The notes under the pieces: generated by a model
Seen by the model: only the letters and a program-made list of their open reading frames with translations
The model's database searches: none
What the model was told of the DNA's origin: nothing
Program-made: the position numbers and the translations under genes
In this document: one piece after another, positions 1 to 64,000 of the stretch
Layout: every line of letters starts with the position of its first letter
How positions within the stretch are numbered: the first letter of the stretch is position 1
Source of the DNA: Salinisphaera orenii subsp. orenii MK-B5
GTDB taxonomy: Bacteria; Pseudomonadota; Gammaproteobacteria; Nevskiales; Salinisphaeraceae
Assembly: GCF_003788635.1 (NCBI RefSeq)
Contig: NZ_AYKH01000042.1
Coordinates: 62,001 to 126,000, forward strand
Length of the DNA: 64,000 nucleotides
Direction: 5' to 3'

Positions 1-63
1 GCGGCGGACCGCAGCAACCAGCATGTGGACGCATTTCTGGAACTGGCCCGCGAGACCGCGTAG
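1..63 (+). CDS. C-terminal end of an unidentified protein (partial)
   Basis: Frame 1 is open from the first base to a TAG stop at 61-63 and encodes 20 residues ending in FLELARETA. The composition (Asp, Glu, Arg, Leu and Ala, helical character) resembles the last helix of a soluble protein, for instance a LysR-type regulator, but this is too short to identify. Dispersed repeat copy A begins at the stop codon, as at two other genes in this window. Confidence 0.5.
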   Translation, partial: AADRSNQHVDAFLELARETA

Positions 64-325
64 GGCCGGCTAACGCTTCATGCGAGCCCGCACCAAGCGC
101 TTTCTGAAATTGACTATGGGGGCAAGGCTAGGCGTCCTGCGCGCCGCGCAGTCATTCTGCGTCAGGGTGCGACAACGCTGGATTGCCGCGACAGCGCTCG
201 GCTCGCCGGGTTGGGCCGCAGATGAACGATCGACCATGGGCACGCTGCGGCGTTGCGGCTTTGCCGGCCTCGACGATCGTGGCGCGCCACGATCAGCGAC
301 TCGCGCCGTGCCGCACACGATGTGC
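61..325 (-). repeat. Dispersed intergenic repeat, copy A (inverted relative to copies B and C)
   Basis: This segment reads, on the minus strand, as a relative of 23741-23949 and 25655-25908. Shared blocks are a GTGGCGCGCCAC palindrome (core of a perfect 20-bp palindrome at 275-294), a GGGC/GCGGCCCAACCC block, GGCAATCCAGCGTTGTCGCAC (around 167-190), AGAATGACTGCGCGGCG, ATAGTCAATTTCAGAAAG and GGCTCGCATGAAGCG. The conserved end abuts the TAG stop of the upstream partial gene. No long open frame is conserved among the copies, so I read it as a non-coding repeat. The outer edge near 325 is approximate. Confidence 0.8.
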
Positions 326-591
326 GGTCGCCGACGCGGCGTCCGCACGACGCGTCAACAGTCGCGAGACGACTCGAACCCCGGCACAAGGCCACGACGC
401 AGCGGAAACCGTACCGGGTTCAGGCGTTGCAGACGGCGCGAAGGCTCGCCGCCCGCCGTGACGGTGCCGACCGCTGGGCGGCTCACCTCGCCGGCGAGGA
501 TGCTCGCACGGCGCCACGACAGATTTACGCTACGCCATCAAAAAGGCACGGCCACCGGACACGGCGCCGCGCCCCAACGCCGGAAGGCGGG
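326..591. other. Intergenic stretch without a recognisable gene
   Basis: High-GC sequence between repeat copy A and the end of the L31 gene. Open frames on both strands are low-complexity Arg/Ala-rich translations without a plausible start or recognisable family. An A5 tract at 540-544 beside a GC-rich segment (545-568) reads on the minus strand as a GC stretch followed by U5. That is a weak candidate terminator for the L31 gene; the stem is imperfect. Confidence 0.5.
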
Positions 592-849
592 CTACTTCTT
601 GCCGCCGCCCATGCCGTAACGGCGACGGAAGCGCTCCACCTTGCCGGTGGTGTCCATGATGTTCTGCTTGCCCGTGTAGAACGGGTGGGTCGCGCTCGTG
701 ACCTCCAGCTTGACCAGCGGATAGGTGTTGCCGTCCTCCCACTCGATGGTCTCGTCGGAGGCGATGGTGGAGCGCGTCAGGAAGGCGAAGTCGCCCCCCA
801 TGTCCTTGAACACCACGGGGCGGTAGTTGGGGTGAATGTTTTTCTGCAT
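592..849 (-). CDS. rpmE2: 50S ribosomal protein L31 type B
   Basis: The 85-residue protein begins [16 protein letters not shown] and carries the L31 block [12 protein letters not shown] followed by a basic tail ([16 protein letters not shown]). It has no cysteine at all, so it is the zinc-free type B (C-minus) form; zinc-binding L31 carries a Cys cluster. Type B L31 often replaces the zinc form under zinc limitation, but no Zur-like palindrome is visible upstream of this start. It may therefore be expressed constitutively or be the only L31. It is transcribed in the same direction as ileS, which lies upstream of it. Confidence 0.95.
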
Positions 850-925
850 GGCCTGCTATCTCGACTGTCGTGTCGTTCGTTGAAACTCTGGAGCCCGGAT
901 CCGTCTGCCCGCGCCCGACGCGTGC

Positions 926-3900
926 TCAGGACAGACGCGTCAGGGCCAGCGTGATGGCGGCGCCGTCGATCTCGAAATGCTCGACCACTTCGCCCGCCGG
1001 TTCGTTCTCGGCCACATAGGCGGTGGCCAGCGTCTCCCGCGTCAGCGTCGCGTCGTGCGCGTCGATGGCACGGGCCAGCCCGGCGTCCGCGCTGTACTGC
1101 ACGCGGATGCGGTCGGCAACGTGGAAATCCGCCTGCTTGCGCAGCCGCTGTACCCGGTTGATCACTTCCCGCGCAAGACCACGCTCGCGCAGCGAATCGT
1201 GAAGTGTACTATCAAGTGCCACGGTAACGCCATCCTCGCGGCCCACCAGCCAGCCCTCGACGCCCTCGGCGGACACCACCAGGTCGTCCGGACCGAGCTC
1301 GATCGGCTCGCCGTCGGCCTCGATCGTGATCGCGCCGTCGCGCATGTAGGCGGCGATCGCATCGTCGTCCAGCGCGGCGACCGCAGCCGCCACCGGCTTC
1401 ATGCGCTTGCCCAGCCGCTTGCCCAGCCCCCGGAAGTCCGGCTTGGCGCTGCGCCGGACCAGATCGCCCGTGCCGGCGACGAACTCGATGGCGTCGACGT
1501 TGACCTCCTCGCGAACGATGGACGCCACCGCGTCGATATCCGCCCGCGCCACGCCCGGCTCCTCGACCACCAGGATGCGCGCCAGCGGCTGGCGCACGTT
1601 CACACCGGCCTCGTTGCGCAGCGCGAGCACGTTGGCCACCACCGCGCGCGCCAGCCGCATGCGCCGCTCCAGCGCCTCGTCGACCAGCGTCTCGTCCGCG
1701 GTCGGATAGTCGGTCAGATGCACCGAAGCCGGTTCGGAAGCGCCGGCGACGCGGGCGTAGAGCCAGTCCGAGAAGAACGGCGCGATCGGCGCCATCAGGG
1801 CCGCCACGTCGCGCAGGCAGGTGCGCGTGGTGTGATAGGCCGCCCGCTTGTCGGCGACCGCCGCATCGTCTTCGCCGGCGTCATCGTCGGCCCGGGCACC
1901 GGCCCAGAACCGCGCCCGCGAACGCCGGATGTACCAGTTGGACAGCGCGTCCACGAAGCGTTCGACCGCGCGCGCCGCGCGCGTGGGATTGTAGGCGTCG
2001 AGCGCGGCGACCGCCTCGCCCGCGGTCGACTGCAGACGCGACAGGATCCAGCGGTCCAGCTCGGGCCGCTCGGCCACGGCCGGCGCCGGCATCGCGGTGT
2101 CGAAGCCGTCGATGTTGGCGTAGGTGGCGAAGAACGCATAGACGTTCTCCAGGGTGCCGAACACCTTGGTGCGCGTCTCGCGCAGGCCGCGATCGGCGTA
2201 TTTGGTGTTGTCCCACGGCGGGCTGTTGGACAGCATGTACCAGCGGATGACGTCCGCGCCGTGGGTATCCAGGGCCTCGAACGGATCGACGGTGTTGCCC
2301 TTGGACTTGGACATCTTCTCGCCGTTGGCATCCAGCAGCAGGCCGTTGACGATGACGTTCTTATAGGCCGGCGAATCCTGGATCAGCGTGCCGATGGCAT
2401 GCAGCGAGTAGAACCAGCCGCGGGTCTGGTCCACGCCTTCGCAGATGAAGTCCGCCGGGAAATTGGCCTCGAAGGTGTCCTTGTTCTCGAACGGGTAGTG
2501 CCACTGGGCGAACGGCATCGCGCCCGAATCGAACCAGACGTCGATGATCTCGGGCACGCGCCGCATGGTGCCGCCGTCGGCCGCGGTCCAGGTGATCTCG
2601 TCCACCTGCGGCTTGTGCAGATCCAGCGACTCGTCATCGGCCACCTGATCGCCCGCCCCTGCTTTTTCAGTTATGGCGCGCAGCTCGGCGATCGAGCCGA
2701 TGACCACGATATCGGCCGGGTCGTTGTCGTTGACCCAGATCGGCAGCGGCGTGCCCCAGTAGCGATGCCGGGACAGCGCCCAGTCGACGTTGTTTTCCAG
2801 CCAGTCGCCGAAACGGCCGGTGCCGACATGGGGCGGGAACCAGTTGATCGCCTTGTTGTATTCGACCAGCTTGTCCTTGTGCTGCTGGGTCGCCACGAAC
2901 CAGGACTCGACCGGGTAGTTCATCAAGGGCGTGCCCTTGCGCCAGTCGTGCGGATAGTTGTGCACCGTGACGCTCTGGTCGAACAGCAGGCCGCGATCCT
3001 TGAGATCGCGCGCGATCGGCTTGTCGGCGTCCTTGAACCACTGCCCGCCGACCAGCGGGAAATCGGCACGAAAATGCCCGTCGCGCTCGATCGGGTTGAA
3101 CACCGGCATGCCGGCTGCGCTGGTGACATTGAAGTCGTCCGCGCCGAAGGCCGGGGCCTCGTGGGCGATGCCGGTGCCGTCGTCGGTGGTGATGAAATCC
3201 GCCGCGATCACGTACCAAGCGTTGTGCGCCTCGGGATGGTCGGCAAAACAGTCGTAGGGCGGCTTGTAGCGCCTGCCGATCAGCGCCTCGGCGCCGAAGG
3301 TCTCCACGATTTCGGCGTCGTCACCCAGCGTCGCGGCCACGCAATCCCTGGCGACGATATAGAGCGAACCGTCGGCCGCGCGGACCCGGGCATACTCGAT
3401 GTCCGGCCCGACCGCGAGCGCGACGTTCGACGGCATGGTCCAGGGCGTGGTCGTCCAGGCCAGGATCGCCACGTCCGGCTCGTCGGCCAGGAAGAACTTC
3501 ACCGTGATCGACGGATCCTGCACTTCCTTGTAGCCGAGGCTGACCTCGTGCGAGGACAGCACCGTGCCCGAGCCCGGCGAATACCAGTGAATCTTGTGGC
3601 CCTTGTAGAGCAACCCCTGCTCATGGAGCTGCTTGAGCAGCCACCAGACCGACTCGATATATTCGTTGGAAAAGGTGACGTAGGGCGCATCGAGATCGAC
3701 CCAGTAGCCGATCCGGCGGGTGAGTTCGTCCCACTGATCCTTGTAGCGCAGCACCGACTCGCGGCAGGCCGCGTTGTAGGCGGCGATGCCGTAGTTCTCG
3801 ATATCCTCGCGCGACTGCAGGCCGAGCTCCTTCTCGACCTCGATCTCCACCGGCAGGCCATGGGTATCCCAGCCGGCCTTGCGATCCACGCGATAGCCGC

Positions 3901-4126
3901 GCATCGTCTTGTAGCGGCAGAATGCATCCTTGACCGTGCGCCCGAGCACGTGATGGATGCCCGGCCGACCGTTGGCCGTGGGCGGGCCTTCGTAGAACGT
4001 AAAGACCGGCGCATCGGCGCGTCGGGCCGTGCTGGCCTCGAACACGCCGTCCGCCTGCCACCGGCGGCGGATCTCAGCGTCGAGGGCGGGCAGATTCAGG
4101 GACTTGTGTTCAGCAAAACCGGTCAT
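926..4126 (-). CDS. ileS: Isoleucyl-tRNA synthetase, type 2 (eukaryotic-like)
   Basis: Charges tRNA-Ile with isoleucine in the cytoplasm. The 1066-residue protein has the class I HIGH motif as GIHH (residues 56-59, context ANGRPGIHHVLGR) and KMSKS at 604-608. The CP1 editing domain lies between them and an anticodon-binding domain follows. The GRPGIHH context and the length (bacterial type 1 is about 930-940 residues) indicate the IleS2 class, which is typically less sensitive to mupirocin; that phenotype is inferred. The start at 4126 gives a family-typical N-terminus (SLNLPALDAEIRRRWQADGVF). The usual neighbours ribF and lspA are absent. Confidence 0.97.
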   Translation of the reverse strand: MTGFAEHKSLNLPALDAEIRRRWQADGVFEASTARRADAPVFTFYEGPPTANGRPGIHHVLGRTVKDAFCRYKTMRGYRVDRKAGWDTHGLPVEIEVEKELGLQSREDIENYGIAAYNAACRESVLRYKDQWDELTRRIGYWVDLDAPYVTFSNEYIESVWWLLKQLHEQGLLYKGHKIHWYSPGSGTVLSSHEVSLGYKEVQDPSITVKFFLADEPDVAILAWTTTPWTMPSNVALAVGPDIEYARVRAADGSLYIVARDCVAATLGDDAEIVETFGAEALIGRRYKPPYDCFADHPEAHNAWYVIAADFITTDDGTGIAHEAPAFGADDFNVTSAAGMPVFNPIERDGHFRADFPLVGGQWFKDADKPIARDLKDRGLLFDQSVTVHNYPHDWRKGTPLMNYPVESWFVATQQHKDKLVEYNKAINWFPPHVGTGRFGDWLENNVDWALSRHRYWGTPLPIWVNDNDPADIVVIGSIAELRAITEKAGAGDQVADDESLDLHKPQVDEITWTAADGGTMRRVPEIIDVWFDSGAMPFAQWHYPFENKDTFEANFPADFICEGVDQTRGWFYSLHAIGTLIQDSPAYKNVIVNGLLLDANGEKMSKSKGNTVDPFEALDTHGADVIRWYMLSNSPPWDNTKYADRGLRETRTKVFGTLENVYAFFATYANIDGFDTAMPAPAVAERPELDRWILSRLQSTAGEAVAALDAYNPTRAARAVERFVDALSNWYIRRSRARFWAGARADDDAGEDDAAVADKRAAYHTTRTCLRDVAALMAPIAPFFSDWLYARVAGASEPASVHLTDYPTADETLVDEALERRMRLARAVVANVLALRNEAGVNVRQPLARILVVEEPGVARADIDAVASIVREEVNVDAIEFVAGTGDLVRRSAKPDFRGLGKRLGKRMKPVAAAVAALDDDAIAAYMRDGAITIEADGEPIELGPDDLVVSAEGVEGWLVGREDGVTVALDSTLHDSLRERGLAREVINRVQRLRKQADFHVADRIRVQYSADAGLARAIDAHDATLTRETLATAYVAENEPAGEVVEHFEIDGAAITLALTRLS

Positions 4127-4225
4127 GGCGGCGGCGGGGTCGGTGCGCGGGACGAGAGCGTCGAGCGCGACACTATAAACCCTGGCGCGCGCGGCTGCAT
4201 CGCCCGCGGCGCGGGGGTCGACGGC

Positions 4226-4501
4226 CTAGCGTTCGCGTTCGGGCGGAACCGGATCAAAGCCACCCTCGCGCAGCGGATGACAGCGCACGATCCGGCGCAG
4301 CGCCAGCCAGCCGCCGCGGATCGGCCCGTGGCGCTCGAGTGCTTCCAGCGCATAGGCCGAACAGCTGGGCACATAGCGACAGCGCGGGCCCAGCAGCGGC
4401 GAGAGCGTATAGCGATAGATCAGTACCGGGAGCTGAAGCAGCCGCACCAGCATCCACCGAGCGCCATCGAATACACGCCGAAACGAACCGGGAATCTCCA
4501 T
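4226..4501 (-). CDS. yidD: Membrane protein insertion efficiency factor YidD
   Basis: A 91-residue protein with the family core [30 protein letters not shown] split over residues 21-50, followed by [21 protein letters not shown] and [13 protein letters not shown]. The three conserved Cys of the family (CRY, SCS, CHP) are present. YidD is a small membrane-associated helper of YidC-dependent insertion. It usually sits in rpmH-rnpA-yidD-yidC; here it is isolated between ileS and a histidine kinase. Confidence 0.95.
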
Positions 4502-4535
4502 GTGGGCAGTCTAACGCCGGCTCACCGGCAGAGGA

Positions 4536-5885
4536 CTAGACGCCTACGCTGCCGCAGGCCGGAATCGCCAGGCGTACGGCGAGTCCGCCGCTTCCGCCTC
4601 GAGCGAGGTCGAAGTCGCCGCCGAGGGCGGCGACCCGCTCCTGTAGACCGGTCAGGCCGAGCCCCAGCGACGCCCCTTCAGTCATGCCGACGCCGTCGTC
4701 GGCCACTTCGATCTCGAGCCAGAGCACGTCATCCCGGACGGTCGACGACACCGCCACGGTCACGGCTGTGGCCCCCGAATGCCGGGCAGCGTTGGTCAGG
4801 CACTCCTGGACCGCCCGATAGACCGTGACCTGGACGGCATCATCCAGATCGTCGTCGACCGACCGCAACCGGGCCCGCCATGCCATCTGTGGGCAGCGCT
4901 CTCGCCAGTCCTCGACCAGATACATCAACGACTCGCGGAGACCAAAATCGTCCAGCACCGCCGGCCGCAGGCGACCCAGCATGCGGCGAACACGTTGCTG
5001 GATCAGGTCCACATGCGCCTGCACGGAATCGATACGCGCTTCGACGCCGTCTCTATCGTCGCGCGCAAGCGACCACGACAGCGCCTGCATGTCGGTGCGG
5101 ATACCGAACAGATAAGGCGCCATCTCGTCGTGCAGTTCACGCGCGATCGCGCGCCGCTCTTCTTCCTGCATGGTCACCAGCTTCTGGGTGAGCAACCGCC
5201 GCTGGCGCGTACTCTCGCGCAGGGCATCCACGACGTGGTTGAACTTGCTCTGCGTATCGGCGAGTTCAGGCACGGCCGGTACGCCCACGGGACGACTGAA
5301 GTCGCCGGCGGCCAGACGGGCGAAGCCGGCATGGAGATCGCGTAGCGGTTTCAGTCCGAACCACAGCCCCAACCATGTCAGCGCGGAAACCGACACCATG
5401 AGCCAGGCCGCGAGCCAGAACAGGTCGTAGACATCACGCCAGACTTCGGCGACCTCATCGTCCGTCAGAGCGGTGATGCGGATGCGCCCCAACGAGCCGC
5501 CGCGCGTGATGCGAATGGTATCGAATACCTGCGACGGCGGAACGATCAGATGCTGAAACCAGACAGGTGCCGGTTCGGCGTGCGCGCCCGAGGTCAAGCG
5601 CAGCCATTCGCCCGTATCGCTCTCGATCTCGACCTGGACGTGCCGCAGATCCTCGAACGCCGCGGACAGTGCCGCGAGCGCATCCGGCGCAAGCGGCCGG
5701 TCAACGTCGGCGACGAGGAAACGCACGAGCTCCTGACTGAAATCGAGATTGGCCTCGATCTCCTCGATGGTCGCCGCCCGCGCATTATGCAGGATGATCG
5801 CGGCCGCACCGGCCAACCCGAGGCCGAGGATGCCGACGACGATGAACAGCAAACGAAGCTTGAGCGACAGGCGCCCTAGACGCAT
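4536..5885 (-). CDS. Sensor histidine kinase, NarX/UhpB class (methanol locus)
   Basis: A 449-residue inner-membrane kinase. It has an N-terminal membrane segment (about residues 10-32), a periplasmic sensor region, a second membrane segment (about 155-177), and a HAMP-like linker. A HisKA_3 dimerisation domain carries the phospho-acceptor His252 in ELHDE, and a C-terminal HATPase has an N-box (ECLTNAARHSGA) and the glycine motif DDGVGM. It follows the beta-propeller gene by 34 bp with AGGGGG upstream of the ATG, so it is probably the last gene of the mxa transcript. The LuxR-type response regulator at 17910-18593 is the obvious partner. The pair resembles the MxaY/MxaX type of methanol dehydrogenase regulation, by position and class only. 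Confidence 0.9.
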   Translation of the reverse strand: MRLGRLSLKLRLLFIVVGILGLGLAGAAAIILHNARAATIEEIEANLDFSQELVRFLVADVDRPLAPDALAALSAAFEDLRHVQVEIESDTGEWLRLTSGAHAEPAPVWFQHLIVPPSQVFDTIRITRGGSLGRIRITALTDDEVAEVWRDVYDLFWLAAWLMVSVSALTWLGLWFGLKPLRDLHAGFARLAAGDFSRPVGVPAVPELADTQSKFNHVVDALRESTRQRRLLTQKLVTMQEEERRAIARELHDEMAPYLFGIRTDMQALSWSLARDDRDGVEARIDSVQAHVDLIQQRVRRMLGRLRPAVLDDFGLRESLMYLVEDWRERCPQMAWRARLRSVDDDLDDAVQVTVYRAVQECLTNAARHSGATAVTVAVSSTVRDDVLWLEIEVADDGVGMTEGASLGLGLTGLQERVAALGGDFDLARGGSGGLAVRLAIPACGSVGV

Positions 5886-5919
5886 CGATACCCCCTGTGG
5901 CCAGAACGGCGAAAACGAT

Positions 5920-6873
5920 TCAATGGCGAATGAATCGTCCGAAGCCCCTTGGGCCGGCGCCCACCGCGATCACCGCCGTCTCGCAGGCGCAATCGAGGTC
6001 CACGAGCGAGACGGTGTCGTCGAACCAGTTCGCCACGATCGCATGTCGACCGTCGCGGTCCACGGCGACGCCGTCCGGCTGACCGCCCACCGTGATCTCG
6101 CCGAGCCGACGTCCGGTGGCGACCTCGAACCGGGCGAGCAGCCCGTGGCGCTGTTCGGTGACGAGCAGCGTGCGGCCATTATCGGCCGTCGCCAGACCAT
6201 AAGGAAAGATCCCGGTCTGGATCGTTCGCGCACTGGCGCTGGCACTCAGGTCGATCACGTGCACGTCGTCGCTGCGCACGCTCGCCGCGAACGCATACCG
6301 GCCGTTCGGCCCAGCCAGCACCGCGAAAGGTGCCTCTCCCACATCGATCTCGGCAGCCACCGTGTTGTCGGTCGCGGCGACGACCGACACGCTGTCACTC
6401 TCCCGGTTGGCGACCAGCACGGCCGATTCGTCCGGCGTGATCGCCACGCCGGCCGGCGCGCCGCCCACACCGACACGCGCCAGCCGCCGGCCGCTGTCGA
6501 CGTCGTAGACGTCCAGGCGATTGCCCGCCCAGTCGGTCACATAGGCCTGCTGCGACGCGTCGGCCAGCGCGATGCCGAACGGCTCGCCGCCGACGTCCCA
6601 GGTGTCGGTCACGGCGCGGCGCTCGACATCGACCACACTGATCCGGCCGATTTCGGGATGGGTGATATAGACCCGTCTTTGGCCGACCGCCACGCCGACC
6701 GGACCTTCGGCGACGTCGATGCGCTCGACGATCTCACCTCGGCCGGTATCGATCGCGGCGAGCTGCGCAGCGCCCTGCACCGTCATCCAGGCGGTGTCAG
6801 CCCGCGCGACCAACGTACCAGCGAGCACGCCCAGCAATATCCAAAGAATCCGACGCGCAGCACCTCGCATCAA
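5920..6873 (-). CDS. PQQ-associated YVTN-family beta-propeller protein (periplasmic)
   Basis: A 317-residue protein with a signal peptide (hydrophobic stretch about residues 9-24, ending around VARA) and repeated blades such as VGVAVGQRRVYITHPE, PFGIALADASQQAYVTDW and PDGVAVDRDGRHAIVANW. This is the PQQ-dependent catabolism-associated beta-propeller type found beside quinoprotein dehydrogenases. Its exact role is unknown; accessory or redox-partner functions are proposed for the family. It overlaps the end of mxaD by 4 bp (ATGA-type coupling) and so belongs to the mxaLD transcript. Confidence 0.85.
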   Translation of the reverse strand: MMRGAARRILWILLGVLAGTLVARADTAWMTVQGAAQLAAIDTGRGEIVERIDVAEGPVGVAVGQRRVYITHPEIGRISVVDVERRAVTDTWDVGGEPFGIALADASQQAYVTDWAGNRLDVYDVDSGRRLARVGVGGAPAGVAITPDESAVLVANRESDSVSVVAATDNTVAAEIDVGEAPFAVLAGPNGRYAFAASVRSDDVHVIDLSASASARTIQTGIFPYGLATADNGRTLLVTEQRHGLLARFEVATGRRLGEITVGGQPDGVAVDRDGRHAIVANWFDDTVSLVDLDCACETAVIAVGAGPRGFGRFIRH

Positions 6874-7430
6874 CCGCCCTCGACCCGAGTCTTCAATGCC
6901 TCGAGGCCATTTCTAAAGAAACCGTGGATGGCCGCCTGCGCGGCCTCGTCGGTCTGCCCTTCTTCCGGAAAATTACCGGTATCGCCGCGATAGAAACGCG
7001 CCTTCCACACCACCTCGCTGCCACCATCGGCGACCTTCACCTCGATCGTGGCGGTGTAGAAACTCACGGGGAAAACCGAAGGGTCTTCCCGAAGAAGTCG
7101 ATAGCCCATGTAACGGCGTTCCGGATCGTATTCGTCGACGCTTTCGGTGATCTCGCCGCCGCCATCGGCGAACACGAGCACACGTTCGGCGCCGGTCTCG
7201 TCGGCGATTCCATCATGGTTTTTGCTGGGATGAACCGCTGACAAGGCCGGCTGCCAGTCGGCCAGCGCCGAGACGTCGCCGACGATCTGCCAGACCTCGG
7301 CCGGCGGCGCATCGATATGAATACTCTCCTGTGCTTTCTGGGGCGTGGGTCCGTGCGCCAGTGCAGCGGTGGAACAGACCAGCAAGGCGCCAACGGTGAG
7401 GCGGTGGACCAACGACGAACGTCGATTCAT
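6870..7430 (-). CDS. mxaD: MxaD, periplasmic SRPBCC-fold protein of methanol oxidation
   Basis: A 186-residue protein with a signal peptide ([18 protein letters not shown], cleavage near AALA|HG) and an SRPBCC/polyketide-cyclase domain starting IHIDAPPAEVWQIVGDVSALADW. In Methylobacterium MxaD is periplasmic and promotes electron transfer between methanol dehydrogenase and cytochrome cL. A longer in-frame reading upstream exists, but ATG 7430 is preferred because it starts the signal peptide and has AAGGAG 7-8 nt before it. Its start overlaps the mxaL stop (ATGA). Confidence 0.88.
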   Translation of the reverse strand: MNRRSSLVHRLTVGALLVCSTAALAHGPTPQKAQESIHIDAPPAEVWQIVGDVSALADWQPALSAVHPSKNHDGIADETGAERVLVFADGGGEITESVDEYDPERRYMGYRLLREDPSVFPVSFYTATIEVKVADGGSEVVWKARFYRGDTGNFPEEGQTDEAAQAAIHGFFRNGLEALKTRVEGG

Positions 7431-8518
7431 GAAACACTCCTTCGGCTTGGGTGATCGGGAAAAACGAAACGCGCGCGACGGCGCAGATCCGAAATGACGG
7501 TGCCGGCGTGCACAAGCACGACAAAGACGAGCGCGAGCGCGGCGAACAGCCATCGGATATCGGTAGGTCGCTCGCGGATTTCGGCCCAGGCGCGAGGCGT
7601 GACGGCGCGATAGAACGCGGCGTCGTCATCGAGATGGAGGTAATCGAAATCGGCGGCGTCCGCCATCGACTGCAGATGCGCTTCACGCACTGCGGACAGA
7701 TGCTCGTTGCCAAGCTTTTCGCTGCGCCCCCACGGCGCATTGCGCGGCACGTAGCCGTCGATCTCCTCCGGGTTCGCCGGTTGCCCGAAGTTGGCCGCCT
7801 GCGGCACGTCGTCGGCTTCGTAGACGCCGATGCGCTCGCCCTCGGCGTTGTATTTCGGAATCTCGACCGGCGTGTAACCACCCACACCCACGAGCAGCCC
7901 GTGCAGCGGCGGCGCATCGGCGGCGGCCGCTCCGGGCGCGCCCGGTTTTTTGCCGGGCACGAGAATCGCCGGGTCGGGCTCGTAGCGAGGATTGACCGGC
8001 GGCGCCTCGTGGCCGTCGGTGAGAAATACCAGGCTCGTGTGTTCGTCCAGCGCGCCGCCGGCGCGGGCGAGCTCGATCTTTTCCATCGCATCGACCAGGC
8101 CGCGGTTGACGTTGCTGTCCGCGGCCCAGGCGGCACGCCAATCGATCATGTCCACGCTGGCCTGCAGCGCATTGAAGCTTGCGCAGACCTCGATGGGCAT
8201 CAGCGTGATGTTGACCGTGCGCTCGGAGAACAGCGCGAGGCCCACTCGCGAACCACAAGGCAGACGCGCGATTGCCGATGCAACGGCCTGCTTCGCCCGC
8301 GCCACACGGGTCACCGGCTCGCCGCCCGCGCGGTAATCGGCGACATTCATGCTGCGCGTGATGTCGACGACGAACAGCGTGGCGTAGACCGGCCGAGCGA
8401 GTGGCCAACGCGGCACCACGAAGGTCGCCAGCGTCAGGATCAACGCCAACACCAGCCCCCAGAGCTTCGGATCCGAGCGCTTGACCCTTCGCCACAGGCG
8501 GGCATATCCGGCCGTCAC
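7427..8518 (-). CDS. mxaL: MxaL, membrane-anchored von Willebrand A protein
   Basis: From GTG 8518 the protein is 363 residues. It has an N-terminal membrane segment ([16 protein letters not shown]), a VWA domain with a MIDAS-like DITRS motif (Thr where Ser is usual), and a C-terminal membrane segment ([17 protein letters not shown]). MxaL is one of the mxa accessory proteins linked to calcium insertion and assembly of methanol dehydrogenase. Open frame continues upstream to 8614, but that would run into the ohr promoter region, so GTG 8518 ([13 protein letters not shown]) is preferred; this start is not certain. It is translationally coupled to mxaD. Confidence 0.87.
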
Positions 8519-8637
8519 GTCAACCCATCCGGCGACCGGCGCCCGACAGCGCTCGTGCACTCGCCCGCAGAGATGTATTGCGCACAATCGATCGACGTGT
8601 AACGCTGCATCCAACGCTTATCCATCGGGAGCAACTC

Positions 8638-9066
8638 ATGACCGTCGACAAAATTCTCTATGAAGCTGAGGCCACCGCGACCGGCGGGCGCGACGGACGC
8701 GCCGTCAGCTCCGACGGCACGCTCGACATGCGTCTGGCCACGCCCAAGGCGCTCGGCGGCGCGGGCGGCGACGGCACCAATCCGGAGCAGCTGTTCGCGG
8801 CCGGCTACTCGGCCTGCTTCATCGGGGCCATGAAGGTGGTGGCCGGCAAGCAGAAGATCGACATGCCCGCCGACCACAGCGTGACCGGCACGGTCGGCAT
8901 CGGCCCGTCCGGCGAGGCGTTCGGCATCGCGGTCACCCTCGATGTCTCCCTGCCCGGCCTGGACCGCGAGACGGCCGAAACGCTGGTCGACCAGGCCCAT
9001 CAGGTCTGCCCCTACTCCAACGCGACGCGCGGCAATATCGACGTCACGCTCAACGTCAGCGTCTGA
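8638..9066 (+). CDS. ohr: Organic hydroperoxide resistance protein (Ohr/OsmC family)
   Basis: A 142-residue OsmC-fold thiol peroxidase with the two catalytic cysteines, Cys60 ([12 protein letters not shown]) and Cys124 ([13 protein letters not shown]), typical of Ohr, which reduces organic peroxides in the cytoplasm. ATG 8638 has GGGAG upstream. It is the only gene on the plus strand within the mxa locus, sitting between mxaL (divergent) and mxaK (convergent, 14 bp gap). An ATTG-N4-CAAT repeat at 8577-8588 lies in its upstream region; an OhrR-type regulator site there is conceivable but weak. Confidence 0.95.
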
Positions 9067-9080
9067 GGCCGAAACCGCGC

Positions 9081-9659
9081 TCACGGGGCACCCCGCGGAA
9101 AACCCGGCATCTGCGACCAGACCTCCTCGGCCGGTTTTTCGCCCTCCTGGGGCTCGCCTTCGTGGACGGGCAGATCCCGCACGAGGCGCTGGGCGGCCTC
9201 GAAGTTGTGCTTCGCCGCCCAGTACCCCGGATCGGCCCGTAGCGCATCGCGATAGGCCTGTTTGGCCAGTTCCGCCATGGTTCGCGCACCGTCGATGTCG
9301 TATTCGTCGGCGGCGGCCACGGCGCGCTGCACGTAGAGATTGCCGAGGTTGTAGCGCGTCTTGGCCGCCAGCCCCTCCGGATCGCCGCGCGTCCCGCCGT
9401 CGGTACGAATCCAGATCGTCTGATAGGCGGCGCCGGCCTCGCGATAGCGATCCAGCTTCGATTCGGCGTAACCCTGCGCGAACAGCACCGGCAGCGGCGA
9501 TTGCGGCGTGACGTCCCCGCTTTCGTGGGCGAGCGCGTTACGGATGGCATCGTTATCGCGGCTGTGGCCATACCAGAGCGCGGCCTGCCAGACACTCACG
9601 CTCGTCGCCACCGCCGCTGCGGCGAGAACGAGCCAGCCGAGAATCCGGCGCCGACTCAT
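9081..9659 (-). CDS. mxaK: MxaK, TPR-like accessory protein of methanol dehydrogenase
   Basis: A 192-residue protein with an N-terminal membrane anchor (ILGWLVLAAAAVATSVSVW) and TPR-like helices (FAQGYAESKLDRYREAGAAYQ, TRYNLGNLYVQRAVAAA, AYRDALRADPGYWAAKHNFEAAQRL), ending in a Glu-rich tail. MxaA, C, K and L are the set associated with calcium insertion into MxaF. ATG 9659 overlaps the mxaC stop (ATGA), which fixes the start. Confidence 0.88.
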   Translation of the reverse strand: MSRRRILGWLVLAAAAVATSVSVWQAALWYGHSRDNDAIRNALAHESGDVTPQSPLPVLFAQGYAESKLDRYREAGAAYQTIWIRTDGGTRGDPEGLAAKTRYNLGNLYVQRAVAAADEYDIDGARTMAELAKQAYRDALRADPGYWAAKHNFEAAQRLVRDLPVHEGEPQEGEKPAEEVWSQMPGFPRGAP

Positions 9660-10642
9660 ACCACGAGCTCCCGCTCGGCCGCCTTCGACGCCACGCCGAG
9701 CACCAGCATCACCGCGGCGAACGCGTACACCCAACCGCTCAGATCCCGTCTCGGCAGACGCTGCTCGTAGACCAACGGACGACGCTCCAGCCGGCCGATG
9801 TCCGAGATGGCCTCGGCCAAAGCGGCCGGATTTTCCGCCTCGTAGGCCTTGTACGGCGTGGACAGGCTCTGGAAGAATCGATGCAGGTAGCGCTCGGGCA
9901 TGGCCTTGGCGTTGTCGTTGCGCGGTTCGTCCGGCGCGTCGAAGATGCCGGGACTGCCCGCGGTACGCAGGAAGATCCAGTACAGCGATACGTCGTACTC
10001 GGCGAAGCGCGCACGCAGGTGTTCGGCGCTGCGGAAATCGATCTCGGCGGCGCCGTCGGAAATGAGCACGATGGCGCGCGACGCGCTGGCCCGCGTGTCC
10101 TTGAAATAGGACAGCGACATGAACAGCCCCGCCGCGACGTTGGTGAACGCCAGACCGCGCGTGGCCGCAGCGGCCACTGCGGCCTGCGCCGCTCGGCGGT
10201 CGTCGGACAGCGGCACCACCGCCATCGGCCGGGTGCTGAACGACACCACACCGAAGAGGTCGTGATCGCGCTCGCCGATGAACTCGGTGAGCAGGCGGCG
10301 CGCGGTCTCGCTCTTGGATTCCTCCCCGCCCTGCGGATTCCGGCCGGCAAAGGTCTGGTCCATGCTCAGGCTGCGATCGAGCGTGAGCACGACATGCGCC
10401 CCGCGCGCGATTTTCTCGACGGTCTGGGCGCCGATGTACGGTCGGGCGAGGCCGGCGATGAGTGCGGCAATCGCCAGCGAAGCCGCGATTCGCAACCCGA
10501 TATCGATACCGGTCGACAGACCGTCCGGCGGCCACATCTCTAGCCAGGCGTGCTCGCCGACGCGCAGCGGCAGCCGCCACCAGGGCAGCAGCGCGAGCAC
10601 CAGCGCCACGAGCAATACCGGTCGATCGAACGCGATATTCAT
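9656..10642 (-). CDS. mxaC: MxaC, von Willebrand A membrane protein
   Basis: A 328-residue protein with N-terminal membrane segments (VLLVALVLALLPWW and LRIAASLAIAALIAGLA), a VWA domain with a complete MIDAS motif DRSLS (VVLTLDRSLSMDQ), and a C-terminal membrane segment (WVYAFAAVMLVLGVA). The architecture matches BatA/MxaC-type proteins. It is a methanol dehydrogenase assembly and calcium-insertion factor by family and position. ATG 10642 (MNIAFDRPVL) has GGGAGG 8 nt upstream and overlaps the mxaA stop. Confidence 0.9.
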   Translation of the reverse strand: MNIAFDRPVLLVALVLALLPWWRLPLRVGEHAWLEMWPPDGLSTGIDIGLRIAASLAIAALIAGLARPYIGAQTVEKIARGAHVVLTLDRSLSMDQTFAGRNPQGGEESKSETARRLLTEFIGERDHDLFGVVSFSTRPMAVVPLSDDRRAAQAAVAAAATRGLAFTNVAAGLFMSLSYFKDTRASASRAIVLISDGAAEIDFRSAEHLRARFAEYDVSLYWIFLRTAGSPGIFDAPDEPRNDNAKAMPERYLHRFFQSLSTPYKAYEAENPAALAEAISDIGRLERRPLVYEQRLPRRDLSGWVYAFAAVMLVLGVASKAAERELVV

Positions 10643-11571
10643 GCGCGGGCCTCCCGGCGCCGGCATTGCTCGGCCAGCCGCTGCAACTCCGTCAGCGTGT
10701 GTCTACGGTCGCCGTTCGACTCGACTCCGACGAAGAAGAAGCGTCGCGAGAAAGCGAAGAAGGTGTCGATTTCGTCGCGCAGATCGGCGAAGGCGGGATG
10801 TGCCGCCACGAACCCATCCAGATCCTCGGCGAACACCGCGCGACCGGCGGTCGCATCGAAGGCGCGGTGGAGCACCCGCAATGCACTGGGCGTCGCGGGC
10901 TCCGTGCCGCGGCGCAGTCGCTTGAGTCGCGCGGCGGCGAGCGCGAATGGACCGCGCTTGTACCCGGGCAGACGATCGCTGATCCATGCCCAGGCGAGCA
11001 CCGCCACCCATGCGATGACGACACTGATCAGGGCAGTCCGGCGGGGCGCGGCGACATCGCGCAGGCCCGGCCGTTCGTCCGGCAGCATGATGTCGTTGTC
11101 CTGACTGCCGAATTCGGCTTCGGACTGCAGCTCGATCAACGGCGACATCGTGAACGCAAAGCCCGGCACACGGGCCTCGATGACGTCATCGTCGGGCCCG
11201 ACCGCGCGTACCGTAAACGACGGCAGTTCCCGGCGGCCCGCCTGCAGCGGCGCATAGAACAATTGATAGACGAAGGTGGCCTCGACCCGACCACCACGTT
11301 CGTCCAGGGCGTCGAACGAAAGCGCGACCAGATCCAGCCAATAATTCAACTTGCCTTGCCCGGGCAGCGACGTCCGTTCGAGCCGGTAGCCGTCCGGTAG
11401 CGTGAAGCGTACGCCGCGCGTGAGCCGGTCGCCGACGACATGGCCGTAGGCACGCGGGTTCTTGACGGCCACGTCGATATCCGCGGCTCGAGCCGGCGTG
11501 ACACCGATGGCGAGCGCAAGCATGAGCCCCAACAGCCACGAGGAACCGACAATGGCGCTAGAGTGGGTCAT
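10639..11571 (-). CDS. mxaA: MxaA, calcium-insertion accessory protein
   Basis: A 310-residue protein with a signal peptide (SSWLLGLMLALAIGVTPARA), a periplasmic beta-rich domain, a membrane segment (TALISVVIAWVAVLAWAW) and a cytoplasmic C-terminal helical region. MxaA is required in Methylobacterium for placing Ca2+ into the methanol dehydrogenase active site. It overlaps mxaS upstream and mxaC downstream by 4 bp each, forming a tightly coupled mxaRSACK chain. Confidence 0.88.
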   Translation of the reverse strand: MTHSSAIVGSSWLLGLMLALAIGVTPARAADIDVAVKNPRAYGHVVGDRLTRGVRFTLPDGYRLERTSLPGQGKLNYWLDLVALSFDALDERGGRVEATFVYQLFYAPLQAGRRELPSFTVRAVGPDDDVIEARVPGFAFTMSPLIELQSEAEFGSQDNDIMLPDERPGLRDVAAPRRTALISVVIAWVAVLAWAWISDRLPGYKRGPFALAAARLKRLRRGTEPATPSALRVLHRAFDATAGRAVFAEDLDGFVAAHPAFADLRDEIDTFFAFSRRFFFVGVESNGDRRHTLTELQRLAEQCRRREARA

Positions 11572-12419
11572 GCCGTACGTAGGAAATGATCGGTCAGGAC
11601 GCTGGCATCGAAGCGTGCGCCAGCGAACAACGGCCGCCGGCCCTGGCGCATGAACTGGCGCGCCAGATACGCACGGCGCTCGGCGTAGGCTCGCCGCAGG
11701 CGTTCGGCGAGCCGCGGACGCATATACAGCGTGCGCCGCCGTCCGGTCTCCGGATCCTGCAGGCTCATCAGGCCGCGCCGCGGCAGCGCCGAATACTCGC
11801 GCTCGTGCCAGACGACAACCGGCACCACGTCGTGGCGCGCCAAGCCGTCGAGCACGCCGTCGAGCTCACGCGTCGTCCAGTGGAAATCCGATACCAGAAA
11901 GACAAGCGCGCGCTCGCGCGGCAGGCGCGTGGCAAGCGCGCGCGGCTCGCCCAGGCGCCGCCCGAGCGACGGTCCCTCTTGCAGGCACTCGATCACGCCT
12001 TGCGCAGCGCCGCGCTTGAAAGTCGGCGGCAGGTGCAATGCGCGAGCCCCATCGTCGAGCGTCAGCAGACCAAAGGCATCGCCGGTAGCGGTCGCCGAGC
12101 GCGCAGTCGCATCCGCGAACGCCGCCGTGAAGGCCGCTTTGTCGCCGAAGCGCATGGAGGCGGAGCGATCCACCAGCAGCATGACCGGGATGGCCGCGCG
12201 CTGTCGGAAGACCCGCGTATACAGCATGCCGTACGGGTCTCGTACGCTCGCATTCAGATCGAGGCGCCGCGGGTCGGGATGATCCAGCAGCGACGCATAG
12301 CCGGAGAACAGCTGCCCCATACCCGAGCGCTGGCTCGTGTGCGCACCCGGGCGCATGCTCTGTGGGCGCCAGCGAATACGGTAGACGAATTCGCGCTGGG
12401 TTTCGGCGATCATACTCAC
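11568..12419 (-). CDS. mxaS: MxaS, DUF58-family protein
   Basis: A 283-residue DUF58 protein with a MIDAS-like VDRSASMRFG motif and the DUF58 block ALVFLVSDFHWTTRELDGVL. DUF58 proteins pair with MoxR ATPases; here mxaR lies immediately upstream. A GTG at 12419 overlaps the mxaR stop (GTGA); an internal ATG at 12413 is the alternative and removes two residues. Likely cytoplasmic, with an assembly role. Confidence 0.9.
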   Translation of the reverse strand: MSMIAETQREFVYRIRWRPQSMRPGAHTSQRSGMGQLFSGYASLLDHPDPRRLDLNASVRDPYGMLYTRVFRQRAAIPVMLLVDRSASMRFGDKAAFTAAFADATARSATATGDAFGLLTLDDGARALHLPPTFKRGAAQGVIECLQEGPSLGRRLGEPRALATRLPRERALVFLVSDFHWTTRELDGVLDGLARHDVVPVVVWHEREYSALPRRGLMSLQDPETGRRRTLYMRPRLAERLRRAYAERRAYLARQFMRQGRRPLFAGARFDASVLTDHFLRTA

Positions 12420-13435
12420 GGCGCGGCGATACGGGCGAGCGCCGCGTCGAGCAACCGTCCGATGATCTCATCGCGCCGCAGCTCGTAGATCGGATTGAAG
12501 AAGAGGCGGTGGCCGGCGGTCTCGGCGAACACGGCGCGTATGTCCTCGGGCACCACCATGTCACGCTCGGCGAGCCAGGCGTTCACGCGGGCCGCACGGA
12601 TCATCATGCTCATGCCGCGCGGACTGCCGCCACCGGCGATCAGCGTGTTGACGTCGACATCGTCGAGCTGGATGCCCGCGGCGGCCGGATCGCGCATGGC
12701 CTGCCAGAGGTCCAGGGCATAGTTCTGGAGGGTTTCGCTGACGCTGATCGCGTTCTGCAGTTCGCTCGCGAAGGCGTTGAGCGCGGTGTAATCGACCAGC
12801 CCCTCGTCGACACTTTCGATCAAGGCGTCCGCGTCGTGGAACTTCGGATCGAACATCAGCGCGCGCCGGGCCTCGCGCGTTTCCGGCGCGGCGATACCGA
12901 TCTCCATGAAGAACCGGTCGCGGGCCGCCGCCGGCAGCTCGAACGTTTCCTCACGCTCGACACGATTGCGATCCGCGAATACCAGCAGGTGCGGAAAGTG
13001 GTGCTCCCGGTTGAACGCATTCATGGACCGCTCGGCCATCAACCGCAGCAGCAGCGAGTGCACCTGCGGCCGGGCACGGTTGATCTCGTTGAAGAAAAAC
13101 GTGGCCAGCGATTCGCCGTGGCGTAATACCGGCCCGGGCTCGACGCGCGGCTTGCCGTCTTCGTCGATATAGGTGTGATACGCCAGATCGGACGGCATGA
13201 GATCGACGGTGCCTTCGAGGCGCTCGTAGCCGCCGCCGAGACCGCGCGCCATGGCCCGCAGCAGCGTGGTCTTGCCAACGCCAACGTCACCTTCGAGCAG
13301 TACGTGGCCGCGCGCGAAGACCGCGATCAGCATGCGGCGGACGGCGTACGCCTGGCTCACCATCACACTGTTGACCTGTTCCTCGAGGCGCAGCGCACGG
13401 GCGCGCCAGTCCGCGAGGCGACTATCCCCTTGCAT
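12416..13435 (-). CDS. mxaR: MxaR, MoxR-family AAA+ ATPase
   Basis: A 339-residue AAA+ ATPase. Walker A is GDVGVGKTT at residues 49-57, Walker B is FFFNEINRA, and the MoxR core GTVDLMPSDLAYHTYIDE is present. It is the founding family of MoxR chaperone-like ATPases acting with MxaS in methanol dehydrogenase maturation. ATG 13435 gives the characteristic N-terminus WRARALRLEEQV; no strong ribosome site is visible there. An in-frame extension to 13618 is not credible because it crosses the region next to the mxaI terminator. Confidence 0.93.
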   Translation of the reverse strand: MQGDSRLADWRARALRLEEQVNSVMVSQAYAVRRMLIAVFARGHVLLEGDVGVGKTTLLRAMARGLGGGYERLEGTVDLMPSDLAYHTYIDEDGKPRVEPGPVLRHGESLATFFFNEINRARPQVHSLLLRLMAERSMNAFNREHHFPHLLVFADRNRVEREETFELPAAARDRFFMEIGIAAPETREARRALMFDPKFHDADALIESVDEGLVDYTALNAFASELQNAISVSETLQNYALDLWQAMRDPAAAGIQLDDVDVNTLIAGGGSPRGMSMMIRAARVNAWLAERDMVVPEDIRAVFAETAGHRLFFNPIYELRRDEIIGRLLDAALARIAAP

Positions 13436-13630
13436 AAGCGTAATCCGATGTCGCGGACCTTGTGCCCCGTCCCGCAAGCAACCCCGACGTTTGCGCGTCA
13501 CACGACGCCGCTGGCGGCGTGGCGACAGCTCGCCATAGTCTTCGCTACGACTCGCTTTAGGGCCTTGCCAGCCACGCCGTTTCGCGCGCGTTTCCATACG
13601 AGATTGACGGGACAGCACCGTAGCCCGGAA

Positions 13631-13660
13631 GAAAACGGCCCCGATACGGGATCGGGGCCG
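13631..13660 (-). terminator. Intrinsic terminator after mxaI
   Basis: A 10-bp perfect stem (13636-13645 with 13651-13660, arms CGGCCCCGAT/ATCGGGGCCG) with loop ACGGG is followed, in minus-strand reading, by TTTTC. It lies 24 bp past the mxaI stop and upstream of mxaR. It would separate abundant mxaFJGI mRNA from the accessory-gene message; partial read-through is possible. Confidence 0.75.
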
Positions 13661-13683
13661 CGCCGCACAGAGCGCGCGCTGCG

Positions 13684-14016
13684 TCAGCTGCTGCTCTGTT
13701 CTTCGTCCATGGCCTGTTGCAGCTCCAGCTCATCGGTGTCGTACACCCAGTCGCCGGTCTCCTTGAAGTGCTTCACGCGCATGGCGTTACGCTTCTCCAT
13801 GCCGCGTATGGATTCCTGCTGCTTGTTGAGCTCGCTTTCGCTGTGTTTCGGGTCGTACTTGCTGCCCTCGATCTTTTCCGGGTAACCCGGTTTCGGCTCC
13901 CAGCACATTCCGGGCTCTTCGCAATTGGTGCCGTCGTAGCCCAGCGCCGTCCCCGTACCGAGCAGACCGCCAGCCGCGACCAGCGTCGCACCGATGATGA
14001 TTCGACGGTTTCGCAT
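13684..14016 (-). CDS. mxaI: Methanol dehydrogenase small (beta) subunit
   Basis: A 110-residue precursor with a signal peptide ending near TALG|YDGT, and the family-diagnostic mature sequence YDGTNCEEPGMCWEPKPGYP, then KIEGSKYDPKH and SIRGMEKRNAMRVKHFKETG. The two Cys form the known intrachain disulfide of MxaI. Lanthanide XoxF enzymes lack this subunit, so its presence marks a calcium-type alpha2-beta2 enzyme. The C-terminus runs slightly longer than in Methylobacterium (acidic DELELQQAMDEEQ). AAGGAG precedes the ATG. Confidence 0.96.
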   Translation of the reverse strand: MRNRRIIIGATLVAAGGLLGTGTALGYDGTNCEEPGMCWEPKPGYPEKIEGSKYDPKHSESELNKQQESIRGMEKRNAMRVKHFKETGDWVYDTDELELQQAMDEEQSSS

Positions 14017-14083
14017 GATTGACTCTCCTTCGTTCGCCTTGGTTTTTGTCGTTTATCAACGCATTCGAGCGATCTGAAACGCG

Positions 14084-14641
14084 TTAGGCGTCGCCCTCGC
14101 CCTCCGATTGATCGCGTTTCCGTTCCTTGATCAGGGCCTTCTTGCCCTCCAGGTCCAGCCATTCAGCCTTGGAGGCCTTGCCTTCATAGATGTCGCGGAG
14201 GAACGCCATCGTCTCCAGCATCTCGGTCTTGGTCATGGACATGTAGTGCGGTCCCATCTGCGCCCGGGCGCCGCCGAATATGGTGGAGAACAGACCCTTG
14301 TCCTCGGCATTCGCTGGATAGGTCCAGTAATCGTCGATGAGCGACGGACCGAGCTTGCCCTTGGCGTGATGGCCATGGCAGCCCGCACAGGCCACTAGAA
14401 ATTCTTCCTTGCCTTTCTCGATCGACCCCTCATCGCCGTTCAACGGGTTCTTGCCCGTCTGTTCGAACGTCTCGACCGCATCCGGCTTTTCTCCGGCCTG
14501 GGCCTTGGACAGGTCGAGTTCGGAGCCATCGACCGTATTGCGGAACGTTTCCGCCGCGGCAGCGATGGTCGCGACGCCGACGAGAAACGTGGCCAGAACG
14601 AGGATCACTCGGGCCGATAGACGATACTGTCGATGAATCAT
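14084..14641 (-). CDS. mxaG: Cytochrome cL, electron acceptor of methanol dehydrogenase
   Basis: A 185-residue periplasmic c-type cytochrome with a signal peptide (VILVLATFLVGVATIAAAA) and one heme motif, CAGCH at residues 85-89. Downstream is the MxaG-type segment GPSLIDDYWTYPANAEDKGLFSTIFGGARAQMGPHY, which contains the likely axial Met. It accepts electrons from the PQQ of MxaFI. ATG 14641 overlaps the mxaJ stop by one base (TGATG). Confidence 0.95.
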   Translation of the reverse strand: MIHRQYRLSARVILVLATFLVGVATIAAAAETFRNTVDGSELDLSKAQAGEKPDAVETFEQTGKNPLNGDEGSIEKGKEEFLVACAGCHGHHAKGKLGPSLIDDYWTYPANAEDKGLFSTIFGGARAQMGPHYMSMTKTEMLETMAFLRDIYEGKASKAEWLDLEGKKALIKERKRDQSEGEGDA

Positions 14642-15528
14642 CAAGATGAGGCTCCTGTCGCTTGCGCCGCGCCGGCCGCGGCACGACTGGCGGCATCGAG
14701 ATCATTCAGAGGAATGCCTTCGTCTTCCAGCACCGCACGAATCTGGTCGTGCTTTTTCTTGAGTGCCTGGTTGAGCGCATCCCTCAGTTCGGTCTCGTCC
14801 TCCCGGACCGCCATGGCCTGCGCGTAGCTGAACCGCAGCGCTTCACCACGACGTGTCGTGGTATCGGGCACGGGCTCCATCGCCAGCGGCTGATCGGAGG
14901 CCTGAACGTAGCGCGCCACCTCCGGTGCCCAGAGAATAGCGACATCGGCGTTGCCGTCGACCACCTCGCCGAGCAGCGTCTGCGGGTCATAGCGGACGTA
15001 CTCGTTGCGTCGCGACTTGAAGCCGATCAATGAATACATGTAGTTCAGGTTGTCGTCCCATTTGTTCATGTCCCGCAGCTTCGGCTCGACCGGGCTGTAC
15101 GGCGAAATGGCGAAACGCGTCATCTGCTTGAGATCGGGGCTGTCCCAGGAGTCGATCTCGATGTCTTCGTTGCTCGGGTACACGAAGACGTAGCTCGACC
15201 GATAATAGGGGTCGGTTGTGGCCACGCGCGGATCGTCGGCATCGACGCCGGTGATGACGTCGCACTTGTCCTTCTTGAGATAGTTGGGCACCAGATAGAT
15301 ACCCGGCTCATCGACATAGACGAACCGGGCGTCCCGATCCATGCCGTCGGCGACTATCTTCGCGATCTCGTTCTCGAAACCGTCGCCGCCCTGCTTCGAG
15401 AAGGGCAGCTCATCGGCCGCCGCACAGATGCGCAGCGGCTCGCTATTGGCGGCATGCGCCCAGGATGGCCCGATCAGACAGGTCACAGCCACGAGGCCGG
15501 CGCCCAACGGCTTGGTTAACGCTTTCAT
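14641..15528 (-). CDS. mxaJ: MxaJ, periplasmic binding-protein-like factor
   Basis: A 295-residue protein with a signal peptide (cleavage near AHA|ANSE) and an SBP_bac_3-like fold beginning EPLRICAAADELPFSKQGGDGFENEIAKIVADG, with KCDVITGVDADDPRVATTDPYYRSSYVFV. MxaJ is needed for mature methanol dehydrogenase, probably as a chaperone or ligand carrier. GGAG lies 6 nt before ATG 15528. It sits between mxaF and mxaG in the standard order. Confidence 0.94.
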   Translation of the reverse strand: MKALTKPLGAGLVAVTCLIGPSWAHAANSEPLRICAAADELPFSKQGGDGFENEIAKIVADGMDRDARFVYVDEPGIYLVPNYLKKDKCDVITGVDADDPRVATTDPYYRSSYVFVYPSNEDIEIDSWDSPDLKQMTRFAISPYSPVEPKLRDMNKWDDNLNYMYSLIGFKSRRNEYVRYDPQTLLGEVVDGNADVAILWAPEVARYVQASDQPLAMEPVPDTTTRRGEALRFSYAQAMAVREDETELRDALNQALKKKHDQIRAVLEDEGIPLNDLDAASRAAAGAAQATGASS

Positions 15529-15600
15529 TGCAAACTCCGGATGGTTGGGGAAGACGGCGGACGCGCGCCACGCCCGCCGTCCGTTCTCCGCTGACTCGCG

Positions 15601-17556
15601 CTAGCGGCTGGCCTGACGGTCGTCGTTTCCGCCATCGGCCGCAGCCGATCCGCTATCGCTGTCCCCAGAGCCTGGGTTCGCCTGGTATTCGCCGGTGTTG
15701 ATGTCCTTGGTATACGGACTCTCACCGTCGAGCGAGAAGGCGACGAAGCCGCCGCCCATCTGCGTGTGGTTGGCGAGCTCCTTGAACGCCCCCACCGCAC
15801 CGAGGCCCGCGGACGGGTCGTTCAGGTCGAAGACCAGACCCACGCCCGGCCAGCCGCCGACGCCGTAGTTGATGCCGACGTACTGGGTGCCGTCATGCAT
15901 ATAGGTCATCGGATGGCCGATCACGCCCGAAGGCAGCTTGAACTTCCACAGCAGCTCGCCGGTACGCGAATCGCGGGCCTTGATGAATCCATCCAGCGTT
16001 CCGTAGAACACCAGATTTCCGGCGGTGGCGGTGGTGCCACCCCAGACCGCGAAGCGCTCCATGACCGACCACTTGAAATCGCCGGTCTTGGCGTCGTACG
16101 CCTTGACCTGGCCGGAACCCGTGCCTTCCTCGCGGTTGCCCTTCGGCCCCGGATAGGTCCAGACGTTGGCGCCCACGAAGAACTGGCCCGCACGGTAGGG
16201 CAGCATGTAGGGCTCCCAGTCCATGCACAGGTGGTTCATGCCGATGAAGAACAACTGCTGGTTGGGATCGTAAGAGTCCACGCCCTGGTTGTGATAACCC
16301 ATTGCCGACGGACAGATGCCCTTCGAGCGATGATCCATGCGCGTTCCGTATTCGGGGTCGCGCACCGGAATGCCGGTCTCCATGTCGACGTGCTTCACCC
16401 AGTTGACGGTGTCGTCCATCTTGTCGGCCCGCACGAGATCACCGTTGGTGCGATCCAGGCTGTAGAGGATGCCGTTGCGGTCGGGATGGGTGAGCAGCTT
16501 GCGTTTCTCACCGTCGATCTCCTGTTCGGAGAGCATCATTACGTTGACGCCGGCGTAGTCCCACTCGTCGTGCGGGGTCTTCTGGTAAGCGAACTTGGCC
16601 TCGCCCGTCTCCAGGTCGCGCCCCATGATAGACATGGTCCACTTGTTGTCGCCCGGACGCATGGTTTCGTTCCAAGGCGCCGGATTGCCGGAACCGTAGT
16701 ATACGAGATCCTCTTCCGGATCGTAGGCATACCAACCCCAGTTGGTGCCCCCGCCGATCTTCCAGGCATCGCCTTCCCAGGTCTTCACGCCCAGATCCTC
16801 CTGGCCGTAATGCGGATTCGCGGCGTTGAAGTCGTCGGCGAGCAGCAGATCCTCGTCCGGCCCGGTGGCATAGGCCCGCCATTCCTGCTCGCCGGTCTTG
16901 ACGTCGAAGGCGGTGACCACGCCGCGCACGCCGAGCTCGGCCCCCGACGAACCGACGATGACCTTGTCCTTGACCACGTACGGCGACTGCGTGAGCGTCT
17001 GCCCCACGGCGGGGTCCATGACCTCGAGCTTCCAGTACATCTCGCCGGTCTCGGCATTGAGTGCCAACAGATGGCCGTCGAGCAGCGTCTCGATCACGAG
17101 CGGCGGGGTCTCGCCGTCGCCCGGATAGTAAGCCAACCCACGATTGACGACGTCGCAGCAGGCGACCGAGCGTGCCGCGGGGTCCTGCTTGGGCTTGTAC
17201 TGCCACACGATCTCGTTGGGATCGTCGAGATCGAGTGCGAAGACATTGTTTGGAAACGGCCCGTTGATATACATCATGCCGTCCACGACGATCGGCGATC
17301 CTTCGTGGCCGTTGAGCACGCCGGTCGAGAACGACCAGGCGGGCGCCAGATTCTCAACATTGTCGGCATTGATCTGGGTGGACTCGCTGAAATGATTGCA
17401 GTCGTAGTTCTTGCACTGCATCGGCCAGTTCTCCTGGCTGGCCGCGAGTTCCTGAAGCTTGTCGTTGGCCCCCGCCGGAGCGGCGAGCGCGTAAATGGCG
17501 GTGGCCGCCAGGGCTAGTGCGCCCCGACGCACCGGTATGCGCCTCGTTCGTGGCAT
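15601..17556 (-). CDS. mxaF: Methanol dehydrogenase large (alpha) subunit, PQQ- and calcium-dependent
   Basis: A 651-residue periplasmic quinoprotein that oxidises methanol to formaldehyde. The signal peptide ends [14 protein letters not shown], so mature numbering equals precursor minus 30. The vicinal disulfide Cys133-Cys134 ([11 protein letters not shown]), the Ca2+ ligands Glu207 and Asn291 and the catalytic Asp333 (mature 177, 261, 303) are all present. Residue 335 (WDYAGVNV) is Ala, whereas lanthanide XoxF has Asp there. GAGGAGAG precedes ATG 17556. The Gly/Ser/Asp-rich C-terminal tail (about 30 residues) is longer than in classical MxaF. It is the first gene of mxaFJGI. Confidence 0.97.
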
Positions 17557-17909
17557 CGCTTCTCTCCTCTCGTTCGCTTTGTTCTGTGATGTTGTCTGGC
17601 CTGCACCGGAATCGGCGCGTTGACGCCTATATAGGTATAAGACAGTCCGGCGCTCAGCGATATGGCGCGGCACCCTGCTTCTGTCCTCGCAAAGCACTCA
17701 GAACGAATACATTATTTCCCATCCGAATTGAGGTTTTTTCCCATCTGCGAAACCGGACATGACGCCGGCAGACATCGAAAGCGGCACGGCGTTTCCGCAT
17801 ACCCGGATCGGGGCTCGGATCGGGAAGATATCCCGGGGGTTCTTCGGTTATCGTCGCTGTCGATCGAACACAGCCCCGCCGATTCACGTCGCCGGGCCAC
17901 GGGGCCGAC
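17557..17909. promoter_or_regulatory. Divergent promoter region between mxaF and the response regulator
   Basis: A 353-bp non-coding stretch with AT-rich islands unusual for this window, at about 17625-17645 (CTATATAGGTATAAG) and 17700-17750. It must contain the strong leftward mxaF promoter and the rightward regulator promoter. The TATA-rich element at 17625-17640 could supply a -10 for mxaF, but I could not pair it convincingly with a -35. Confidence 0.6.
17713..17748. promoter_or_regulatory. Direct repeat pair, candidate response-regulator operator
   Basis: TTCCCATC occurs at 17716-17723 and again at 17738-17745, a 22-bp period (two helical turns), each preceded by a T-rich run. On the minus strand this reads GATGGGAAATAA and GATGGGAAAAAA. 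Tandem same-face sites about 160-180 bp upstream of mxaF suit activation by a dimeric LuxR-type regulator. The match to the neighbouring regulator is inference. Confidence 0.45.
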
Positions 17910-18593
17910 ATGAACCCATCACTACTGCTGGTCGATGATCACGAGATCGTGCGTCGCGGATGCCGCGAACTGCTCACACACGCCGGGTACCACGTGGGCC
18001 ACGAAGCCGCCACGGGCGAGGAGGCCTGGCGATTGTTTCGAGCCCATGCACCGCGACTGGTGATACTCGACCTCTCCATGGAGCACATGGGCGGCCTGGA
18101 GATCATCCGCCGCGTGCGCGCACACCGCGGCCACACCGCCGTACTGGTGTTTACGATGCACGACGAGCCAACCTACGCCACACGTGCTCTGAAAGCCGGT
18201 GCGCTCGGCTACATCACCAAGACGAGCCCGCCGGAAAGTCTGATAGAGGGCATCGAGCGCGTTCTAGGAGGTTCCGTGTATCTCAGCCAAGATATCGCGC
18301 AGGCCATCGCGTTGAGCGAGCTCTCCATCGACGCCGGGCCGGTGGAAACGCTGTCGGCGCGGGAATTCGAAGTGTTCCAGCTGCTGGTGGAGGGTCACAG
18401 CAATCCGCGGATTGCGGCCACCCTCTCACTGTCGCACAAGTCGGTATCGAACTATGTCGTGCGCATCAAGCACAAGCTGGCCGCCGACAGCGTGGCGGAT
18501 CTCGTCCGGCTGGCGATCAATCAGGGACTGACCAAGCAGAATGTCGGCCCGCTGGTCGACGGGCCGGAATCGACGCCCCGACCGCTTGACTGA
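17910..18593 (+). CDS. LuxR/NarL-type response regulator
   Basis: A 227-residue protein. The receiver domain (1-120) has the acidic pair DD9-10 (VDDHE), phospho-acceptor Asp54 (LVILDLSMEHMGG), Thr in VFTMHDE and Lys in YITKTSPPES. The LuxR HTH is about residues 150-215 (LSAREFEVFQLLVEGHSNPRIAATLSLSHKSVSNYV). It is divergent from mxaF and the likely partner of the kinase at 4536-5885. The two-component pair frames the mxa locus, so control of methanol oxidation genes is the simplest reading. Confidence 0.92.
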   Translation: MNPSLLLVDDHEIVRRGCRELLTHAGYHVGHEAATGEEAWRLFRAHAPRLVILDLSMEHMGGLEIIRRVRAHRGHTAVLVFTMHDEPTYATRALKAGALGYITKTSPPESLIEGIERVLGGSVYLSQDIAQAIALSELSIDAGPVETLSAREFEVFQLLVEGHSNPRIAATLSLSHKSVSNYVVRIKHKLAADSVADLVRLAINQGLTKQNVGPLVDGPESTPRPLD

Positions 18594-18652
18594 CCCCGCC
18601 GCTGCCCCAATGCTTCACCACACACTGGTTTCCCATCGCAGGCCCGGGTGTC

Positions 18653-19072
18653 ATGGACCCACAGATCGAGCAACTCAAGACCACCTTCGAGATGCTGCCG
18701 GACTGGGAGGAGCGCTATCGCTTCATCATCGATCTTGGCCGCAAGCTCGAGCCGCTCGCCGACGAGGAGCGCACCGAGGCCACCCGCGTGCGTGGCTGCA
18801 TGAGCCAGGTCTGGCTGGTCGCCGACGAGGCCGATGACAGCGGCGCGCTGCGGTTCCGCGGCGACTCGGATGCCCACATCGTGCGCGGCCTGATCGGCGT
18901 GCTGCTGATGATCTATTCCGACAAGACGCCGCGGCAGATCGTGGATACCGACATCAATGCGCTGTTCGCCGATCTCAATCTCGAGCAGCACATCACCATG
19001 AACCGCCGAAACGGCCTCTATTCCATGGTCGAGACCATCCAGCGGCATGCCAGTCAACGCCTCGACGCCTAG
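18653..19072 (+). CDS. sufE: SufE sulfur-acceptor protein
   Basis: A 139-residue SufE-fold protein with the active Cys49 in the conserved loop TRVRGCMSQVWL and the family ends FEMLPDWEERYRFIIDLG and RRNGLYSMVETIQ. It accepts persulfide sulfur from the cysteine desulfurase SufS for Fe-S cluster assembly. No suf operon is in the window, so this copy is isolated. Confidence 0.95.
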   Translation: MDPQIEQLKTTFEMLPDWEERYRFIIDLGRKLEPLADEERTEATRVRGCMSQVWLVADEADDSGALRFRGDSDAHIVRGLIGVLLMIYSDKTPRQIVDTDINALFADLNLEQHITMNRRNGLYSMVETIQRHASQRLDA

Positions 19073-19190
19073 CATTACACCCCTAGAGCACGGCCCGGCA
19101 CGGCCATTGCAATGCATTTTCGGTTGACAGTCCGGCATGGAAAAGCCAAATTGTCGGATTAGCCGCTAAAGTTTCGCATAGCAGAATAAA

Positions 19191-19991
19191 ATGAAAGAAC
19201 ATCCCGACCAGCCGGCCGGTGCCGAGAAAGACCGGAAATTCGTCACCGCCCTGGCCCGCGGGCTGGACGTGCTGCGCGCGTTCGAGCCACGCGACAACCT
19301 GCTGGGCAATCAGGAGATCGCGCGCCGAACGGGCCTGCCGAAGCCGACGGTCACGCGGTTGACCTATACCCTGACCAAGCTCGGTTATCTGTCCTACAAC
19401 AAGGAACTGGAGCGCTACCAGCTCGGCATGGGCGTGCTGGCGCTGGGCTACGCGACCCTGGCCAACTTCGGCATCCGCCAGATCGCCCGCCCCTACATGC
19501 AGGATCTGGCCGAGGAGGTGAACGCCTCGGTCGCGCTGGGGGCGCGCGAACGGCTGTCGATGATGTATCTCGACCATCGCCGCGCCAGCGGCGAAGTCAC
19601 GCTGCGTCTCGATATCGGCTCTCGCATTCCGCTGGCCACCACGGCCATGGGACGCGCCTTTCTCGCCGCGCTTCCGGAAGTCGAGCGCGGCTATCTCATG
19701 ACCCATCTGGAAAAACGCACGGGGCCGGAGAAATGGCCGGCAGTTCGGCGCGGTATCGAGACCGCCTGCGAGCAGTACGCCACCCACGGTTTCGTGACCA
19801 CGGTCGGCGACTGGGAAAAGGAAGTGAACGCGGTCGGGGTTCCGTTGATTGAAACAACCAACGGCGACGTCTTCGCCTTCAACTGCGGTGCGCCCTCCTT
19901 CCTGCTCGCCCCCGATCGGCTGGAAAGCGAGGTCGGCCCGCGGCTGAAGTATCTGGTGCAGAACGTTCAGGCCGCCATCAGCCGGATCTGA
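19191..19991 (+). CDS. IclR-family transcriptional regulator
   Basis: A 266-residue protein: winged HTH (about 15-75, FVTALARGLDVLRAFEPRDNLLGNQEIARRTGLPKPTVTRLTYTL) and IclR effector domain (about 90-262). A TTGACA box at 19124-19129 lies 62 bp upstream but its -10 partner is weak, and no clear ribosome site precedes ATG 19191. It is convergent with the lactate monooxygenase-like gene; the target is unknown. Confidence 0.93.
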   Translation: MKEHPDQPAGAEKDRKFVTALARGLDVLRAFEPRDNLLGNQEIARRTGLPKPTVTRLTYTLTKLGYLSYNKELERYQLGMGVLALGYATLANFGIRQIARPYMQDLAEEVNASVALGARERLSMMYLDHRRASGEVTLRLDIGSRIPLATTAMGRAFLAALPEVERGYLMTHLEKRTGPEKWPAVRRGIETACEQYATHGFVTTVGDWEKEVNAVGVPLIETTNGDVFAFNCGAPSFLLAPDRLESEVGPRLKYLVQNVQAAISRI

Positions 19992-20002
19992 CGCGCCGTC
20001 GG

Positions 20003-20044
20003 CAGCCGTTCGCGGGGCGTCTACATCCCCGCGGGCAACGGCTG
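20003..20044. terminator. Long hairpin at the convergent ends of the IclR and flavoprotein genes
   Basis: Arms 20003-20017 and 20027-20044 pair as CAGCCGTT/AACGGCTG (8 bp) plus CGCGGGG/CCCCGCG (7 bp), with a 3-nt bulge and a 9-nt loop. It covers the stop codon of the flavoprotein gene (20021-20023, inside the loop) and starts 12 bp after the IclR stop. It could act as a bidirectional terminator or mRNA 3-prime stabiliser, but there is no U-tract. Confidence 0.45.
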
Positions 20045-21196
20045 CTGCAGTGACCGACGGCTCATGTCGTCGAGACGCGCCACCCCGGACAGCGCCATGG
20101 AGAGGTCAGTGTCGGCCAGCAGACGCCGCAGCACTTCCTCGACACCGGCCGCGCCGTCACAGGCCAGCCCCCAGGCGTAGGGGCGCCCGACCAGCACCGC
20201 ATCAGCGCCCAGCGCGATCGCCTTGAGGACGTCGGCGCCGCGGCGGATACCGCTGTCGAAGAGCACGTCGATCTGGTCACCGACCGCATCGACCACGCCC
20301 GCCAGCGCGTCGATCGCGGCGATGCTGCCGTCGACCTGGCGGCCGCCGTGATTGGACACGATCACGCCGTCCATGCCGGCCGCACGCGCGGCGAGCGCGT
20401 CCTCCGGATGGAGCACGCCCTTGAGCACCAGCGGCAGATCGGTGGCCGCGCGCAGGCGGGCGAGATCCTCCCAGGTGCGTGCGGGCGCGGCGAACACGTT
20501 CGACCAGTGCTTGACCGCCGCCCGCATATCGGCTTCCGGCGGCTGTTCCAGCCCGGCCCGGAAGACCGGATCACTGAAGTAGTTCGCCAGGCCCTGCCCC
20601 TGCAGGAACGGCAGATACGCGCCCTCGAGATCGCGTTCGCGCCAGGCCAGCATCTTGGTGTCGAGCGTGATCACGATCGCCTCGTAGCCCGCCGCCTCGG
20701 CGCGCTGGACCAGGCTGGTGGCCAGGGCGTCGTCGTTGGGCCAGTAGAGCTGGTACCAGCCGCTGGTCGCACCGAGCGCCGAACGGACCTCCTCCAGCGC
20801 GAACGAGGACACGGTGGACAGGATCATCGGCACGTCGACGGCCGCGGCGGCCTCGGCCACCGCCAGCTCGGCCCGCTCGTGGATGATCTCCTGCACGCCG
20901 AGCGGCGCGATCATCAGCGGCGTCGGCTGACGCTTGCCCAGCACGGTGCGGCCGAGATCGCGCACGCTGATGTCGGTGAGCATGCGCGGGACCAGCCGAT
21001 AGCGGTCGAAGGCGTCCCGATTGGCAGTCATCGAAGATTCGCCGGCGCCCCCAGCGACGTACCAGTAGGCCTCGTCGGACAGCATCTGGCGGGCGCGCGC
21101 CTCGAGATCGACGTAGCGCAGCGGCAGATCGGGGCGACGGCCCTTCAGGCCGCCGGCGTAGATGCTCAGCTGATGGTTGCCATATGGGGTGGTCAA
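20021..21196 (-). CDS. FMN-dependent alpha-hydroxy acid oxidase, lactate 2-monooxygenase-like
   Basis: A 391-residue TIM-barrel flavoprotein with catalytic His283 in SNHGGRQVDG, the phosphate-binding segment LFDSGIRRGADVLKALALGA-like (IRRGADVLKAIALGADAVLVGRP) and YWYVAGGAGE near the N-terminus. The N-terminal pattern (YGNHQLSIYAGGL, LPLRYVDLEARARQ) is closer to lactate 2-monooxygenase than to LldD. The substrate is an L-2-hydroxy acid, but which one is not determined. TTG 21196 is chosen because GAGGAG sits 8 nt upstream; no suitable ATG exists before the conserved N-terminus. Confidence 0.85.
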   Translation of the reverse strand: MTTPYGNHQLSIYAGGLKGRRPDLPLRYVDLEARARQMLSDEAYWYVAGGAGESSMTANRDAFDRYRLVPRMLTDISVRDLGRTVLGKRQPTPLMIAPLGVQEIIHERAELAVAEAAAAVDVPMILSTVSSFALEEVRSALGATSGWYQLYWPNDDALATSLVQRAEAAGYEAIVITLDTKMLAWRERDLEGAYLPFLQGQGLANYFSDPVFRAGLEQPPEADMRAAVKHWSNVFAAPARTWEDLARLRAATDLPLVLKGVLHPEDALAARAAGMDGVIVSNHGGRQVDGSIAAIDALAGVVDAVGDQIDVLFDSGIRRGADVLKAIALGADAVLVGRPYAWGLACDGAAGVEEVLRRLLADTDLSMALSGVARLDDMSRRSLQQPLPAGM

Positions 21197-21326
21197 GACC
21201 GGTCTCCTCGCACGATGCCAAGTGCCCGCCGCCGGCCGACGGACGGGGCCGGCCGACGCGGGGCCGGCCGGAATCAGAACAGCATCGCGGCCCCGGCGCA
21301 ACCCGGGCGGGGCCGCGCGGCGGCGA

Positions 21327-21863
21327 TCATTCCAGACCGTAGCGCTTGCGACCGCCCTCCTTGTTCCAGGGACGATCGTTGGAGGAGTCGCTCTTCATGA
21401 CCGCGTCCCGATTGGGCGCCCTGGCCTCGGTCTTGGGCCCGGCGTCCGACTGCGGCGCGTCGGTCGCCGCGCGGCTGTCGCCCGCGGCCGCCGCCGGCTT
21501 GTCCTCGCGTCCGGCGGCCGATTCCCCGGATGCCCCGCTGTCCTCGTCCCGGGTGATCGCCTCGGGCCGCGGCGGCGGCGTGACCTGACGCTCGGGATGG
21601 ATGTCGGCCAGCTTCTCCGCACCCTCGGCCATGTGCTGATACATGTCGCGATAGTCCTCGACCATCCGCGACATGATCGCCGAGGTCTGTTCGAAGTGCT
21701 CGCGCACGTCGTTCTTGTAGCTGTCGTGCTTTTCCTGGGCCTCGCGCATGGCGACCGATTTCTTGCCGCCGAAACGGCTGCCCAGAAAATAACCGACCAG
21801 CAGGGCGACGACCGCGCAGGCGACGACGATCAGAACCAGTGCGACAGGACTCAGGTTGACCAT
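21327..21863 (-). CDS. zapG: ZapG/YhcB-family (DUF1043) envelope protein
   Basis: A 178-residue protein with one N-terminal membrane helix (VALVLIVVACAVVALLVGYFLGSRF), a coiled-coil segment (about 35-85, YKNDVREHFEQTSAIMSRMVEDYRDMYQHMAEGAEKL) and a disordered Pro/Ala/Glu-rich tail. This is the DUF1043 layout known from gammaproteobacterial YhcB/ZapG, linked to cell division and envelope growth. ATG 21863 has GGAG upstream. DUF1043 is largely confined to gammaproteobacteria, which supports the taxonomic placement. Confidence 0.88.
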   Translation of the reverse strand: MVNLSPVALVLIVVACAVVALLVGYFLGSRFGGKKSVAMREAQEKHDSYKNDVREHFEQTSAIMSRMVEDYRDMYQHMAEGAEKLADIHPERQVTPPPRPEAITRDEDSGASGESAAGREDKPAAAAGDSRAATDAPQSDAGPKTEARAPNRDAVMKSDSSNDRPWNKEGGRKRYGLE

Positions 21864-22032
21864 GGATGCGTAACTCCGTCTCGAACAGGCGTGTGATTCC
21901 GGCCCATACTGTGCGGTCGGCCGCTGCGCGGCAAGTCGACCATCGACGCAGGCGCGCGCGGTCGCCGTGTCCGGTCGTACAAAGCCCGGCCGGGAACGGC
22001 TGGGACGCGATCGCGACTTTACGGCTCCGGCA

Positions 22033-22047
22033 TGAATACGGTATACA
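22033..22047. promoter_or_regulatory. Palindromic operator, site 1
   Basis: TGAATAC-G-GTATACA, one mismatch from the perfect palindrome at 59010-59024. It lies 72 bp upstream of the thiolase-like gene at 22120, and its flank ATACAGTC resembles the other four sites. Confidence 0.6.
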
Positions 22048-22119
22048 GTCGACTCGCACACGCCGAGCCGCGCGATCCGTTCGCGCGCTCGCGCCCACCG
22101 AGAGCAAGGCAGACATCGC

Positions 22120-23286
22120 ATGACACGAGAGGTAGTGATCGCCGGCATTTCCGAAGCCGGCCTCGACAAGGGCGTGTTCGCCGAGCCGGTCTCCGTACTC
22201 GACGTCCAGGCCCAATGCGCCACCCGCGCGGTCGCCGACGCCGGCCTGACCATGGCCGATGTGGACGGCGTACTGACCGCCGGCCTCTGGGGCATGCCCG
22301 GCGCGGGCACTTTGATGCCACTGTCGGTGGTCGAGCACCTGGGCATCAAGCCGCGGTTCATCGACGGCACCAACATCGGCGGCTCGGCCTTCGACGCCCA
22401 TGTGGCCCATGCCGCCATGGCGATCGAACGCGGCTACTGCGACGTGGCCGTCATCACTTATGCCAGCGACCAGCGCAGCGCCTCCGGGCGCAATCTGGCC
22501 GGCAAGCCGCCGCATCTGAACATGCAGTTCGACTCGCCCTTCGGCCTGCTCACCCCCATCGGCAGCTACGCGCTGGCCGCGCATCGCCACATGCACGAAT
22601 ACGGCACGACCTCCGAGCAGCTCGCCGAGATCGCGGTGGCCGCGCGGCGCTGGGCCCAGCTCAACCCGGCCGCCACGAAGCGCGACGAGCTGAGCGTCGA
22701 CGACGTGCTGGACAGCGCGATGATCAGCGACCCGCTGCACAAGCTCGACGCCTGTCTGGTCACCGACGGCGGCGGCGCCGTGGTCGTGACCACGCCCGAA
22801 AAACTCGGCACCGACGCCCGCAAGAAAGCGGTCTATGTGCGCGGCTACGGCGAATCGGTCTCGCACTGGACCATCAACAGCATGCCGGATCTGACCACCA
22901 CGCCCGCGGCCCACAGCGGCCCCGCGGCGATGCGGATGGCCGGGGTGAGCCACGACGATTTCGACGTGGTCCAGATCTACGATTCGTTCACCATCACCGT
23001 GCTGCTCACGCTCGAGGCACTGGGTTTCTGCAAGCCCGGCGAAGGCGGCGAGTTCGTCTCCGGCGGCCGCATCGCACCCGGCGGCGCCTTCCCCATGAAC
23101 ACCAGCGGCGGCGGCCTGTCGTGCTCGCATCCCGGCATGTACGGCATGTTCCTGCTGTTCGAAGCGGTCCGTCAGCTGCGCGGCGATGCCGGCGAACGCC
23201 AGCTGGACAAAGCCACCACCGCGCTGGTCAACGGCACCGGCGGCGGCCTGTCGAGCACCGCGACCTGCGTGCTGAGCAACCGCTAA
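22120..23286 (+). CDS. Thiolase-like protein without the nucleophilic cysteine (Ltp/aldolase type)
   Basis: A 388-residue thiolase-fold protein. Where thiolases carry the nucleophilic Cys, this has TNIGGSAFDAH (Gly87-Gly88-Ser89), so Claisen thiolysis is unlikely. Tyr287 in QIYDSFTI, Tyr341 in HPGMYGM and the C-terminal GGGLSCSHPG match the lipid-transfer-protein thiolase-like group. Some members (Ltp2 with the DUF35 protein ChsH2) are retro-aldolases cleaving 3-hydroxy-acyl-CoA side chains. A DUF35 gene follows after 11 bp, which supports that comparison. The actual substrate is unknown. Operator site 1 lies upstream. Confidence 0.88.
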   Translation: MTREVVIAGISEAGLDKGVFAEPVSVLDVQAQCATRAVADAGLTMADVDGVLTAGLWGMPGAGTLMPLSVVEHLGIKPRFIDGTNIGGSAFDAHVAHAAMAIERGYCDVAVITYASDQRSASGRNLAGKPPHLNMQFDSPFGLLTPIGSYALAAHRHMHEYGTTSEQLAEIAVAARRWAQLNPAATKRDELSVDDVLDSAMISDPLHKLDACLVTDGGGAVVVTTPEKLGTDARKKAVYVRGYGESVSHWTINSMPDLTTTPAAHSGPAAMRMAGVSHDDFDVVQIYDSFTITVLLTLEALGFCKPGEGGEFVSGGRIAPGGAFPMNTSGGGLSCSHPGMYGMFLLFEAVRQLRGDAGERQLDKATTALVNGTGGGLSSTATCVLSNR

Positions 23287-23297
23287 GGAGCATCGAG

Positions 23298-23717
23298 ATG
23301 AGTCAGGACGCATCCACCCCGAGCCGCCCGGTCCCGATCACCGATCCGGCGACCGCGCCGTTCTGGAAGGCCGCCAGCCAGGGCGAGCTATCGCTGCCGC
23401 GCTGCGAGGACTGCCGGCGCGTGCACTATTATCCACGCGCCGTCTGCCCGCACTGCAGCAGCGAATCGCTGTCCTGGGAGACCCTCAGCGGGCGCGGCAC
23501 CATCTATTCCTGGACCGTTTCGCGCCGCCCGGCGGGCGCCGGCTTCAAGCCGTACGTGCCCTACGTGGTCGCGCTGATCGACCTCGACGAGGGCGCGCGC
23601 ATGCTCTCGAACGTCCGCACCGACGATGTCGACAGCGTGGCCATCGGCCAGGCCGTGCGCGTGGATTTCGAGGACATGGCCGAGGACATCGCACTCCCCG
23701 TCTTCCGCCCGGCCTGA
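23298..23717 (+). CDS. Zn-ribbon and OB-fold protein (DUF35), partner of the thiolase-like enzyme
   Basis: A 139-residue protein with a four-Cys zinc ribbon (Cys36, Cys39, Cys50, Cys53 in LPRCEDCR...AVCPHC) and an OB fold starting GRGTIYSWTVSRRP. DUF35 proteins act as obligate partners of thiolase-like enzymes. TAAGGAG lies before ATG 23298, right after the stop of the thiolase-like gene, so the two form one operon. Confidence 0.93.
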   Translation: MSQDASTPSRPVPITDPATAPFWKAASQGELSLPRCEDCRRVHYYPRAVCPHCSSESLSWETLSGRGTIYSWTVSRRPAGAGFKPYVPYVVALIDLDEGARMLSNVRTDDVDSVAIGQAVRVDFEDMAEDIALPVFRPA

Positions 23718-23740
23718 GCGATCGACACGCGGCCGCCGCG

Positions 23741-23949
23741 TCGTGGCGTGCCACGACCCAGGCTTGCAACGCCGCCGGGCGCCCCTAGTCGTTTTTATGG
23801 GCGGCCCAACCCTTCGGGACAATCGCTGTTGTGCGGCAATCCAGCGTTGTAGCACGCTGGTGCAGAATGACTGCACGGCGCGCACTACGCCTCGTCTTGC
23901 CGCACAACAGCGATTGGCGCGGGCTCGCATGAAGTGCTAACAGGCCCTA
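23741..23949 (+). repeat. Dispersed intergenic repeat, copy B, with internal 20-bp inverted repeat
   Basis: Related to copies A and C through the TGGCGYGCCAC palindrome, the GGGCGGCCCAACCC block, GTGCGGCAATCCAGCGTTGT (23831-23850), AGAATGACTGCACGGCG and GGGCTCGCATGAAG. It ends at the TAG stop of the enoyl-CoA hydratase gene (GGCC-CTA, 23943-23949). Unlike the other copies, the ATAGTCAATTTCAGAAAG segment is replaced by an inverted copy of its own left part: 23820-23839 and 23897-23916 are perfectly complementary over 20 bp. Confidence 0.85.
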
Positions 23950-24738
23950 GTCTTCGCGCGCCGGCCACTCGAACGCCGGCGGGCGTTTGTCCAGAAAGGC
24001 GTCGACCGCGTCGCCGTGTTCGGGCGTGGCGAAGGCCACGCTCTGGCTGGTCAGCTCCATGTCGAGCATGGTCCTGAAGTCGTTGAGCTGCGAGACGTTG
24101 AGCGCGCGCTTGCTGAGCATGAACGCGGTCGGCGAGGCCGCCGCCAGGCTCGTGGCGATGGCCCGGGCCCGATCCGGCAGCGCCTCGGCCTCGACCGCCT
24201 CCAGCGCGATCCCCAGCGACACCGCCTCGTCGGCCGCGACGGTGCGCGCCGAGTAGATGATCTCCTTGGCGCGCTGCAGGCCGACGATGCGCGGCAGGGT
24301 GTAGAGCGCGCCGAAGTCGGGCACCAGCCCGATCTTCATGAACGCCATCGAGAACTTCGCCCGGGTGCTCGCGATCACCAGGTCGGCGGCCAGGGCCAGA
24401 CCGAAGCCGGCACCGAAGGCCGCACCGTCGACCGCGGCGATGACCGGCTTGTCGAGATGCACGAGCTGCTCCAGCCAGCGGTGATGAAAGCGCATTCGCG
24501 CCTGACGCGCGGCCGGATCGTCGCGGTTGGCCAGCATGGCCTTGATGTCGCCGCCGGCACAGAAGGCCCCGGCCGCGCCGGTGATCACCAGGGCGCGTAT
24601 GTTGTCGTCGTCGCGTACCGTGGCCACGGCCTCGGCGAGCTCGCCGGTCATCGCGCCGTTGATGGCGTTCTTCTGCTGCGGCCGGTCGAGGGTGATCGTC
24701 GCCACGCCGGCTGCGACGTCGAATCGAATCGTCTCCAT
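23947..24738 (-). CDS. Enoyl-CoA hydratase/isomerase family protein
   Basis: A 263-residue crotonase-fold enzyme with the oxyanion-hole motif AGAFCAGGDIKAM and AAVDGAAFGAGFGLALAADLVIA. FMKIGLVPDFGALYTLPRIVG is closer to PaaG-type isomerase/hydratases than to classical FadB, because Asp stands where Glu-Gly is usual. It converts an unsaturated acyl-CoA in the catabolic cluster. It follows the citrate-synthase-like gene by 55 bp, and its TAG stop coincides with the end of repeat copy B. Confidence 0.9.
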   Translation of the reverse strand: METIRFDVAAGVATITLDRPQQKNAINGAMTGELAEAVATVRDDDNIRALVITGAAGAFCAGGDIKAMLANRDDPAARQARMRFHHRWLEQLVHLDKPVIAAVDGAAFGAGFGLALAADLVIASTRAKFSMAFMKIGLVPDFGALYTLPRIVGLQRAKEIIYSARTVAADEAVSLGIALEAVEAEALPDRARAIATSLAAASPTAFMLSKRALNVSQLNDFRTMLDMELTSQSVAFATPEHGDAVDAFLDKRPPAFEWPARED

Positions 24739-24793
24739 CGCTGTCTCCTTTTCGGATGCAGCGGGCGCGGCATTCCGCGCCCGCCGCGGGGGC

Positions 24794-25579
24794 TCACTCG
24801 GGGCGGATGTGGGCGGTCGCCTCGTCCTCGATCCGCTGCCAGATCTCCACGCCCATGGGATTTTCCGACTCCTCGAGGATGTGGCCGACCAGCCCGATGG
24901 CGCGCGCCATCACGCCGAAGCCGCGCACGATATGGCCGGGGAAACCGAATTCGCAGCAGATCGCCCCGATCGCGCCGGTGGCGTTGATCGGCAGCTGCTT
25001 GCCCGAGGCCGCTTCGGCCTCGACCTGGATCCTGCCCATGAGCTCGACATAGCGTCCGGCCATGCCGTTGTCCTCGGCAATGGCGAACAGCCGCGGGGTG
25101 CGCGGGTCCACCGGCTTGTGCAGCGGGTGCCCCAGACCGGGAATGATCTGCTTGCGCGCGCGGTAATCGGCCACCGTCTGCTTCGCGATCGCGTCCAGGT
25201 CGGCATCCGCCGGCGCATCCGTGGGCAGCACCTCGTAGAGCATCTTCGCGGCACCTTCCATGCTGCCCACGAAGACCGTGCCCAGCCCGCACAGGCCGGC
25301 GGCGACCGCGGCCTGCAGCGACTCCGGCGCGCCGGCATAGGTCAACCGCGCGGCCAGTGCGGAGGGGGTGATCCCATGCTCGACGAGCGTGATGACGATC
25401 GCGTTGAAGACACGCGACTCGGCCTCGGTCGGCGTCTTTCCGGTGAGCTGCAGGTAGGCCAGATCGCCCAGGTTGAAATGCCCGAGGATCTCGTCGGGCA
25501 GGCTCTTGCCGCGCACCTCGATGCGGTCGCGGGTGCTCCAGGCGATGTCGGAACGAATGGGTCTGGGTTCACGGCTCAT
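24794..25579 (-). CDS. Short citrate-synthase-fold lyase, citryl-CoA lyase-like
   Basis: A 261-residue protein with the citrate synthase catalytic region only. It has GLGHPLHKPVDPRTPRLFAIA (with the active His), AVAAGLCGLGTVFVGSMEGAAKMLYE, and GAICCEFGFPGHIVRGFGVMARAIGLVGHILEE. The length matches stand-alone citryl-CoA lyases rather than the roughly 430-residue citrate synthase. In this cluster a retro-Claisen cleavage of a citryl-CoA-like or citramalyl-type CoA ester is plausible; the substrate is inferred. Repeat copy C separates it from the upstream thioesterase gene. Confidence 0.82.
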   Translation of the reverse strand: MSREPRPIRSDIAWSTRDRIEVRGKSLPDEILGHFNLGDLAYLQLTGKTPTEAESRVFNAIVITLVEHGITPSALAARLTYAGAPESLQAAVAAGLCGLGTVFVGSMEGAAKMLYEVLPTDAPADADLDAIAKQTVADYRARKQIIPGLGHPLHKPVDPRTPRLFAIAEDNGMAGRYVELMGRIQVEAEAASGKQLPINATGAIGAICCEFGFPGHIVRGFGVMARAIGLVGHILEESENPMGVEIWQRIEDEATAHIRPE

Positions 25580-25654
25580 GGGTTGTCCTCGATGTGAGCA
25601 AATGAAGGTTCCGGGGTTGGTCGAAACGTGTTGCGAACGCGGCGCCGGGCCCCG

Positions 25655-25908
25655 CGCATCGCGTGCCGCGAGACGCGAATCGTCGATCGTGGCGCGCCAC
25701 GCTCAGGGCTGCACCGCCCTGGGCCGTTCACGGTCAATATCCATGGGCGGCCCCGCCGTCCGGGCCCTGCGCCGTTGTGCGGCGATCCAGCGTTGTCGCA
25801 CGCTCGTGCCGTGTGACTGCGCGACGCGTACGACGGATCGTCTTCCGCCCACAGTCAATTTTCAGAAAGACCCTGGGGCGAGCTTGCATGACGTGTCGAC
25901 GGGCCCTA
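25655..25908 (+). repeat. Dispersed intergenic repeat, copy C
   Basis: Same element as copies A and B: GATCGTGGCGCGCCACG (25685-25701), GGGCGGCCCCGCC, GTGCGGCGATCCAGCGTTGT (25777-25796), a CAGTCAATTTTCAGAAAG segment (about 25851-25869) and GAGCTTGCATGACG. It ends GGCC-CTA at the TAG stop of the thioesterase gene (25906-25908). It fills the gap between two genes of the same leftward cluster, so it probably disturbs or processes that transcript. The outer boundary near 25655 is approximate. Confidence 0.82.
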
Positions 25909-26340
25909 GTCGGCGCGGTGACGCGGCTGATCGCGCAGGGCGAAAGAGCCGCGACCGGTGGCCAGCTGGCGCCGTTCGGCGTCGAACACGTCGGCGACGC
26001 CGACCACGATCTGGCGGCCCTTCTTGACGATGGACGCGCTCGAATAGATGCGGCCCTTGCCGGCCGGGCGCAGGAAGCTGACGTTGAGATCGATGGTCAG
26101 CGGGCCGATGTCGTGCTGATAGGCCGAACGCACGGCCGTGCCGAGCACCGTGTCGATGAGCGTGCAGTAGATGCCGCCGTGCACCATGCCGTAGGCCTGC
26201 ACCAGGTTGTCGTTGATCTCGAGTGCGATCTCGCAGTCGCCGCTGCCGTCGGTGCTCACGCGTTCTATGGCCACGCCGAGATGCATGCGGAAGGGGTTGC
26301 GCTCGGTCCAGGCGATCTCGTCTTCCAGGGTCCAGGCCAT
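25906..26340 (-). CDS. PaaI-type hotdog thioesterase
   Basis: A 144-residue hotdog-fold protein with the PaaI signature AYGMVHGGIYCTLIDTVLGTAV and DLNVSFLRPAGKGRIYSSASIVKKGRQ. It hydrolyses small acyl-CoA thioesters, probably recovering CoA from dead-end intermediates. It starts 6 bp after the CoA-transferase B stop, so it is in the same transcript. Confidence 0.92.
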   Translation of the reverse strand: MAWTLEDEIAWTERNPFRMHLGVAIERVSTDGSGDCEIALEINDNLVQAYGMVHGGIYCTLIDTVLGTAVRSAYQHDIGPLTIDLNVSFLRPAGKGRIYSSASIVKKGRQIVVGVADVFDAERRQLATGRGSFALRDQPRHRAD

Positions 26341-26346
26341 GCGGGC

Positions 26347-27009
26347 TTATCCTTGTGCTCGTCGGGCGGTGTCGGGGGCCATCAGCGGCGCGTCGGTGAC
26401 GTTCTGAACGGTGTCGAAGTCGTTGCCGGCCAGCAGTTCGATCACCTGCAGCCCGGCGTCGGTGACCGCGATCACGGCCAGATCCGTATAGATGCGGCTG
26501 ACCACGCCCGCGCCGGTCAGCGGATAGCTGCAGCGCTCGACGATCTTGGGCGTGCCGTCCTTGAGCGTATGCCGGGTGATCGCGAACAGCTGCTTCGCGC
26601 CCACCACCAGATCCATGGCGCCGCCGACCGCCGGCGGATAGGTCTCGCTGCCGGTCGACCAGTTGGCCAGATCGCCGTTGGCCGCGACCTGATAGGCGCC
26701 AAGCACCGAGATGTCGATATGGCCGCCGCGCATCATCCCGAAGGAATCGGCGTGGTGGAAGAACGAACCGCCCGGGCGCATGGTGATGTGCTGCTTGCTG
26801 GCGTTGATCAGCTGCGGGTCCTCCTCGCCGGGCGCGGGGGCGGCGCCGAAGCCGAGCACGCCGTTCTCGCTGTGGTAGATGACCTCGCGATCCGCCGGCA
26901 CGTGATTGGCCACCTCCGTGGGCATGCCGATGCCGAGATTGACGTAGGCGCCGTCGGGGATGTCGGCCGCGCAGCGGGCGGCGACCTGTTCGGGGGTGAG
27001 ACGGTTCAT
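26347..27009 (-). CDS. CoA-transferase family I, subunit B
   Basis: A 220-residue beta subunit with the catalytic glutamate Glu48 in the SENG motif (VIYHSENGVLGFG), GIGMPTEVANHVP and GGHIDISVLGAYQVAANGDLANW. With subunit A it moves CoA from succinyl- or acetyl-CoA to a keto or carboxylic acid (3-oxoadipate or 3-oxoacid type). ATG 27009 overlaps the subunit A stop (ATGA), indicating stoichiometric co-translation. The acceptor acid cannot be read from the sequence. Confidence 0.94.
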   Translation of the reverse strand: MNRLTPEQVAARCAADIPDGAYVNLGIGMPTEVANHVPADREVIYHSENGVLGFGAAPAPGEEDPQLINASKQHITMRPGGSFFHHADSFGMMRGGHIDISVLGAYQVAANGDLANWSTGSETYPPAVGGAMDLVVGAKQLFAITRHTLKDGTPKIVERCSYPLTGAGVVSRIYTDLAVIAVTDAGLQVIELLAGNDFDTVQNVTDAPLMAPDTARRAQG

Positions 27010-27680
27010 GCGACGGCCTGTTCGGTTTCGATGACGTGGTCGACGAAGATGCCCGGCGTGACCACCTGCTCCGGGTCGATGTCGCCCAGCGCGACGACCG
27101 CCGAGACTTCGGCGATCACCGTGCGCGCGGCCGTGGCCATGATCGGATTGAAGTTGCGGGCGGTCTTGTAATAGACGAGATTGCCCCAGCGGTCGGCCCG
27201 TTCGGCCTTGAGCAGGGCGACATCGGCGGACAGCGGGGTCTCGAAGACGTGCCCGACGCCGTCGATGATCTCGGTGCGCTTGCCTTCGGCCAGGGCGGTG
27301 CCGTAGCCGGTGGGCGTGTAGAAGCCGCCGAGGCCGGCACCCGCGGCCCGGATGCGCTCGGCCAGCGTGCCCTGGGGCACCAGCTCCAGCTCGATGGCGT
27401 TCTCTTCGTAGCGGCGCTCGAACCAGACCGAGCCCGGCGAGCGCGGATAGGAGCAGATGACCTTCGCGACGCGATTCTCGGCGAGCAGCCGGGCGATGCC
27501 GGTCTCGCCCACGCCGGCGTTGTTGGCCACGATCGTCAGATCGCGCGCGCCGTGATCCAGCAGCGCATCCATCAGATTGAAGGCGACTCCGGAGCTGCCG
27601 AAGCCGCCACACATGAGGGTGTCGCCGTCGGCGACACATGCGATCGCCTCGGCGATCGAATCCCTGATTCGATTGATCAT
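27006..27680 (-). CDS. CoA-transferase family I, subunit A
   Basis: A 224-residue alpha subunit with the CoA-binding glycine-rich segment MCGGFGSSGVAFNLMDAL and NNAGVGETGIARLL. ATG 27680 (MINRIRDSIAEA) is preferred to the upstream in-frame start because the family N-terminus begins there. The sequence is closest in style to PcaI/3-oxoacid CoA-transferase A. It lies downstream of two TRAP binding-protein genes, so the acid they capture may be its substrate. Confidence 0.93.
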   Translation of the reverse strand: MINRIRDSIAEAIACVADGDTLMCGGFGSSGVAFNLMDALLDHGARDLTIVANNAGVGETGIARLLAENRVAKVICSYPRSPGSVWFERRYEENAIELELVPQGTLAERIRAAGAGLGGFYTPTGYGTALAEGKRTEIIDGVGHVFETPLSADVALLKAERADRWGNLVYYKTARNFNPIMATAARTVIAEVSAVVALGDIDPEQVVTPGIFVDHVIETEQAVA

Positions 27681-27746
27681 TCCGGGTTGTCCTGCAGAAG
27701 AGGGAAAAGTTGCCGGCGGATGCGGACGCACCCGCCGGCATCGGCA

Positions 27747-28883
27747 TCAGAGCGCGTCGAGCGCGGCCTGACGCTTGTCCTCCCAGACGGCCTGGAAGTC
27801 CTCGCCGGTCTTGTCGCCGGCCTCTTCCTTGGTCTCCTGCCAGGCCGCCTGCAGGGCTTCCAGACGTGCGAGGCGCTTGTCGTTCCACTCCTGCATGTCG
27901 TCGGTCCAGATACCTTTTTCCTTCAGGTACTTGATTGCGCCCGGATGGAACGGCGCATCGATCGGCGGGGTACCCGATTCACTCAGCTTCCAGCGCGGCA
28001 TCACCGAGGTGGCATCCTTGTACATGCCGAAGGTGTCGTCCATGGCCTTGGTGAAGTCGTAGACCGCCTGATCGGACATGTCGGCGCGCACGGTCAGCAC
28101 CGGGTAGCGATAGGCCATCAGCGGCACCGGATTATCCTCGCTGATGCCCGCGCCCACCGTTTCTTTATACGGCTTGAAGAACGGCGCAACCTCGGTCACA
28201 CGCTTCCAGCCCTTCTCGTCGGAAGCCGGCAGTGGCACCCAGTAGATCCCGCGCGGGGACTCGGCCAGTTCGTACATCTGGCTGGGCGTGGTCGTGGTGC
28301 AGGTCGCATCGGCCTGGCCCTGGGCGAGCGAGCTCATCGCCGCGCCGTAGGTCGGGAACATGCGCGCATCGACGTCGTCGCGGGTCAGCCCGGCGAAGGC
28401 CAACAGCGCATCGCACTTGACGTTGACCGACGGGTTGCCGGCCACATAGGCCACGCGCTTGCCTTCCACATCGGCGAGCTCGCGGATATCGGCGTCCTCG
28501 GCCGTGGGCATGCCGAATGAGGACGGCCGGCCGGCGACCACGCGCAGATCCTGCGGGCCCCAGCGCGGGTCGGCGAAGTCGTAGAGTCCTTCGGTGGCGA
28601 AGAAGGTCTCGGTGGCGAGGAAGCTGTAATCGGCCCGTTCCTGCAGCAGCGGCTGCAGCCGACCGATCGCCGACCCGGACGGCTGAATGCGTATGCGGGT
28701 GCCGTATTCCTTGCCGAAGGCGTCGGCCATCGCCGAAGCCTCGGCATAGCCGGCCGAGCCGACATCATACGACGACCAGGTCATGGTATCCGGCAGGTCC
28801 TGCGCCAGCGCGCCGGACGCGCCCAGCGCGCAGCCGGCCGCCAGGACCGCGCTCGCCGCAGCGGTTCGTGTCTTATTAAGCAT
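27747..28883 (-). CDS. TAXI-family TRAP solute-binding protein, paralogue 1
   Basis: A 378-residue periplasmic protein with a signal peptide (AAASAVLAAGCALGASGALAQ). Its TAXI core includes TMTWSSYDVGSAGYAEASA, a second block at residues 67-75 (IQPSGSAIG) and YVAGNPSVNVKCDALLAFAGL. It is very similar throughout to the next upstream gene, evidence of tandem duplication. TAXI proteins deliver carboxylates to a fused 4TM-12TM permease, but no permease gene is nearby. The C-terminus is rich in charged helical residues. Confidence 0.93.
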   Translation of the reverse strand: MLNKTRTAAASAVLAAGCALGASGALAQDLPDTMTWSSYDVGSAGYAEASAMADAFGKEYGTRIRIQPSGSAIGRLQPLLQERADYSFLATETFFATEGLYDFADPRWGPQDLRVVAGRPSSFGMPTAEDADIRELADVEGKRVAYVAGNPSVNVKCDALLAFAGLTRDDVDARMFPTYGAAMSSLAQGQADATCTTTTPSQMYELAESPRGIYWVPLPASDEKGWKRVTEVAPFFKPYKETVGAGISEDNPVPLMAYRYPVLTVRADMSDQAVYDFTKAMDDTFGMYKDATSVMPRWKLSESGTPPIDAPFHPGAIKYLKEKGIWTDDMQEWNDKRLARLEALQAAWQETKEEAGDKTGEDFQAVWEDKRQAALDAL

Positions 28884-28930
28884 GGTGCTCTCCTCCTCGT
28901 GGTGCGCTTGATGCGCTCTTGATTATCCGA

Positions 28931-30076
28931 TCACTCGTTATCGTCGTCGCCGGACTCGAGCGCGGCGATCGTGTTCCGCCGGGCCTCGGCCCAGGCTTCG
29001 GCGAAGGCTTGGTCGTCGGCGTCTTCATTGGCCGCGAGCGCGTCCTTCCAGGCCGCACGCAGGGCCTCGAGCCGCTTCAGGCGTCGATCGTTCCAGGCCT
29101 GATCCGCCTCGGTCCAGATACCCTGCTCTTCAAGATACTTGATCGCACCGGGATGGAACGGCGCATCGACCGGCGGGTGGCCGGCGCGCTCCAGATCCCA
29201 GCGCGGCATCGACGCGGTGGCGTCGTTGTAGAGATCGAAGGTCTCGTCCAGCGCCTTGATGTAGTTGTAGACAGCCTCCTCGCTCTGGTCGGCGCGCACG
29301 ACGATCATCGGATAGCGATAAGCCATCATCGGAACCGGCTCGTCCTCCGAGATGCCCGCGCCGACGGTCTCCTCGAACGGCGCGAAGAACGGTGCCAGCG
29401 CCTGCAGACGCTGCCAGCCCTGTTCGTTGTCGGGCGGCAGCGGCACCCAGTGAATGCCGCGCGGGGACTCGGCCAGCTCGTACATCTGGCTCGGCGTGGT
29501 CAGGGTGCAGGTCGCATCGGCCTGGCCCTGGGCGAGCGAACTCATCGCCGCACCGTAGGTCGGGAACATGCGCAGGTCGACGTCGTCGCGATCCAGCCCG
29601 GCGAAGGCCAGCACGGCGTCGCACTTGACGTTGATCGAGGGATTGCCGGCGACATAGGCCACGCGTTTGCCGGCCACGTCGGCGACCGTATCGATGTCCG
29701 CGTCCGCGGCCGTGGGCATGCCGAACGACGACGGCCGGCCGGCGACCACGCGCAGATCCTGCGGGCCCCAGCGGCGGCTGGCGAAATCGAACACGCCCTC
29801 GGTGGCGAAGAAGGTCTCGGTCGCGAGATAGCCGTAGTCGACGCGGCCCTGCAGCAAGGGCTGCAGCCGGCCGACCGCCGACCCGGAGGGCTGGATGCGC
29901 ACGCGGGTGCCGTATTCCCGGCCGAAGGCATCCGCGATGGCCGACGCCTCGGCGTAGCCGGCCGAGCCGACGTCATAGGATGACCAGGTCATCGTGTCCG
30001 GCAGCGTCTGCGCACCGGCGGTGCCGAACGCCGCACTCAGCATGGCCGCAACGAGCGCCTGTGTTTTCTTTTTCAT
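28931..30076 (-). CDS. TAXI-family TRAP solute-binding protein, paralogue 2
   Basis: A 381-residue protein with a signal peptide (MKKKTQALVAAMLSAAFGTAGAQ) and nearly the same TAXI core as its neighbour: TMTWSSYDVGSAGYAEASA, IQPSGSAVGRLQPLLQ, GAGISEDEPVPMMAYRYP and HPGAIKYLEEQGIWTE. AAGGAGGGG precedes ATG 30076; the longer in-frame start lacks a signal peptide. The 47-bp gap to paralogue 1 fits one transcript. The two copies may bind different acids. Confidence 0.93.
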   Translation of the reverse strand: MKKKTQALVAAMLSAAFGTAGAQTLPDTMTWSSYDVGSAGYAEASAIADAFGREYGTRVRIQPSGSAVGRLQPLLQGRVDYGYLATETFFATEGVFDFASRRWGPQDLRVVAGRPSSFGMPTAADADIDTVADVAGKRVAYVAGNPSINVKCDAVLAFAGLDRDDVDLRMFPTYGAAMSSLAQGQADATCTLTTPSQMYELAESPRGIHWVPLPPDNEQGWQRLQALAPFFAPFEETVGAGISEDEPVPMMAYRYPMIVVRADQSEEAVYNYIKALDETFDLYNDATASMPRWDLERAGHPPVDAPFHPGAIKYLEEQGIWTEADQAWNDRRLKRLEALRAAWKDALAANEDADDQAFAEAWAEARRNTIAALESGDDDNE

Positions 30077-30221
30077 CTCCGCCCCTCCTTGTTTCACAAC
30101 CCTATCAGTATTCCGTATTCCGTCGACGGCCTTGCCATGGACGCAAGTCGGCGGCTCCCGGCAATGCCGGGCCACAGACCCGTCGTAGCGGCCGGTCGCT
30201 CACCGGCCGCCGCGGCGCGTA

Positions 30222-30902
30222 TCAGCGGATCTTGCCTTCCTTGCTCGCCACGTAGTCGTAGAGCGCGCGCCCGGCCGTGGCGATGTGCTCACGCATGGCC
30301 GAGCCGGCGGCATCGGCGTCGCGTTCGCGCAGTGCGCTCAGGATGCCGCGGTGCTCACGCGCCGCCTGCACCAGCCGATTGTCGATGGCCATCGGCGTGA
30401 GCGGCGGCAGGCCCTGCCAGAGGCCGTAGATCATGCGTGACAGTCGCGGCTGATCGGCACTGTCGTAGAGTTCGCGATGAAACTCCTGGTTGAGTTCCAC
30501 ATAGGTCTGCTTGTCGCCGGCCTCGGCCGCGGCCTCGATGTCGCCCTGCAGCCGCTCGAGCTCATCGATCTCCTCATCGGTGAGCTGCGCGGTGGCCTTG
30601 ACCACGGCCTGAGCCTCGAGCATCTCGCGGAGCGAGTAGATCTCCTCGACATCCTCGAGCCCGAAGTGGCTCACGCGACACACGCCGCGCTCGTCTGCAT
30701 CGACCAGGCCGTCGAAGACGAGCCGTTTGAGGGCGTCGCGCACGGGAATCCGGCTGGTGCCGAAACGGCTGGCCAGATCCTCGTGCACCAGCCGCTCTCC
30801 ACCCTCGATCTCGCCCTTGAGGATGGCCTCGCGCATGCGCATGTACACCTCGTCCTCGATCGAGCGACGACGTACCGGGCCGAAACTGGATTTGCTGCTC
30901 AT
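30222..30902 (-). CDS. GntR-family regulator, FadR/FCD subgroup
   Basis: A 226-residue protein with an N-terminal winged HTH (about 14-75, SIEDEVYMRMREAILKGEIEGGERL then DLASRFGTSRIPVRDALKRLVFDGLV) and an all-helical FCD effector domain (about 85-215) containing the metal- and ligand-binding His region FHRELYD and EHRGILSALRERD. It is first in the leftward cluster and probably controls the TAXI/CoA-transferase genes. It is also one candidate reader of the TGTATAC palindromes in this window, although none lies near its own start. Confidence 0.92.
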   Translation of the reverse strand: MSSKSSFGPVRRRSIEDEVYMRMREAILKGEIEGGERLVHEDLASRFGTSRIPVRDALKRLVFDGLVDADERGVCRVSHFGLEDVEEIYSLREMLEAQAVVKATAQLTDEEIDELERLQGDIEAAAEAGDKQTYVELNQEFHRELYDSADQPRLSRMIYGLWQGLPPLTPMAIDNRLVQAAREHRGILSALRERDADAAGSAMREHIATAGRALYDYVASKEGKIR

Positions 30903-30976
30903 GATCCTTGCGCTTCGCTGCTTGAGTCGACTGGAAAACTATCACACCGCTTTCGACGCGTCGGCGCCGACGCGCG

Positions 30977-31681
30977 TCAGAACAGGTCCCACAGGCTGCG
31001 CGACCAGGTCAGCTGGTCGGGCGTGGCCTCGTGGATGATGCGTCCGCCCTTCATCAGATAGACCCGATCGGAGACCGCGAGCGCCTGGCCGACGTTCTGC
31101 TCGACCAGCAGCACGCTCAGGCCCTCCTCCTCGCGCAGCCGCGTCACCAGCGCCATGATGTCGTCGACCAGATTCGGCGCCAGGCCGGTGGAAGGTTCGT
31201 CCAGCAGCAGCAGCTTCGGCCCCGCCAGCAGTGCCCGGCCGATGCTCACCATCTGCTGTTGCCCGCCGGACAGCTCCCCCGCCCGATCGTCCTTGCGCTC
31301 GTCCAGAATCGGCAGATAGCCGAGCGTTCGCGCCAGGCGCCGGTCGTATTCGGCACGCGCGGACTCGCCGCTGGCCCAGAAGCCCATGCGCAGGTTCTCG
31401 GCGACGGTCAGGCTCGGGAAGACGCCGCGCTCCTGCGGCACCAGCACCATGCCGCGGCGCATGAGCGAGCGGGTCGAGGCTCCGGCGACGGCGGCGTCGT
31501 TGAAACGCACCTCGCCCCGGCAGTCGCCCAGCACGCCGAACACGCCCTTCATCAGGGTGGACTTGCCGGCGCCGTTATGGCCGAACAGCGAGACGATCTC
31601 GCCGCGTTCGACGCGCAGCTCGGCGCCGGAGACCACCGGCACCGAGGGATAGCCGGCGTGGAAGTCATGGACGCTCAGCAT
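30977..31681 (-). CDS. livF: Branched-chain amino acid-type ABC importer ATPase LivF
   Basis: A 234-residue ATPase with Walker A GHNGAGKST (34-42), signature LSGGQQQM, Walker B LLLLDEPSTGL and the LivF hallmark VLLVEQNVGQALAVSDRVYLMKGG. ATG 31681 overlaps the livG end by 7 bp. It is the last gene of the livKHMGF operon. Because acyl-CoA catabolism genes lie just upstream, the imported compound may be a carboxylic acid or hydrophobic amide rather than an amino acid. Confidence 0.95.
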   Translation of the reverse strand: MLSVHDFHAGYPSVPVVSGAELRVERGEIVSLFGHNGAGKSTLMKGVFGVLGDCRGEVRFNDAAVAGASTRSLMRRGMVLVPQERGVFPSLTVAENLRMGFWASGESARAEYDRRLARTLGYLPILDERKDDRAGELSGGQQQMVSIGRALLAGPKLLLLDEPSTGLAPNLVDDIMALVTRLREEEGLSVLLVEQNVGQALAVSDRVYLMKGGRIIHEATPDQLTWSRSLWDLF

Positions 31682-32421
31682 GACGCGGCCTCCGCGGGAC
31701 GCCCCGCCGTGCCGAAATACAGATCCGTGAGCCGCTCGTTGGCGAATATGCGCTCGGGCGTATCGAAGGCCATGACCTCGCCCTTGTTGAGAAAGGCGAT
31801 GCGATCGGAGACCTCGCGCACGATATCCAGATTGTGTTCGATCAGCAGCACCGTATGGCCTTCGTCCTTGAGGGACTGCAGGAGCGTGTGAAAAGTGGTG
31901 CGCGACGGGCCGTCCAGCCCCGAAGCCGGCTCGTCGAGGAGGAACAGATCGATGTCGAGCGCCATGATCCGAGCGAGATTGAGGAACTTGCGCTCGGCGT
32001 AGGACAGATCCATGGCACGCGTATCGCGCTTGTCGGCCAGACCGACGCGCTCGAGCACGGCGTCGGTGTGCCGACACGCGGCCGCCCGGGTCCAAAGCCT
32101 GAAGCTCGATTCCTGGGCGACCAGCACATTCTCGAACACGGTCATCTCGTTGAACAGGCGCAGGTCCTGGAACGAGCGCGCGATGCCGAGCCGGGTCACG
32201 CGCTGCGGGGACAGCCCGACCAGGTCGCTGCCCTTGTAGTGCACCGAGCCCGCGTCGGGCCGCAGGAAGCCGGTGATCAGGTTGAACAGGGTCGTCTTGC
32301 CCGCGCCGTTGGGCCCCACCAGCGAGGTGATCAGCCCCGGCTCGAGCGCCAGGGTCACGTCGGGGATGATGACGTTGCCGCCGAAGGCCTTGCGCAGGCC
32401 GTGGATATCGAGTGCCGCCAT
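31675..32421 (-). CDS. livG: Branched-chain amino acid-type ABC importer ATPase LivG
   Basis: A 248-residue ATPase with Walker A GPNGAGKTT (36-44), Walker B LFLLDEPASGLDG and the H-loop VLLIEHNLDIV. The ABC signature reads LSYAERKFLNLAR; LivG proteins normally have a Gly-Gln/Asp pair (LSYG-Q type), so the signature is altered and the ATPase may be weaker or LivF-dependent. It is separated from livM by 2 bp. Confidence 0.95.
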   Translation of the reverse strand: MAALDIHGLRKAFGGNVIIPDVTLALEPGLITSLVGPNGAGKTTLFNLITGFLRPDAGSVHYKGSDLVGLSPQRVTRLGIARSFQDLRLFNEMTVFENVLVAQESSFRLWTRAAACRHTDAVLERVGLADKRDTRAMDLSYAERKFLNLARIMALDIDLFLLDEPASGLDGPSRTTFHTLLQSLKDEGHTVLLIEHNLDIVREVSDRIAFLNKGEVMAFDTPERIFANERLTDLYFGTAGRPAEAASC

Positions 32422-32423
32422 GA

Positions 32424-33341
32424 CTAGCGCTCCGTACCGCCGCCGGCCGCCTGCACCGGGCGGCGCGGTCGCAGCAACCGCCAGATGCTGGCCAGCCCGT
32501 TCGGCCAGAAGACCATCAACAGCACGATCGAGGCGCCGTAGATGAGCTGCTCGACCGGCCCGACGTAGCGGCTGGGCATTTCGATGAAGTTCAGCAGTGC
32601 CGGAAAGGCGGTGATGAACACCGCGCCGACGATCGGCCCGGCCAGCGACCCCGCACCGCCGATGATCACCATGGCGAGGATCATCACCGAATAGTCGAGG
32701 GTGAAGCTTTCGGGGTTCACGAAGGACACGTGAAACGCGTAGATCGAACCCGCGACCGCGGCGAGCGCGCCCGAGATCGTGGTGGCCGCCACCCGCAGCG
32801 CAAGCGGATCCTTGCCCAGCGCCGTCGCCGCGACCTCGTCGTCGCGAAAGGCCTTGAGCGCGCGACCGAACGGCGATTTCACCAGCACCGCGATGAAGGC
32901 CAGCACGAGGACCATGCAGACCGCGGTCAGGATCAGATACTCGACCGGCGAAGTCAGCTGCCAGCCGAGCACGCGGGCCGGCGGGATGCCCGCCAGGCCG
33001 CCCATGCCGCCGGTGACCGCGTGCCAGCTCGTGAAAATCGTCGACGCGACGACCTGAAAGCCGATCGAGGCCACCACGAAGTATTCCTCGCGCACCCGCA
33101 GCACCGGCACGGCCAGCAGAAAGGACACGGCGCCGGAGACGAACATCGCCACCGCAGTCGCCAATAGAAAGGAGTCGGTCACCCCGAGCGCGATCTTGGC
33201 CGCCGCATACGCGCCCACGCCGTAGAACACCGCATGCGCCACCGAGAAGATGCCGGCGTAACCGACCATCAGGTTCAGCGACGACGCCAGAATGACGGCG
33301 ATTCCCAGCAGCACGCCTAGGTTGGCGATATAGGCGATCAT
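32424..33341 (-). CDS. livM: ABC importer permease LivM
   Basis: A 305-residue integral membrane protein of the LivM family. It has many hydrophobic helices, GYAGIFSVAHAVFYGVGAYAAA near the N-terminus, the EAA-like loop SPFGRALKAFRDDEVAATALGKDP, and MILAMVIIGGAGSLAGPIVGAVFIT. Its start overlaps the livH stop (ATGA). Confidence 0.94.
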   Translation of the reverse strand: MIAYIANLGVLLGIAVILASSLNLMVGYAGIFSVAHAVFYGVGAYAAAKIALGVTDSFLLATAVAMFVSGAVSFLLAVPVLRVREEYFVVASIGFQVVASTIFTSWHAVTGGMGGLAGIPPARVLGWQLTSPVEYLILTAVCMVLVLAFIAVLVKSPFGRALKAFRDDEVAATALGKDPLALRVAATTISGALAAVAGSIYAFHVSFVNPESFTLDYSVMILAMVIIGGAGSLAGPIVGAVFITAFPALLNFIEMPSRYVGPVEQLIYGASIVLLMVFWPNGLASIWRLLRPRRPVQAAGGGTER

Positions 33342-34213
33342 GAGCGTCGCGTGGCTGCGCCGAGCAGCCCGTCCGGCTTGAACATCAGAAATATCAGCAG
33401 CACGCCGAACGTGATCGCCGGCTTCCAGGTCGAGGACAGCTGCCAGACGCCGACGTTCTCGGCGATGCCGAGCAGCAGACCGCCCAGCGCCGCCCCCCAG
33501 AGATTGCCGATGCCGCCGACGATCGCGCCCGCGATCGCCAGCAGCGTCAGCAGCGCGCCCATCGACGGCTGCAGACCCGCGTTCAGGCTGGTGAGAATGG
33601 CCGCGGGCGCCACCAGCGCGGAACCGATCGCGAACGCGATCATGCCGTAGCGCCGATCGCCGAGACCGAACACGCCGACGAGCGCGGCGTCATCCATCAT
33701 CGCGCGCAGTATCACGCCGGTGCGCGTCCGCCGCATGAACCACTGCAGCGCCGTGATCGACACCAGGGCGACGGCCACGGACAGGAGATTGACCCACGAC
33801 AGATACAGCGGCCCGACCAGAAACCCCCGGCTCAACGTCGAATCCACGCTGTAGAAGCTGTTGCCGAACAGCAGCACGACCACGTTGGTCGCGACGATCA
33901 ACAGGCCGAACGAGGCCGCGAAGATGGTGAGAAAGGACGCATCGGTACGCCGCATCGGCTGATAGACCAGCCGCTCCACGCCGACGCCGAACGCCACGGC
34001 CACTGCTACGGCCAGCGCCACCGCGAAAACCGCCGGCCACTGCCAGACCGTGACCGCCTGATAGAAGGCGTAGGCCGCGAGCATCATCGTGGCGCCGTGG
34101 GCGAAATGGAACGTGCGCGTGGTGGCGTAGATCAGCGCGAACCCGACGGCGGCCAGCGCATAGAGGCTGCCGGCCGCCACGCCTTCCACGAACATCTGGA
34201 AGAGAACGATCAC
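33338..34213 (-). CDS. livH: ABC importer permease LivH
   Basis: A 291-residue integral membrane protein of the LivH family: MFVEGVAAGSLYALAAVGFALIYATTRTFHFAHGA at the N-terminus, the coupling loop RRTRTGVILRAMMDDAALVGVFG, and GAIVGGIGNLWGAALGGLLLGIAENV. It follows the binding-protein gene by 40 bp. Confidence 0.94.
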   Translation of the reverse strand: MIVLFQMFVEGVAAGSLYALAAVGFALIYATTRTFHFAHGATMMLAAYAFYQAVTVWQWPAVFAVALAVAVAVAFGVGVERLVYQPMRRTDASFLTIFAASFGLLIVATNVVVLLFGNSFYSVDSTLSRGFLVGPLYLSWVNLLSVAVALVSITALQWFMRRTRTGVILRAMMDDAALVGVFGLGDRRYGMIAFAIGSALVAPAAILTSLNAGLQPSMGALLTLLAIAGAIVGGIGNLWGAALGGLLLGIAENVGVWQLSSTWKPAITFGVLLIFLMFKPDGLLGAATRRS

Positions 34214-34253
34214 GACGCCCCTCCCGTCCCGTTTCGAAACGCGACGCGCCGGC

Positions 34254-35417
34254 TCATTCGGTCAGCTCCACCGTCTCGAGCACCTCGGACTCGCCGTCCG
34301 AGATCCGGTTGATCTCGATGGGCATGCGGACGGTGCCGTCCTCGCGGAAGCTGATCTTGCCGCCGACGACGTCGAACGAGCCCATCTCCTGGAGCGCGGC
34401 GCGCAGGTTCTCGCCGGTGACCGCCTTGTCCTGCGACTGCAGATGCGCGATCAGATCCGCGTAGATCAGCACCGCGTTGTAGTAGTTGACCTGGTAATAG
34501 TTGGGCTCCTCGCCGTACTCGTCCTTGAAGCTGGACAGGAAATCGCGCGTGAGCTCGTCGGCGTCGTAGTCAATGTGCTCGGAGGTGTAGACCGCGCCAT
34601 CGGCCGCCCCCAGCGCCTGCGTGGCGGGAATGCCGAAGGCCGAATAGCTCAGCAGCTGGGACCGGATGCCGCCGTCGCGAAGCTGTTTGGCGATCACGTT
34701 CTGCTGCTGGCCGTAGGAGGCGATGTAGATCGCATCGGCGCCGGCCGCCCGCAGCTTGACCGCCTCCGAGCGGAAGCTCGTCGCCGAGGGGTCGATGCCG
34801 ATCTCCGAGACGACCTCGCAGCCCAGCTCGGCACAGCGCTCCTTGATCACCCGATTGACGCCGTTGCCGAACGGATCGTTGACATGGATCACGGCGATCC
34901 GCTCGATGCCCATCTCCTCGACCGCATAGGGCAGAAGCGCATTGACCTCGTCGTCCGACAAGGGGATGTCGTTGAGGAAGTAATCGCCGATCGCCAACTC
35001 CGGGCTGACGCCGCCGCCGTTGACCATGAGCACGTGTTCGCGGTTGCCGATCGGCGCGATCGCCTTGCTCACGCCGGAGAACGCCGAGAGCACGAAGTTC
35101 ACCTTGTCGACGTTGACGAGCTTGTTCATGCCCACGACCGCCGGCTGGGGCAGGGCCTGGCTGTCCGCGTGGACGATGTCGAGCCGGCCGTCGATCTCGT
35201 CGCTGTCGTTGACGTGCTCCACCGCGAGATCGGCGCCCTCGCTGAACAGCTTGCCGTAGACCGCATTCGGGCCGGTCAGCGGAAACAGCGCGCCCACCTT
35301 GAATACCGGCCCCGAGTCGTCGGCCGCGACCGCACCGGCCGCACCGAGCGTCAAGGCCGCGGCCGCGGCGATGACAACGGCGCGCACGCGCCGGCGATGA
35401 TCCTGGATCGACTTCAT
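34254..35417 (-). CDS. Periplasmic binding protein of the Liv-type ABC importer
   Basis: A 387-residue receptor-family ligand-binding protein with a signal peptide (VVIAAAAALTLGAAGAVAA) and the Peripla_BP_6 start FKVGALFPLTGPNAVYGKLFSEGADLAVEHVN. The ligand pocket segments (NGGGVSPELAIGDYF, GYDADE-like region) differ from classic LivK/LivJ, so a non-amino-acid ligand is possible. First gene of the importer operon; operator site 2 lies 107 bp upstream. Confidence 0.9.
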   Translation of the reverse strand: MKSIQDHRRRVRAVVIAAAAALTLGAAGAVAADDSGPVFKVGALFPLTGPNAVYGKLFSEGADLAVEHVNDSDEIDGRLDIVHADSQALPQPAVVGMNKLVNVDKVNFVLSAFSGVSKAIAPIGNREHVLMVNGGGVSPELAIGDYFLNDIPLSDDEVNALLPYAVEEMGIERIAVIHVNDPFGNGVNRVIKERCAELGCEVVSEIGIDPSATSFRSEAVKLRAAGADAIYIASYGQQQNVIAKQLRDGGIRSQLLSYSAFGIPATQALGAADGAVYTSEHIDYDADELTRDFLSSFKDEYGEEPNYYQVNYYNAVLIYADLIAHLQSQDKAVTGENLRAALQEMGSFDVVGGKISFREDGTVRMPIEINRISDGESEVLETVELTE

Positions 35418-35523
35418 CTGTTGCTCCTCCGATGGCGCTTTTCCAGCGCTCTGGCACGGCCGTTGTCCGGGCGGTCTCCGGACACGCCCGCTGGACCGCG
35501 GTGTTTTCAGATCAGATTATCTA

Positions 35524-35538
35524 TGTATACAGTACCCA
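35524..35538. promoter_or_regulatory. Palindromic operator, site 2
   Basis: TGTATAC-A-GTACCCA. The left half-site is perfect; the right has two mismatches. It lies between the stop of the alcohol dehydrogenase gene (35562) and the start of the Liv importer operon (35417), so it is positioned to control the importer. Confidence 0.5.
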
Positions 35539-35561
35539 GTCAACGATACGAAAGTCGCAGG

Positions 35562-36644
35562 CTAGAGCCTATCTCCCGGCTCGCCGGCGACCTCGAGCAC
35601 GAGCCGGCCGGACGCCGTGTTGGCCTCCATCCGGCGGTGCAGCTCGGCCGCCGCCGACAGCGGCAGCGCCTCGCCGACATCCACGGCCAGCTCGCCGGCC
35701 GAGATCATGGCCAGCGCGTCCGCGAGTTCGGCCGTGGTGCAGGATTTCGTGCCGACCAGGCTGATTTCCTTGAGGATGAAGTGGGCCGGCCGGATCTCGG
35801 CGGGCAGCCCTTCCACATTGCCGAGCATCACCACCCGGCCGCCGTTGCGTACGGCATGGATGGAGGCCGATAGCGTCGCGGCACCGACGATCTCGATGAC
35901 GGCGTCCGCCCCGCGCCCGCCGGTCAGCCGCTTGACCTCGCGGGCGAAATCCAGCGCCGGGGCGACGACCACGTCGTTCGCGCCCGCCGCCTCCAGATCG
36001 GCGCGGCGACGGGCGCTCGACGTGACCGCGATCACGCGAACGCCGAGCTGTCTCGCGAGCCGCATCGCGTGGATACCGACGCCGCCACTAGCGCCCGTGA
36101 GCACCACGGTCTCGCCGCGCTGCAGCCGCGCGCGCGTGACCAGGGCGTGATAGGCGGTGCCGACCGTGCAGATGACCACGGCGGCGGCCTTCAGGCTCAC
36201 GCCGTCGGGCACCGGCACGAGGGTATCGGCGCGCACGCGCACGTATTCGGCATAGCCGCCATCGACGTCCTCGCCGAGAAAACGCGGCCGCTCGTCGAGA
36301 CACAGGGCCTGATTGCCGGCATCGCAGGCGGCACAGCCGCCGCAGCCGGTGTAGATCATGCTCATCACGCGCGCACCCTCGGCCACGCCGGCGACCGCGT
36401 CGCCCACGGCCACCACGTGGCCGCTGACCTGATGGCCGAGGATGACGGGCAGATCGATCCTGGGGAACGCACCGGCCCGGGTGAGCAGATCGTGCCGGCA
36501 GACGCCGCAGTAGGCCACCCGTATCAGGACGTCCTGCGCGCCCAGGCTCGGCAGCGGCACGCGCACGCTCTCGAGAACCTCCGGCCCGCCGAACCGCGCC
36601 ATGCGCACGGCCGCCATGGTCTCGGGCAGCGTCGCCGCGCTCAT
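35562..36644 (-). CDS. Zinc-dependent medium-chain alcohol dehydrogenase
   Basis: A 360-residue MDR protein. The catalytic zinc Cys46 is in YCGVCRHDLL with ILGHQVSGH; the structural zinc cysteines are in CGGCAACDAGNQALC; the Rossmann motif is GASGGVGIHAMRLARQLG. It oxidises an alcohol or acts on an acyl-linked hydroxy intermediate; the substrate is unknown. ATG 36644 overlaps the ligase stop (ATGA), so the two are co-translated. Confidence 0.92.
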   Translation of the reverse strand: MSAATLPETMAAVRMARFGGPEVLESVRVPLPSLGAQDVLIRVAYCGVCRHDLLTRAGAFPRIDLPVILGHQVSGHVVAVGDAVAGVAEGARVMSMIYTGCGGCAACDAGNQALCLDERPRFLGEDVDGGYAEYVRVRADTLVPVPDGVSLKAAAVVICTVGTAYHALVTRARLQRGETVVLTGASGGVGIHAMRLARQLGVRVIAVTSSARRRADLEAAGANDVVVAPALDFAREVKRLTGGRGADAVIEIVGAATLSASIHAVRNGGRVVMLGNVEGLPAEIRPAHFILKEISLVGTKSCTTAELADALAMISAGELAVDVGEALPLSAAAELHRRMEANTASGRLVLEVAGEPGDRL

Positions 36645-38254
36645 GACGACACCCCCGCGTCGATCTCGGCCTGCGCCTGCTCGCGCAGCTTGGCCTTCTG
36701 GATCTTGACGCCGTTCGCGCTCGGCGTGGTCGGAAACGCCTCGGTCGCGATCAGCCGGACTGGCACCTTGTACTTGGCCATGTCCGCCTGGCAGGCGGCG
36801 ATGATCGACTCCGCATCCAGATGATGGCCCTCGGAGACGATCACCCAGGCCACCGGCCGCGGCCCGCGTTCGGTGTCCACGGCGACCACCTGGGCCTGGT
36901 CGATCGCATCGAAGGACTCCAGATAGGCCTCGATCTCGCGCGGGTTCACCAGAAACCCGCCGAGGCGCAGCGTGTCGCCCAGCCGGGCCAGATAGACGAA
37001 GGTGTCGCCTGACTCCATATAGCCGAGATCGCCGGTGCGCACGAAGCCGTCGTCGGTGAAGGTCTTGGCGTTCGCCTCGTCGTTGCCGAGATAGCCGACC
37101 ATGACGTGCGGCCCGCCCACCTCGATCTCGCCCGATTCGCCGGGGCCGAGCAGCCGGCCGGTCTCGGTGTCGCGCACGCGCACACGCGTGTCCGGCGAGG
37201 ACGGCGTGCCACCACCCACCGCCCAGCGCTCCGGTCCCGAGCCCGCCGCCGCATAGACCATCAGCGCCTGCACCTCCGAGGCGCCGTAGGTCTGAAACAG
37301 CTTGATGCCCAGCGCGTGGGCCCGATCGACCAGCGCGGCGGCGTCGGCGCTGAAATTGGCGAAGGCCCCTTCCCGCAGCGTGGCGATGCGCGAGACCGGC
37401 TCGGCCGCGTCGAGGATGCGCCGGAACATCTCGTCGGCACCGTTGGTGTGCGTGACGCCGTGACGCTCGATCGCCGCGACCGCCGCCCCGGCCTCGAAGG
37501 CGGGCAGCAGCACGGTGGGCCGGCCCGCCGCGAACGCGCCCATCACGGTGTTGAACCCGAACACGCCGCAGTACGGCAGCATCGCCAGGACCACGGTATC
37601 GGCCGCACCGCGATAGCCGAAGGCATCCGCCGCCGCGAGCGCGTGGTGGACGAGCGCGGCCTGCCGGTGGGTGACGAGCTTGGGCGCCGAGGTCGTGCCC
37701 GAGGAGGTGAAGATCATGCAGGGCGCATCCGGCGTGCCCTCGTCGCGCGCATGCTCGCCATGCGCGTCGAGCGCGGCGTAGCTCGCAAGGCTGCGTCCCG
37801 CGTAGCAATCGCCCGCCGGCGTCTCGCCGACCAGCACGAGGGTCTCGAGTGCGGCCAGCGCTTCGTCGTCGCAGTCGGCGATCAGCGCGAGGCAATCGAT
37901 CTCGCCCAGCGTCGGCGGCAGCACCAGCGCGCGTGCGCCAGAGCGACCCACGATGTCCTCGACCTCGTGGCGCCGGTACTTGGTGTTGATCGCCACCGCC
38001 ACCGCGCCCAGGCGCGCCAGCGCGAATTCGAGCTCGATCCACGCCGGATCGTTGCCCAGCCAGACCGCCACCCGGTCGCCGGGACCGATGCCGAGCCGCG
38101 CCAGGCCCGCGGCCACGCGGCGCACCCGGGCCGCGACCTCGGCGTAGGTGATGCGAGTGTCGCCCTGGATCAGGGCGGGGTCGTCGCCGCCGTCCGCCAC
38201 GCGGGCGTCGAGCAGCTCGTTCAGCGTTCCGGCGTGCGCCGTGCCTACTGCCAT
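36641..38254 (-). CDS. Acyl-CoA synthetase (AMP-forming)
   Basis: A 537-residue ANL-superfamily ligase with the P-loop FTSSGTTSAPK, QTYGASE, the hinge region GDLGYMESGDTFVYLARLGDTLRLGGFLVNPREIE and the C-terminal Lys-containing ANGVKIQKAKLRE. It activates a carboxylic acid to its CoA ester. ATG 38254 has GGAGTGAGGAT just upstream. It sits between the SDR and alcohol dehydrogenase genes in the leftward catabolic unit. Confidence 0.93.
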   Translation of the reverse strand: MAVGTAHAGTLNELLDARVADGGDDPALIQGDTRITYAEVAARVRRVAAGLARLGIGPGDRVAVWLGNDPAWIELEFALARLGAVAVAINTKYRRHEVEDIVGRSGARALVLPPTLGEIDCLALIADCDDEALAALETLVLVGETPAGDCYAGRSLASYAALDAHGEHARDEGTPDAPCMIFTSSGTTSAPKLVTHRQAALVHHALAAADAFGYRGAADTVVLAMLPYCGVFGFNTVMGAFAAGRPTVLLPAFEAGAAVAAIERHGVTHTNGADEMFRRILDAAEPVSRIATLREGAFANFSADAAALVDRAHALGIKLFQTYGASEVQALMVYAAAGSGPERWAVGGGTPSSPDTRVRVRDTETGRLLGPGESGEIEVGGPHVMVGYLGNDEANAKTFTDDGFVRTGDLGYMESGDTFVYLARLGDTLRLGGFLVNPREIEAYLESFDAIDQAQVVAVDTERGPRPVAWVIVSEGHHLDAESIIAACQADMAKYKVPVRLIATEAFPTTPSANGVKIQKAKLREQAQAEIDAGVSS

Positions 38255-38353
38255 ATCCTCACTCCGATATCTCGCACGGGCCGGGCTTCGTTGTGATTGG
38301 TTCGCCCGTGGCCCCAATGAAGACGGCCGGCGCAGCGGCCGGCCGTCGATCGG

Positions 38354-39268
38354 TCACACCGGATCCCAGGAGAAGACTTCGCCGGAGACCTCCAGCGGAT
38401 AGAACTGGCCCTGGAGCGCCGGCATGGCCTCGCTCGCGATGGTCTCCGGGTCCCAGCCCTCGCTGCGATGGATGCCGCGCAGCGGCCGGCTCTGGCCCAT
38501 CAGGAAGATCTCGTTGCCGCGGGCGGCGAAGATCTGGCCGGAGACATCGGCCGCCCGGTCGCTGGCCAGATAGGTCGCCAGCACCGCGACCTTGTCCGGG
38601 GTCATGGATTTGAGCTTATCGACGCGCGCCTGCTGCTCCGGCGTATCCGTCGGGATCGAGCCGATCATGCGCGACCAGGCGAAGGGGCTGATGCAGTTGG
38701 AGCGGACGTTGAAGGCGGCCATGTCGAGCGCGATGGACTTCGACAGCGAGGCGATCCCGGCCTTGGCGGCCGAATAGTTAGCCTGACCGCGGTTGCCGAT
38801 CAGCCCCGACGTCGACGTCATGTGCACATAGGCGCCGGCTTCCTGCTGACGGAAGATCGGCGCGGCCGCCCGGGAGACGTTGAAGGTGCCGTGCAGATGC
38901 ACGTCGATGACCGCCTTCCACTCGTCCGGATCCATCTTGTGGAACATGCGGTCGCGCAGGATGCCGGCGTTGTTGATCACCGCGTCCAGCCGGCCGAAGG
39001 TGTCCATGGCAGTGGCGATGATGTTCGAAGCACTTGCATAGTCGGCCACGTTGTCGGTGTTGGCCACCGCCCGGCCGCCGGCGGCCTCGATCTCGTCGAC
39101 CACGGCCTGGGCCGCGGACTGGTCGGTGCCGTCACCCGACACGCTGGTGCCGAGATCGTTGACCACCACGGCCGCGCCGTCGGCGGCCATCTCGAGCGCG
39201 ATCGCCTTGCCGATGCCGCCGCCGGCACCGGTGACCACGGCCACGCGTTGTTCGATCGGATCCGTCAT
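38354..39268 (-). CDS. Short-chain dehydrogenase, MFE-2-like 3-hydroxyacyl-CoA dehydrogenase type
   Basis: A 304-residue SDR with the cofactor motif TGAGGGIGKAIA, NNAGILRDRMFHKM, and catalytic Ser and YSAAK (STSGLIGNRGQANYSAAKAG). The NDLGTSVSGDGTDQS insert and ILRDRMFHKMDPDEW are characteristic of the peroxisomal multifunctional enzyme type 2 dehydrogenase domain, which acts on branched and steroid-type 3-hydroxyacyl-CoA. It is long for an SDR because of a C-terminal extension. Confidence 0.9.
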   Translation of the reverse strand: MTDPIEQRVAVVTGAGGGIGKAIALEMAADGAAVVVNDLGTSVSGDGTDQSAAQAVVDEIEAAGGRAVANTDNVADYASASNIIATAMDTFGRLDAVINNAGILRDRMFHKMDPDEWKAVIDVHLHGTFNVSRAAAPIFRQQEAGAYVHMTSTSGLIGNRGQANYSAAKAGIASLSKSIALDMAAFNVRSNCISPFAWSRMIGSIPTDTPEQQARVDKLKSMTPDKVAVLATYLASDRAADVSGQIFAARGNEIFLMGQSRPLRGIHRSEGWDPETIASEAMPALQGQFYPLEVSGEVFSWDPV

Positions 39269-39311
39269 GTTCTCTCCTCGATTGGAAAAGCGGTTGCGGT
39301 GAGCCGCGCCG

Positions 39312-40466
39312 TCACTCCGGCAGTCGCAGGACCTGCTTGGCCAGAATGTTGCGCTGGATTTCGTTGGAGCCGCCGTAGATGGTGGTAGGCAGGCAGCCGA
39401 AATAGAGGTTGAGCACGTCGACCGACGCGTCCTCGCCGATCGCCTGGCCCTCGACGAGCGGCGCCTCGCCGTCGGCGGCCTGGACCGCGAGCTCGGCGAT
39501 CCGGCTGTAGGTTTCCGTGCCCCAGATCTTCAGCCAGGAGATATCAGCCCCCAGCGTCTCGCCGCCGCGCACCTGGGCGGCGAACGACTCGAAGGCCTCG
39601 GAGAGGTCGGCCACATCGAGGGCCAGCTTCGTGAACTCGGCGGAGAACGCCGGATCGTCGTGCAGCCCGCGGGCTTCGGCGAAGGCATCCAGCCGGCCGA
39701 GCGCGTTCTGGGACTGCTTGGGGCTGCCCAGGAACAGCCGCTCGAAGCCGAGCAGCGCCTTGGCCATGGTCCAGCCCTCGTTGACGTTGCCGACGAGGTT
39801 GTCCTTGGGCACGCGGACGTTGTCGAAGAAGACCTCGCAGAATTCCTCGTGGCCGGCGATGTTCTCGATCGGCCGGATGGTGATGCCGGGCGTGTCCAGA
39901 TCGACCAGCAGGAAGCTGATGCCCTGCTGCTTGCGCTCGGCCTGCGGGTCGGTGCGGGCCAGCAGGAAGATATGGGTCGCATCCTGGGCCAGCGTGGTCC
40001 AGGTCTTCTGGCCGTTGACCACCCAGTGGTCGCCGTCGTCGTCGGCCTGGGTGCGAAGACTGGCCAGATCGGAACCCGAGTTCGGCTCGGAATAGCCCTG
40101 GCACCAGATGTTGTCCCAGCTCAGGATCTTCGGCAGGTACTTCTCGCGCTGCTCCGGGGTGCCGTAGCGGATCAACAGCGGGCCGACCATGACCACGCCC
40201 TGATCGGGCGCGCGGGCCACGCCGATGCGCTCCTGCTCCTCGGTGAAGATGAGCTGCTTGGACGGCGACAGACCCACGCCGCCGTGCTCGGCCGGCCAGC
40301 CGGGCGCGGTCCAGCCGGCCTCGGCGCGCTTGAGATACCAGTCGCTGACTTCGTGCCAGCGCAGCCGGCGCGAGGGATGGCGCAGCGCCTTCGGGTACTC
40401 GGCTTCCAGATAGGTACGGATCTCGCAGCGGAAGGCCGCGTCGTCCATGGCGTTCCAGTCGGTCAT
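39312..40466 (-). CDS. Acyl-CoA dehydrogenase, large-subunit type of a paired enzyme
   Basis: A 384-residue flavoprotein with FTEEQERIGVARAPDQG, CQGYSEPNSGSDLASL (FAD/substrate region) and the C-terminal TTIYGGSNEIQRNILAKQVLRLP. The pattern resembles pimeloyl-CoA dehydrogenase large subunit and FadE29-like proteins, which work as heteromers with the adjacent smaller paralogue. The partner gene lies 10 bp upstream. Confidence 0.9.
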   Translation of the reverse strand: MTDWNAMDDAAFRCEIRTYLEAEYPKALRHPSRRLRWHEVSDWYLKRAEAGWTAPGWPAEHGGVGLSPSKQLIFTEEQERIGVARAPDQGVVMVGPLLIRYGTPEQREKYLPKILSWDNIWCQGYSEPNSGSDLASLRTQADDDGDHWVVNGQKTWTTLAQDATHIFLLARTDPQAERKQQGISFLLVDLDTPGITIRPIENIAGHEEFCEVFFDNVRVPKDNLVGNVNEGWTMAKALLGFERLFLGSPKQSQNALGRLDAFAEARGLHDDPAFSAEFTKLALDVADLSEAFESFAAQVRGGETLGADISWLKIWGTETYSRIAELAVQAADGEAPLVEGQAIGEDASVDVLNLYFGCLPTTIYGGSNEIQRNILAKQVLRLPE

Positions 40467-40476
40467 CTCGTTCTCC

Positions 40477-41604
40477 TTACGCGGCCGCGCGGGTCAGGCG
40501 GGCGTATTCGCGGCGCTGGGCGTCGGCATTGCCGAGCCAAGCGGCCAGCGACAGCACGCGGCGCAGGTAGACGCCGACGTTGGCCTCCTCGGTGTAGCCG
40601 ATCGCCCCGTGCAGCTGCACGGCCTGGCGTCCGATGATCAGCGCAGCCTCCGAACAGCGCGCCTTGGCGCGGGCCGCCGCACGCTGCAGATCGACCGGGT
40701 CGGCGTCGCTGTCGAAGGCGCGCACCGCCTGGCGCAGCGCGTTGCGCATCAGCTCGCGCTGGATGTACAGATCGACCGCGCGATGGCGCAGCGCCTGAAA
40801 GCTCGACAGCGCCTGACCGAACTGCTTGCGCGAGGCGAGATAGTCCTGGGTCTGTTCGAACAGCGCGCCGGCCAGACCGAACAGTTCGGCACTGGCCGCG
40901 ACCCGGGCCACGCTCAGCCCGCGCGTGAGTGCGCCATCACCCGCGCCGACGCCGGCCAGCCGGCGCGCGTCGTCGAGCGAAACGCCGTCGAACGTGAGTG
41001 CGAGCACGGCGTGGCCATCGACCCGGGGCTGCGTCTCGACCGACAGGCCCGGCGCGTCGCGCTCGATGGCGTACAGGGCCACGCCGTCGGGCCCGCCCAC
41101 GGCGACGACGAAGACATCGGCCTCGGCCGGGGTCACCAGAGCACGCCGGCCCGTCAATCGACCGGAGCCGCCGTCGGCCGGCACGCTCGCCGGGCCTTCC
41201 TGCCCACGCGCCTGGGCCTCATCCTGCCAGGCGACCGCCACCAGGCGTTCGCCGGACGCGGTCGCCGCCAGCAGCTCGCCGGCATGGTCGGCGTCGCATC
41301 CGGCCAGCACGGCCTGGGCGAAGACGGTATCGACCAGCGGCTCGGGGGCACAGTCGCGCCCCAGCCCCTCGGCGACCACCGCGAGTTCGCCCACGCCGAG
41401 GCCGAGCCCGCCGGCGGCTTCGGGCACGAGGATGCCCAGCCAGCCGAGATCGGCCATCTCCGACCAGGCCGCGCGGTCCAGCCCGGCGGCCTCGGCCTTG
41501 AGCCGGCGCGCCCGGGCGATGCCGCGGCCCTCGCCGGCGAAGCCGGCCACCGAGTCGGCGAGCATCCGCCGTTCGTCCTGCGAATCATCCATCAGTGCGC
41601 TCAT
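40477..41604 (-). CDS. Acyl-CoA dehydrogenase, small-subunit type of a paired enzyme
   Basis: A 375-residue acyl-CoA dehydrogenase fold (MDDSQDERRMLADSVAGF, WLGILVPEAAGGLGLG, C-terminal QLHGAIGYTEEANVGVYLRRVL). It is more divergent in the middle domain, as is usual for PimD/FadE28-type partner subunits. Probably forms an alpha2-beta2 enzyme with the next gene. It heads the leftward unit; operator site 3 lies 62 bp upstream of the ATG. Confidence 0.88.
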   Translation of the reverse strand: MSALMDDSQDERRMLADSVAGFAGEGRGIARARRLKAEAAGLDRAAWSEMADLGWLGILVPEAAGGLGLGVGELAVVAEGLGRDCAPEPLVDTVFAQAVLAGCDADHAGELLAATASGERLVAVAWQDEAQARGQEGPASVPADGGSGRLTGRRALVTPAEADVFVVAVGGPDGVALYAIERDAPGLSVETQPRVDGHAVLALTFDGVSLDDARRLAGVGAGDGALTRGLSVARVAASAELFGLAGALFEQTQDYLASRKQFGQALSSFQALRHRAVDLYIQRELMRNALRQAVRAFDSDADPVDLQRAAARAKARCSEAALIIGRQAVQLHGAIGYTEEANVGVYLRRVLSLAAWLGNADAQRREYARLTRAAA

Positions 41605-41666
41605 GCGGGCGACATCCTCCAGAGCTGGAACGGGAACGCCGGGGCGGCGTCGCCGAATTGTCTATG

Positions 41667-41681
41667 CGTATACCGTGTACA
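41667..41681. promoter_or_regulatory. Palindromic operator, site 3
   Basis: CGTATAC-C-GTGTACA with flank ACAGAAA. Two positions differ from the perfect palindrome of site 5. It sits in the 88-bp gap between the AidB-like gene stop and the start of the paired acyl-CoA dehydrogenases, where a promoter for 41604 and downstream genes would lie. Confidence 0.5.
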
Positions 41682-41692
41682 GAAAGCCGACT

Positions 41693-43429
41693 TTAGGCGC
41701 AGGCGGGCTCGGGCGCCAGTGACAGCGCCTGGTCGCGGCTCATCGGCGCCTCGGCCAGCAGGCACTGCACGAGCTCGGCGTCGGGCGCGTCCACGGCCAG
41801 CGGATCGCGCGGCAGGACCCGGTGCGTGAGCACCAGCCACGCGAGCGCGAGCCGGCGCCAGTCGCCTTCGCTGCGGCTGGCCTCCCAGGCCAGGAACACC
41901 GCGGAGGCGACGTGATACAGCCCGCTGGCCGCCACGCGCGTATCGATGGTGGCGTCCTTGTTCTCGACCACGCGCATCACCGCCCGCTCGGCGCGCTCGA
42001 GCGCGTCGTCAAAGACTCCGCGCGCCGCCGCCGGCAGCTCGACCGCATCGAGGCACTCGTGCAGATAGGGCACGAGTGTGGCCAGCGTGTCCTCGCGTTT
42101 GATCGAGCGGATCACGTCGAGTGCGACGATGTTGCTGGTGCCCTCCCAGATCGAGCCCAGATGGGCATCGCGCAGCACCCGCGCATCGGAGAACTCCTCG
42201 ATGTAGCCACAGCCGCCGCGCACTTCCATGCCGTCGCCGGCGACCTTGCGCGCGTCGCGGGTGGTGCGGAATTTCATCAGCGGCGTCAGGATGCGCAGCA
42301 GTTTCTGCGCACGGGCATCGCCGCCGTCCGCCCGGCGCAGCACGTCGGCGGTGTGGAAGGCCATGGAGCGGCCCTGCTCGGCCGGCGTCATCAGCTTGAG
42401 CAGCGTGCGCCACATCAGCGGCAGGTCGACGAGCTTGTGGCCGAAGGCCTCGCGGTGGCGGGCGAAGAACAGCGCCTCGTTGAGCGCCCGCCGCATCAGC
42501 CCCGCCGAGCGCACGCCGTTGGACAGACGCGACATGTTGATCATGTCGGTCATCTGCTTGAAGCCGCTGCCCGGCTCGCCGACGACATACGCCTCGGCGC
42601 CGTCGAGGGTGATCTCGCCGCTGGCCATCGAGCGCGTGCCGAGCTTGTCCTTGAGCCGGATCAGGCGATAGTCGTTGAGTTCACCGTCGGCCTTGTGCCG
42701 CGGCAGCAGGAACAGTGTCAGGCCTTTCGTGCCCTCGCCACCGTCGACCGGACGGGCCAGCACCATGGCCAGGCCGGCGTCGGCGTTGGAGCAGAACCAC
42801 TTGTCGCCGTAAAGCTTCCAGACGCCGTTCTCCTCGCGCGCCTCGGTGGAGATGCGGCCGACGTCCGAACCGGCGTCCTGCTCGGTCATGAACATCGCGC
42901 CCTGGCACAGGGCCTCGAAATCCTGCGTGGTCAGATCGTCGAAGAAACGATCGACCAGCGCCGGGTCGCCGAACTTGGCCAGCGTACGCGTGAGCGCGTC
43001 GGTCATGCTCAGCGGACAGCACAGCCCGAACTCGGCCTGCACGAACAGGTAGGTCAGGCCGTACTTGACGATCGGCGGCCACTTCTCCGGCCAGTCGAAC
43101 ACGCCGGGCCGGTGCGACATGGCGGCGAGGCCGAAATGCTCGAAGGCATAGCGCTCGAGCTGCACGTAGGCCGGGTGCTTGTCGATGCCGTTGCGCGGCG
43201 AGGCGTTACGGTGGCGCACCGCGAGCGTCGGCTTGTGCTTGTCGGCGGTCAGCGCGAGCTGCTCGAGCTCGTCGCCGACCAGCGCGCCGAGCTCCTCGAA
43301 GCGCGGCTCGACGTGGGCCACCTCCGCCGGGCGCGCGTAGATGCGCAGCAGCCGGGCGAAGTCCGGGTCGGCAGCATAAGCGTTCTCGCCCGCGCTGTCG
43401 GGAATGTTTCGGTAGATCGCCTGCGCCAT
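41693..43429 (-). CDS. AidB-like acyl-CoA dehydrogenase
   Basis: A 578-residue protein with the acyl-CoA dehydrogenase core (FMTEQDAGSDVGRISTEA, DKWFCSNADAGLAMVLARP) and the AidB-type C-terminal block EVRGGCGYIEEFSDARVLRDAHLGSIWEGTSNIVALDVIRS, which includes the catalytic Glu of WEG. It is longer than ordinary acyl-CoA dehydrogenases, as in AidB and related large forms. No alkylation-repair genes are near; the context suggests a catabolic role. It is divergent from the itaconate-type operon with operator site 4 between them. Confidence 0.9.
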   Translation of the reverse strand: MAQAIYRNIPDSAGENAYAADPDFARLLRIYARPAEVAHVEPRFEELGALVGDELEQLALTADKHKPTLAVRHRNASPRNGIDKHPAYVQLERYAFEHFGLAAMSHRPGVFDWPEKWPPIVKYGLTYLFVQAEFGLCCPLSMTDALTRTLAKFGDPALVDRFFDDLTTQDFEALCQGAMFMTEQDAGSDVGRISTEAREENGVWKLYGDKWFCSNADAGLAMVLARPVDGGEGTKGLTLFLLPRHKADGELNDYRLIRLKDKLGTRSMASGEITLDGAEAYVVGEPGSGFKQMTDMINMSRLSNGVRSAGLMRRALNEALFFARHREAFGHKLVDLPLMWRTLLKLMTPAEQGRSMAFHTADVLRRADGGDARAQKLLRILTPLMKFRTTRDARKVAGDGMEVRGGCGYIEEFSDARVLRDAHLGSIWEGTSNIVALDVIRSIKREDTLATLVPYLHECLDAVELPAAARGVFDDALERAERAVMRVVENKDATIDTRVAASGLYHVASAVFLAWEASRSEGDWRRLALAWLVLTHRVLPRDPLAVDAPDAELVQCLLAEAPMSRDQALSLAPEPACA

Positions 43430-43534
43430 GGTCTGCTCGCTCGTCGGTACGGCCGATGAAGGTCAAGACAACGCGCACCGTCGCCGCAACGCGGCAGCGG
43501 GCATGCGGACTCGCTGTCATTGCCATCCAATTTA

Positions 43535-43549
43535 TGTATACGGTACACT
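43535..43549. promoter_or_regulatory. Palindromic operator, site 4
   Basis: TGTATAC-G-GTACACT, with TTTA directly before it exactly as at site 5. It lies in the 230-bp divergent region between the AidB-like gene (leftward, 106 bp away) and the hydratase-led operon (rightward, 111 bp away), so it could control both. Confidence 0.55.
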
Positions 43550-43659
43550 GTGTTCATATTCAGGGCAATAGCGTGCATCATGAGTCACTGGCGCACGATC
43601 GGATTGCCGACCACCGAGGCCCGGCACAGGCTTCACGCAGCACAGGACCGCCCCGACCC

Positions 43660-44505
43660 ATGAGCACAGACAACCCCCGCGACTGGATCGGCAACGGCGA
43701 ACGCTGCGAGGACGACCTCGCCCCCGCGCTGGCCGACCGCATCGCCGCCACCTTCGGCGCGCCGCGGCCCGAGCCCGGCCAGGCCCTGCCGCATCTGTGG
43801 CACTGGGCCTTCTTTCAGATCCCGGTCGACGCCGAAGGCCTGGGCGCCGACGGCCATCCCGCCCGGGGCGGCTTTCTGCCGCCGGCGCACGGCCGCAACC
43901 GCATGTGGGCCGGCGGCCGGCTGTGGTTTCACGCGCCGCTGTGGGTCGGTGAGCCGGCCGTGCGCGAATCGGAGATCACCGACATACAGGAGAAGCAGGG
44001 CCGCAGCGGCGCCCTGCTGTTCGTGACCGTGCGCCACCGCTATCGCCAGGCCGCAGCGGTCGCCGTCGAGGAAGAGCAGGACATCGTCTATCGCGAGCCG
44101 AGCGCGCCGCGACTGAGCCTCGACCGGCCCATGCCGGACCCCGACTGGTCGGAGACGATCACGCCGGACCCGACCCTGCTGTTCCGCTATTCCGCGGTGA
44201 CCTTCAACAGCCACCGGATCCATTACGACTGGCCCTACGTCACCGACGCCGAAGGCTATCCGGGGCTGGTGGTGCACGGCCCGCTGATTGCCACCACCCT
44301 GCTGCACGCCTTCGCCCGCGCCCATCCGGGCGCGCGCATCGACACGTTCGCCTTCCGCGGCCTGCGTCCGCTGATCGCACCCGCGCCGTTCATGGCCCGG
44401 GGCGTGATCGAATCCCCGGGCGCGGCGCGGCTGTGGGCCGCCAACGACAACGGCCCCGCGCACGAGGCCGAACTGACCTTCACGGAGCAGACCCAAGATG
44501 ATTGA
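43660..44505 (+). CDS. ich: Itaconyl-CoA/mesaconyl-C4-CoA hydratase-like MaoC-family protein
   Basis: A 281-residue double-hotdog protein: an N-terminal FAS1-like dehydratase half (FLPPAHGRNRMWAGGRLWFHAPL) and a C-terminal MaoC half with FRYSAVTFNSHRIHYDWPYV and YPGLVVHGPLIATTL containing the catalytic Asp/His set. This is the family of mesaconyl-C4-CoA and itaconyl-CoA hydratases. It starts an operon with the same gene order as the itaconate locus of P. aeruginosa. ATG 43660 (MSTDNPRDWIG) is the family-typical start; an in-frame start farther left is unlikely. Confidence 0.82.
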   Translation: MSTDNPRDWIGNGERCEDDLAPALADRIAATFGAPRPEPGQALPHLWHWAFFQIPVDAEGLGADGHPARGGFLPPAHGRNRMWAGGRLWFHAPLWVGEPAVRESEITDIQEKQGRSGALLFVTVRHRYRQAAAVAVEEEQDIVYREPSAPRLSLDRPMPDPDWSETITPDPTLLFRYSAVTFNSHRIHYDWPYVTDAEGYPGLVVHGPLIATTLLHAFARAHPGARIDTFAFRGLRPLIAPAPFMARGVIESPGAARLWAANDNGPAHEAELTFTEQTQDD

Positions 44506-45655
44506 CCAGGAATCCCTCGATGCCATCCGCGACGGCGTACGCGGCCTGTGCGCCGACTACGGCGACGCCTACTGGCGCGACATCGACGCCCAGCGGGCGT
44601 TTCCCGAGGCCTTCGTCAACGCCCTGACCGAGGCCGGCTGGCTCGCGGCCATGATCCCGGAGGAGTACGACGGCTCCGGGCTCGGCCTGGCCGAGGCCTC
44701 CGCGATCCTCGAGGAAGTCAACCGCTGCGGCGGCAACGCCGGCTTCGTGCACGGGCAGATGTACAACATGTTCACCCTGCTGCGCCACGGTTCGGAGGAA
44801 CAGAAGAAGCAGTATCTGCCCAAGATCGCGGCCGGCGAACTGCGGCTTCAGGCCATGGCCGTGACCGAGCCGACCACCGGCACGGACACGACCAAGATCA
44901 AGACGAATGCCGTGCGACGGGGCGACAAATACGTCATCAACGGACAGAAGGTCTGGATCTCCCGCGTCCAGCATTCCGACATGATGATCCTGCTCGCGCG
45001 CACGACGCCGCTGGACCAGGTCGAGAAGAAGTCCCGCGGGATGTCGATCTTTCTGGTCGACCTGCACGCGGCCATCGGCAACGGGCTGTCGGTGAACCCG
45101 ATCGGCAACATGGTCAACCACGAGACCAACGAGCTGTTCTTCGACGATCTCGAGATTCCCGCCGAGAACCTGATCGGCGAGGAGGGCATGGGCTTCAAGT
45201 ACATCCTCGACGGCCTCAACGCCGAGCGCACGCTGATTGCCGCCGAGTGCATCGGCGACGGCCGCTGGTTCGTCGACCGCGCCACCGCCTACGCCAACGA
45301 GCGCCGTGTCTTCGACCGGCCGATCGGCCAGAACCAGGGCGTGTCGTTCCCGATCGCCGAGTCCCACATCGAGGTCGAGGCCGCCGACCTGATGCGCTGG
45401 CGCGCCTGCGAGGAGTACGACGCCGGCAAGCCGGCGGGGGCGTCGGCGAACATGGCCAAGTATCTGGCCGCCAAGGCCTCCTGGGAGGCCGCCAACGCCT
45501 GCCTGCAGACCCACGGCGGTTTCGGCTTCGCCCACGAGTACGACATCGAGCGCAAGTTCCGGGAGACGCGGCTGTACCAGGTCGCACCGATCTCGACCAA
45601 CCTGATCCTGTCCTACGTCGCCGAGCATCTGCTCGGCATGCCGCGCTCGTTCTAG
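44498..45655 (+). CDS. Acyl-CoA dehydrogenase in the itaconate-type operon
   Basis: A 385-residue acyl-CoA dehydrogenase with MAVTEPTTGTDTTKIKTNA, KVWISRVQHSDMMILLARTTP and LQTHGGFGFAHEYDIERKFRETRLYQVAPISTNLI. It overlaps the hydratase gene by 8 bp. In the P. aeruginosa itaconate locus an acyl-CoA dehydrogenase holds the same position. A role in oxidising methylsuccinyl-CoA or a related C5 ester is plausible, not shown. Confidence 0.9.
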   Translation: MIDQESLDAIRDGVRGLCADYGDAYWRDIDAQRAFPEAFVNALTEAGWLAAMIPEEYDGSGLGLAEASAILEEVNRCGGNAGFVHGQMYNMFTLLRHGSEEQKKQYLPKIAAGELRLQAMAVTEPTTGTDTTKIKTNAVRRGDKYVINGQKVWISRVQHSDMMILLARTTPLDQVEKKSRGMSIFLVDLHAAIGNGLSVNPIGNMVNHETNELFFDDLEIPAENLIGEEGMGFKYILDGLNAERTLIAAECIGDGRWFVDRATAYANERRVFDRPIGQNQGVSFPIAESHIEVEAADLMRWRACEEYDAGKPAGASANMAKYLAAKASWEAANACLQTHGGFGFAHEYDIERKFRETRLYQVAPISTNLILSYVAEHLLGMPRSF

Positions 45656-45664
45656 GAGCCCGCC

Positions 45665-47023
45665 ATGACCGACAGCACACGCCAGCTCGCCGATTTCTGC
45701 GCCAACCTGCGTTTCGACGACCTCCCCGCGCACGTCGTCGCCCGCTGCGAGGACCTCTGTCTGGACTGGCTGGGCTCGGCCCTGGCCGGCTCGCGCCAGC
45801 ATCCCACCGCCGCCTTCGAGCGACACGCCGCGGCGATGGGCCCGGCCCGGGGCGATGCCGAGATCCTGTCCAGCCGTGCCACGACCTCGCCCTATTTCGC
45901 CGCCTTCGTGAACGCGGCGTCCTCGCACGTGGTGGAGCAGGACGATCTGCACAACAGCTCGGTGCTGCACCCGGCGACGGTCGTGTTCCCGGCCGTGCTC
46001 GCACTAGCCCAGGCCCGCGGCGCCTCGGGGCGTGATCTGATCACCGCCAGTGTGGCCGGCTACGAGGCCGGCGTGCGCGTGGGCGAGTTTCTCGGCCGCT
46101 CGCACTATCGCGTGTTCCACACCACGGGCACCGCGGGCACGCTGGCCGCGGCCGTGGCGGCGGGCCGGCTGCTGAACGTCGACACCGACACCATGATCCA
46201 CGTGCTCGGCAATGCCGGCACCCAGGCCGCCGGCCTGTGGGCGTTCCTGCGCGACGGCGCCGACTCCAAGCAGCTGCACACCGCCAAGGCCGCCGCGGAC
46301 GGGCTGCGTTCGTCGGTCATGGCCGCGGACGGGCTGACCGGCGCGCAGGACATCTTCGGCGGCAGCCAGGGCATGGCGGCCGGCATGTCGACCGACGCCG
46401 ACACGTCGAAACTCGCCGCCGGGCTCGGCTCGCGCTGGGCGCTGGCCGAGACGTCGTTCAAGTTCCACGCCTCCTGCCGGCACACGCATCCGGCGGCGGA
46501 CGCGCTGCTCGCCGTCATGGCCGAGCACGAGCTCGCCGCGAACGACATCGAACAGGTCGTGGCGCGCGTACATCAGGGCGCGATCGACGTGCTGGGCGCG
46601 GTGGACGTGCCGCGCACCATCCATCAGGCCAAGTTCTCGATGGGCACCGTGCTCGGGTTGATCGCGGTGCACGGCGCCGCGGGCCTGACCGAATTCGACA
46701 CGCGGGCGCTGACCGACGACACGGTCGCGGCCTTTCGTGACCGCGTCGCGATGCAGCTGGATGCCGACGTCGATGCGGCCTATCCGAGACGCTGGCTCGG
46801 GCGCGTGGACGTGACCACCACCGACGGCCGCCGCTTGACCGGCGCCATCGACGAACCGAAGGGCGATCCGGGCAACACGCTGTCCCGCGCCGAACTGGAA
46901 GACAAGTTCGCGCGGCTCGTGCGCTTCGCCGGGGCCGCCGACGAGACGGAAACGAGGCGGATGATCGACACGATCTGGGGACTGGCGACACTCGATCGCG
47001 TGCCGCTGCTGCGCGCGTCGTAG
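45665..47023 (+). CDS. MmgE/PrpD family protein
   Basis: A 452-residue MmgE/PrpD-fold protein: N-terminal helical domain with DLCLDWLGSALAGS, the SHVVEQDDLHNSSVLHPATVVFPA motif, and KFHASCRHTHPAADALLAVM. Relatives include 2-methylcitrate dehydratase and cis-aconitate decarboxylase, which makes itaconate. In the equivalent Pseudomonas operon its function is undefined. It follows the dehydrogenase by 9 bp with GGAG before the ATG. Confidence 0.9.
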   Translation: MTDSTRQLADFCANLRFDDLPAHVVARCEDLCLDWLGSALAGSRQHPTAAFERHAAAMGPARGDAEILSSRATTSPYFAAFVNAASSHVVEQDDLHNSSVLHPATVVFPAVLALAQARGASGRDLITASVAGYEAGVRVGEFLGRSHYRVFHTTGTAGTLAAAVAAGRLLNVDTDTMIHVLGNAGTQAAGLWAFLRDGADSKQLHTAKAAADGLRSSVMAADGLTGAQDIFGGSQGMAAGMSTDADTSKLAAGLGSRWALAETSFKFHASCRHTHPAADALLAVMAEHELAANDIEQVVARVHQGAIDVLGAVDVPRTIHQAKFSMGTVLGLIAVHGAAGLTEFDTRALTDDTVAAFRDRVAMQLDADVDAAYPRRWLGRVDVTTTDGRRLTGAIDEPKGDPGNTLSRAELEDKFARLVRFAGAADETETRRMIDTIWGLATLDRVPLLRAS

Positions 47024-47048
47024 ACCAGGAACACAAGGGAGCCATACC

Positions 47049-48254
47049 ATGACCGACCCGGCCCACACGCCGCGCCCGCTCGACGGCATCACCGTCGTCA
47101 GCTTCGAGCACGCCATCGCCGCGCCCTTCTGCACGCGCCAGCTGGCCGATCTGGGAGCGCGCGTGATCAAGATCGAACGCCCCGGCGTGGGTGATTTCGC
47201 CCGCGGCTACGACAACCGCGTGCGCGGTCTGTCCTCGCACTTCGTCTGGACCAACCGCTCCAAGGAGAGCCTGACGCTCAACCTCAAGCACGATGAGGCG
47301 CTGACCGTTCTCGAGCGGCTGCTGGCCGATGCCGATGTGCTCGTGCAGAACCTCGCCCCGGGCGCCGCGGCACGTCTGGGCCTGTCCTTCGACGATCTAT
47401 GCGAGCGTTTCCCGAAGCTGATCGTGTGCAACATCTCCGGCTACGGCGAGACCGGCCCGTACACCGACAAGAAGGCCTACGACCTGCTCATCCAGAGCGA
47501 GGGCGGCGTGCTCTCGACCACCGGCGGGCCCGGCGAGGACGAGATGGCCAAGGTGGGCTGCTCGATCGCGGACATCTCGGCCGGCATGTACGCCCAGAAC
47601 AGCATCATGGCCGCGCTCATCCAGCGCGGAACCACCGGCCGCGGCACCTCCATCGACGTCTCCATGCTGGAATCGATCGTGGAGTGGATGGGCTATCCCA
47701 TGTACTACGCCTTCGAGGGCCAGTCGCAGCCGCCGCGCGCCGGTGCGGCGCACAGCACCATCTATCCCTACGGCCCGTTCGCCACCGGCGACGGCAAGAG
47801 CGTGATGCTCGGCCTGCAGAACGAGCGCGAATGGCAGGTCTTCTGCGAGCAGGTGCTCGAGCAGCCCGCACTGGCCGGGGACGCGCGCTTTGCCACCAAC
47901 AGCGATCGCTCGGCCAACCGCGAGGCACTCGCCGCGCTCATCCACGAAGCGTTTGCCGAGCTGACCGCGGCGCAGGCGATCGCGCGGCTGGACGAAGCCA
48001 AGATCGCCAATGCCCACGTCAACGACATGGCCGGCGTCTGGGCCCATCCGCAGCTGGCCGCCCGCGACCGCTGGCGCACCGTCGGCAGCCCCGAAGGCGC
48101 GCTGCCGGCGCTGCTGCCACCGGCGATCAACCGCGATTTCGAGCCGCGCATGGATCCCGTGCCCGATCTCGGCGAACACACGCGTCGGATCCTGTCCGAA
48201 CTCGACTACGACCCGGCCACCATCGAGCGTCTGGCCGAGGCCGGCGCGATATGA
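47049..48254 (+). CDS. ict: CaiB/BaiF (family III) CoA-transferase, itaconate CoA-transferase-like
   Basis: A 401-residue family III CoA-transferase with EHAIAAPFCTRQLADLGARVIKIERPGVGDFARGYD, CNISGYGETGPYTDKKAYDLLIQSEGG and catalytic Asp in CSIADISAGMYAQNSI. By position it should activate itaconate (or a C5 dicarboxylate) with CoA from succinyl-CoA. AGGGAG precedes the ATG. Confidence 0.85.
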   Translation: MTDPAHTPRPLDGITVVSFEHAIAAPFCTRQLADLGARVIKIERPGVGDFARGYDNRVRGLSSHFVWTNRSKESLTLNLKHDEALTVLERLLADADVLVQNLAPGAAARLGLSFDDLCERFPKLIVCNISGYGETGPYTDKKAYDLLIQSEGGVLSTTGGPGEDEMAKVGCSIADISAGMYAQNSIMAALIQRGTTGRGTSIDVSMLESIVEWMGYPMYYAFEGQSQPPRAGAAHSTIYPYGPFATGDGKSVMLGLQNEREWQVFCEQVLEQPALAGDARFATNSDRSANREALAALIHEAFAELTAAQAIARLDEAKIANAHVNDMAGVWAHPQLAARDRWRTVGSPEGALPALLPPAINRDFEPRMDPVPDLGEHTRRILSELDYDPATIERLAEAGAI

Positions 48255-48277
48255 CAGGCCACAAGGAGCCCACCGGC

Positions 48278-49087
48278 ATGGCCACATCCCTGCGCTGTCC
48301 GCTGTTCGTACCCGCCACTCGGGCCGGCCTGATCCCCAAGGCGCAGGCCAGCGGCGCCGATGCGGTGATCGTCGATCTCGAGGACGCCGTCGCCATGGAC
48401 CGCAAGGACGAGGCCCGCGACGCGCTCGCGGCCTTCCTCGCGGACGACCCCGAAGCCCGGGTGATCGTGCGCATCAACGCCGCGGACAGCGGCGAGCTGG
48501 ATGCCGACCTCGCCCTCTGCGAAGGCCACGCGGGCATCGCCGGCATCATGTCCCCCAAGGCCGAGTCGCGCGGCGCACTGGAACGCGTGGCCCGCCTGGG
48601 CAAGCCGGTCTGGCCGCTGCTGGAGACGCCGGCGGGCGTGCTCGCCCTGGAGTCCCTGACCCGTGTGGCCGGCGTCGAACAGTTCGCCTTCGGCGCGCTC
48701 GACTTCGCCTTCGAAGCGAATCTGACGCCCGACAGCGACGGCGGCCGCGCGGTGCTCGACTATGCCCGCCACCAGCTGCTCATGCACTCGCACGCGGCCG
48801 GCCTGATGCCGCCGCTGGAAAGCGTCTACCCCGACTTCAAGAACCCCGAACGCCTGCACGCGATCGCGCTGCGCGCACGCGACATGGGCTTCGGCGGCAT
48901 GCTCTGCATCCACCCGGCCCAGATCGAGACCGTGCGCACCGCCTTCTCGCCCAGCGAGGACGAGCTCGGCTGGGCCCAGCGCGTCATGGACGCCAGCCGC
49001 CGGAACAGCGGTGCCTTCCAGGTGGACGGGCAGATGGTCGACGCCCCCGTGCTGGCGCGGGCGCAGCGCATTCTGGCGCTGAACTAG
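48278..49087 (+). CDS. ccl: HpcH/HpaI-type CitE-like lyase, (S)-citramalyl-CoA lyase-like
   Basis: A 269-residue CitE-like TIM-barrel lyase: LRCPLFVPATRAGLIPKAQASGADAVIVDLEDAV, metal ligands in PLLETPAGVLAL and FGALDFAFEAN, and GFGGMLCIHPAQIETVR. It splits a beta-hydroxyacyl-CoA such as citramalyl-CoA into acetyl-CoA and pyruvate. ATG 48278 has AAGGAG 9 nt upstream; an alternative ATG 48251 overlaps the transferase stop. Last gene of the operon. Confidence 0.87.
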   Translation: MATSLRCPLFVPATRAGLIPKAQASGADAVIVDLEDAVAMDRKDEARDALAAFLADDPEARVIVRINAADSGELDADLALCEGHAGIAGIMSPKAESRGALERVARLGKPVWPLLETPAGVLALESLTRVAGVEQFAFGALDFAFEANLTPDSDGGRAVLDYARHQLLMHSHAAGLMPPLESVYPDFKNPERLHAIALRARDMGFGGMLCIHPAQIETVRTAFSPSEDELGWAQRVMDASRRNSGAFQVDGQMVDAPVLARAQRILALN

Positions 49088-49097
49088 ACGCCGGATC

Positions 49098-49118
49098 GTT
49101 ACGTTACAACATAACAAC
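49098..49118. promoter_or_regulatory. Zur-box-like palindrome
   Basis: GTTACAACATAAC (49103-49115), within an AT-rich 21-bp stretch, fits the gammaproteobacterial Zur consensus GTTATA-N-TATAAC with few mismatches. It lies 56 bp upstream of the His-rich protein and ZnuD-like receptor genes, which are typical Zur targets. Under zinc sufficiency Zur would repress them. Confidence 0.6.
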
Positions 49119-49173
49119 AATGACTTAGCATAAAGCGATTGACGCAGCCCCCGGCCGCGCCAATTCTTGTCCC

Positions 49174-49467
49174 ATGGGGGCACGCCGACTTCAACTCGTT
49201 CTGCTGCTCGCAGCGCTGGTCTGCAGCCAGACGTTGGCGTTCGCGCATGGCTTCGATCACCCGCTCGACACACCACACGCCGGCTTCCACTGCCTGAGCT
49301 GCCCGCATGGCGGCCACGGCGGCAGCGCCCCCCTGCCGCCCGCCGCCGACCTGTCGATCGCGCCGCCGCCGCACCAGACGGCTCCCGTGGGCCCCATCGT
49401 CGTGGATCGCCGCGACGGCGTTCGTCTGGCCTATCGCAGCCGCGGACCGCCGCACGCACTCGTCTGA
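49174..49467 (+). CDS. Small secreted His/Cys-rich protein, DUF2946-like
   Basis: A 97-residue protein with a signal peptide (LQLVLLLAALVCSQTLAFA) followed by a metal-binding-looking segment HGFDHPLDTPHAGFHCLSCPHGGHGG (several His and a CxxC), then a Pro-rich tail. Small proteins of this sort often precede TonB-dependent metal receptors. Position after a Zur-like site and before a ZnuD-like receptor suggests a periplasmic zinc carrier. No strong ribosome site is visible at the ATG. Confidence 0.7.
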   Translation: MGARRLQLVLLLAALVCSQTLAFAHGFDHPLDTPHAGFHCLSCPHGGHGGSAPLPPAADLSIAPPPHQTAPVGPIVVDRRDGVRLAYRSRGPPHALV

Positions 49468-49551
49468 CCCGCGAATGACATCGCTCCGCGGCGCGACCCG
49501 CCGCGGTCCGAAAGCGCGCGTCGCTTTCGCATCACGACGAGCTTCAACACC

Positions 49552-51582
49552 ATGCGTTATCTGTCTTTTCTCGCATGCGCGACCGGCGCCTGCGCGTTCG
49601 GTCTGTGCACTCCCGTTTCGGCCCAGAACGACAACGACGCCCCGGAATCGGCCGGGAGTCTGGGCGCCATCTCCGTCGAGGCCCTGGCCTTTGATGACCG
49701 CAGCCCCGACCAGGCCATCGAACCCGCGGCCGTGGTCGGCGGCCGCGAACTGATCCGCAAACGCGGCCAGACGCTCGGCCAGAGCCTGGCCGAGACCCCC
49801 GGCATCAGCACCGCCGACTTCGGCGCCGGCGTCGGCCGGCCGGTGATCCGCGGCCTGTCCGGCGCCCGCGTTCGGGTACAGGAAAACGGCATGTCCTCGG
49901 CCGATGTCTCCACGCTGAGCCAGGACCACGCCGTGTCGATCGACCCCTACGCCGCACGCCAGATCGAGGTTCTCAAGGGCCCCTCGACCCTGCTCTACGG
50001 CTCCGGCGCCATCGGCGGCGTGGTCAACGTGGTCACCGATCGCATACCGCGCCGGGCGCCCGACGGCCTTGAGGGCAGCGCCGACCTGGAGCGCGGTTTG
50101 GGCGGCGGCGGCACGCGGCTCCAGCGGCTGGACGTCACCGGCGGGCTGGGCGACTGGGCGGTGAACCTCCAGGGCCTCAAGCGTCTGACCGACGATTACG
50201 AGGCCGACGACGGCCGCCGCATCGACAACAGCTACACCGATACCGACACCTACAGTCTGGGCAGTTCCTACGCCGGCGACTGGGGCTATGTCGGCGGTGC
50301 CGCCAGCCACTTCGGCCGCGAGTACGGCATTCCGGGCGAGGCGGCGCGCATCCGCATGACCCAGGACCACTACGACCTCGCCGGCGAGGTCTACGACGTC
50401 GCTCCCGGCATCACGCGGCTCGAGTTCTCCGGCGCCTACACGGACTATCTGCACACCGAGGGCGAGGCCGAACCGGAAGCGTTCTTCGACAATCGGGAGA
50501 CCGAGGCGCGCGTGGCCGCCGAGCATGCCCCGATCGCGGGCTTCACCGGGGTGTTCGGCCTGCAGGGCTTCGACCGCGACTTCCGGGCCTACGGCGAGGA
50601 GGCGTCCTTCGTGCCGGCGACCGAGACCCGCTCGCTCGCGGCCTTTCTGGTCGAGGAGCGGCCGCTGGGCGAGGCCTGGACGATCCAGGCCGGGGGCCGC
50701 GTGGAATATCAGGAACAGGACACCCGCGCGCCCTACGACGACACCGACCACACCCCGATCAGTCTGTCGCTCGGCCTGCGCCGCGATATCGGCACGTACT
50801 ACGTGCTCACGGCCAGCCTCGGCCGCTATCAGCGCGCGCCCGCCACCGAAGAGCTCTACAGCTTCGGCCCGCACGAGGCCACGCTCACCTACGAGCGCGG
50901 CGACAGCGGCTTCGACGAGGAGACCGCCGACAGCCTGGAACTGGGCTTTCGCAAGACGCGCGGACGCATGCGCTTCGACACCAGCCTGTTCTACACGGCC
51001 TACGACGACTACATCTTCGCCCGCTCCGTGGACGCCGGCCTGAACGCCGACGGCAGCGGCACGCCGGGCGGCGACGGCGTGGCCGACCGCGTCGACGAGG
51101 ACGGCAACTTCACCCCGGACGGCGAGCTCCTGCTCACCGACTACGCCGCCGCGGACGCCACCTTCTACGGCGGCGAGGCCGAGATCGGCTACGACCTGCT
51201 GACCGGAACGCACCGGCTCACCGCGCGCGTGTTCGGCGACTACGTGCGGGGCGAGCTGGACGACCGCGGCGACCTCCCACGGATCACGCCCGGGCGCTAC
51301 GGCGCCGGCCTGGACTACGACGGCCCCCGATGGCTCGCCAACGTCGAAGCCCTGCGGGCGAGCCATCAGGGCCGCGTCGCCGAGCTCGAGGAGGAGACCG
51401 CGGGCTACACCGACCTCAGCGCGTTCGTCGGCTACCGGATCGCCTCATCGGACGACACCGAGGCCATGGTCTATCTGCGCGGCGACAATCTGCTGGACGA
51501 CGAGATCGTGCGCCACACCTCGTTCCTCCGCATCGCCCAGCCCGGCCGGAGCCTGCTCGCCGGCCTTCACGTGGAATTCTAG
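49552..51582 (+). CDS. TonB-dependent outer membrane receptor, ZnuD-like
   Basis: A 676-residue precursor with a signal peptide (ending PVSAQ), a plug domain with ETPGISTADFGAGVGRPVIRGLSGARVRVQENG, QDHAVSIDPYAARQIEVLKGPSTLLYGSGAIGGVVNVV, and a C-terminal 22-strand barrel ending GRSLLAGLHVEF with the terminal Phe. The plug resembles ZnuD, the outer-membrane zinc receptor. An Asp/Gly-rich loop with calcium-binding-like repeats is present around residues 495-525 (VDAGLNADGSGTPGGDG and DEDGNFTPDGE). Confidence 0.88.
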   Translation: MRYLSFLACATGACAFGLCTPVSAQNDNDAPESAGSLGAISVEALAFDDRSPDQAIEPAAVVGGRELIRKRGQTLGQSLAETPGISTADFGAGVGRPVIRGLSGARVRVQENGMSSADVSTLSQDHAVSIDPYAARQIEVLKGPSTLLYGSGAIGGVVNVVTDRIPRRAPDGLEGSADLERGLGGGGTRLQRLDVTGGLGDWAVNLQGLKRLTDDYEADDGRRIDNSYTDTDTYSLGSSYAGDWGYVGGAASHFGREYGIPGEAARIRMTQDHYDLAGEVYDVAPGITRLEFSGAYTDYLHTEGEAEPEAFFDNRETEARVAAEHAPIAGFTGVFGLQGFDRDFRAYGEEASFVPATETRSLAAFLVEERPLGEAWTIQAGGRVEYQEQDTRAPYDDTDHTPISLSLGLRRDIGTYYVLTASLGRYQRAPATEELYSFGPHEATLTYERGDSGFDEETADSLELGFRKTRGRMRFDTSLFYTAYDDYIFARSVDAGLNADGSGTPGGDGVADRVDEDGNFTPDGELLLTDYAAADATFYGGEAEIGYDLLTGTHRLTARVFGDYVRGELDDRGDLPRITPGRYGAGLDYDGPRWLANVEALRASHQGRVAELEEETAGYTDLSAFVGYRIASSDDTEAMVYLRGDNLLDDEIVRHTSFLRIAQPGRSLLAGLHVEF

Positions 51583-51594
51583 CTCGGCGCCTCT

Positions 51595-51618
51595 CGGGCC
51601 CGGATGCGGCCGGGCCCG
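51595..51618. terminator. Hairpin between convergent receptor and racemase genes
   Basis: Arms CGGGCCCGG (51595-51603) and CCGGGCCCG (51610-51618) form a 9-bp stem with a 6-nt loop, 12 bp after the receptor stop and 51 bp before the racemase end. There is no U-tract on either strand, so it may be a termination or mRNA 3-prime-end structure rather than a classic intrinsic terminator. Confidence 0.45.
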
Positions 51619-51669
51619 GGCGGCCCGCGCGTGTCACCAGTGCATGATATATCGATGGCGGATCGTCGA

Positions 51670-52809
51670 TCAGCCGGCTACGACGCCGGACGCATACAGT
51701 GCGTCACGCTCGGCTTGCCCGTATCCCAGCTCACGCAGCAGATCGCGCGTGTCCGCACCTGCCGCGCGAGCAGGAAACGCCACTTCAGGGCGGGTCCGGC
51801 TCAATTTCGGGGCCGGCGCCGGCGCCGGCGCCGCCCCGCGCTCCTGCGTCAGGAAGGTCCCGCGCGCCACATTATGCGGATGCGCCGGGGCCTCATCCAT
51901 CGCCAGTACCGGCGCGAAACAGACATCCGTGCCTTCCATAATTTCGCACCACTCGTCGCGCGTCTTCTGGCGGAAGACGCGAGCCAAGGCGCGCCTCATT
52001 GCAGGCCAGTCCGACGACGACTGCCGGGCTCCCAACTCCTCCTGCAATCCGGTCTTTTCCAGTAGTAGCGCGTAGAACTGGGGTTCGATGGCGCCGATGG
52101 CCACATGGCGTCCATCCCGCGTTTTATACGTATCGTAGAACGGCGCACCGCCGTCGAGCAGGTTGGTACCGCGCTCATCCGCCCACCGCCCGCGACGGCG
52201 CATGTCATAGATCATGCCCATCAGGGCCGCCGAACCATCGGTCATGGCCGCGTCCACGACCTGACCCTGGCCCGAGCGCGCAACCTCCCAGAGCGCACAC
52301 ATGACGCCGAACGCCAGCATCATGCCGCCACCACCGAAGTCACCGACGAGGTTCAGCGGCGGGACCGGGCGCTCACCCGCGCGGCCCATGGCATGCAGCG
52401 CCCCACTCAGCGCGATGTAGTTGATGTCGTGGCCCGCGGCACCGGCCAGCGGGCCGGTCTGCCCCCACCCCGTCATGCGTCCGTAGACCAACCGCGGATT
52501 GCGTTCGTGACAGATCTCCGGGCCGAAGCCGAGACGCTCCGCCACCCCGGGCCGGAAGCCTTCGATCAAGGCATCGCAGCCGTCCGCCAGGGACAGCAGG
52601 ATCTCTACGCCCTCGGAGGTCTTGATATCAATGGCGATCGACGCTTTCCCGCGCTCGCTGGCCGGGCGATCGCCGTCGTTGCCATCCGCTTTCGAAGGCC
52701 GCGTCACGCTGATGACGGTTGCCCCCATGTCGGCCAGCATCATGCCGCAGAACGGCGCTGGGCCCAGACCTTCGATCTCCAAAACCCGCAGTCCTTCCAG
52801 TGGTCCCAT
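51670..52809 (-). CDS. Alpha-methylacyl-CoA racemase (CaiB/BaiF family)
   Basis: A 379-residue CaiB/BaiF-fold protein beginning [33 protein letters not shown]. The racemase-type catalytic His and Asp are in [14 protein letters not shown] and [18 protein letters not shown] inverts 2-methyl-acyl-CoA esters so that (S)-forms can enter beta-oxidation. ATG 52809 has GGGAGAG upstream. It is the last gene of the TRAP-led operon. Confidence 0.9.
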
Positions 52810-52863
52810 TCGCTCTCTCCCGGCCGGGCAGATCATCTGCCGCGAACCGCGGCCGTCAATCGA

Positions 52864-54534
52864 TCAGGACGCCAGCCGCTCGGCCATGCGTGTTTGCACA
52901 TCCTTCCATTGAATCTTGCCGGTACCCGAGCGCGGCAAGGCATCAACGAACTCGACCCGAGTCGGCACTTTATAGGCCGCCATTCGACTCCGACACCATT
53001 CCCGTACAGCGTCGGCGCCATTACCCGCCTCGTGGCCCGGCTTGAGCACCAGCGCCGCGACCGGCGTTTCGCCACGGCGAGGGTCGGCGATACCGACCAC
53101 GCAGGCCTCCTGAACGGCCTCGTGTTCGTAGAGAATCGACTCGACCTCGGTCGGCCATACCTTGAAACCCGAGGCGTTGATCATGCGCTTGAGCCGATCG
53201 ACCATGCAGAAATAGCCGTCCTCGTCGATCAGGGCCAGATCGCCGGTGCGCAGAAACCGCTTGCCGTCGACGTTCATGAACGATTCGGCATTGGCCTCCG
53301 GCGCGTGCCAGTACGACAGCATCACCTGAGGCCCGTGCAGAATCAGCTCGCCCGGCTCGCCGGGCGCCACCGGCGCCAGGGTGTCGCAGTCAATGATTCG
53401 CGCATCCACATCGAACGTCGGCACCCCCAGACACTGGCGTTTGCCGCGCTGAACCGGATTGCCGAGCACGAAAGCAGCGGTCTCGGTCATGCCATAGGCT
53501 TCGTTGAACACGATCCCGTAATCGTCATATAACCGTCTCGCCACGGCTTCCGGCATGGCAGCGCCGCCACCCATCAATAGATAGAGACTGCTGATGTCGG
53601 CGTCCTCGACCGCCGGCTGAGCGAAGAAATCCGTGATCATTGCCGGGGGCGCCGACCAGCAGGTGACGCGATAACGTTCGATGAGCGTCAGGGCGACTTC
53701 GCGATCCCAGCGCTGCATCAGCACCATCGTGGATCCAACATAGATCGGCACGTTCATGCCGCCCTGCATGCCGAGAAAATGGAAAAGAGGCGCAACCGCC
53801 AGATTGACATCGCTGGGCTTCGTATCACGCCACAGCGCCGAGCCCGAACACGCTGCCATCACGGTCGCGTGCGTATGCAAACAGCCTTTCGGGCGACCGG
53901 TGGTTCCGGAGGTATAGCCCAGCACCGCCCAGCTGTCCGGACCGGCCCCCGTCGCCGCCGGCGAATACCCGTCATTCAATGCCTCGTTCCATGACGTGAC
54001 GCCCGCGACGTTAACGGGCTCGACGTCCGCGGTGACGTCGTCCGGCAGCATCAGATCCGTCGGCGTTGTCTGATATTCCGCGTAGGCGTGACGAATCACG
54101 CGGGACAGACGTCCGTCGTCGAGCAGCGGCACCACGCGCTCGTAGAGCTCCTGCGCCACCAGCGCAATCCGTGCCTGGCTATCATCGACGAGCTCGGCAA
54201 CCTCGCGGGCCAGGTACATCGGATTCGCCGGAACCACCACACCGCCGGCTCGCAGCACCGCATAGTAGGCGATCACCAGTTGCGGACAGTTCTGCGAATA
54301 GATCAGCACGCGATCACCGACTTCGAGACCGCACGCCTGCTGCAGATAGCCCGCCATCGCCGTCACGGTGCGATCGAGCTGAGCGTAGGTCATTACGCTG
54401 TCGTAGAACACAATGGCCGGCTTGTCGGGGTATCGACGCGCCGAAATCTCGAGATTCTCGTCGAGCGTCGTCTGCGGCCGCGTCAAAGAATAAGGCAGGC
54501 CGCTGGGCCAGAAACGGTAGTGCGAAGTCTGCAT
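52864..54534 (-). CDS. Acyl-CoA synthetase (AMP-forming)
   Basis: A 556-residue ligase with the P-loop GYTSGTTGRPKGCLHTH, NEAYGMTE, the hinge GDLALIDEDGYFCMVDRLKRMINASGFKVWPTEVE and the C-terminal PRSGTGKIQWKDV (catalytic Lys). It activates the imported carboxylic acid. ATG 54534 gives the N-terminus MQTSHYRFWPSGLPYSL; an in-frame extension to 54852 overlaps the upstream dehydrogenase gene and is rejected. Confidence 0.94.
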   Translation of the reverse strand: MQTSHYRFWPSGLPYSLTRPQTTLDENLEISARRYPDKPAIVFYDSVMTYAQLDRTVTAMAGYLQQACGLEVGDRVLIYSQNCPQLVIAYYAVLRAGGVVVPANPMYLAREVAELVDDSQARIALVAQELYERVVPLLDDGRLSRVIRHAYAEYQTTPTDLMLPDDVTADVEPVNVAGVTSWNEALNDGYSPAATGAGPDSWAVLGYTSGTTGRPKGCLHTHATVMAACSGSALWRDTKPSDVNLAVAPLFHFLGMQGGMNVPIYVGSTMVLMQRWDREVALTLIERYRVTCWSAPPAMITDFFAQPAVEDADISSLYLLMGGGAAMPEAVARRLYDDYGIVFNEAYGMTETAAFVLGNPVQRGKRQCLGVPTFDVDARIIDCDTLAPVAPGEPGELILHGPQVMLSYWHAPEANAESFMNVDGKRFLRTGDLALIDEDGYFCMVDRLKRMINASGFKVWPTEVESILYEHEAVQEACVVGIADPRRGETPVAALVLKPGHEAGNGADAVREWCRSRMAAYKVPTRVEFVDALPRSGTGKIQWKDVQTRMAERLAS

Positions 54535-54575
54535 GAGGCTATTTCTCTCCGGTCTCCAGGCGCACCGGTTATCGC

Positions 54576-55724
54576 CTAGTCGAGCGTGCGGGCGACCAGC
54601 TCTTTCATGATCTCGTTCGAGCCGCCATAGATCTTGCCCACGCGTGCATTCGCGTACATGCGGGCAATCGGATATTCCATGATATAGCCGTAGCCGCCGT
54701 GCAGCTGCAGGCACTCGTCGACGACTTCGCAGTTCTTCTGGGTCGTCCACCACTTGGCCATGGCGGCCGTGGCCGAATCGAGCTCGCCGGCAAGCAGGCG
54801 TACCATGCACTGATCCACGAAGGTCGTGGCGATCGTGGCCACCGTCTTGCACTCGGCCAGCTTGAAACGCGTGTTCTGAAAATCCGACAGGTTCTGGCCG
54901 AAGACCTTGCGGCTGTGTACATAGTCGCTGGTCAGTTCGATCGCACGGTGCATCGAGGCCTGGGCCGACAGAGCGATGATCATGCGCTCCTGGGGCAGCT
55001 GTTGCATGAGTTGCGCGAAGCCGTCGCCTTCCTTCGGGCCCAGCAGGTTGGCCCGCGGCACACGCACATCGTCGAAGAACAATTCCGCGGTGTCCTGCGC
55101 CTTCTGACCGAGCTTTTCCAGAATGCGTCCGCGCCGAAAGCCGGGCAGATCCGTGGTCTCGACCATCACCAGCGAAATACCCTTGGCGCCGCGCTCGGGA
55201 TCGGTCTTGGCAACCACGCAGATCAAGTCGGCGTGGTATCCATTGGTGATAAAGGTCTTCGCGCCATTGATGACAAAGTCGTCACCGTCGGCCACGGCCT
55301 TCGTACGCACGCTTTTCAGATCGGAGCCCACGCCGGGCTCGGACATGGCGATGGCGGCAACCATCTCGCCGCTGGCCATCCGCGGCAGCCAGCGTCGTTT
55401 CTGCTCTTCGGTACCGTAGGAGAGGATGTAATGCGACACGATGCCGTTGTGCACGCCGATGCCGAAATTGACCAAGGCACGATTCATCTCGATGTTGAGC
55501 ACCGCCTCATGGCCGAAATGGCCACCGCCGCCCCCGTACTCTTCGGGCACGCTGGCACACAGTAGCCCCACGGCGCCGGCTTTGGACCAGGCGTCCCGAT
55601 CGACGTGGCCCTGCTTTTCCCAGCGCTCCTGATGCGGAGCGAACTCGGTTTCGAAAAAACGTGCGACCGAGTCGCTGAACAGTGTCAGCTCCTCGGTCAT
55701 CCAGGGGGATGTATAACCGTCCAT
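54576..55724 (-). CDS. Acyl-CoA dehydrogenase
   Basis: A 382-residue acyl-CoA dehydrogenase with AIAMSEPGVGSDLKSVRTKA, AKTFITNGYHADLICVVAKTD, the FAD region RKVFGQNLSDFQNTRFKLAE and the C-terminal LQLHGGYGYIMEYPIARMYANARVGKIYGGSNEIMKELVAR. Homotetrameric short/branched-chain type. It lies between the TRAP permease and ligase genes. Confidence 0.94.
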   Translation of the reverse strand: MDGYTSPWMTEELTLFSDSVARFFETEFAPHQERWEKQGHVDRDAWSKAGAVGLLCASVPEEYGGGGGHFGHEAVLNIEMNRALVNFGIGVHNGIVSHYILSYGTEEQKRRWLPRMASGEMVAAIAMSEPGVGSDLKSVRTKAVADGDDFVINGAKTFITNGYHADLICVVAKTDPERGAKGISLVMVETTDLPGFRRGRILEKLGQKAQDTAELFFDDVRVPRANLLGPKEGDGFAQLMQQLPQERMIIALSAQASMHRAIELTSDYVHSRKVFGQNLSDFQNTRFKLAECKTVATIATTFVDQCMVRLLAGELDSATAAMAKWWTTQKNCEVVDECLQLHGGYGYIMEYPIARMYANARVGKIYGGSNEIMKELVARTLD

Positions 55725-55766
55725 GTCATGTCCTTAGAGTCTTGTAATTCGTCACGCGCTGCGAAA

Positions 55767-57080
55767 CTAGCCGGCGAATGACATCTGGGGCAGCCAGAGC
55801 GCGATCTGGGGGAACAGATATAGCAGCACGAGCACAAATATCTCCGCCGCAAAGAACCAGATCAGGCCACGGAAAATCGTGTTCAGCGGCACCAGATCGC
55901 CGACCGCGCCCTTGACCACGAACGCATTCAGCCCGAGTGGCGGCGTAATGAGGCCGATCTCGATGAATTTCACGACCATGATCCCGACCCAAAGCATGTC
56001 GAAACCGGCGCTTTCGAACAGAGGCAAGAAGATCGGCAACGTCAGCAACAACAGTCCCAGTGGATCGAGGAACATGCCGAGTACGATATAAATCAGTCCC
56101 GCCACGAACATGAGCATCAGCGGACTCGTACCGCTGCCACCGGCCAGATCGGCCACCATGAAAGGCAGACCGGTAAGCGCGAGAAAGCGCGTGAAAAGCG
56201 TGGCGCCGACGGCGATGAAAAAGATCATGCCGGTGCTGCGGGCGCTTTCCACGAGGCTGTCCTTGAGCACCTTGAAGGAGAGCCGGCGCATGCCCGCAGC
56301 AATCGCCAGCGAGGCGATGCAGCCGATTGCCGCGGCCTCGGTCGCGGTTGCGATCCCCGCATAGATCACGCCCACCACTGCCAGAATCAGCAACGGCAGC
56401 GGCCAGACTTCGCCGAGCACGGCCAGCCGATCCGACCAGCTGATCGATTCGTCGCTCTTGGGAGCGAGGCGCTTGTCGAAACGACAGCGCACGATGATCA
56501 TCGCGCCATAGACGCAGGCGGTCAGAAGTCCCGGCAGCAGGCCAGCGAGCAAGAGCTGTCCCACCGGTTGCTGGGCAAACAGGCCATAGAGCACGAGCAT
56601 GATGCTGGGCGGGATCATGGAGCCAAGCGTTCCCGACGCCGCCACGACTGCGCTCGATAACGCCGGCTGATAACCGGCCTTGAGCATCTCCGGAATCGCA
56701 AGCCGGCCCATCGCCGCAGCGGTCGCGAGCGACGAGCCCGATGCCGCTGCAAAACCGGCGGAGGCGAAGTTGGTGGCCACCGCGAGCCCGCCGGGCAACC
56801 CCGACAACCAGAGCCGCGCGGCGCGATAGATGCTGGCCGCCAGCCCGGCATGAAAACTGATCGCCCCCATGAGGATGAACAGCGGTATCGCCGACAGTTC
56901 CCAACTCGTGACAAAGGCGAACGACATGCTTTCGGCCGAGCCGAGCATCGCGCCGAAACCCCGCAGATAGTACAGCCCGCATAGCGCCACGGCCCCGAGT
57001 GCCACGCCGATCGGTACGCGTAGAGCAAGCAGGGCCAGTAACGCGGCCACACCGATTATGCCTACTGTTTCCGGCGCCAT
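55767..57080 (-). CDS. dctM: TRAP transporter large permease (DctM)
   Basis: A 437-residue 12-helix membrane protein with the DctM signature segments RVPIGVALGAVALCGL, FASAGFAAASGSSLATAAAMGRLAIPEMLKAGYQPALSSAVVAASGTLGSMIPPS and IVLGMFLDPLGLLLLTLPIFLPLF. ATG 57080 has GGGAG 8 nt upstream; a GTG three codons earlier is less likely. Confidence 0.96.
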   Translation of the reverse strand: MAPETVGIIGVAALLALLALRVPIGVALGAVALCGLYYLRGFGAMLGSAESMSFAFVTSWELSAIPLFILMGAISFHAGLAASIYRAARLWLSGLPGGLAVATNFASAGFAAASGSSLATAAAMGRLAIPEMLKAGYQPALSSAVVAASGTLGSMIPPSIMLVLYGLFAQQPVGQLLLAGLLPGLLTACVYGAMIIVRCRFDKRLAPKSDESISWSDRLAVLGEVWPLPLLILAVVGVIYAGIATATEAAAIGCIASLAIAAGMRRLSFKVLKDSLVESARSTGMIFFIAVGATLFTRFLALTGLPFMVADLAGGSGTSPLMLMFVAGLIYIVLGMFLDPLGLLLLTLPIFLPLFESAGFDMLWVGIMVVKFIEIGLITPPLGLNAFVVKGAVGDLVPLNTIFRGLIWFFAAEIFVLVLLYLFPQIALWLPQMSFAG

Positions 57081-57194
57081 TACCCACACTCCCGGGCGGT
57101 CGTTCGTAAAGCGTTAACGCAGGGCTTGTCCGGCCGCTGGCGAACGCAAGAGTCCCGTATCGCAGCCATGCGCCACATCAATGCCGTTCTATAG

Positions 57195-57701
57195 CTACGC
57201 GGATTCGGCATCCCGATCCCGCGCCCGACCGCCCAGCAAACGGGCGATCTGAAGGCCGACAACCAGCGCCATACCCAGCACGCCGAAAAAGAACACCCAA
57301 CGCATCGGCCAGGTCGGCAGATCGAACAGATACAGATCCTGATACTCGCCTCTGCGATATGCGCCCATGGCGCCCTGCAGACAGGCCCACCCCAGTACGG
57401 CGAGATAAATCAAGGTCAGAACGGCCGCCATGCCATCCATCAGACGCCGCCAGAGCGGGGTCAGCCGTTGCGTAAAGACTTCCACAATCACGTGTTCCCC
57501 GGCCGCGGCCACTGCAGCCAGCGGAAGGACCGTTACCGCGACCATGTAGTAGTACTTCACGATTTCGATCGTGCCGTAGAGCGGCGCATTGAACAGATAC
57601 TTGCTCGCCACGTCGGCGCCGATATGGATGGCCATGGCAGCCAATGCCAAGCTGGCCACGAACACGAGCAGACGGCGCAGCCCATCGATCAGATGCGTCA
57701 T
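57195..57701 (-). CDS. dctQ: TRAP transporter small permease (DctQ)
   Basis: A 168-residue protein with four membrane helices and the DctQ-type motif YLFNAPLYGTIEIVKYYYMVAVTVLPLAA. ATG 57701 has GGAG upstream. The 114-bp gap to dctM holds no recognisable gene. Confidence 0.94.
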   Translation of the reverse strand: MTHLIDGLRRLLVFVASLALAAMAIHIGADVASKYLFNAPLYGTIEIVKYYYMVAVTVLPLAAVAAAGEHVIVEVFTQRLTPLWRRLMDGMAAVLTLIYLAVLGWACLQGAMGAYRRGEYQDLYLFDLPTWPMRWVFFFGVLGMALVVGLQIARLLGGRARDRDAESA

Positions 57702-57744
57702 CGACAGTACTCCGGGATCCATGCGATCAGGAGGCGCTGACCGT

Positions 57745-58860
57745 CTAGAACTCGACCTTTGAATAGATCCGCTCGTTGATTGCCTCGACGAGCTTTTCAT
57801 TGTCGCCGTCGGCTTTCTCGACAATCCGCTCCCACTTGTCGAGCCGCGTCAGGTAGTCGTCGACGAGCTGTTCCGGATTGTTCACACCCCGCTTTTCGGC
57901 CAGCGCGGCCACGCGCTCACGTTCCTTGGCCAGGTACTTGTCGTAGCTGGTTTTCAGCGGCTCGCCCGGCTCGACGAACGTCACCCCACTGTTTCGGGCG
58001 GTTTCAAATGCTTCGGCCGCGTCATTGGCGTAGCCGCGCGAGACATTGACGATCGCCTGGGCCGCATTGCGCTTGAACAGCTCACGCTGCTCCGGAGTCA
58101 ATGCCTGCCAGCGCTGCGTATTCATGTTGATGAAGCTTGCACCCATGAAAGTGCCCATCGGCATGTCGACGATATAATCGACGACATCGGCCAGCCCGTA
58201 GCTCTTGAGATAAGCGGCGCCCGCAAAAGCGCAGTCGGCCTGCCCACGACTGAGCGCTTCATAGGTTTCCGAGGTGGCAATACTCACCGGCGTCGCGCCG
58301 AAATGTGCCGCCAGCCCGTTCCAGGCCGTGGCCGACTTGATCCGCTTGCCGCGTATCGAGGCCAGATCGGAGACCGCGCTGTTGCACATCAAGTAGTACG
58401 GCGAGGTCGAATAGAAGGCGATCGGCTTGGCGCCGGCCTGCTTCCACTCCTCCAGACATTGAGGACAATGAAGCAGCACTGTTTCCGTCATGGCCGCCGC
58501 TGCACTGACCTCGTTGTCAGCGAACAGGGCGAGCTCGTTGAGCGTCGCTTCGGTAGGCAGAGTGCTGGGTATATAGACATCCACGACCAGCCCCATATCC
58601 ACCGTCCCGTTGCGGATGCCGGTGAGCGTGTTGCTGCTACCCACCATCGTTCCATCCGACAGCAGGCGAAATTGCAGCTCGCCGTCGCTTTGCTCCTCGA
58701 GTGCCTCGAAGTAAGGCTCGAGACCGTCTACATGGAAGGTATGAGACCGGGGCACATAGCTGCCATAGACGAAATTCTCCGCTGCGTGAACGGAAACCGC
58801 AGCGATACAGCCGACAAGAATCAGCCCCGCGTATCCGATCTTCGTGAACAAACGCCTCAT
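57745..58860 (-). CDS. dctP: TRAP transporter solute-binding protein (DctP)
   Basis: A 371-residue precursor with a signal peptide (IGYAGLILVGCIAAVSVHA) and a DctP domain: YGSYVPRSHTFHVDGLEPYFEAL, LSDGTMVGSSNTLTGIRNGTVDMGLVV and the ligand-proximal segment SIRGKRIKSATAWNG. It carries an unusual CPQC motif (LLHCPQCLEEW) and one more Cys (YLMCNS), which could form disulfides. AGGAGGAG precedes ATG 58860. First gene of a six-gene operon (dctPQM, dehydrogenase, ligase, racemase); the ligand is probably a monocarboxylate that is then activated to CoA. Confidence 0.94.
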   Translation of the reverse strand: MRRLFTKIGYAGLILVGCIAAVSVHAAENFVYGSYVPRSHTFHVDGLEPYFEALEEQSDGELQFRLLSDGTMVGSSNTLTGIRNGTVDMGLVVDVYIPSTLPTEATLNELALFADNEVSAAAAMTETVLLHCPQCLEEWKQAGAKPIAFYSTSPYYLMCNSAVSDLASIRGKRIKSATAWNGLAAHFGATPVSIATSETYEALSRGQADCAFAGAAYLKSYGLADVVDYIVDMPMGTFMGASFINMNTQRWQALTPEQRELFKRNAAQAIVNVSRGYANDAAEAFETARNSGVTFVEPGEPLKTSYDKYLAKERERVAALAEKRGVNNPEQLVDDYLTRLDKWERIVEKADGDNEKLVEAINERIYSKVEF

Positions 58861-59009
58861 CGCTCTCCTCCTGATGCATCGATGGCCGCTCGCCTTGATG
58901 CTGGTTAGGGCTGGCCCGTTACACCGGGCTGCCATGGTTTTAATTGTTGTCGCCGACCGGCCTGCGCGATCGTTTTAAGTGTCCGTGCCGCACGTAGTAG
59001 CCGCCTTTA

Positions 59010-59024
59010 TGTATACCGTATACA
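59010..59024. promoter_or_regulatory. Palindromic operator, site 5 (perfect)
   Basis: TGTATAC-C-GTATACA is a perfect odd-length palindrome (7+1+7) with TTTA before it. It is the best of five related sites and lies 150 bp from dctP and 246 bp from the thiolase gene, in the shared divergent region. Confidence 0.65.
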
Positions 59025-59145
59025 GAGTTCAAGGCGTACATCAACCGCTTTATCTCGCGCTTGTCGTTCTGGGCGGTGCCACCGTCTGCGCTCGTCAAGG
59101 TCGTCACGCTAGCGACCGGTTATTGGTATAGAAACATTACTTGCT

Positions 59146-59174
59146 TGTCGATTACAAGTATATAAATTATAGTC
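59146..59174 (+). promoter_or_regulatory. Candidate sigma-70 promoter of the thiolase operon
   Basis: TTGTCG (59146-59151) and TATAGT (59169-59174) with a 17-bp spacer inside an AT-rich island, about 95 bp before the thiolase start. The match is 4 of 6 at -35 and good at -10. This is a visual match only. Confidence 0.4.
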
Positions 59175-59269
59175 GCAGCCATTAGGGCATACGCATCGCC
59201 GCGGACCGCTTTGCCGAGCCGGACTCTGCTCGGCATCTCCGACACCACTCCCTGCAAGGAGGCTTCAGC

Positions 59270-60454
59270 ATGCACCACGAGGCCGTCATCGTTGACGCAA
59301 TCCGCACACCGATGGCCAAGGGCAAGGCCAGCGGTCGACTTGCCGGCACGCACCCCGTTGAGCTGCTGTCGACCGCTCTGGCCGCGGTGACCGACCGCAA
59401 TCAACTGGATCCCGCGTTGATCGACGACATCCTGATCGGCTGCGTGGGCCAGGTCGGCGAACAATCGGCCACACCCGGCCGAATGGCGGCGCTGGCCGCC
59501 GGCTTTCCCGAGCATGTGCCCTCGACGACGATCGATCGCAAATGCGGCTCCAGCCAGCAAGCGGTCCACTTCGCGGCTCAGGGCATCATGGCGGGAGCCT
59601 ACGACATCACGATCGCCGGCGGCCTGGAATCGATGAGCCGCGTACCGCTCGGCATGGCCCGCCAAGACAAGGACCCCTTCGGCCCCTCCGTCGGCGAGCG
59701 TTACGACCCCGGGCTGGTCGGCCAGGGAATCTCTGCGGAACTTGTCGCAGCACGCTGGGGTTTATCGCGCCGCGAGCTCGACGAGTACTCGGCGCGTTCG
59801 CATCAACGCGCGGAGGAGACCCGTGCCGGGGGCGGTTTCGATCGCGAAATCGTTCCCGTGGCAACCGAAAGCGGGCTTTTCGACGCCGACGAGACGATCC
59901 GGCCGGGCACTACGGCGGACGCTCTCGCCGAGCTGACACCCGCTTTCGAGAGCGCCGAATTTCAGGCGCGCTTCCCGGATATCGGCTGGCATATCACGGC
60001 CGGCAACTCGTCCCAGATCACCGACGGCGCGAGCGTGATGCTGATCATGAGCCGCGCGAAAGCAGAGGAACTAGGGCTGAAACCGCGCGCGCGTTTCATC
60101 GCCTTCGACGTCTGCGGCGACGACCCGCTACTGATGCTCACCGGCCCGATTCAGGGAACACGACGCGTACTGGCTAAGGCGGGCATGCAGATTGGTGGCA
60201 TCGATCACTACGAAGTCAACGAAGCGTTCGCTCCCGTGCCACTCGCATGGCAACGCGAATTCGACGCCGACGATACACGCCTCAATCCGCGCGGTGGCGC
60301 CATCGCACTCGGCCATCCCCTGGGTGCCTCGGGTGCGCGGCTGATGACGACAATGCTGCACGCGCTCGAGGACAGCAACGGACGTTTCGGACTGCAGACC
60401 ATGTGCGAAGCCGGCGGCATGGCCAACGCCACCATCATCGAACGGCTCGACTGA
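59270..60454 (+). CDS. Acetyl-CoA acyltransferase (thiolase)
   Basis: A 394-residue thiolase II-type enzyme with nucleophile Cys92 (DRKCGSSQQAVH), NEAFA, the His of GHPLGASGAR and the second Cys in MCEAGGMANA. Unlike the thiolase-like protein at 22120, all catalytic residues are present. It carries out the last step of beta-oxidation, releasing acetyl- or propionyl-CoA. AAGGAGG precedes ATG 59270. Confidence 0.95.
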   Translation: MHHEAVIVDAIRTPMAKGKASGRLAGTHPVELLSTALAAVTDRNQLDPALIDDILIGCVGQVGEQSATPGRMAALAAGFPEHVPSTTIDRKCGSSQQAVHFAAQGIMAGAYDITIAGGLESMSRVPLGMARQDKDPFGPSVGERYDPGLVGQGISAELVAARWGLSRRELDEYSARSHQRAEETRAGGGFDREIVPVATESGLFDADETIRPGTTADALAELTPAFESAEFQARFPDIGWHITAGNSSQITDGASVMLIMSRAKAEELGLKPRARFIAFDVCGDDPLLMLTGPIQGTRRVLAKAGMQIGGIDHYEVNEAFAPVPLAWQREFDADDTRLNPRGGAIALGHPLGASGARLMTTMLHALEDSNGRFGLQTMCEAGGMANATIIERLD

Positions 60455-60503
60455 CGTCGCCGCAAAGCGCCCGAACAACTTAAAACGCAGGGAGACGCAA
60501 CAA

Positions 60504-61268
60504 GTGAAAATGCAGAACATGAGCGCAGTCGTCACCGGCGGCGCCTCCGGCCTGGGGCTTGCCAGCGCCCACCAGCTGATTGCCGACGGGGCCCATGTCG
60601 TCGTTTGCGACATCAACGACGAGGTCGGTGAACAGGCCGTGGCCCAGCTCGGCGATCGGGCGTGCTTTGTGCACGCAGATGTGACCGATACCGATCAGAT
60701 GAACGCGGCTTTCGATAGCGCCGAGACGCTCGGCAGCTTGCGCGCGGTCGTGCACTGCGCCGGCCGCGGCGCGCCGTTGCGATTAGTCAACAAGGACGGC
60801 TCCCCCGGCTCGCTCGAGACATTCGAAGCGATCGTCAGGCTCAACGTCATCGGCAGCTTCAACGTCCTGCGCCTTGCGGCCACGCGCATGGCCCAGAACG
60901 AACCAATCGACGACGAACGCGGCGTATGCGTTCTCACAGCCTCGATCGCCGCTTTCGAGGGCCAGATCGGACAGATCCCATACAGCAGCTCGAAGGCCGG
61001 CGTGGTCGGCATGACGCTGGTTGCCGCTCGCGATCTGGCGAGCAAGCAGATCCGTGTATGCACCATCGCACCCGGGCTGTTCGATACGCCGCTGCTCGCC
61101 AATCTATCGGAGCCCGTACGCGAGTCGCTGGGCAGTGCCGTGCCGAACCCGTCGCGTCTGGGCAAGGCCGAGGAGTTCGCGAACCTGGCCGCCCACATCG
61201 TGGCCAATCCGATGCTCAACGGCGAAACCATACGGCTCGACGGGGCACTGCGGATGGCACCGCGATGA
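60504..61268 (+). CDS. Short-chain dehydrogenase, 3-hydroxyacyl-CoA dehydrogenase type II-like
   Basis: A 254-residue SDR with TGGASGLGLASA, the dinucleotide-site Asp of VVCDIND, NVIGSFNVLRLAA and the catalytic Ser plus YSSSKAG. The pattern NEPIDDERGVCVLTASIAAFEGQIGQ is that of HSD17B10/type II 3-hydroxyacyl-CoA dehydrogenases, which handle 2-methyl-3-hydroxyacyl-CoA, agreeing with the racemase in the neighbouring operon. It starts at GTG 60504, with an in-frame ATG two codons on. Confidence 0.92.
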   Translation: MKMQNMSAVVTGGASGLGLASAHQLIADGAHVVVCDINDEVGEQAVAQLGDRACFVHADVTDTDQMNAAFDSAETLGSLRAVVHCAGRGAPLRLVNKDGSPGSLETFEAIVRLNVIGSFNVLRLAATRMAQNEPIDDERGVCVLTASIAAFEGQIGQIPYSSSKAGVVGMTLVAARDLASKQIRVCTIAPGLFDTPLLANLSEPVRESLGSAVPNPSRLGKAEEFANLAAHIVANPMLNGETIRLDGALRMAPR

Positions 61269-62269
61269 CCAACCCGCAACAATCGGCCACGACACATGCC
61301 GGAGGCGCGCTGCCCGGCATGCTCAACGACACACTCGCACTGCCAGCGGTCGCGGCACCCATGTTCATCCTCTCCGGCCCCGAGCTGGTCATCGCGCAGT
61401 GCAAGGCCGGTGTGGTGGGCTCCTTTCCGGCACTTAACGCCCGCCCCGAATCGGAGCTCGCCATCTGGCTGACACGCATCGAAGACGCCCTGGAGCAGGC
61501 GCGCACCGAAGATCCCTCGGCCCGGATCGCGCCCTATGCGGTCAACCTGATCTGTCATCCGAGCAATGAGAGACTCGAGCACGATCTGGCGATCTGTGCC
61601 GAGCACGAAGTACCGATCGTGATCACGAGCCTCAGCGCGCCGGAGCGCGTGGTGCCGAGCGTGCACGCCTATGGCGGCCTGGTGTTTCATGATGTGATCA
61701 GCACGCGCCATGCGCACAAGGCGATTGCCGCCGGGGTCGACGGATTGATTCTGGTATCCGCTGGCGCCGGCGGTCATGCCGGCACGCTCAGCCCGTTCGC
61801 CTTCGTTTCCGAGGTCCGTTCTTTTTTCGACGGACCGATCCTGCTGTCCGGCGCAATCACCCAGGGGCGTCAAATACTGGCTGCCCGGGCGCTCGGCGCC
61901 GACCTGGCCTATCTCGGAAGCTTTTTCATCACCGCCCGAGAAGCCAACGCGGCGTCTGATTATCAACAGATGGTTCTAAACGCCGAAGCCGCTGATATCG
62001 TCTATACTGATTTGTTTTCCGGGGTTCATGCCAACTATCTAGCACCGAGCATTCGCGCGGCCGGGCTGGACCCGGTCGATCTTCCGGCCGGCGACAAAGC
62101 GCAGCTCAGGGTGGCTGAACACGGCACCAAACAGATCAAGGCCTGGCGCGACGTCTGGAGTGCGGGCCACGGGGTGGGCACCATCATCGAGACCGCTCCT
62201 GCCAATGTATTGATCGAGAGGCTGATCGACGAATACCGGCAGGCCCTGAGCGAGGTCCGCGCGCTATAG
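61265..62269 (+). CDS. Nitronate monooxygenase-like flavoprotein
   Basis: A 334-residue TIM-barrel FMN protein of the NMO/FabK-like family: AVAAPMFILSGPELVIAQCKAGVVGSFPALNAR, LILVSAGAGGHAGTLSPFAFVSEVR and ARALGADLAYLGSFFITAREA. It could be a nitronate monooxygenase or an uncharacterised enoyl or acyl reductase; the catabolic setting favours a CoA-linked redox role. ATG 61265 overlaps the SDR stop (ATGA). Confidence 0.88.
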   Translation: MTNPQQSATTHAGGALPGMLNDTLALPAVAAPMFILSGPELVIAQCKAGVVGSFPALNARPESELAIWLTRIEDALEQARTEDPSARIAPYAVNLICHPSNERLEHDLAICAEHEVPIVITSLSAPERVVPSVHAYGGLVFHDVISTRHAHKAIAAGVDGLILVSAGAGGHAGTLSPFAFVSEVRSFFDGPILLSGAITQGRQILAARALGADLAYLGSFFITAREANAASDYQQMVLNAEAADIVYTDLFSGVHANYLAPSIRAAGLDPVDLPAGDKAQLRVAEHGTKQIKAWRDVWSAGHGVGTIIETAPANVLIERLIDEYRQALSEVRAL

Positions 62270-62312
62270 CAGAAACCGAGCAGATCGACGCAGCCGCCGT
62301 GAGGATCATCAA

Positions 62313-62957
62313 ATGAGCAGCACCTCGACCGACCATCGTACCCCGCGTCGCCGAACTCAGGCCGAGCGCACCGAGGAATCGAGTCGTCGTCTCATCGAGG
62401 CTGCCATCGATCTGATCCTGGAACGCGGTTCGCGCGGCACCACGCTCAAGGAAGTCGGCGAACGCGCCGGCTACAGTCGCGGTCTGGCCAACTATCGATT
62501 CGGCTCGAAGGAGGGCCTGTTTCTCGAAGTGCTCCTCTACAGCCGGCGACACTGGCGTGAGCAGCTCGAACGCGAACTGGGCGACCAACGCGGTCTCGAC
62601 GCGATCCTGGCAGCGACGGATGCATTTCGGCGCTATCTCCGCTGCGCGCCCCGGCACTATCAGGCCATGATCATGCTGTGGTACGACGCGGTCGGCCACC
62701 CCTCGGCGCTCAATGCGAAACTCGCTGCCCACCACAGCATCCAGCTGCGAGACGTGCGGGGCTGGGTCGAGCAGGGCATCGCCGACGGCACTATCGATGC
62801 CGCGACCGATCCCGCCGGCTTTGCGGCCAGCTTCTATTCATGCATGTTCGGCACGGTGTATCAGTGGCAGCTGCAACCGGAACTTTTCGACTTGGATCGT
62901 ATGTTCGAGAACTACAAGTTCCTTGTATTACGCGCGCTTACCCCGGACCGCAACTAG
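62313..62957 (+). CDS. TetR-family transcriptional regulator
   Basis: A 214-residue TetR protein: HTH about residues 22-70 (AAIDLILERGSRGTTLKEVGERAGYSRGLANYRFGSKEGLFLEVL), then a TetR_C-like helical ligand domain. Last gene of the thiolase operon, so a local regulator of acyl-CoA genes and the leading candidate for reading the palindrome at 59010-59024. Its end overlaps the convergent ligase gene by 20 bp. Confidence 0.92.
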   Translation: MSSTSTDHRTPRRRTQAERTEESSRRLIEAAIDLILERGSRGTTLKEVGERAGYSRGLANYRFGSKEGLFLEVLLYSRRHWREQLERELGDQRGLDAILAATDAFRRYLRCAPRHYQAMIMLWYDAVGHPSALNAKLAAHHSIQLRDVRGWVEQGIADGTIDAATDPAGFAASFYSCMFGTVYQWQLQPELFDLDRMFENYKFLVLRALTPDRN

Positions 62958-64000
62958 CATTCCCGGCTGACCGATAGCGTGCTTTAAGCAGGCGACGCGG
63001 GATCTTGCCATTCTCCTGGCGCGGCGAGGCATCGAGGAACTCGATGCGACGCGGTACTTTGACATGCGATAACGCCTCGCGGCAGTGCGCCACCAGATCG
63101 GAGGCCAGCGCTTCCGAAGCGGCCACACCAGGGCACGGCAACACGCAGGCCAGCACGGCTTCGCCATACTCCGGATCGGGGACACCCACCACCGCGCAGT
63201 CGCCGACCTGGGCGTGCCGATGCAACACCTCCTCGATCTCCTTGGGATAGATGTTCACCCCACCCGAAATGATCAGGTCGGCGCGCCGATCGCTGATATA
63301 CAGATACCCCGCCTCATCGACGTGGCCCAAATCACCCAGCGTCGCCATGCCGTCGTCACGATATACGCTGGCGGTCTTCTCCGGATCGTTGCGGTATTCA
63401 AATCGCGGTCCATTGGCGAAGTAGATCGTGCCTATCTCGCCCGGCGGCAATTCACGACCGTCGTCGTCCAGGATATGCAGCTCGCCCACGGTCGGGCGGC
63501 CGACCGACCCCTTGCGTTGCCGCCACTCCGCCGGGCCGATAACAGTCTGACCGATGCCTTCCGAGCCCGCGTAATACTCCCAGACCACCGCTCCCCACCA
63601 CGCCAGCATCTGCTCTTTGACATGGATCGGGCACGGCGCGGCGGCATGAATGGCATAGCGCAGGCTCGACAGATCGTAGCGCCGGCGCGTCGCCGCCGGC
63701 AGATCGAGCAAGCGTACGAACATGGTCGGCACCCATTGGCTGTGGGTCACCCGATAAGTCTCGATGGCGGCCAGTGCGGCCTCGGCGTCGAAGCGTTTCA
63801 TGACCACACAGTGGCCACCACAGGCCACGGTCCGCATGCAGTAGGCATGCGGCGCAGCGTGATAAAGCGGCCCGGTCGACAAATAGACGCTATCGGCCCC
63901 CACATCGAAGATGCGTTGCCAAAGCGCAATGTCGGGCTCCAGGTGCCCCCGGTATTCGGACGACAGCATGGGTTTGCATACACCCTTGGGCCGGCCGGTG
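62938..64000 (-). CDS. AMP-dependent acyl-CoA synthetase (partial, start beyond the window)
   Basis: The frame is open to the window edge and begins with TGRPKGVCKPML, the P-loop tail of ANL ligases, so the N-terminal part lies past 64000. Visible are YYAGSEGIG, the hinge GDLGHVDEAGYLYISDRRADLIISGGVNIYPKEIEEVLH and the C-terminal SPRQENGKIPRRLLK with the catalytic Lys. The TAA stop at 62938-62940 overlaps the tail of the TetR gene. A third CoA ligase in the window. Confidence 0.93.
   Translation of the reverse strand, partial: TGRPKGVCKPMLSSEYRGHLEPDIALWQRIFDVGADSVYLSTGPLYHAAPHAYCMRTVACGGHCVVMKRFDAEAALAAIETYRVTHSQWVPTMFVRLLDLPAATRRRYDLSSLRYAIHAAAPCPIHVKEQMLAWWGAVVWEYYAGSEGIGQTVIGPAEWRQRKGSVGRPTVGELHILDDDGRELPPGEIGTIYFANGPRFEYRNDPEKTASVYRDDGMATLGDLGHVDEAGYLYISDRRADLIISGGVNIYPKEIEEVLHRHAQVGDCAVVGVPDPEYGEAVLACVLPCPGVAASEALASDLVAHCREALSHVKVPRRIEFLDASPRQENGKIPRRLLKARYRSAGNASCGPG

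Follow-up and report, generated by a model that had tools for sequence, protein, structure and literature searches.

A probable array-operator regulon for carboxylate and acyl-CoA catabolism in Salinisphaera, with an FCD-type GntR protein as its candidate reader

INTRODUCTION

Which DNA element, read by which regulator, could join the separate uptake and acyl-CoA genes of this Salinisphaera locus? We analysed a stretch of 64,000 nucleotides (64 kb; hereafter the window) from the genome G000 together with the rest of that genome and its congeners. A sequence-only reading of the window had pointed to five copies of a 7+1+7 palindrome, TGTATACNGTATACA, upstream of acyl-CoA catabolic or carboxylate uptake genes, and had assigned them to one branched-acid degradation regulon. 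The proposed target genes in the window are:

22120-23717, plus strand: thiolase-like protein and ChsH2/DUF35-type OB protein
23947-30076, minus strand: two NMT1_3-type receptors, CoA-transferase pair, thioesterase, citrate-synthase-like protein, enoyl-CoA hydratase
30977-35417, minus strand: Liv-type ABC importer and its receptor (orthologues in the same order in the congener G004)
35562-41604, minus strand: two acyl-CoA dehydrogenases, SDR, AMP-forming CoA ligase, zinc alcohol dehydrogenase
41693-43429, minus strand: AidB-like acyl-CoA dehydrogenase
43660-49087, plus strand: FAS1-type dehydratase, acyl-CoA dehydrogenase, MmgE/PrpD, CaiB-type CoA-transferase, CitE/RipC-like lyase
55767-58860, minus strand: TRAP transporter DctP, DctQ and DctM
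59270-62269, plus strand: thiolase, SDR, nitronate-monooxygenase-like protein

The enzymes of the regulon fit the catabolism of carboxylate or dicarboxylate CoA thioesters in general, a wider range than the branched acids proposed earlier.

RESULTS

The palindrome is enriched and mostly intergenic

All five sites were recovered, at 22033, 35524, 41667, 43535 and 59010 (1, 2, 2, 2 and 0 mismatches to TGTATACNGTATACA, respectively), and they are the sole matches with up to three mismatches in 64 kb, where 0.13 were expected and 100 shuffles gave a maximum of two. The perfect palindrome is thus confined to one of the five, 59010. We called genes by codon bias with a simple script, for which 13 genes of the window served as training set and which may miscall in other genomes; by these calls all five sites lie between genes, as had been stated, and the neighbouring genes agreed with the earlier naming. 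The mxa locus was likewise free of sites, with no match at up to three mismatches in the PQQ-dehydrogenase/MoxR region. The flanks said to be shared stood in part: the 15-mer ends in ACA and is followed by G at three of the five sites (22033, 41667 and 59010), but TATG precedes only one of them (the four preceding bases are, in site order, GGCA, TCTA, TATG, TTTA and TTTA).

Across G000, we found 29 matches with up to three mismatches versus 7 with the reversed pattern, placing the motif above background. Of these, 21 were intergenic, as were all seven with up to two mismatches. The intergenic share exceeded that in genomes without the GntR gene discussed below, where 13 of 37 classified matches were intergenic (p=0.003, Fisher), though this share taken alone is weak evidence. 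The even-centred short pattern ACNGTATACNGT showed no enrichment (22 versus 28).

The putative operators fit arrays of 7-bp units

An array of 7-bp units, GTNNAC-N, describes the element better than a single 7+1+7 palindrome does; the 15-bp palindrome described earlier is present as two adjacent units of the array. An operator usually has two to four units, each being GTATAC or a looser GTNNAC plus one spacer base. Over 24 sites, in-register enrichment was observed for the third (z=5.2) and the fourth unit (z=3.3), and the third-unit mean was reached by none of 20,000 flank shuffles. Among 30 offsets in G000 alone, the top three were 1, 8 and 15, i.e. 7-bp steps. Promoter -35 boxes (GTTGAC/GTCAAC) could be the source of part of the third-unit signal, which was z=3.9 once sites with such boxes were left out. 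The three-unit pattern gave 50 versus 19, and with up to three mismatches it picks out six places in the window, each of them between genes:

22033-22053: array GAATACgGTATACaGTCGAC, before the thiolase-like/ChsH2-OB pair 22120-23717; three-unit pattern, intergenic match with up to three mismatches
30108-30127: sixth array GTATTCcGTATTCcGTCGAC, three-unit pattern with two mismatches
35524-35544: array GTATACaGTACCCaGTCAAC, intergenic, before the Liv-type importer 34254-30977
41667-41687: array GTATACcGTGTACaGAAAGC, intergenic, before the acyl-CoA dehydrogenase operon 41604-35562
43535-43555: array GTATACgGTACACtGTGTTC, intergenic, in the divergon of AidB-like 41693 and hydratase-ACAD-PrpD-CaiB-CitE 43660-49087
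59010-59030: array GTATACcGTATACaGAGTTC with the perfect 15-mer, intergenic, in the divergon of TRAP 58860-55767 and thiolase 59270

The array at 30108-30127 lies 32 bp upstream of the NMT1_3-type receptor gene 28931-30076 of the TAXI/CoA-transferase operon. The 7-bp periodicity, this sixth operator and an IclR-family gene at 19191-19991 had been overlooked by the sequence-only reading. Promoter-like matches overlapped the array in two of the three intergenic regions scanned: the array at 35524 spans the -35 and spacer of such a match and that at 43535 overlaps a -10-like hexamer; none overlapped at 59010.

Altogether we count about 14 operators on six G000 contigs (C2, C13, C23, C34, C40 and C42). 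The genes behind them encode importers, a DcaP-type porin, CoA ligases and transferases, acyl-CoA dehydrogenases, thiolases and pyruvate carboxylase. Five of the 21 intergenic G000 matches fall outside this count:

C40:22299: no called gene downstream
C1:192188: prophage terminase/protease genes
C40:37527: NADH dehydrogenase chain 3/aconitase
C2:81551: TonB-dependent receptor
C12:22008: VanA-type oxygenase/enoyl-CoA hydratase

Sites precede orthologues in a diverged congener

Conservation of the sites upstream of orthologues was seen in the diverged congener G004, which has 61 matches with up to three mismatches versus 18 reversed; those in selected stretches were classified, and the comparison excluded the counterparts of 59010, C34:158937 and C13:3185. 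Sites precede the G004 orthologues of the AidB/hydratase divergon, ACAD 40477, the Liv receptor, the CoA ligase, pyruvate carboxylase, a TAXI/ACAD divergon, a second TAXI gene and gntR itself (66 bp upstream), and counterparts of 35524, 41667 and 43535 are among them. The CoA ligase and thiolase/DUF35 genes lie apart in G000 (C40 and C42), each with its own operator; in G004 they form a joined CoA ligase-thiolase-DUF35 operon behind one operator. No such site was found before the G004 orthologue of the gene behind array 30108, and no counterpart of the C34:172453 array was seen at the G004 IclR gene.

The near-twin genome G012 is not independent of G000, and between the two, 2 of 160 array positions are changed versus 63 of 964 flank positions (p=0.003). 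At 22033, 1 of 20 array positions is changed versus 15 of 120 in the flanks, and the 20-mer at 30108-30127 is identical; 59010 has no counterpart among the G012 matches with up to two mismatches. G009, which lacks the GntR gene, has an 87% identical pyruvate carboxylase and no site there at up to four mismatches. At order level, 8 of 16 matches with up to two mismatches were intergenic (one match classified per genome, 16 genomes).

A single regulon is supported because the motif is enriched genome-wide, sites precede congener orthologues and the arrays carry fewer changes than their flanks; the earlier view of five units in one regulon was right in this respect but too narrow in number.

The FCD-type GntR protein co-occurs with the arrays

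The regulators encoded in the window are:

30222-30902, minus strand: FCD-type GntR regulator, proposed array reader from Pfam GntR and FCD domains, co-occurrence and predicted fold
19191-19991, plus strand: IclR-family regulator, rival reader
62313-62957, plus strand: TetR-family regulator, rejected as reader

Among four regulators tested for co-occurrence, the FCD-GntR protein fits best and is most likely the reader, judging from the distribution of its gene; co-occurrence with the regulon thus favours one of the two candidates named earlier. At E<=1e-30 the gene was found in four genomes, G000, G012, G004 and G010, and the 10 other congeners gave no match; all four have intergenic sites near such uptake/acyl-CoA genes. 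With up to two mismatches, there are 20 matches versus 5 reversed in these four genomes and 17 versus 14 in the ten others; 19 of the 20 are intergenic, compared to 5 of the 17 without the gene, and leaving out the near-twin G012 still gives 13 of 14 (p=0.0004). In both G000 and G004 the gene is part of the cluster, and in G010 it lies beside related genes; no clear array precedes it in G000.

The G010 protein is 57% identical, and two arrays lie less than 10 kb from its gene (contig C116 checked only). G010 has 1 match versus 3 reversed at up to two mismatches and 23 versus 15 at up to three, with no site next to the locus of the IclR protein P0002 (see below) and its acyl-CoA dehydrogenase; therefore, its regulon must be small.

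The protein scores 50.0 bits for Pfam GntR (cut-off 27) and 104.8 bits for FCD (cut-off 24.3), its GntR domain starting at residue 17. Its predicted model (pLDDT 78, three sequences) is of moderate confidence and matches FCD-GntR structures, with 6za3 at rank 4. Its winged helix is followed by seven helix segments, of which 174-182 and 184-192 are perhaps one; the effector domain of the VanR group has six helices, not seven. The FCD metal-site residues N138, H142, H184 and H206, assigned by pattern alone, are present and kept in G004 and G010. Within the class (369 genomes), a query at E<=1e-45 found G000 alone, and a scan of genome contigs gave two close relatives and three proteins at 31-35% identity. 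No GntR regulator of this halophile genus was described in the literature searched, which yielded one unrelated paper.

Other regulators as readers of the operators

As the reader of the operators, the IclR-family protein at 19191-19991 is unlikely. Palindromes of 15 bp around a single central base occur with IclR proteins too, and this gene lies 2 kb from the 22033 operator. It was found in G000, G012 and G004 only (88% identical in G004), and therefore co-occurs with GntR in those genomes. However, it was not found in G010, where arrays occur, though that genome is 87% complete and an IclR could therefore be missed there. G035 and G043 encode an IclR protein that is 46% identical with a near-identical recognition helix, yet none of the four G035 matches with up to two mismatches is intergenic, and no site with up to three mismatches occurs in 15-16 kb around the IclR gene of either genome. 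Nor is there a clear array before its own gene in the window. A regulator encoded elsewhere, outside the four tested, is a slightly slimmer prospect; the genome does encode more GntR, TetR and IclR proteins (10 IclR-type domains), against which stands the position of the FCD-GntR gene inside the cluster or beside related genes and the site before it in G004.

A second IclR-family protein, P0002 (C34:172921), was favoured first because an array (C34:172453-172474) lies upstream of its gene, in the interval to an acyl-CoA dehydrogenase gene; this array is kept in G012 despite changed flanks. P0002 was dropped, its orthologue (61-100% identity) being present in 13 of 14 congeners, most of them without the regulon; ten of its neighbourhoods (9-16 kb; nine genomes without GntR, and G010 with it) have no intergenic site with up to three mismatches, and we regard it as a very improbable reader. 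We give next to no credence to the TetR protein, the other candidate named earlier. It adjoins the 59010 divergon and TetR operators are often palindromes, but it was not found at E<=1e-15 in G012, G004 or G010, where the regulon is kept, and is rejected unless these three use a non-homologous reader.

DISCUSSION

We favour, with a probability of roughly 0.7, a dispersed Salinisphaera regulon for carboxylate/acyl-CoA catabolism that has array operators and the FCD-GntR protein 30222-30902 as candidate reader and repressor. What was computed directly comprises the arrays with their 7-bp register, the enrichment of these both genome-wide and between genes, the sites before orthologues and the co-occurrence with the GntR gene; GntR binding, repression, stoichiometry and effector we infer. 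GntR would most likely occupy the array, as a single dimer or several neighbouring ones, and block the promoter, leaving the array once a carboxylate or CoA ester of the pathway binds the FCD domain. More tentatively, and at somewhat under even odds, the operators may be modular, dimers being added along the palindromic 7-bp units so that unit number (two to four) and quality set the repression strength for each of the about 14 transcription units, and new genes would join by gaining one array.

Comparison with known systems draws on the available excerpts of the papers cited. NanR of Escherichia coli is an FCD-type GntR repressor of a catabolic regulon that also uses a short tandem array, three dimers lying side by side on a (GGTATA)3 operator (PMC8012715). 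Tandem repeats in defined spacing are present here with a different unit sequence and step: NanR has direct repeats, TGGTATAW (PMC4494728), whereas the present unit is palindromic with a 7-bp step. Moreover, NanR acts on sialic acid genes and its cooperativity needs a 32-residue N-terminal extension, whereas 16 residues precede the GntR domain here; the NanR family model scores 74.2 bits on our protein, far below its cut-off of 260. Atu1419 of Agrobacterium fabrum (VanR group) binds ATGTATACAT (PMC7797058) and shares the FCD-GntR class, a carboxylate degradation gene set, the GTATAC core and a similar predicted fold (6za3). However, its palindromes are single, 10 bp long and about 100-190 bp from each other, and it acts as a tetramer, unlike the present units packed at 7 bp. 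The FadR subfamily consensus NyGTM-N0-1-KACNy has similar GT...AC halves, but the excerpt gives one palindrome per operator and no 7-bp array (PMC4494728). The TetR proteins AtuR/RdmA of acyclic terpene and DSF degradation also have 13-bp inverted repeats before acyl-CoA catabolic genes; their site, AGCAAGCGCTTGG, is unrelated in sequence to the arrays and was ruled out (PMC9973270).

For a halophile genus, the analysis proposes an operator that can be tested, its most likely reader and about 14 targets, and suggests a single switch over uptake (porin, TRAP, TAXI and Liv), activation, beta-oxidation-like steps and pyruvate carboxylase. A 7-bp array of palindromic units would extend tandem operators beyond NanR, and for many orphan TAXI and TRAP receptors the effector of this one regulator could reveal the substrate.

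Palindromes in the window and the genome

The palindrome TGTATACNGTATACA matches the window exactly five times at ≤3 mismatches (0.13 expected in 64 kb), a number that none of 100 shuffles reached. These are the same five places that a sequence-only reading had marked, and the sole matches at this threshold; all are intergenic (5/5), as it had stated, and only the one at 59010 is perfect. The motif also stood up to the test proposed in that reading, a scan of the organism's own genome (G000, a 3.67-Mb assembly of 44 contigs in which the window is C42:62001-126000), where we observed 29 matches versus 7 with the reversed pattern at ≤3 mismatches, 21/29 being intergenic (7/7 at ≤2 mismatches). 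Non-coding DNA makes up 12.8% of the 277 kb examined; however, as this stretch was picked around the matches, and as 13/37 classified matches of the same pattern are intergenic in genomes lacking the FCD-GntR gene (window 30222-30902), the fair baseline is nearer 35%. The share of 21/29 lies above the 13/37 (Fisher p=0.003).

Array architecture of the operator

Written as hexamers plus one spacer base, most sites have a third unit and some a fourth, for example GTATTCcGTATACgGTAGACgGTAGGC in the genome G010 and GTCAACcGTGTTCcGTATACgGATAAC at C2:114471. We scored GTNNAC matches beyond the two-unit core at 24 sites (12 from G000, 10 from the diverged congener G004 and 2 from G010) and observed peaks at offset 1 (z=5.2) and offset 8 (z=3.3). 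With the G000 sites alone, the best three of 30 offsets were 1, 8 and 15 (z=2.7, 1.7 and 1.5). The third-unit mean was reached by 0 of 20,000 shuffles. Third units reading GTTGAC/GTCAAC are possibly -35 boxes; when such sites were left out, z was 3.9 and 2.8 for the remaining 20. A three-unit pattern at ≤3 mismatches gave 50 versus 19 genome-wide and six matches in the window, 6/6 intergenic, the new one being at 30108-30127. An even-centred short pattern, ACNGTATACNGT, was not enriched (22 versus 28), which counts against the array shape. The array architecture is the unusual part of this system.

Targets and extent of the regulon

Operators outside the window:
C42:41766, upstream of pyruvate carboxylase
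C34:158937, flanked by an SDR gene and an AMP-forming CoA ligase
C34:172453, flanked by an acyl-CoA dehydrogenase and an IclR gene
C34:175996, flanked by an NMT1_3-type (TAXI) receptor and an acyl-CoA dehydrogenase
C13:3185, upstream of a DcaP-type porin and bordered on its opposite flank by a LuxR-type response regulator
C40:125231, upstream of an ADP-forming-type CoA ligase
C23:37824, upstream of a further TAXI receptor accompanied by a DctM gene
C2:114471, upstream of DctP, a CaiB-type CoA-transferase and a zinc alcohol dehydrogenase (array pattern only)

Together with the six in the window, these eight make 14 operators. We concluded that the operator and the regulon are real; the single regulon proposed earlier is larger than its five window units.

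Separately, TGTATGCAGAAAACA at G000:C12:22008 (locus L012, 1501-1515), with a further GTATAC 10 bases before it, is flanked by a VanA-type oxygenase gene and one for an enoyl-CoA hydratase. A VanR-like regulator could bind here, or the site could be a weak array-regulon member.

Conservation in congeners

Between G000 and its near-twin G012, 2/160 positions changed in eight arrays versus 63/964 in the flanks (p=0.003), the flank changes stemming mostly from two loci. The 59010 counterpart is absent among the G012 matches, the contig stopping short of that region. In G004, whose proteins are ∼62–94% identical to their G000 counterparts, sites stand before orthologues of the AidB/hydratase divergon, the acyl-CoA dehydrogenase at 40477, the Liv receptor, the CoA ligase, pyruvate carboxylase, the TAXI/acyl-CoA dehydrogenase divergon and a second TAXI gene; those at 30108 and C34:172453 were not kept or not seen. 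One G004 operator heads a single operon of CoA ligase, thiolase and DUF35 genes, while in G000 the ligase (C40) and the thiolase pair (C42) each have a separate array.

Two more G004 sites may mark extra targets: an array flanked by a 3-hydroxyisobutyrate-dehydrogenase-like gene and one for an amidohydrolase (L186 6299-6313), and a site with one mismatch upstream of an MFS transporter gene (L097 10535-10549). In another family of the order, G024 and G030 share an identical intergenic palindrome, TGTACGCTGTATACA (L054 and L055, 1501-1515); its neighbours in L054 are a TetR gene and a cytochrome P450 gene, which suggests an unrelated TetR operator.

The probable reader of the array

Four regulators were tested as readers. 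The sequence-only reading had named TetR (62313) and FCD-GntR (30222); TetR drops out, its gene not being found in G012, G004 or G010, while FCD-GntR gains from co-occurring with the sites among congeners. It was found in G000, G012, G004 and G010 and not in 10 other congeners; Salinisphaera halophila YIM 95161 has an identical protein (100%), and Salinisphaera sp. UBA1666 one of 56–57% identity. At ≤2 mismatches, GntR-bearing genomes gave 20 matches versus 5 reversed, 19/20 intergenic, compared to 17 versus 14 and 5/17 in GntR-less genomes. G010 taken alone shows no excess (1 versus 3 reversed); its match and a four-unit array share a contig with the GntR gene, both before TRAP-type genes. 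GntR-less G009 has an 87% identical pyruvate carboxylase and no site before this gene at ≤4 mismatches.

The IclR protein P0002 (C34:172921) was rejected: it is present in 13/14 congeners, and ten of its neighbourhoods are without an intergenic site. Its paralogue at window 19191-19991 (42% identity), an IclR-family regulator missing from the earlier list, is found in G000, G012 and G004 and could on that count read the operators; however, it was not found in G010, and its relatives in G035 and G043 have no accompanying sites, making this reading unlikely. FCD-GntR is preferred over it mainly because of G010 (87% complete), G035/G043 and the GTATAC core reported for an FCD protein, Atu1419 (PMC7797058). 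The array reader is probably FCD-GntR.

Mechanism and pathway

FCD-GntR combines a winged helix with an FCD domain, and its predicted model (pLDDT 78) resembles FCD-GntR structures, including Atu1419. Promoter-like matches overlap the array in 2/3 intergenic regions scanned, which suits a repressor. FCD dimers can line up along a tandem array, as reported for NanR (PMC8012715); NanR has an N-terminal extension, however, that FCD-GntR 30222 lacks. At a 7-bp step, adjacent dimers would be rotated by roughly two thirds of a helical turn relative to each other, so that some units might stay empty.

The operon at 43660-49087 encodes a dehydratase, an acyl-CoA dehydrogenase and PrpD-like, CoA-transferase and CitE/RipC-like proteins; neither of the two proteins searched reached an NCBIfam equivalog cut-off. 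It appears to resemble a breakdown route of C5-dicarboxylates to pyruvate and acetyl-CoA, and such a route would suit pyruvate carboxylase as a member of the regulon.
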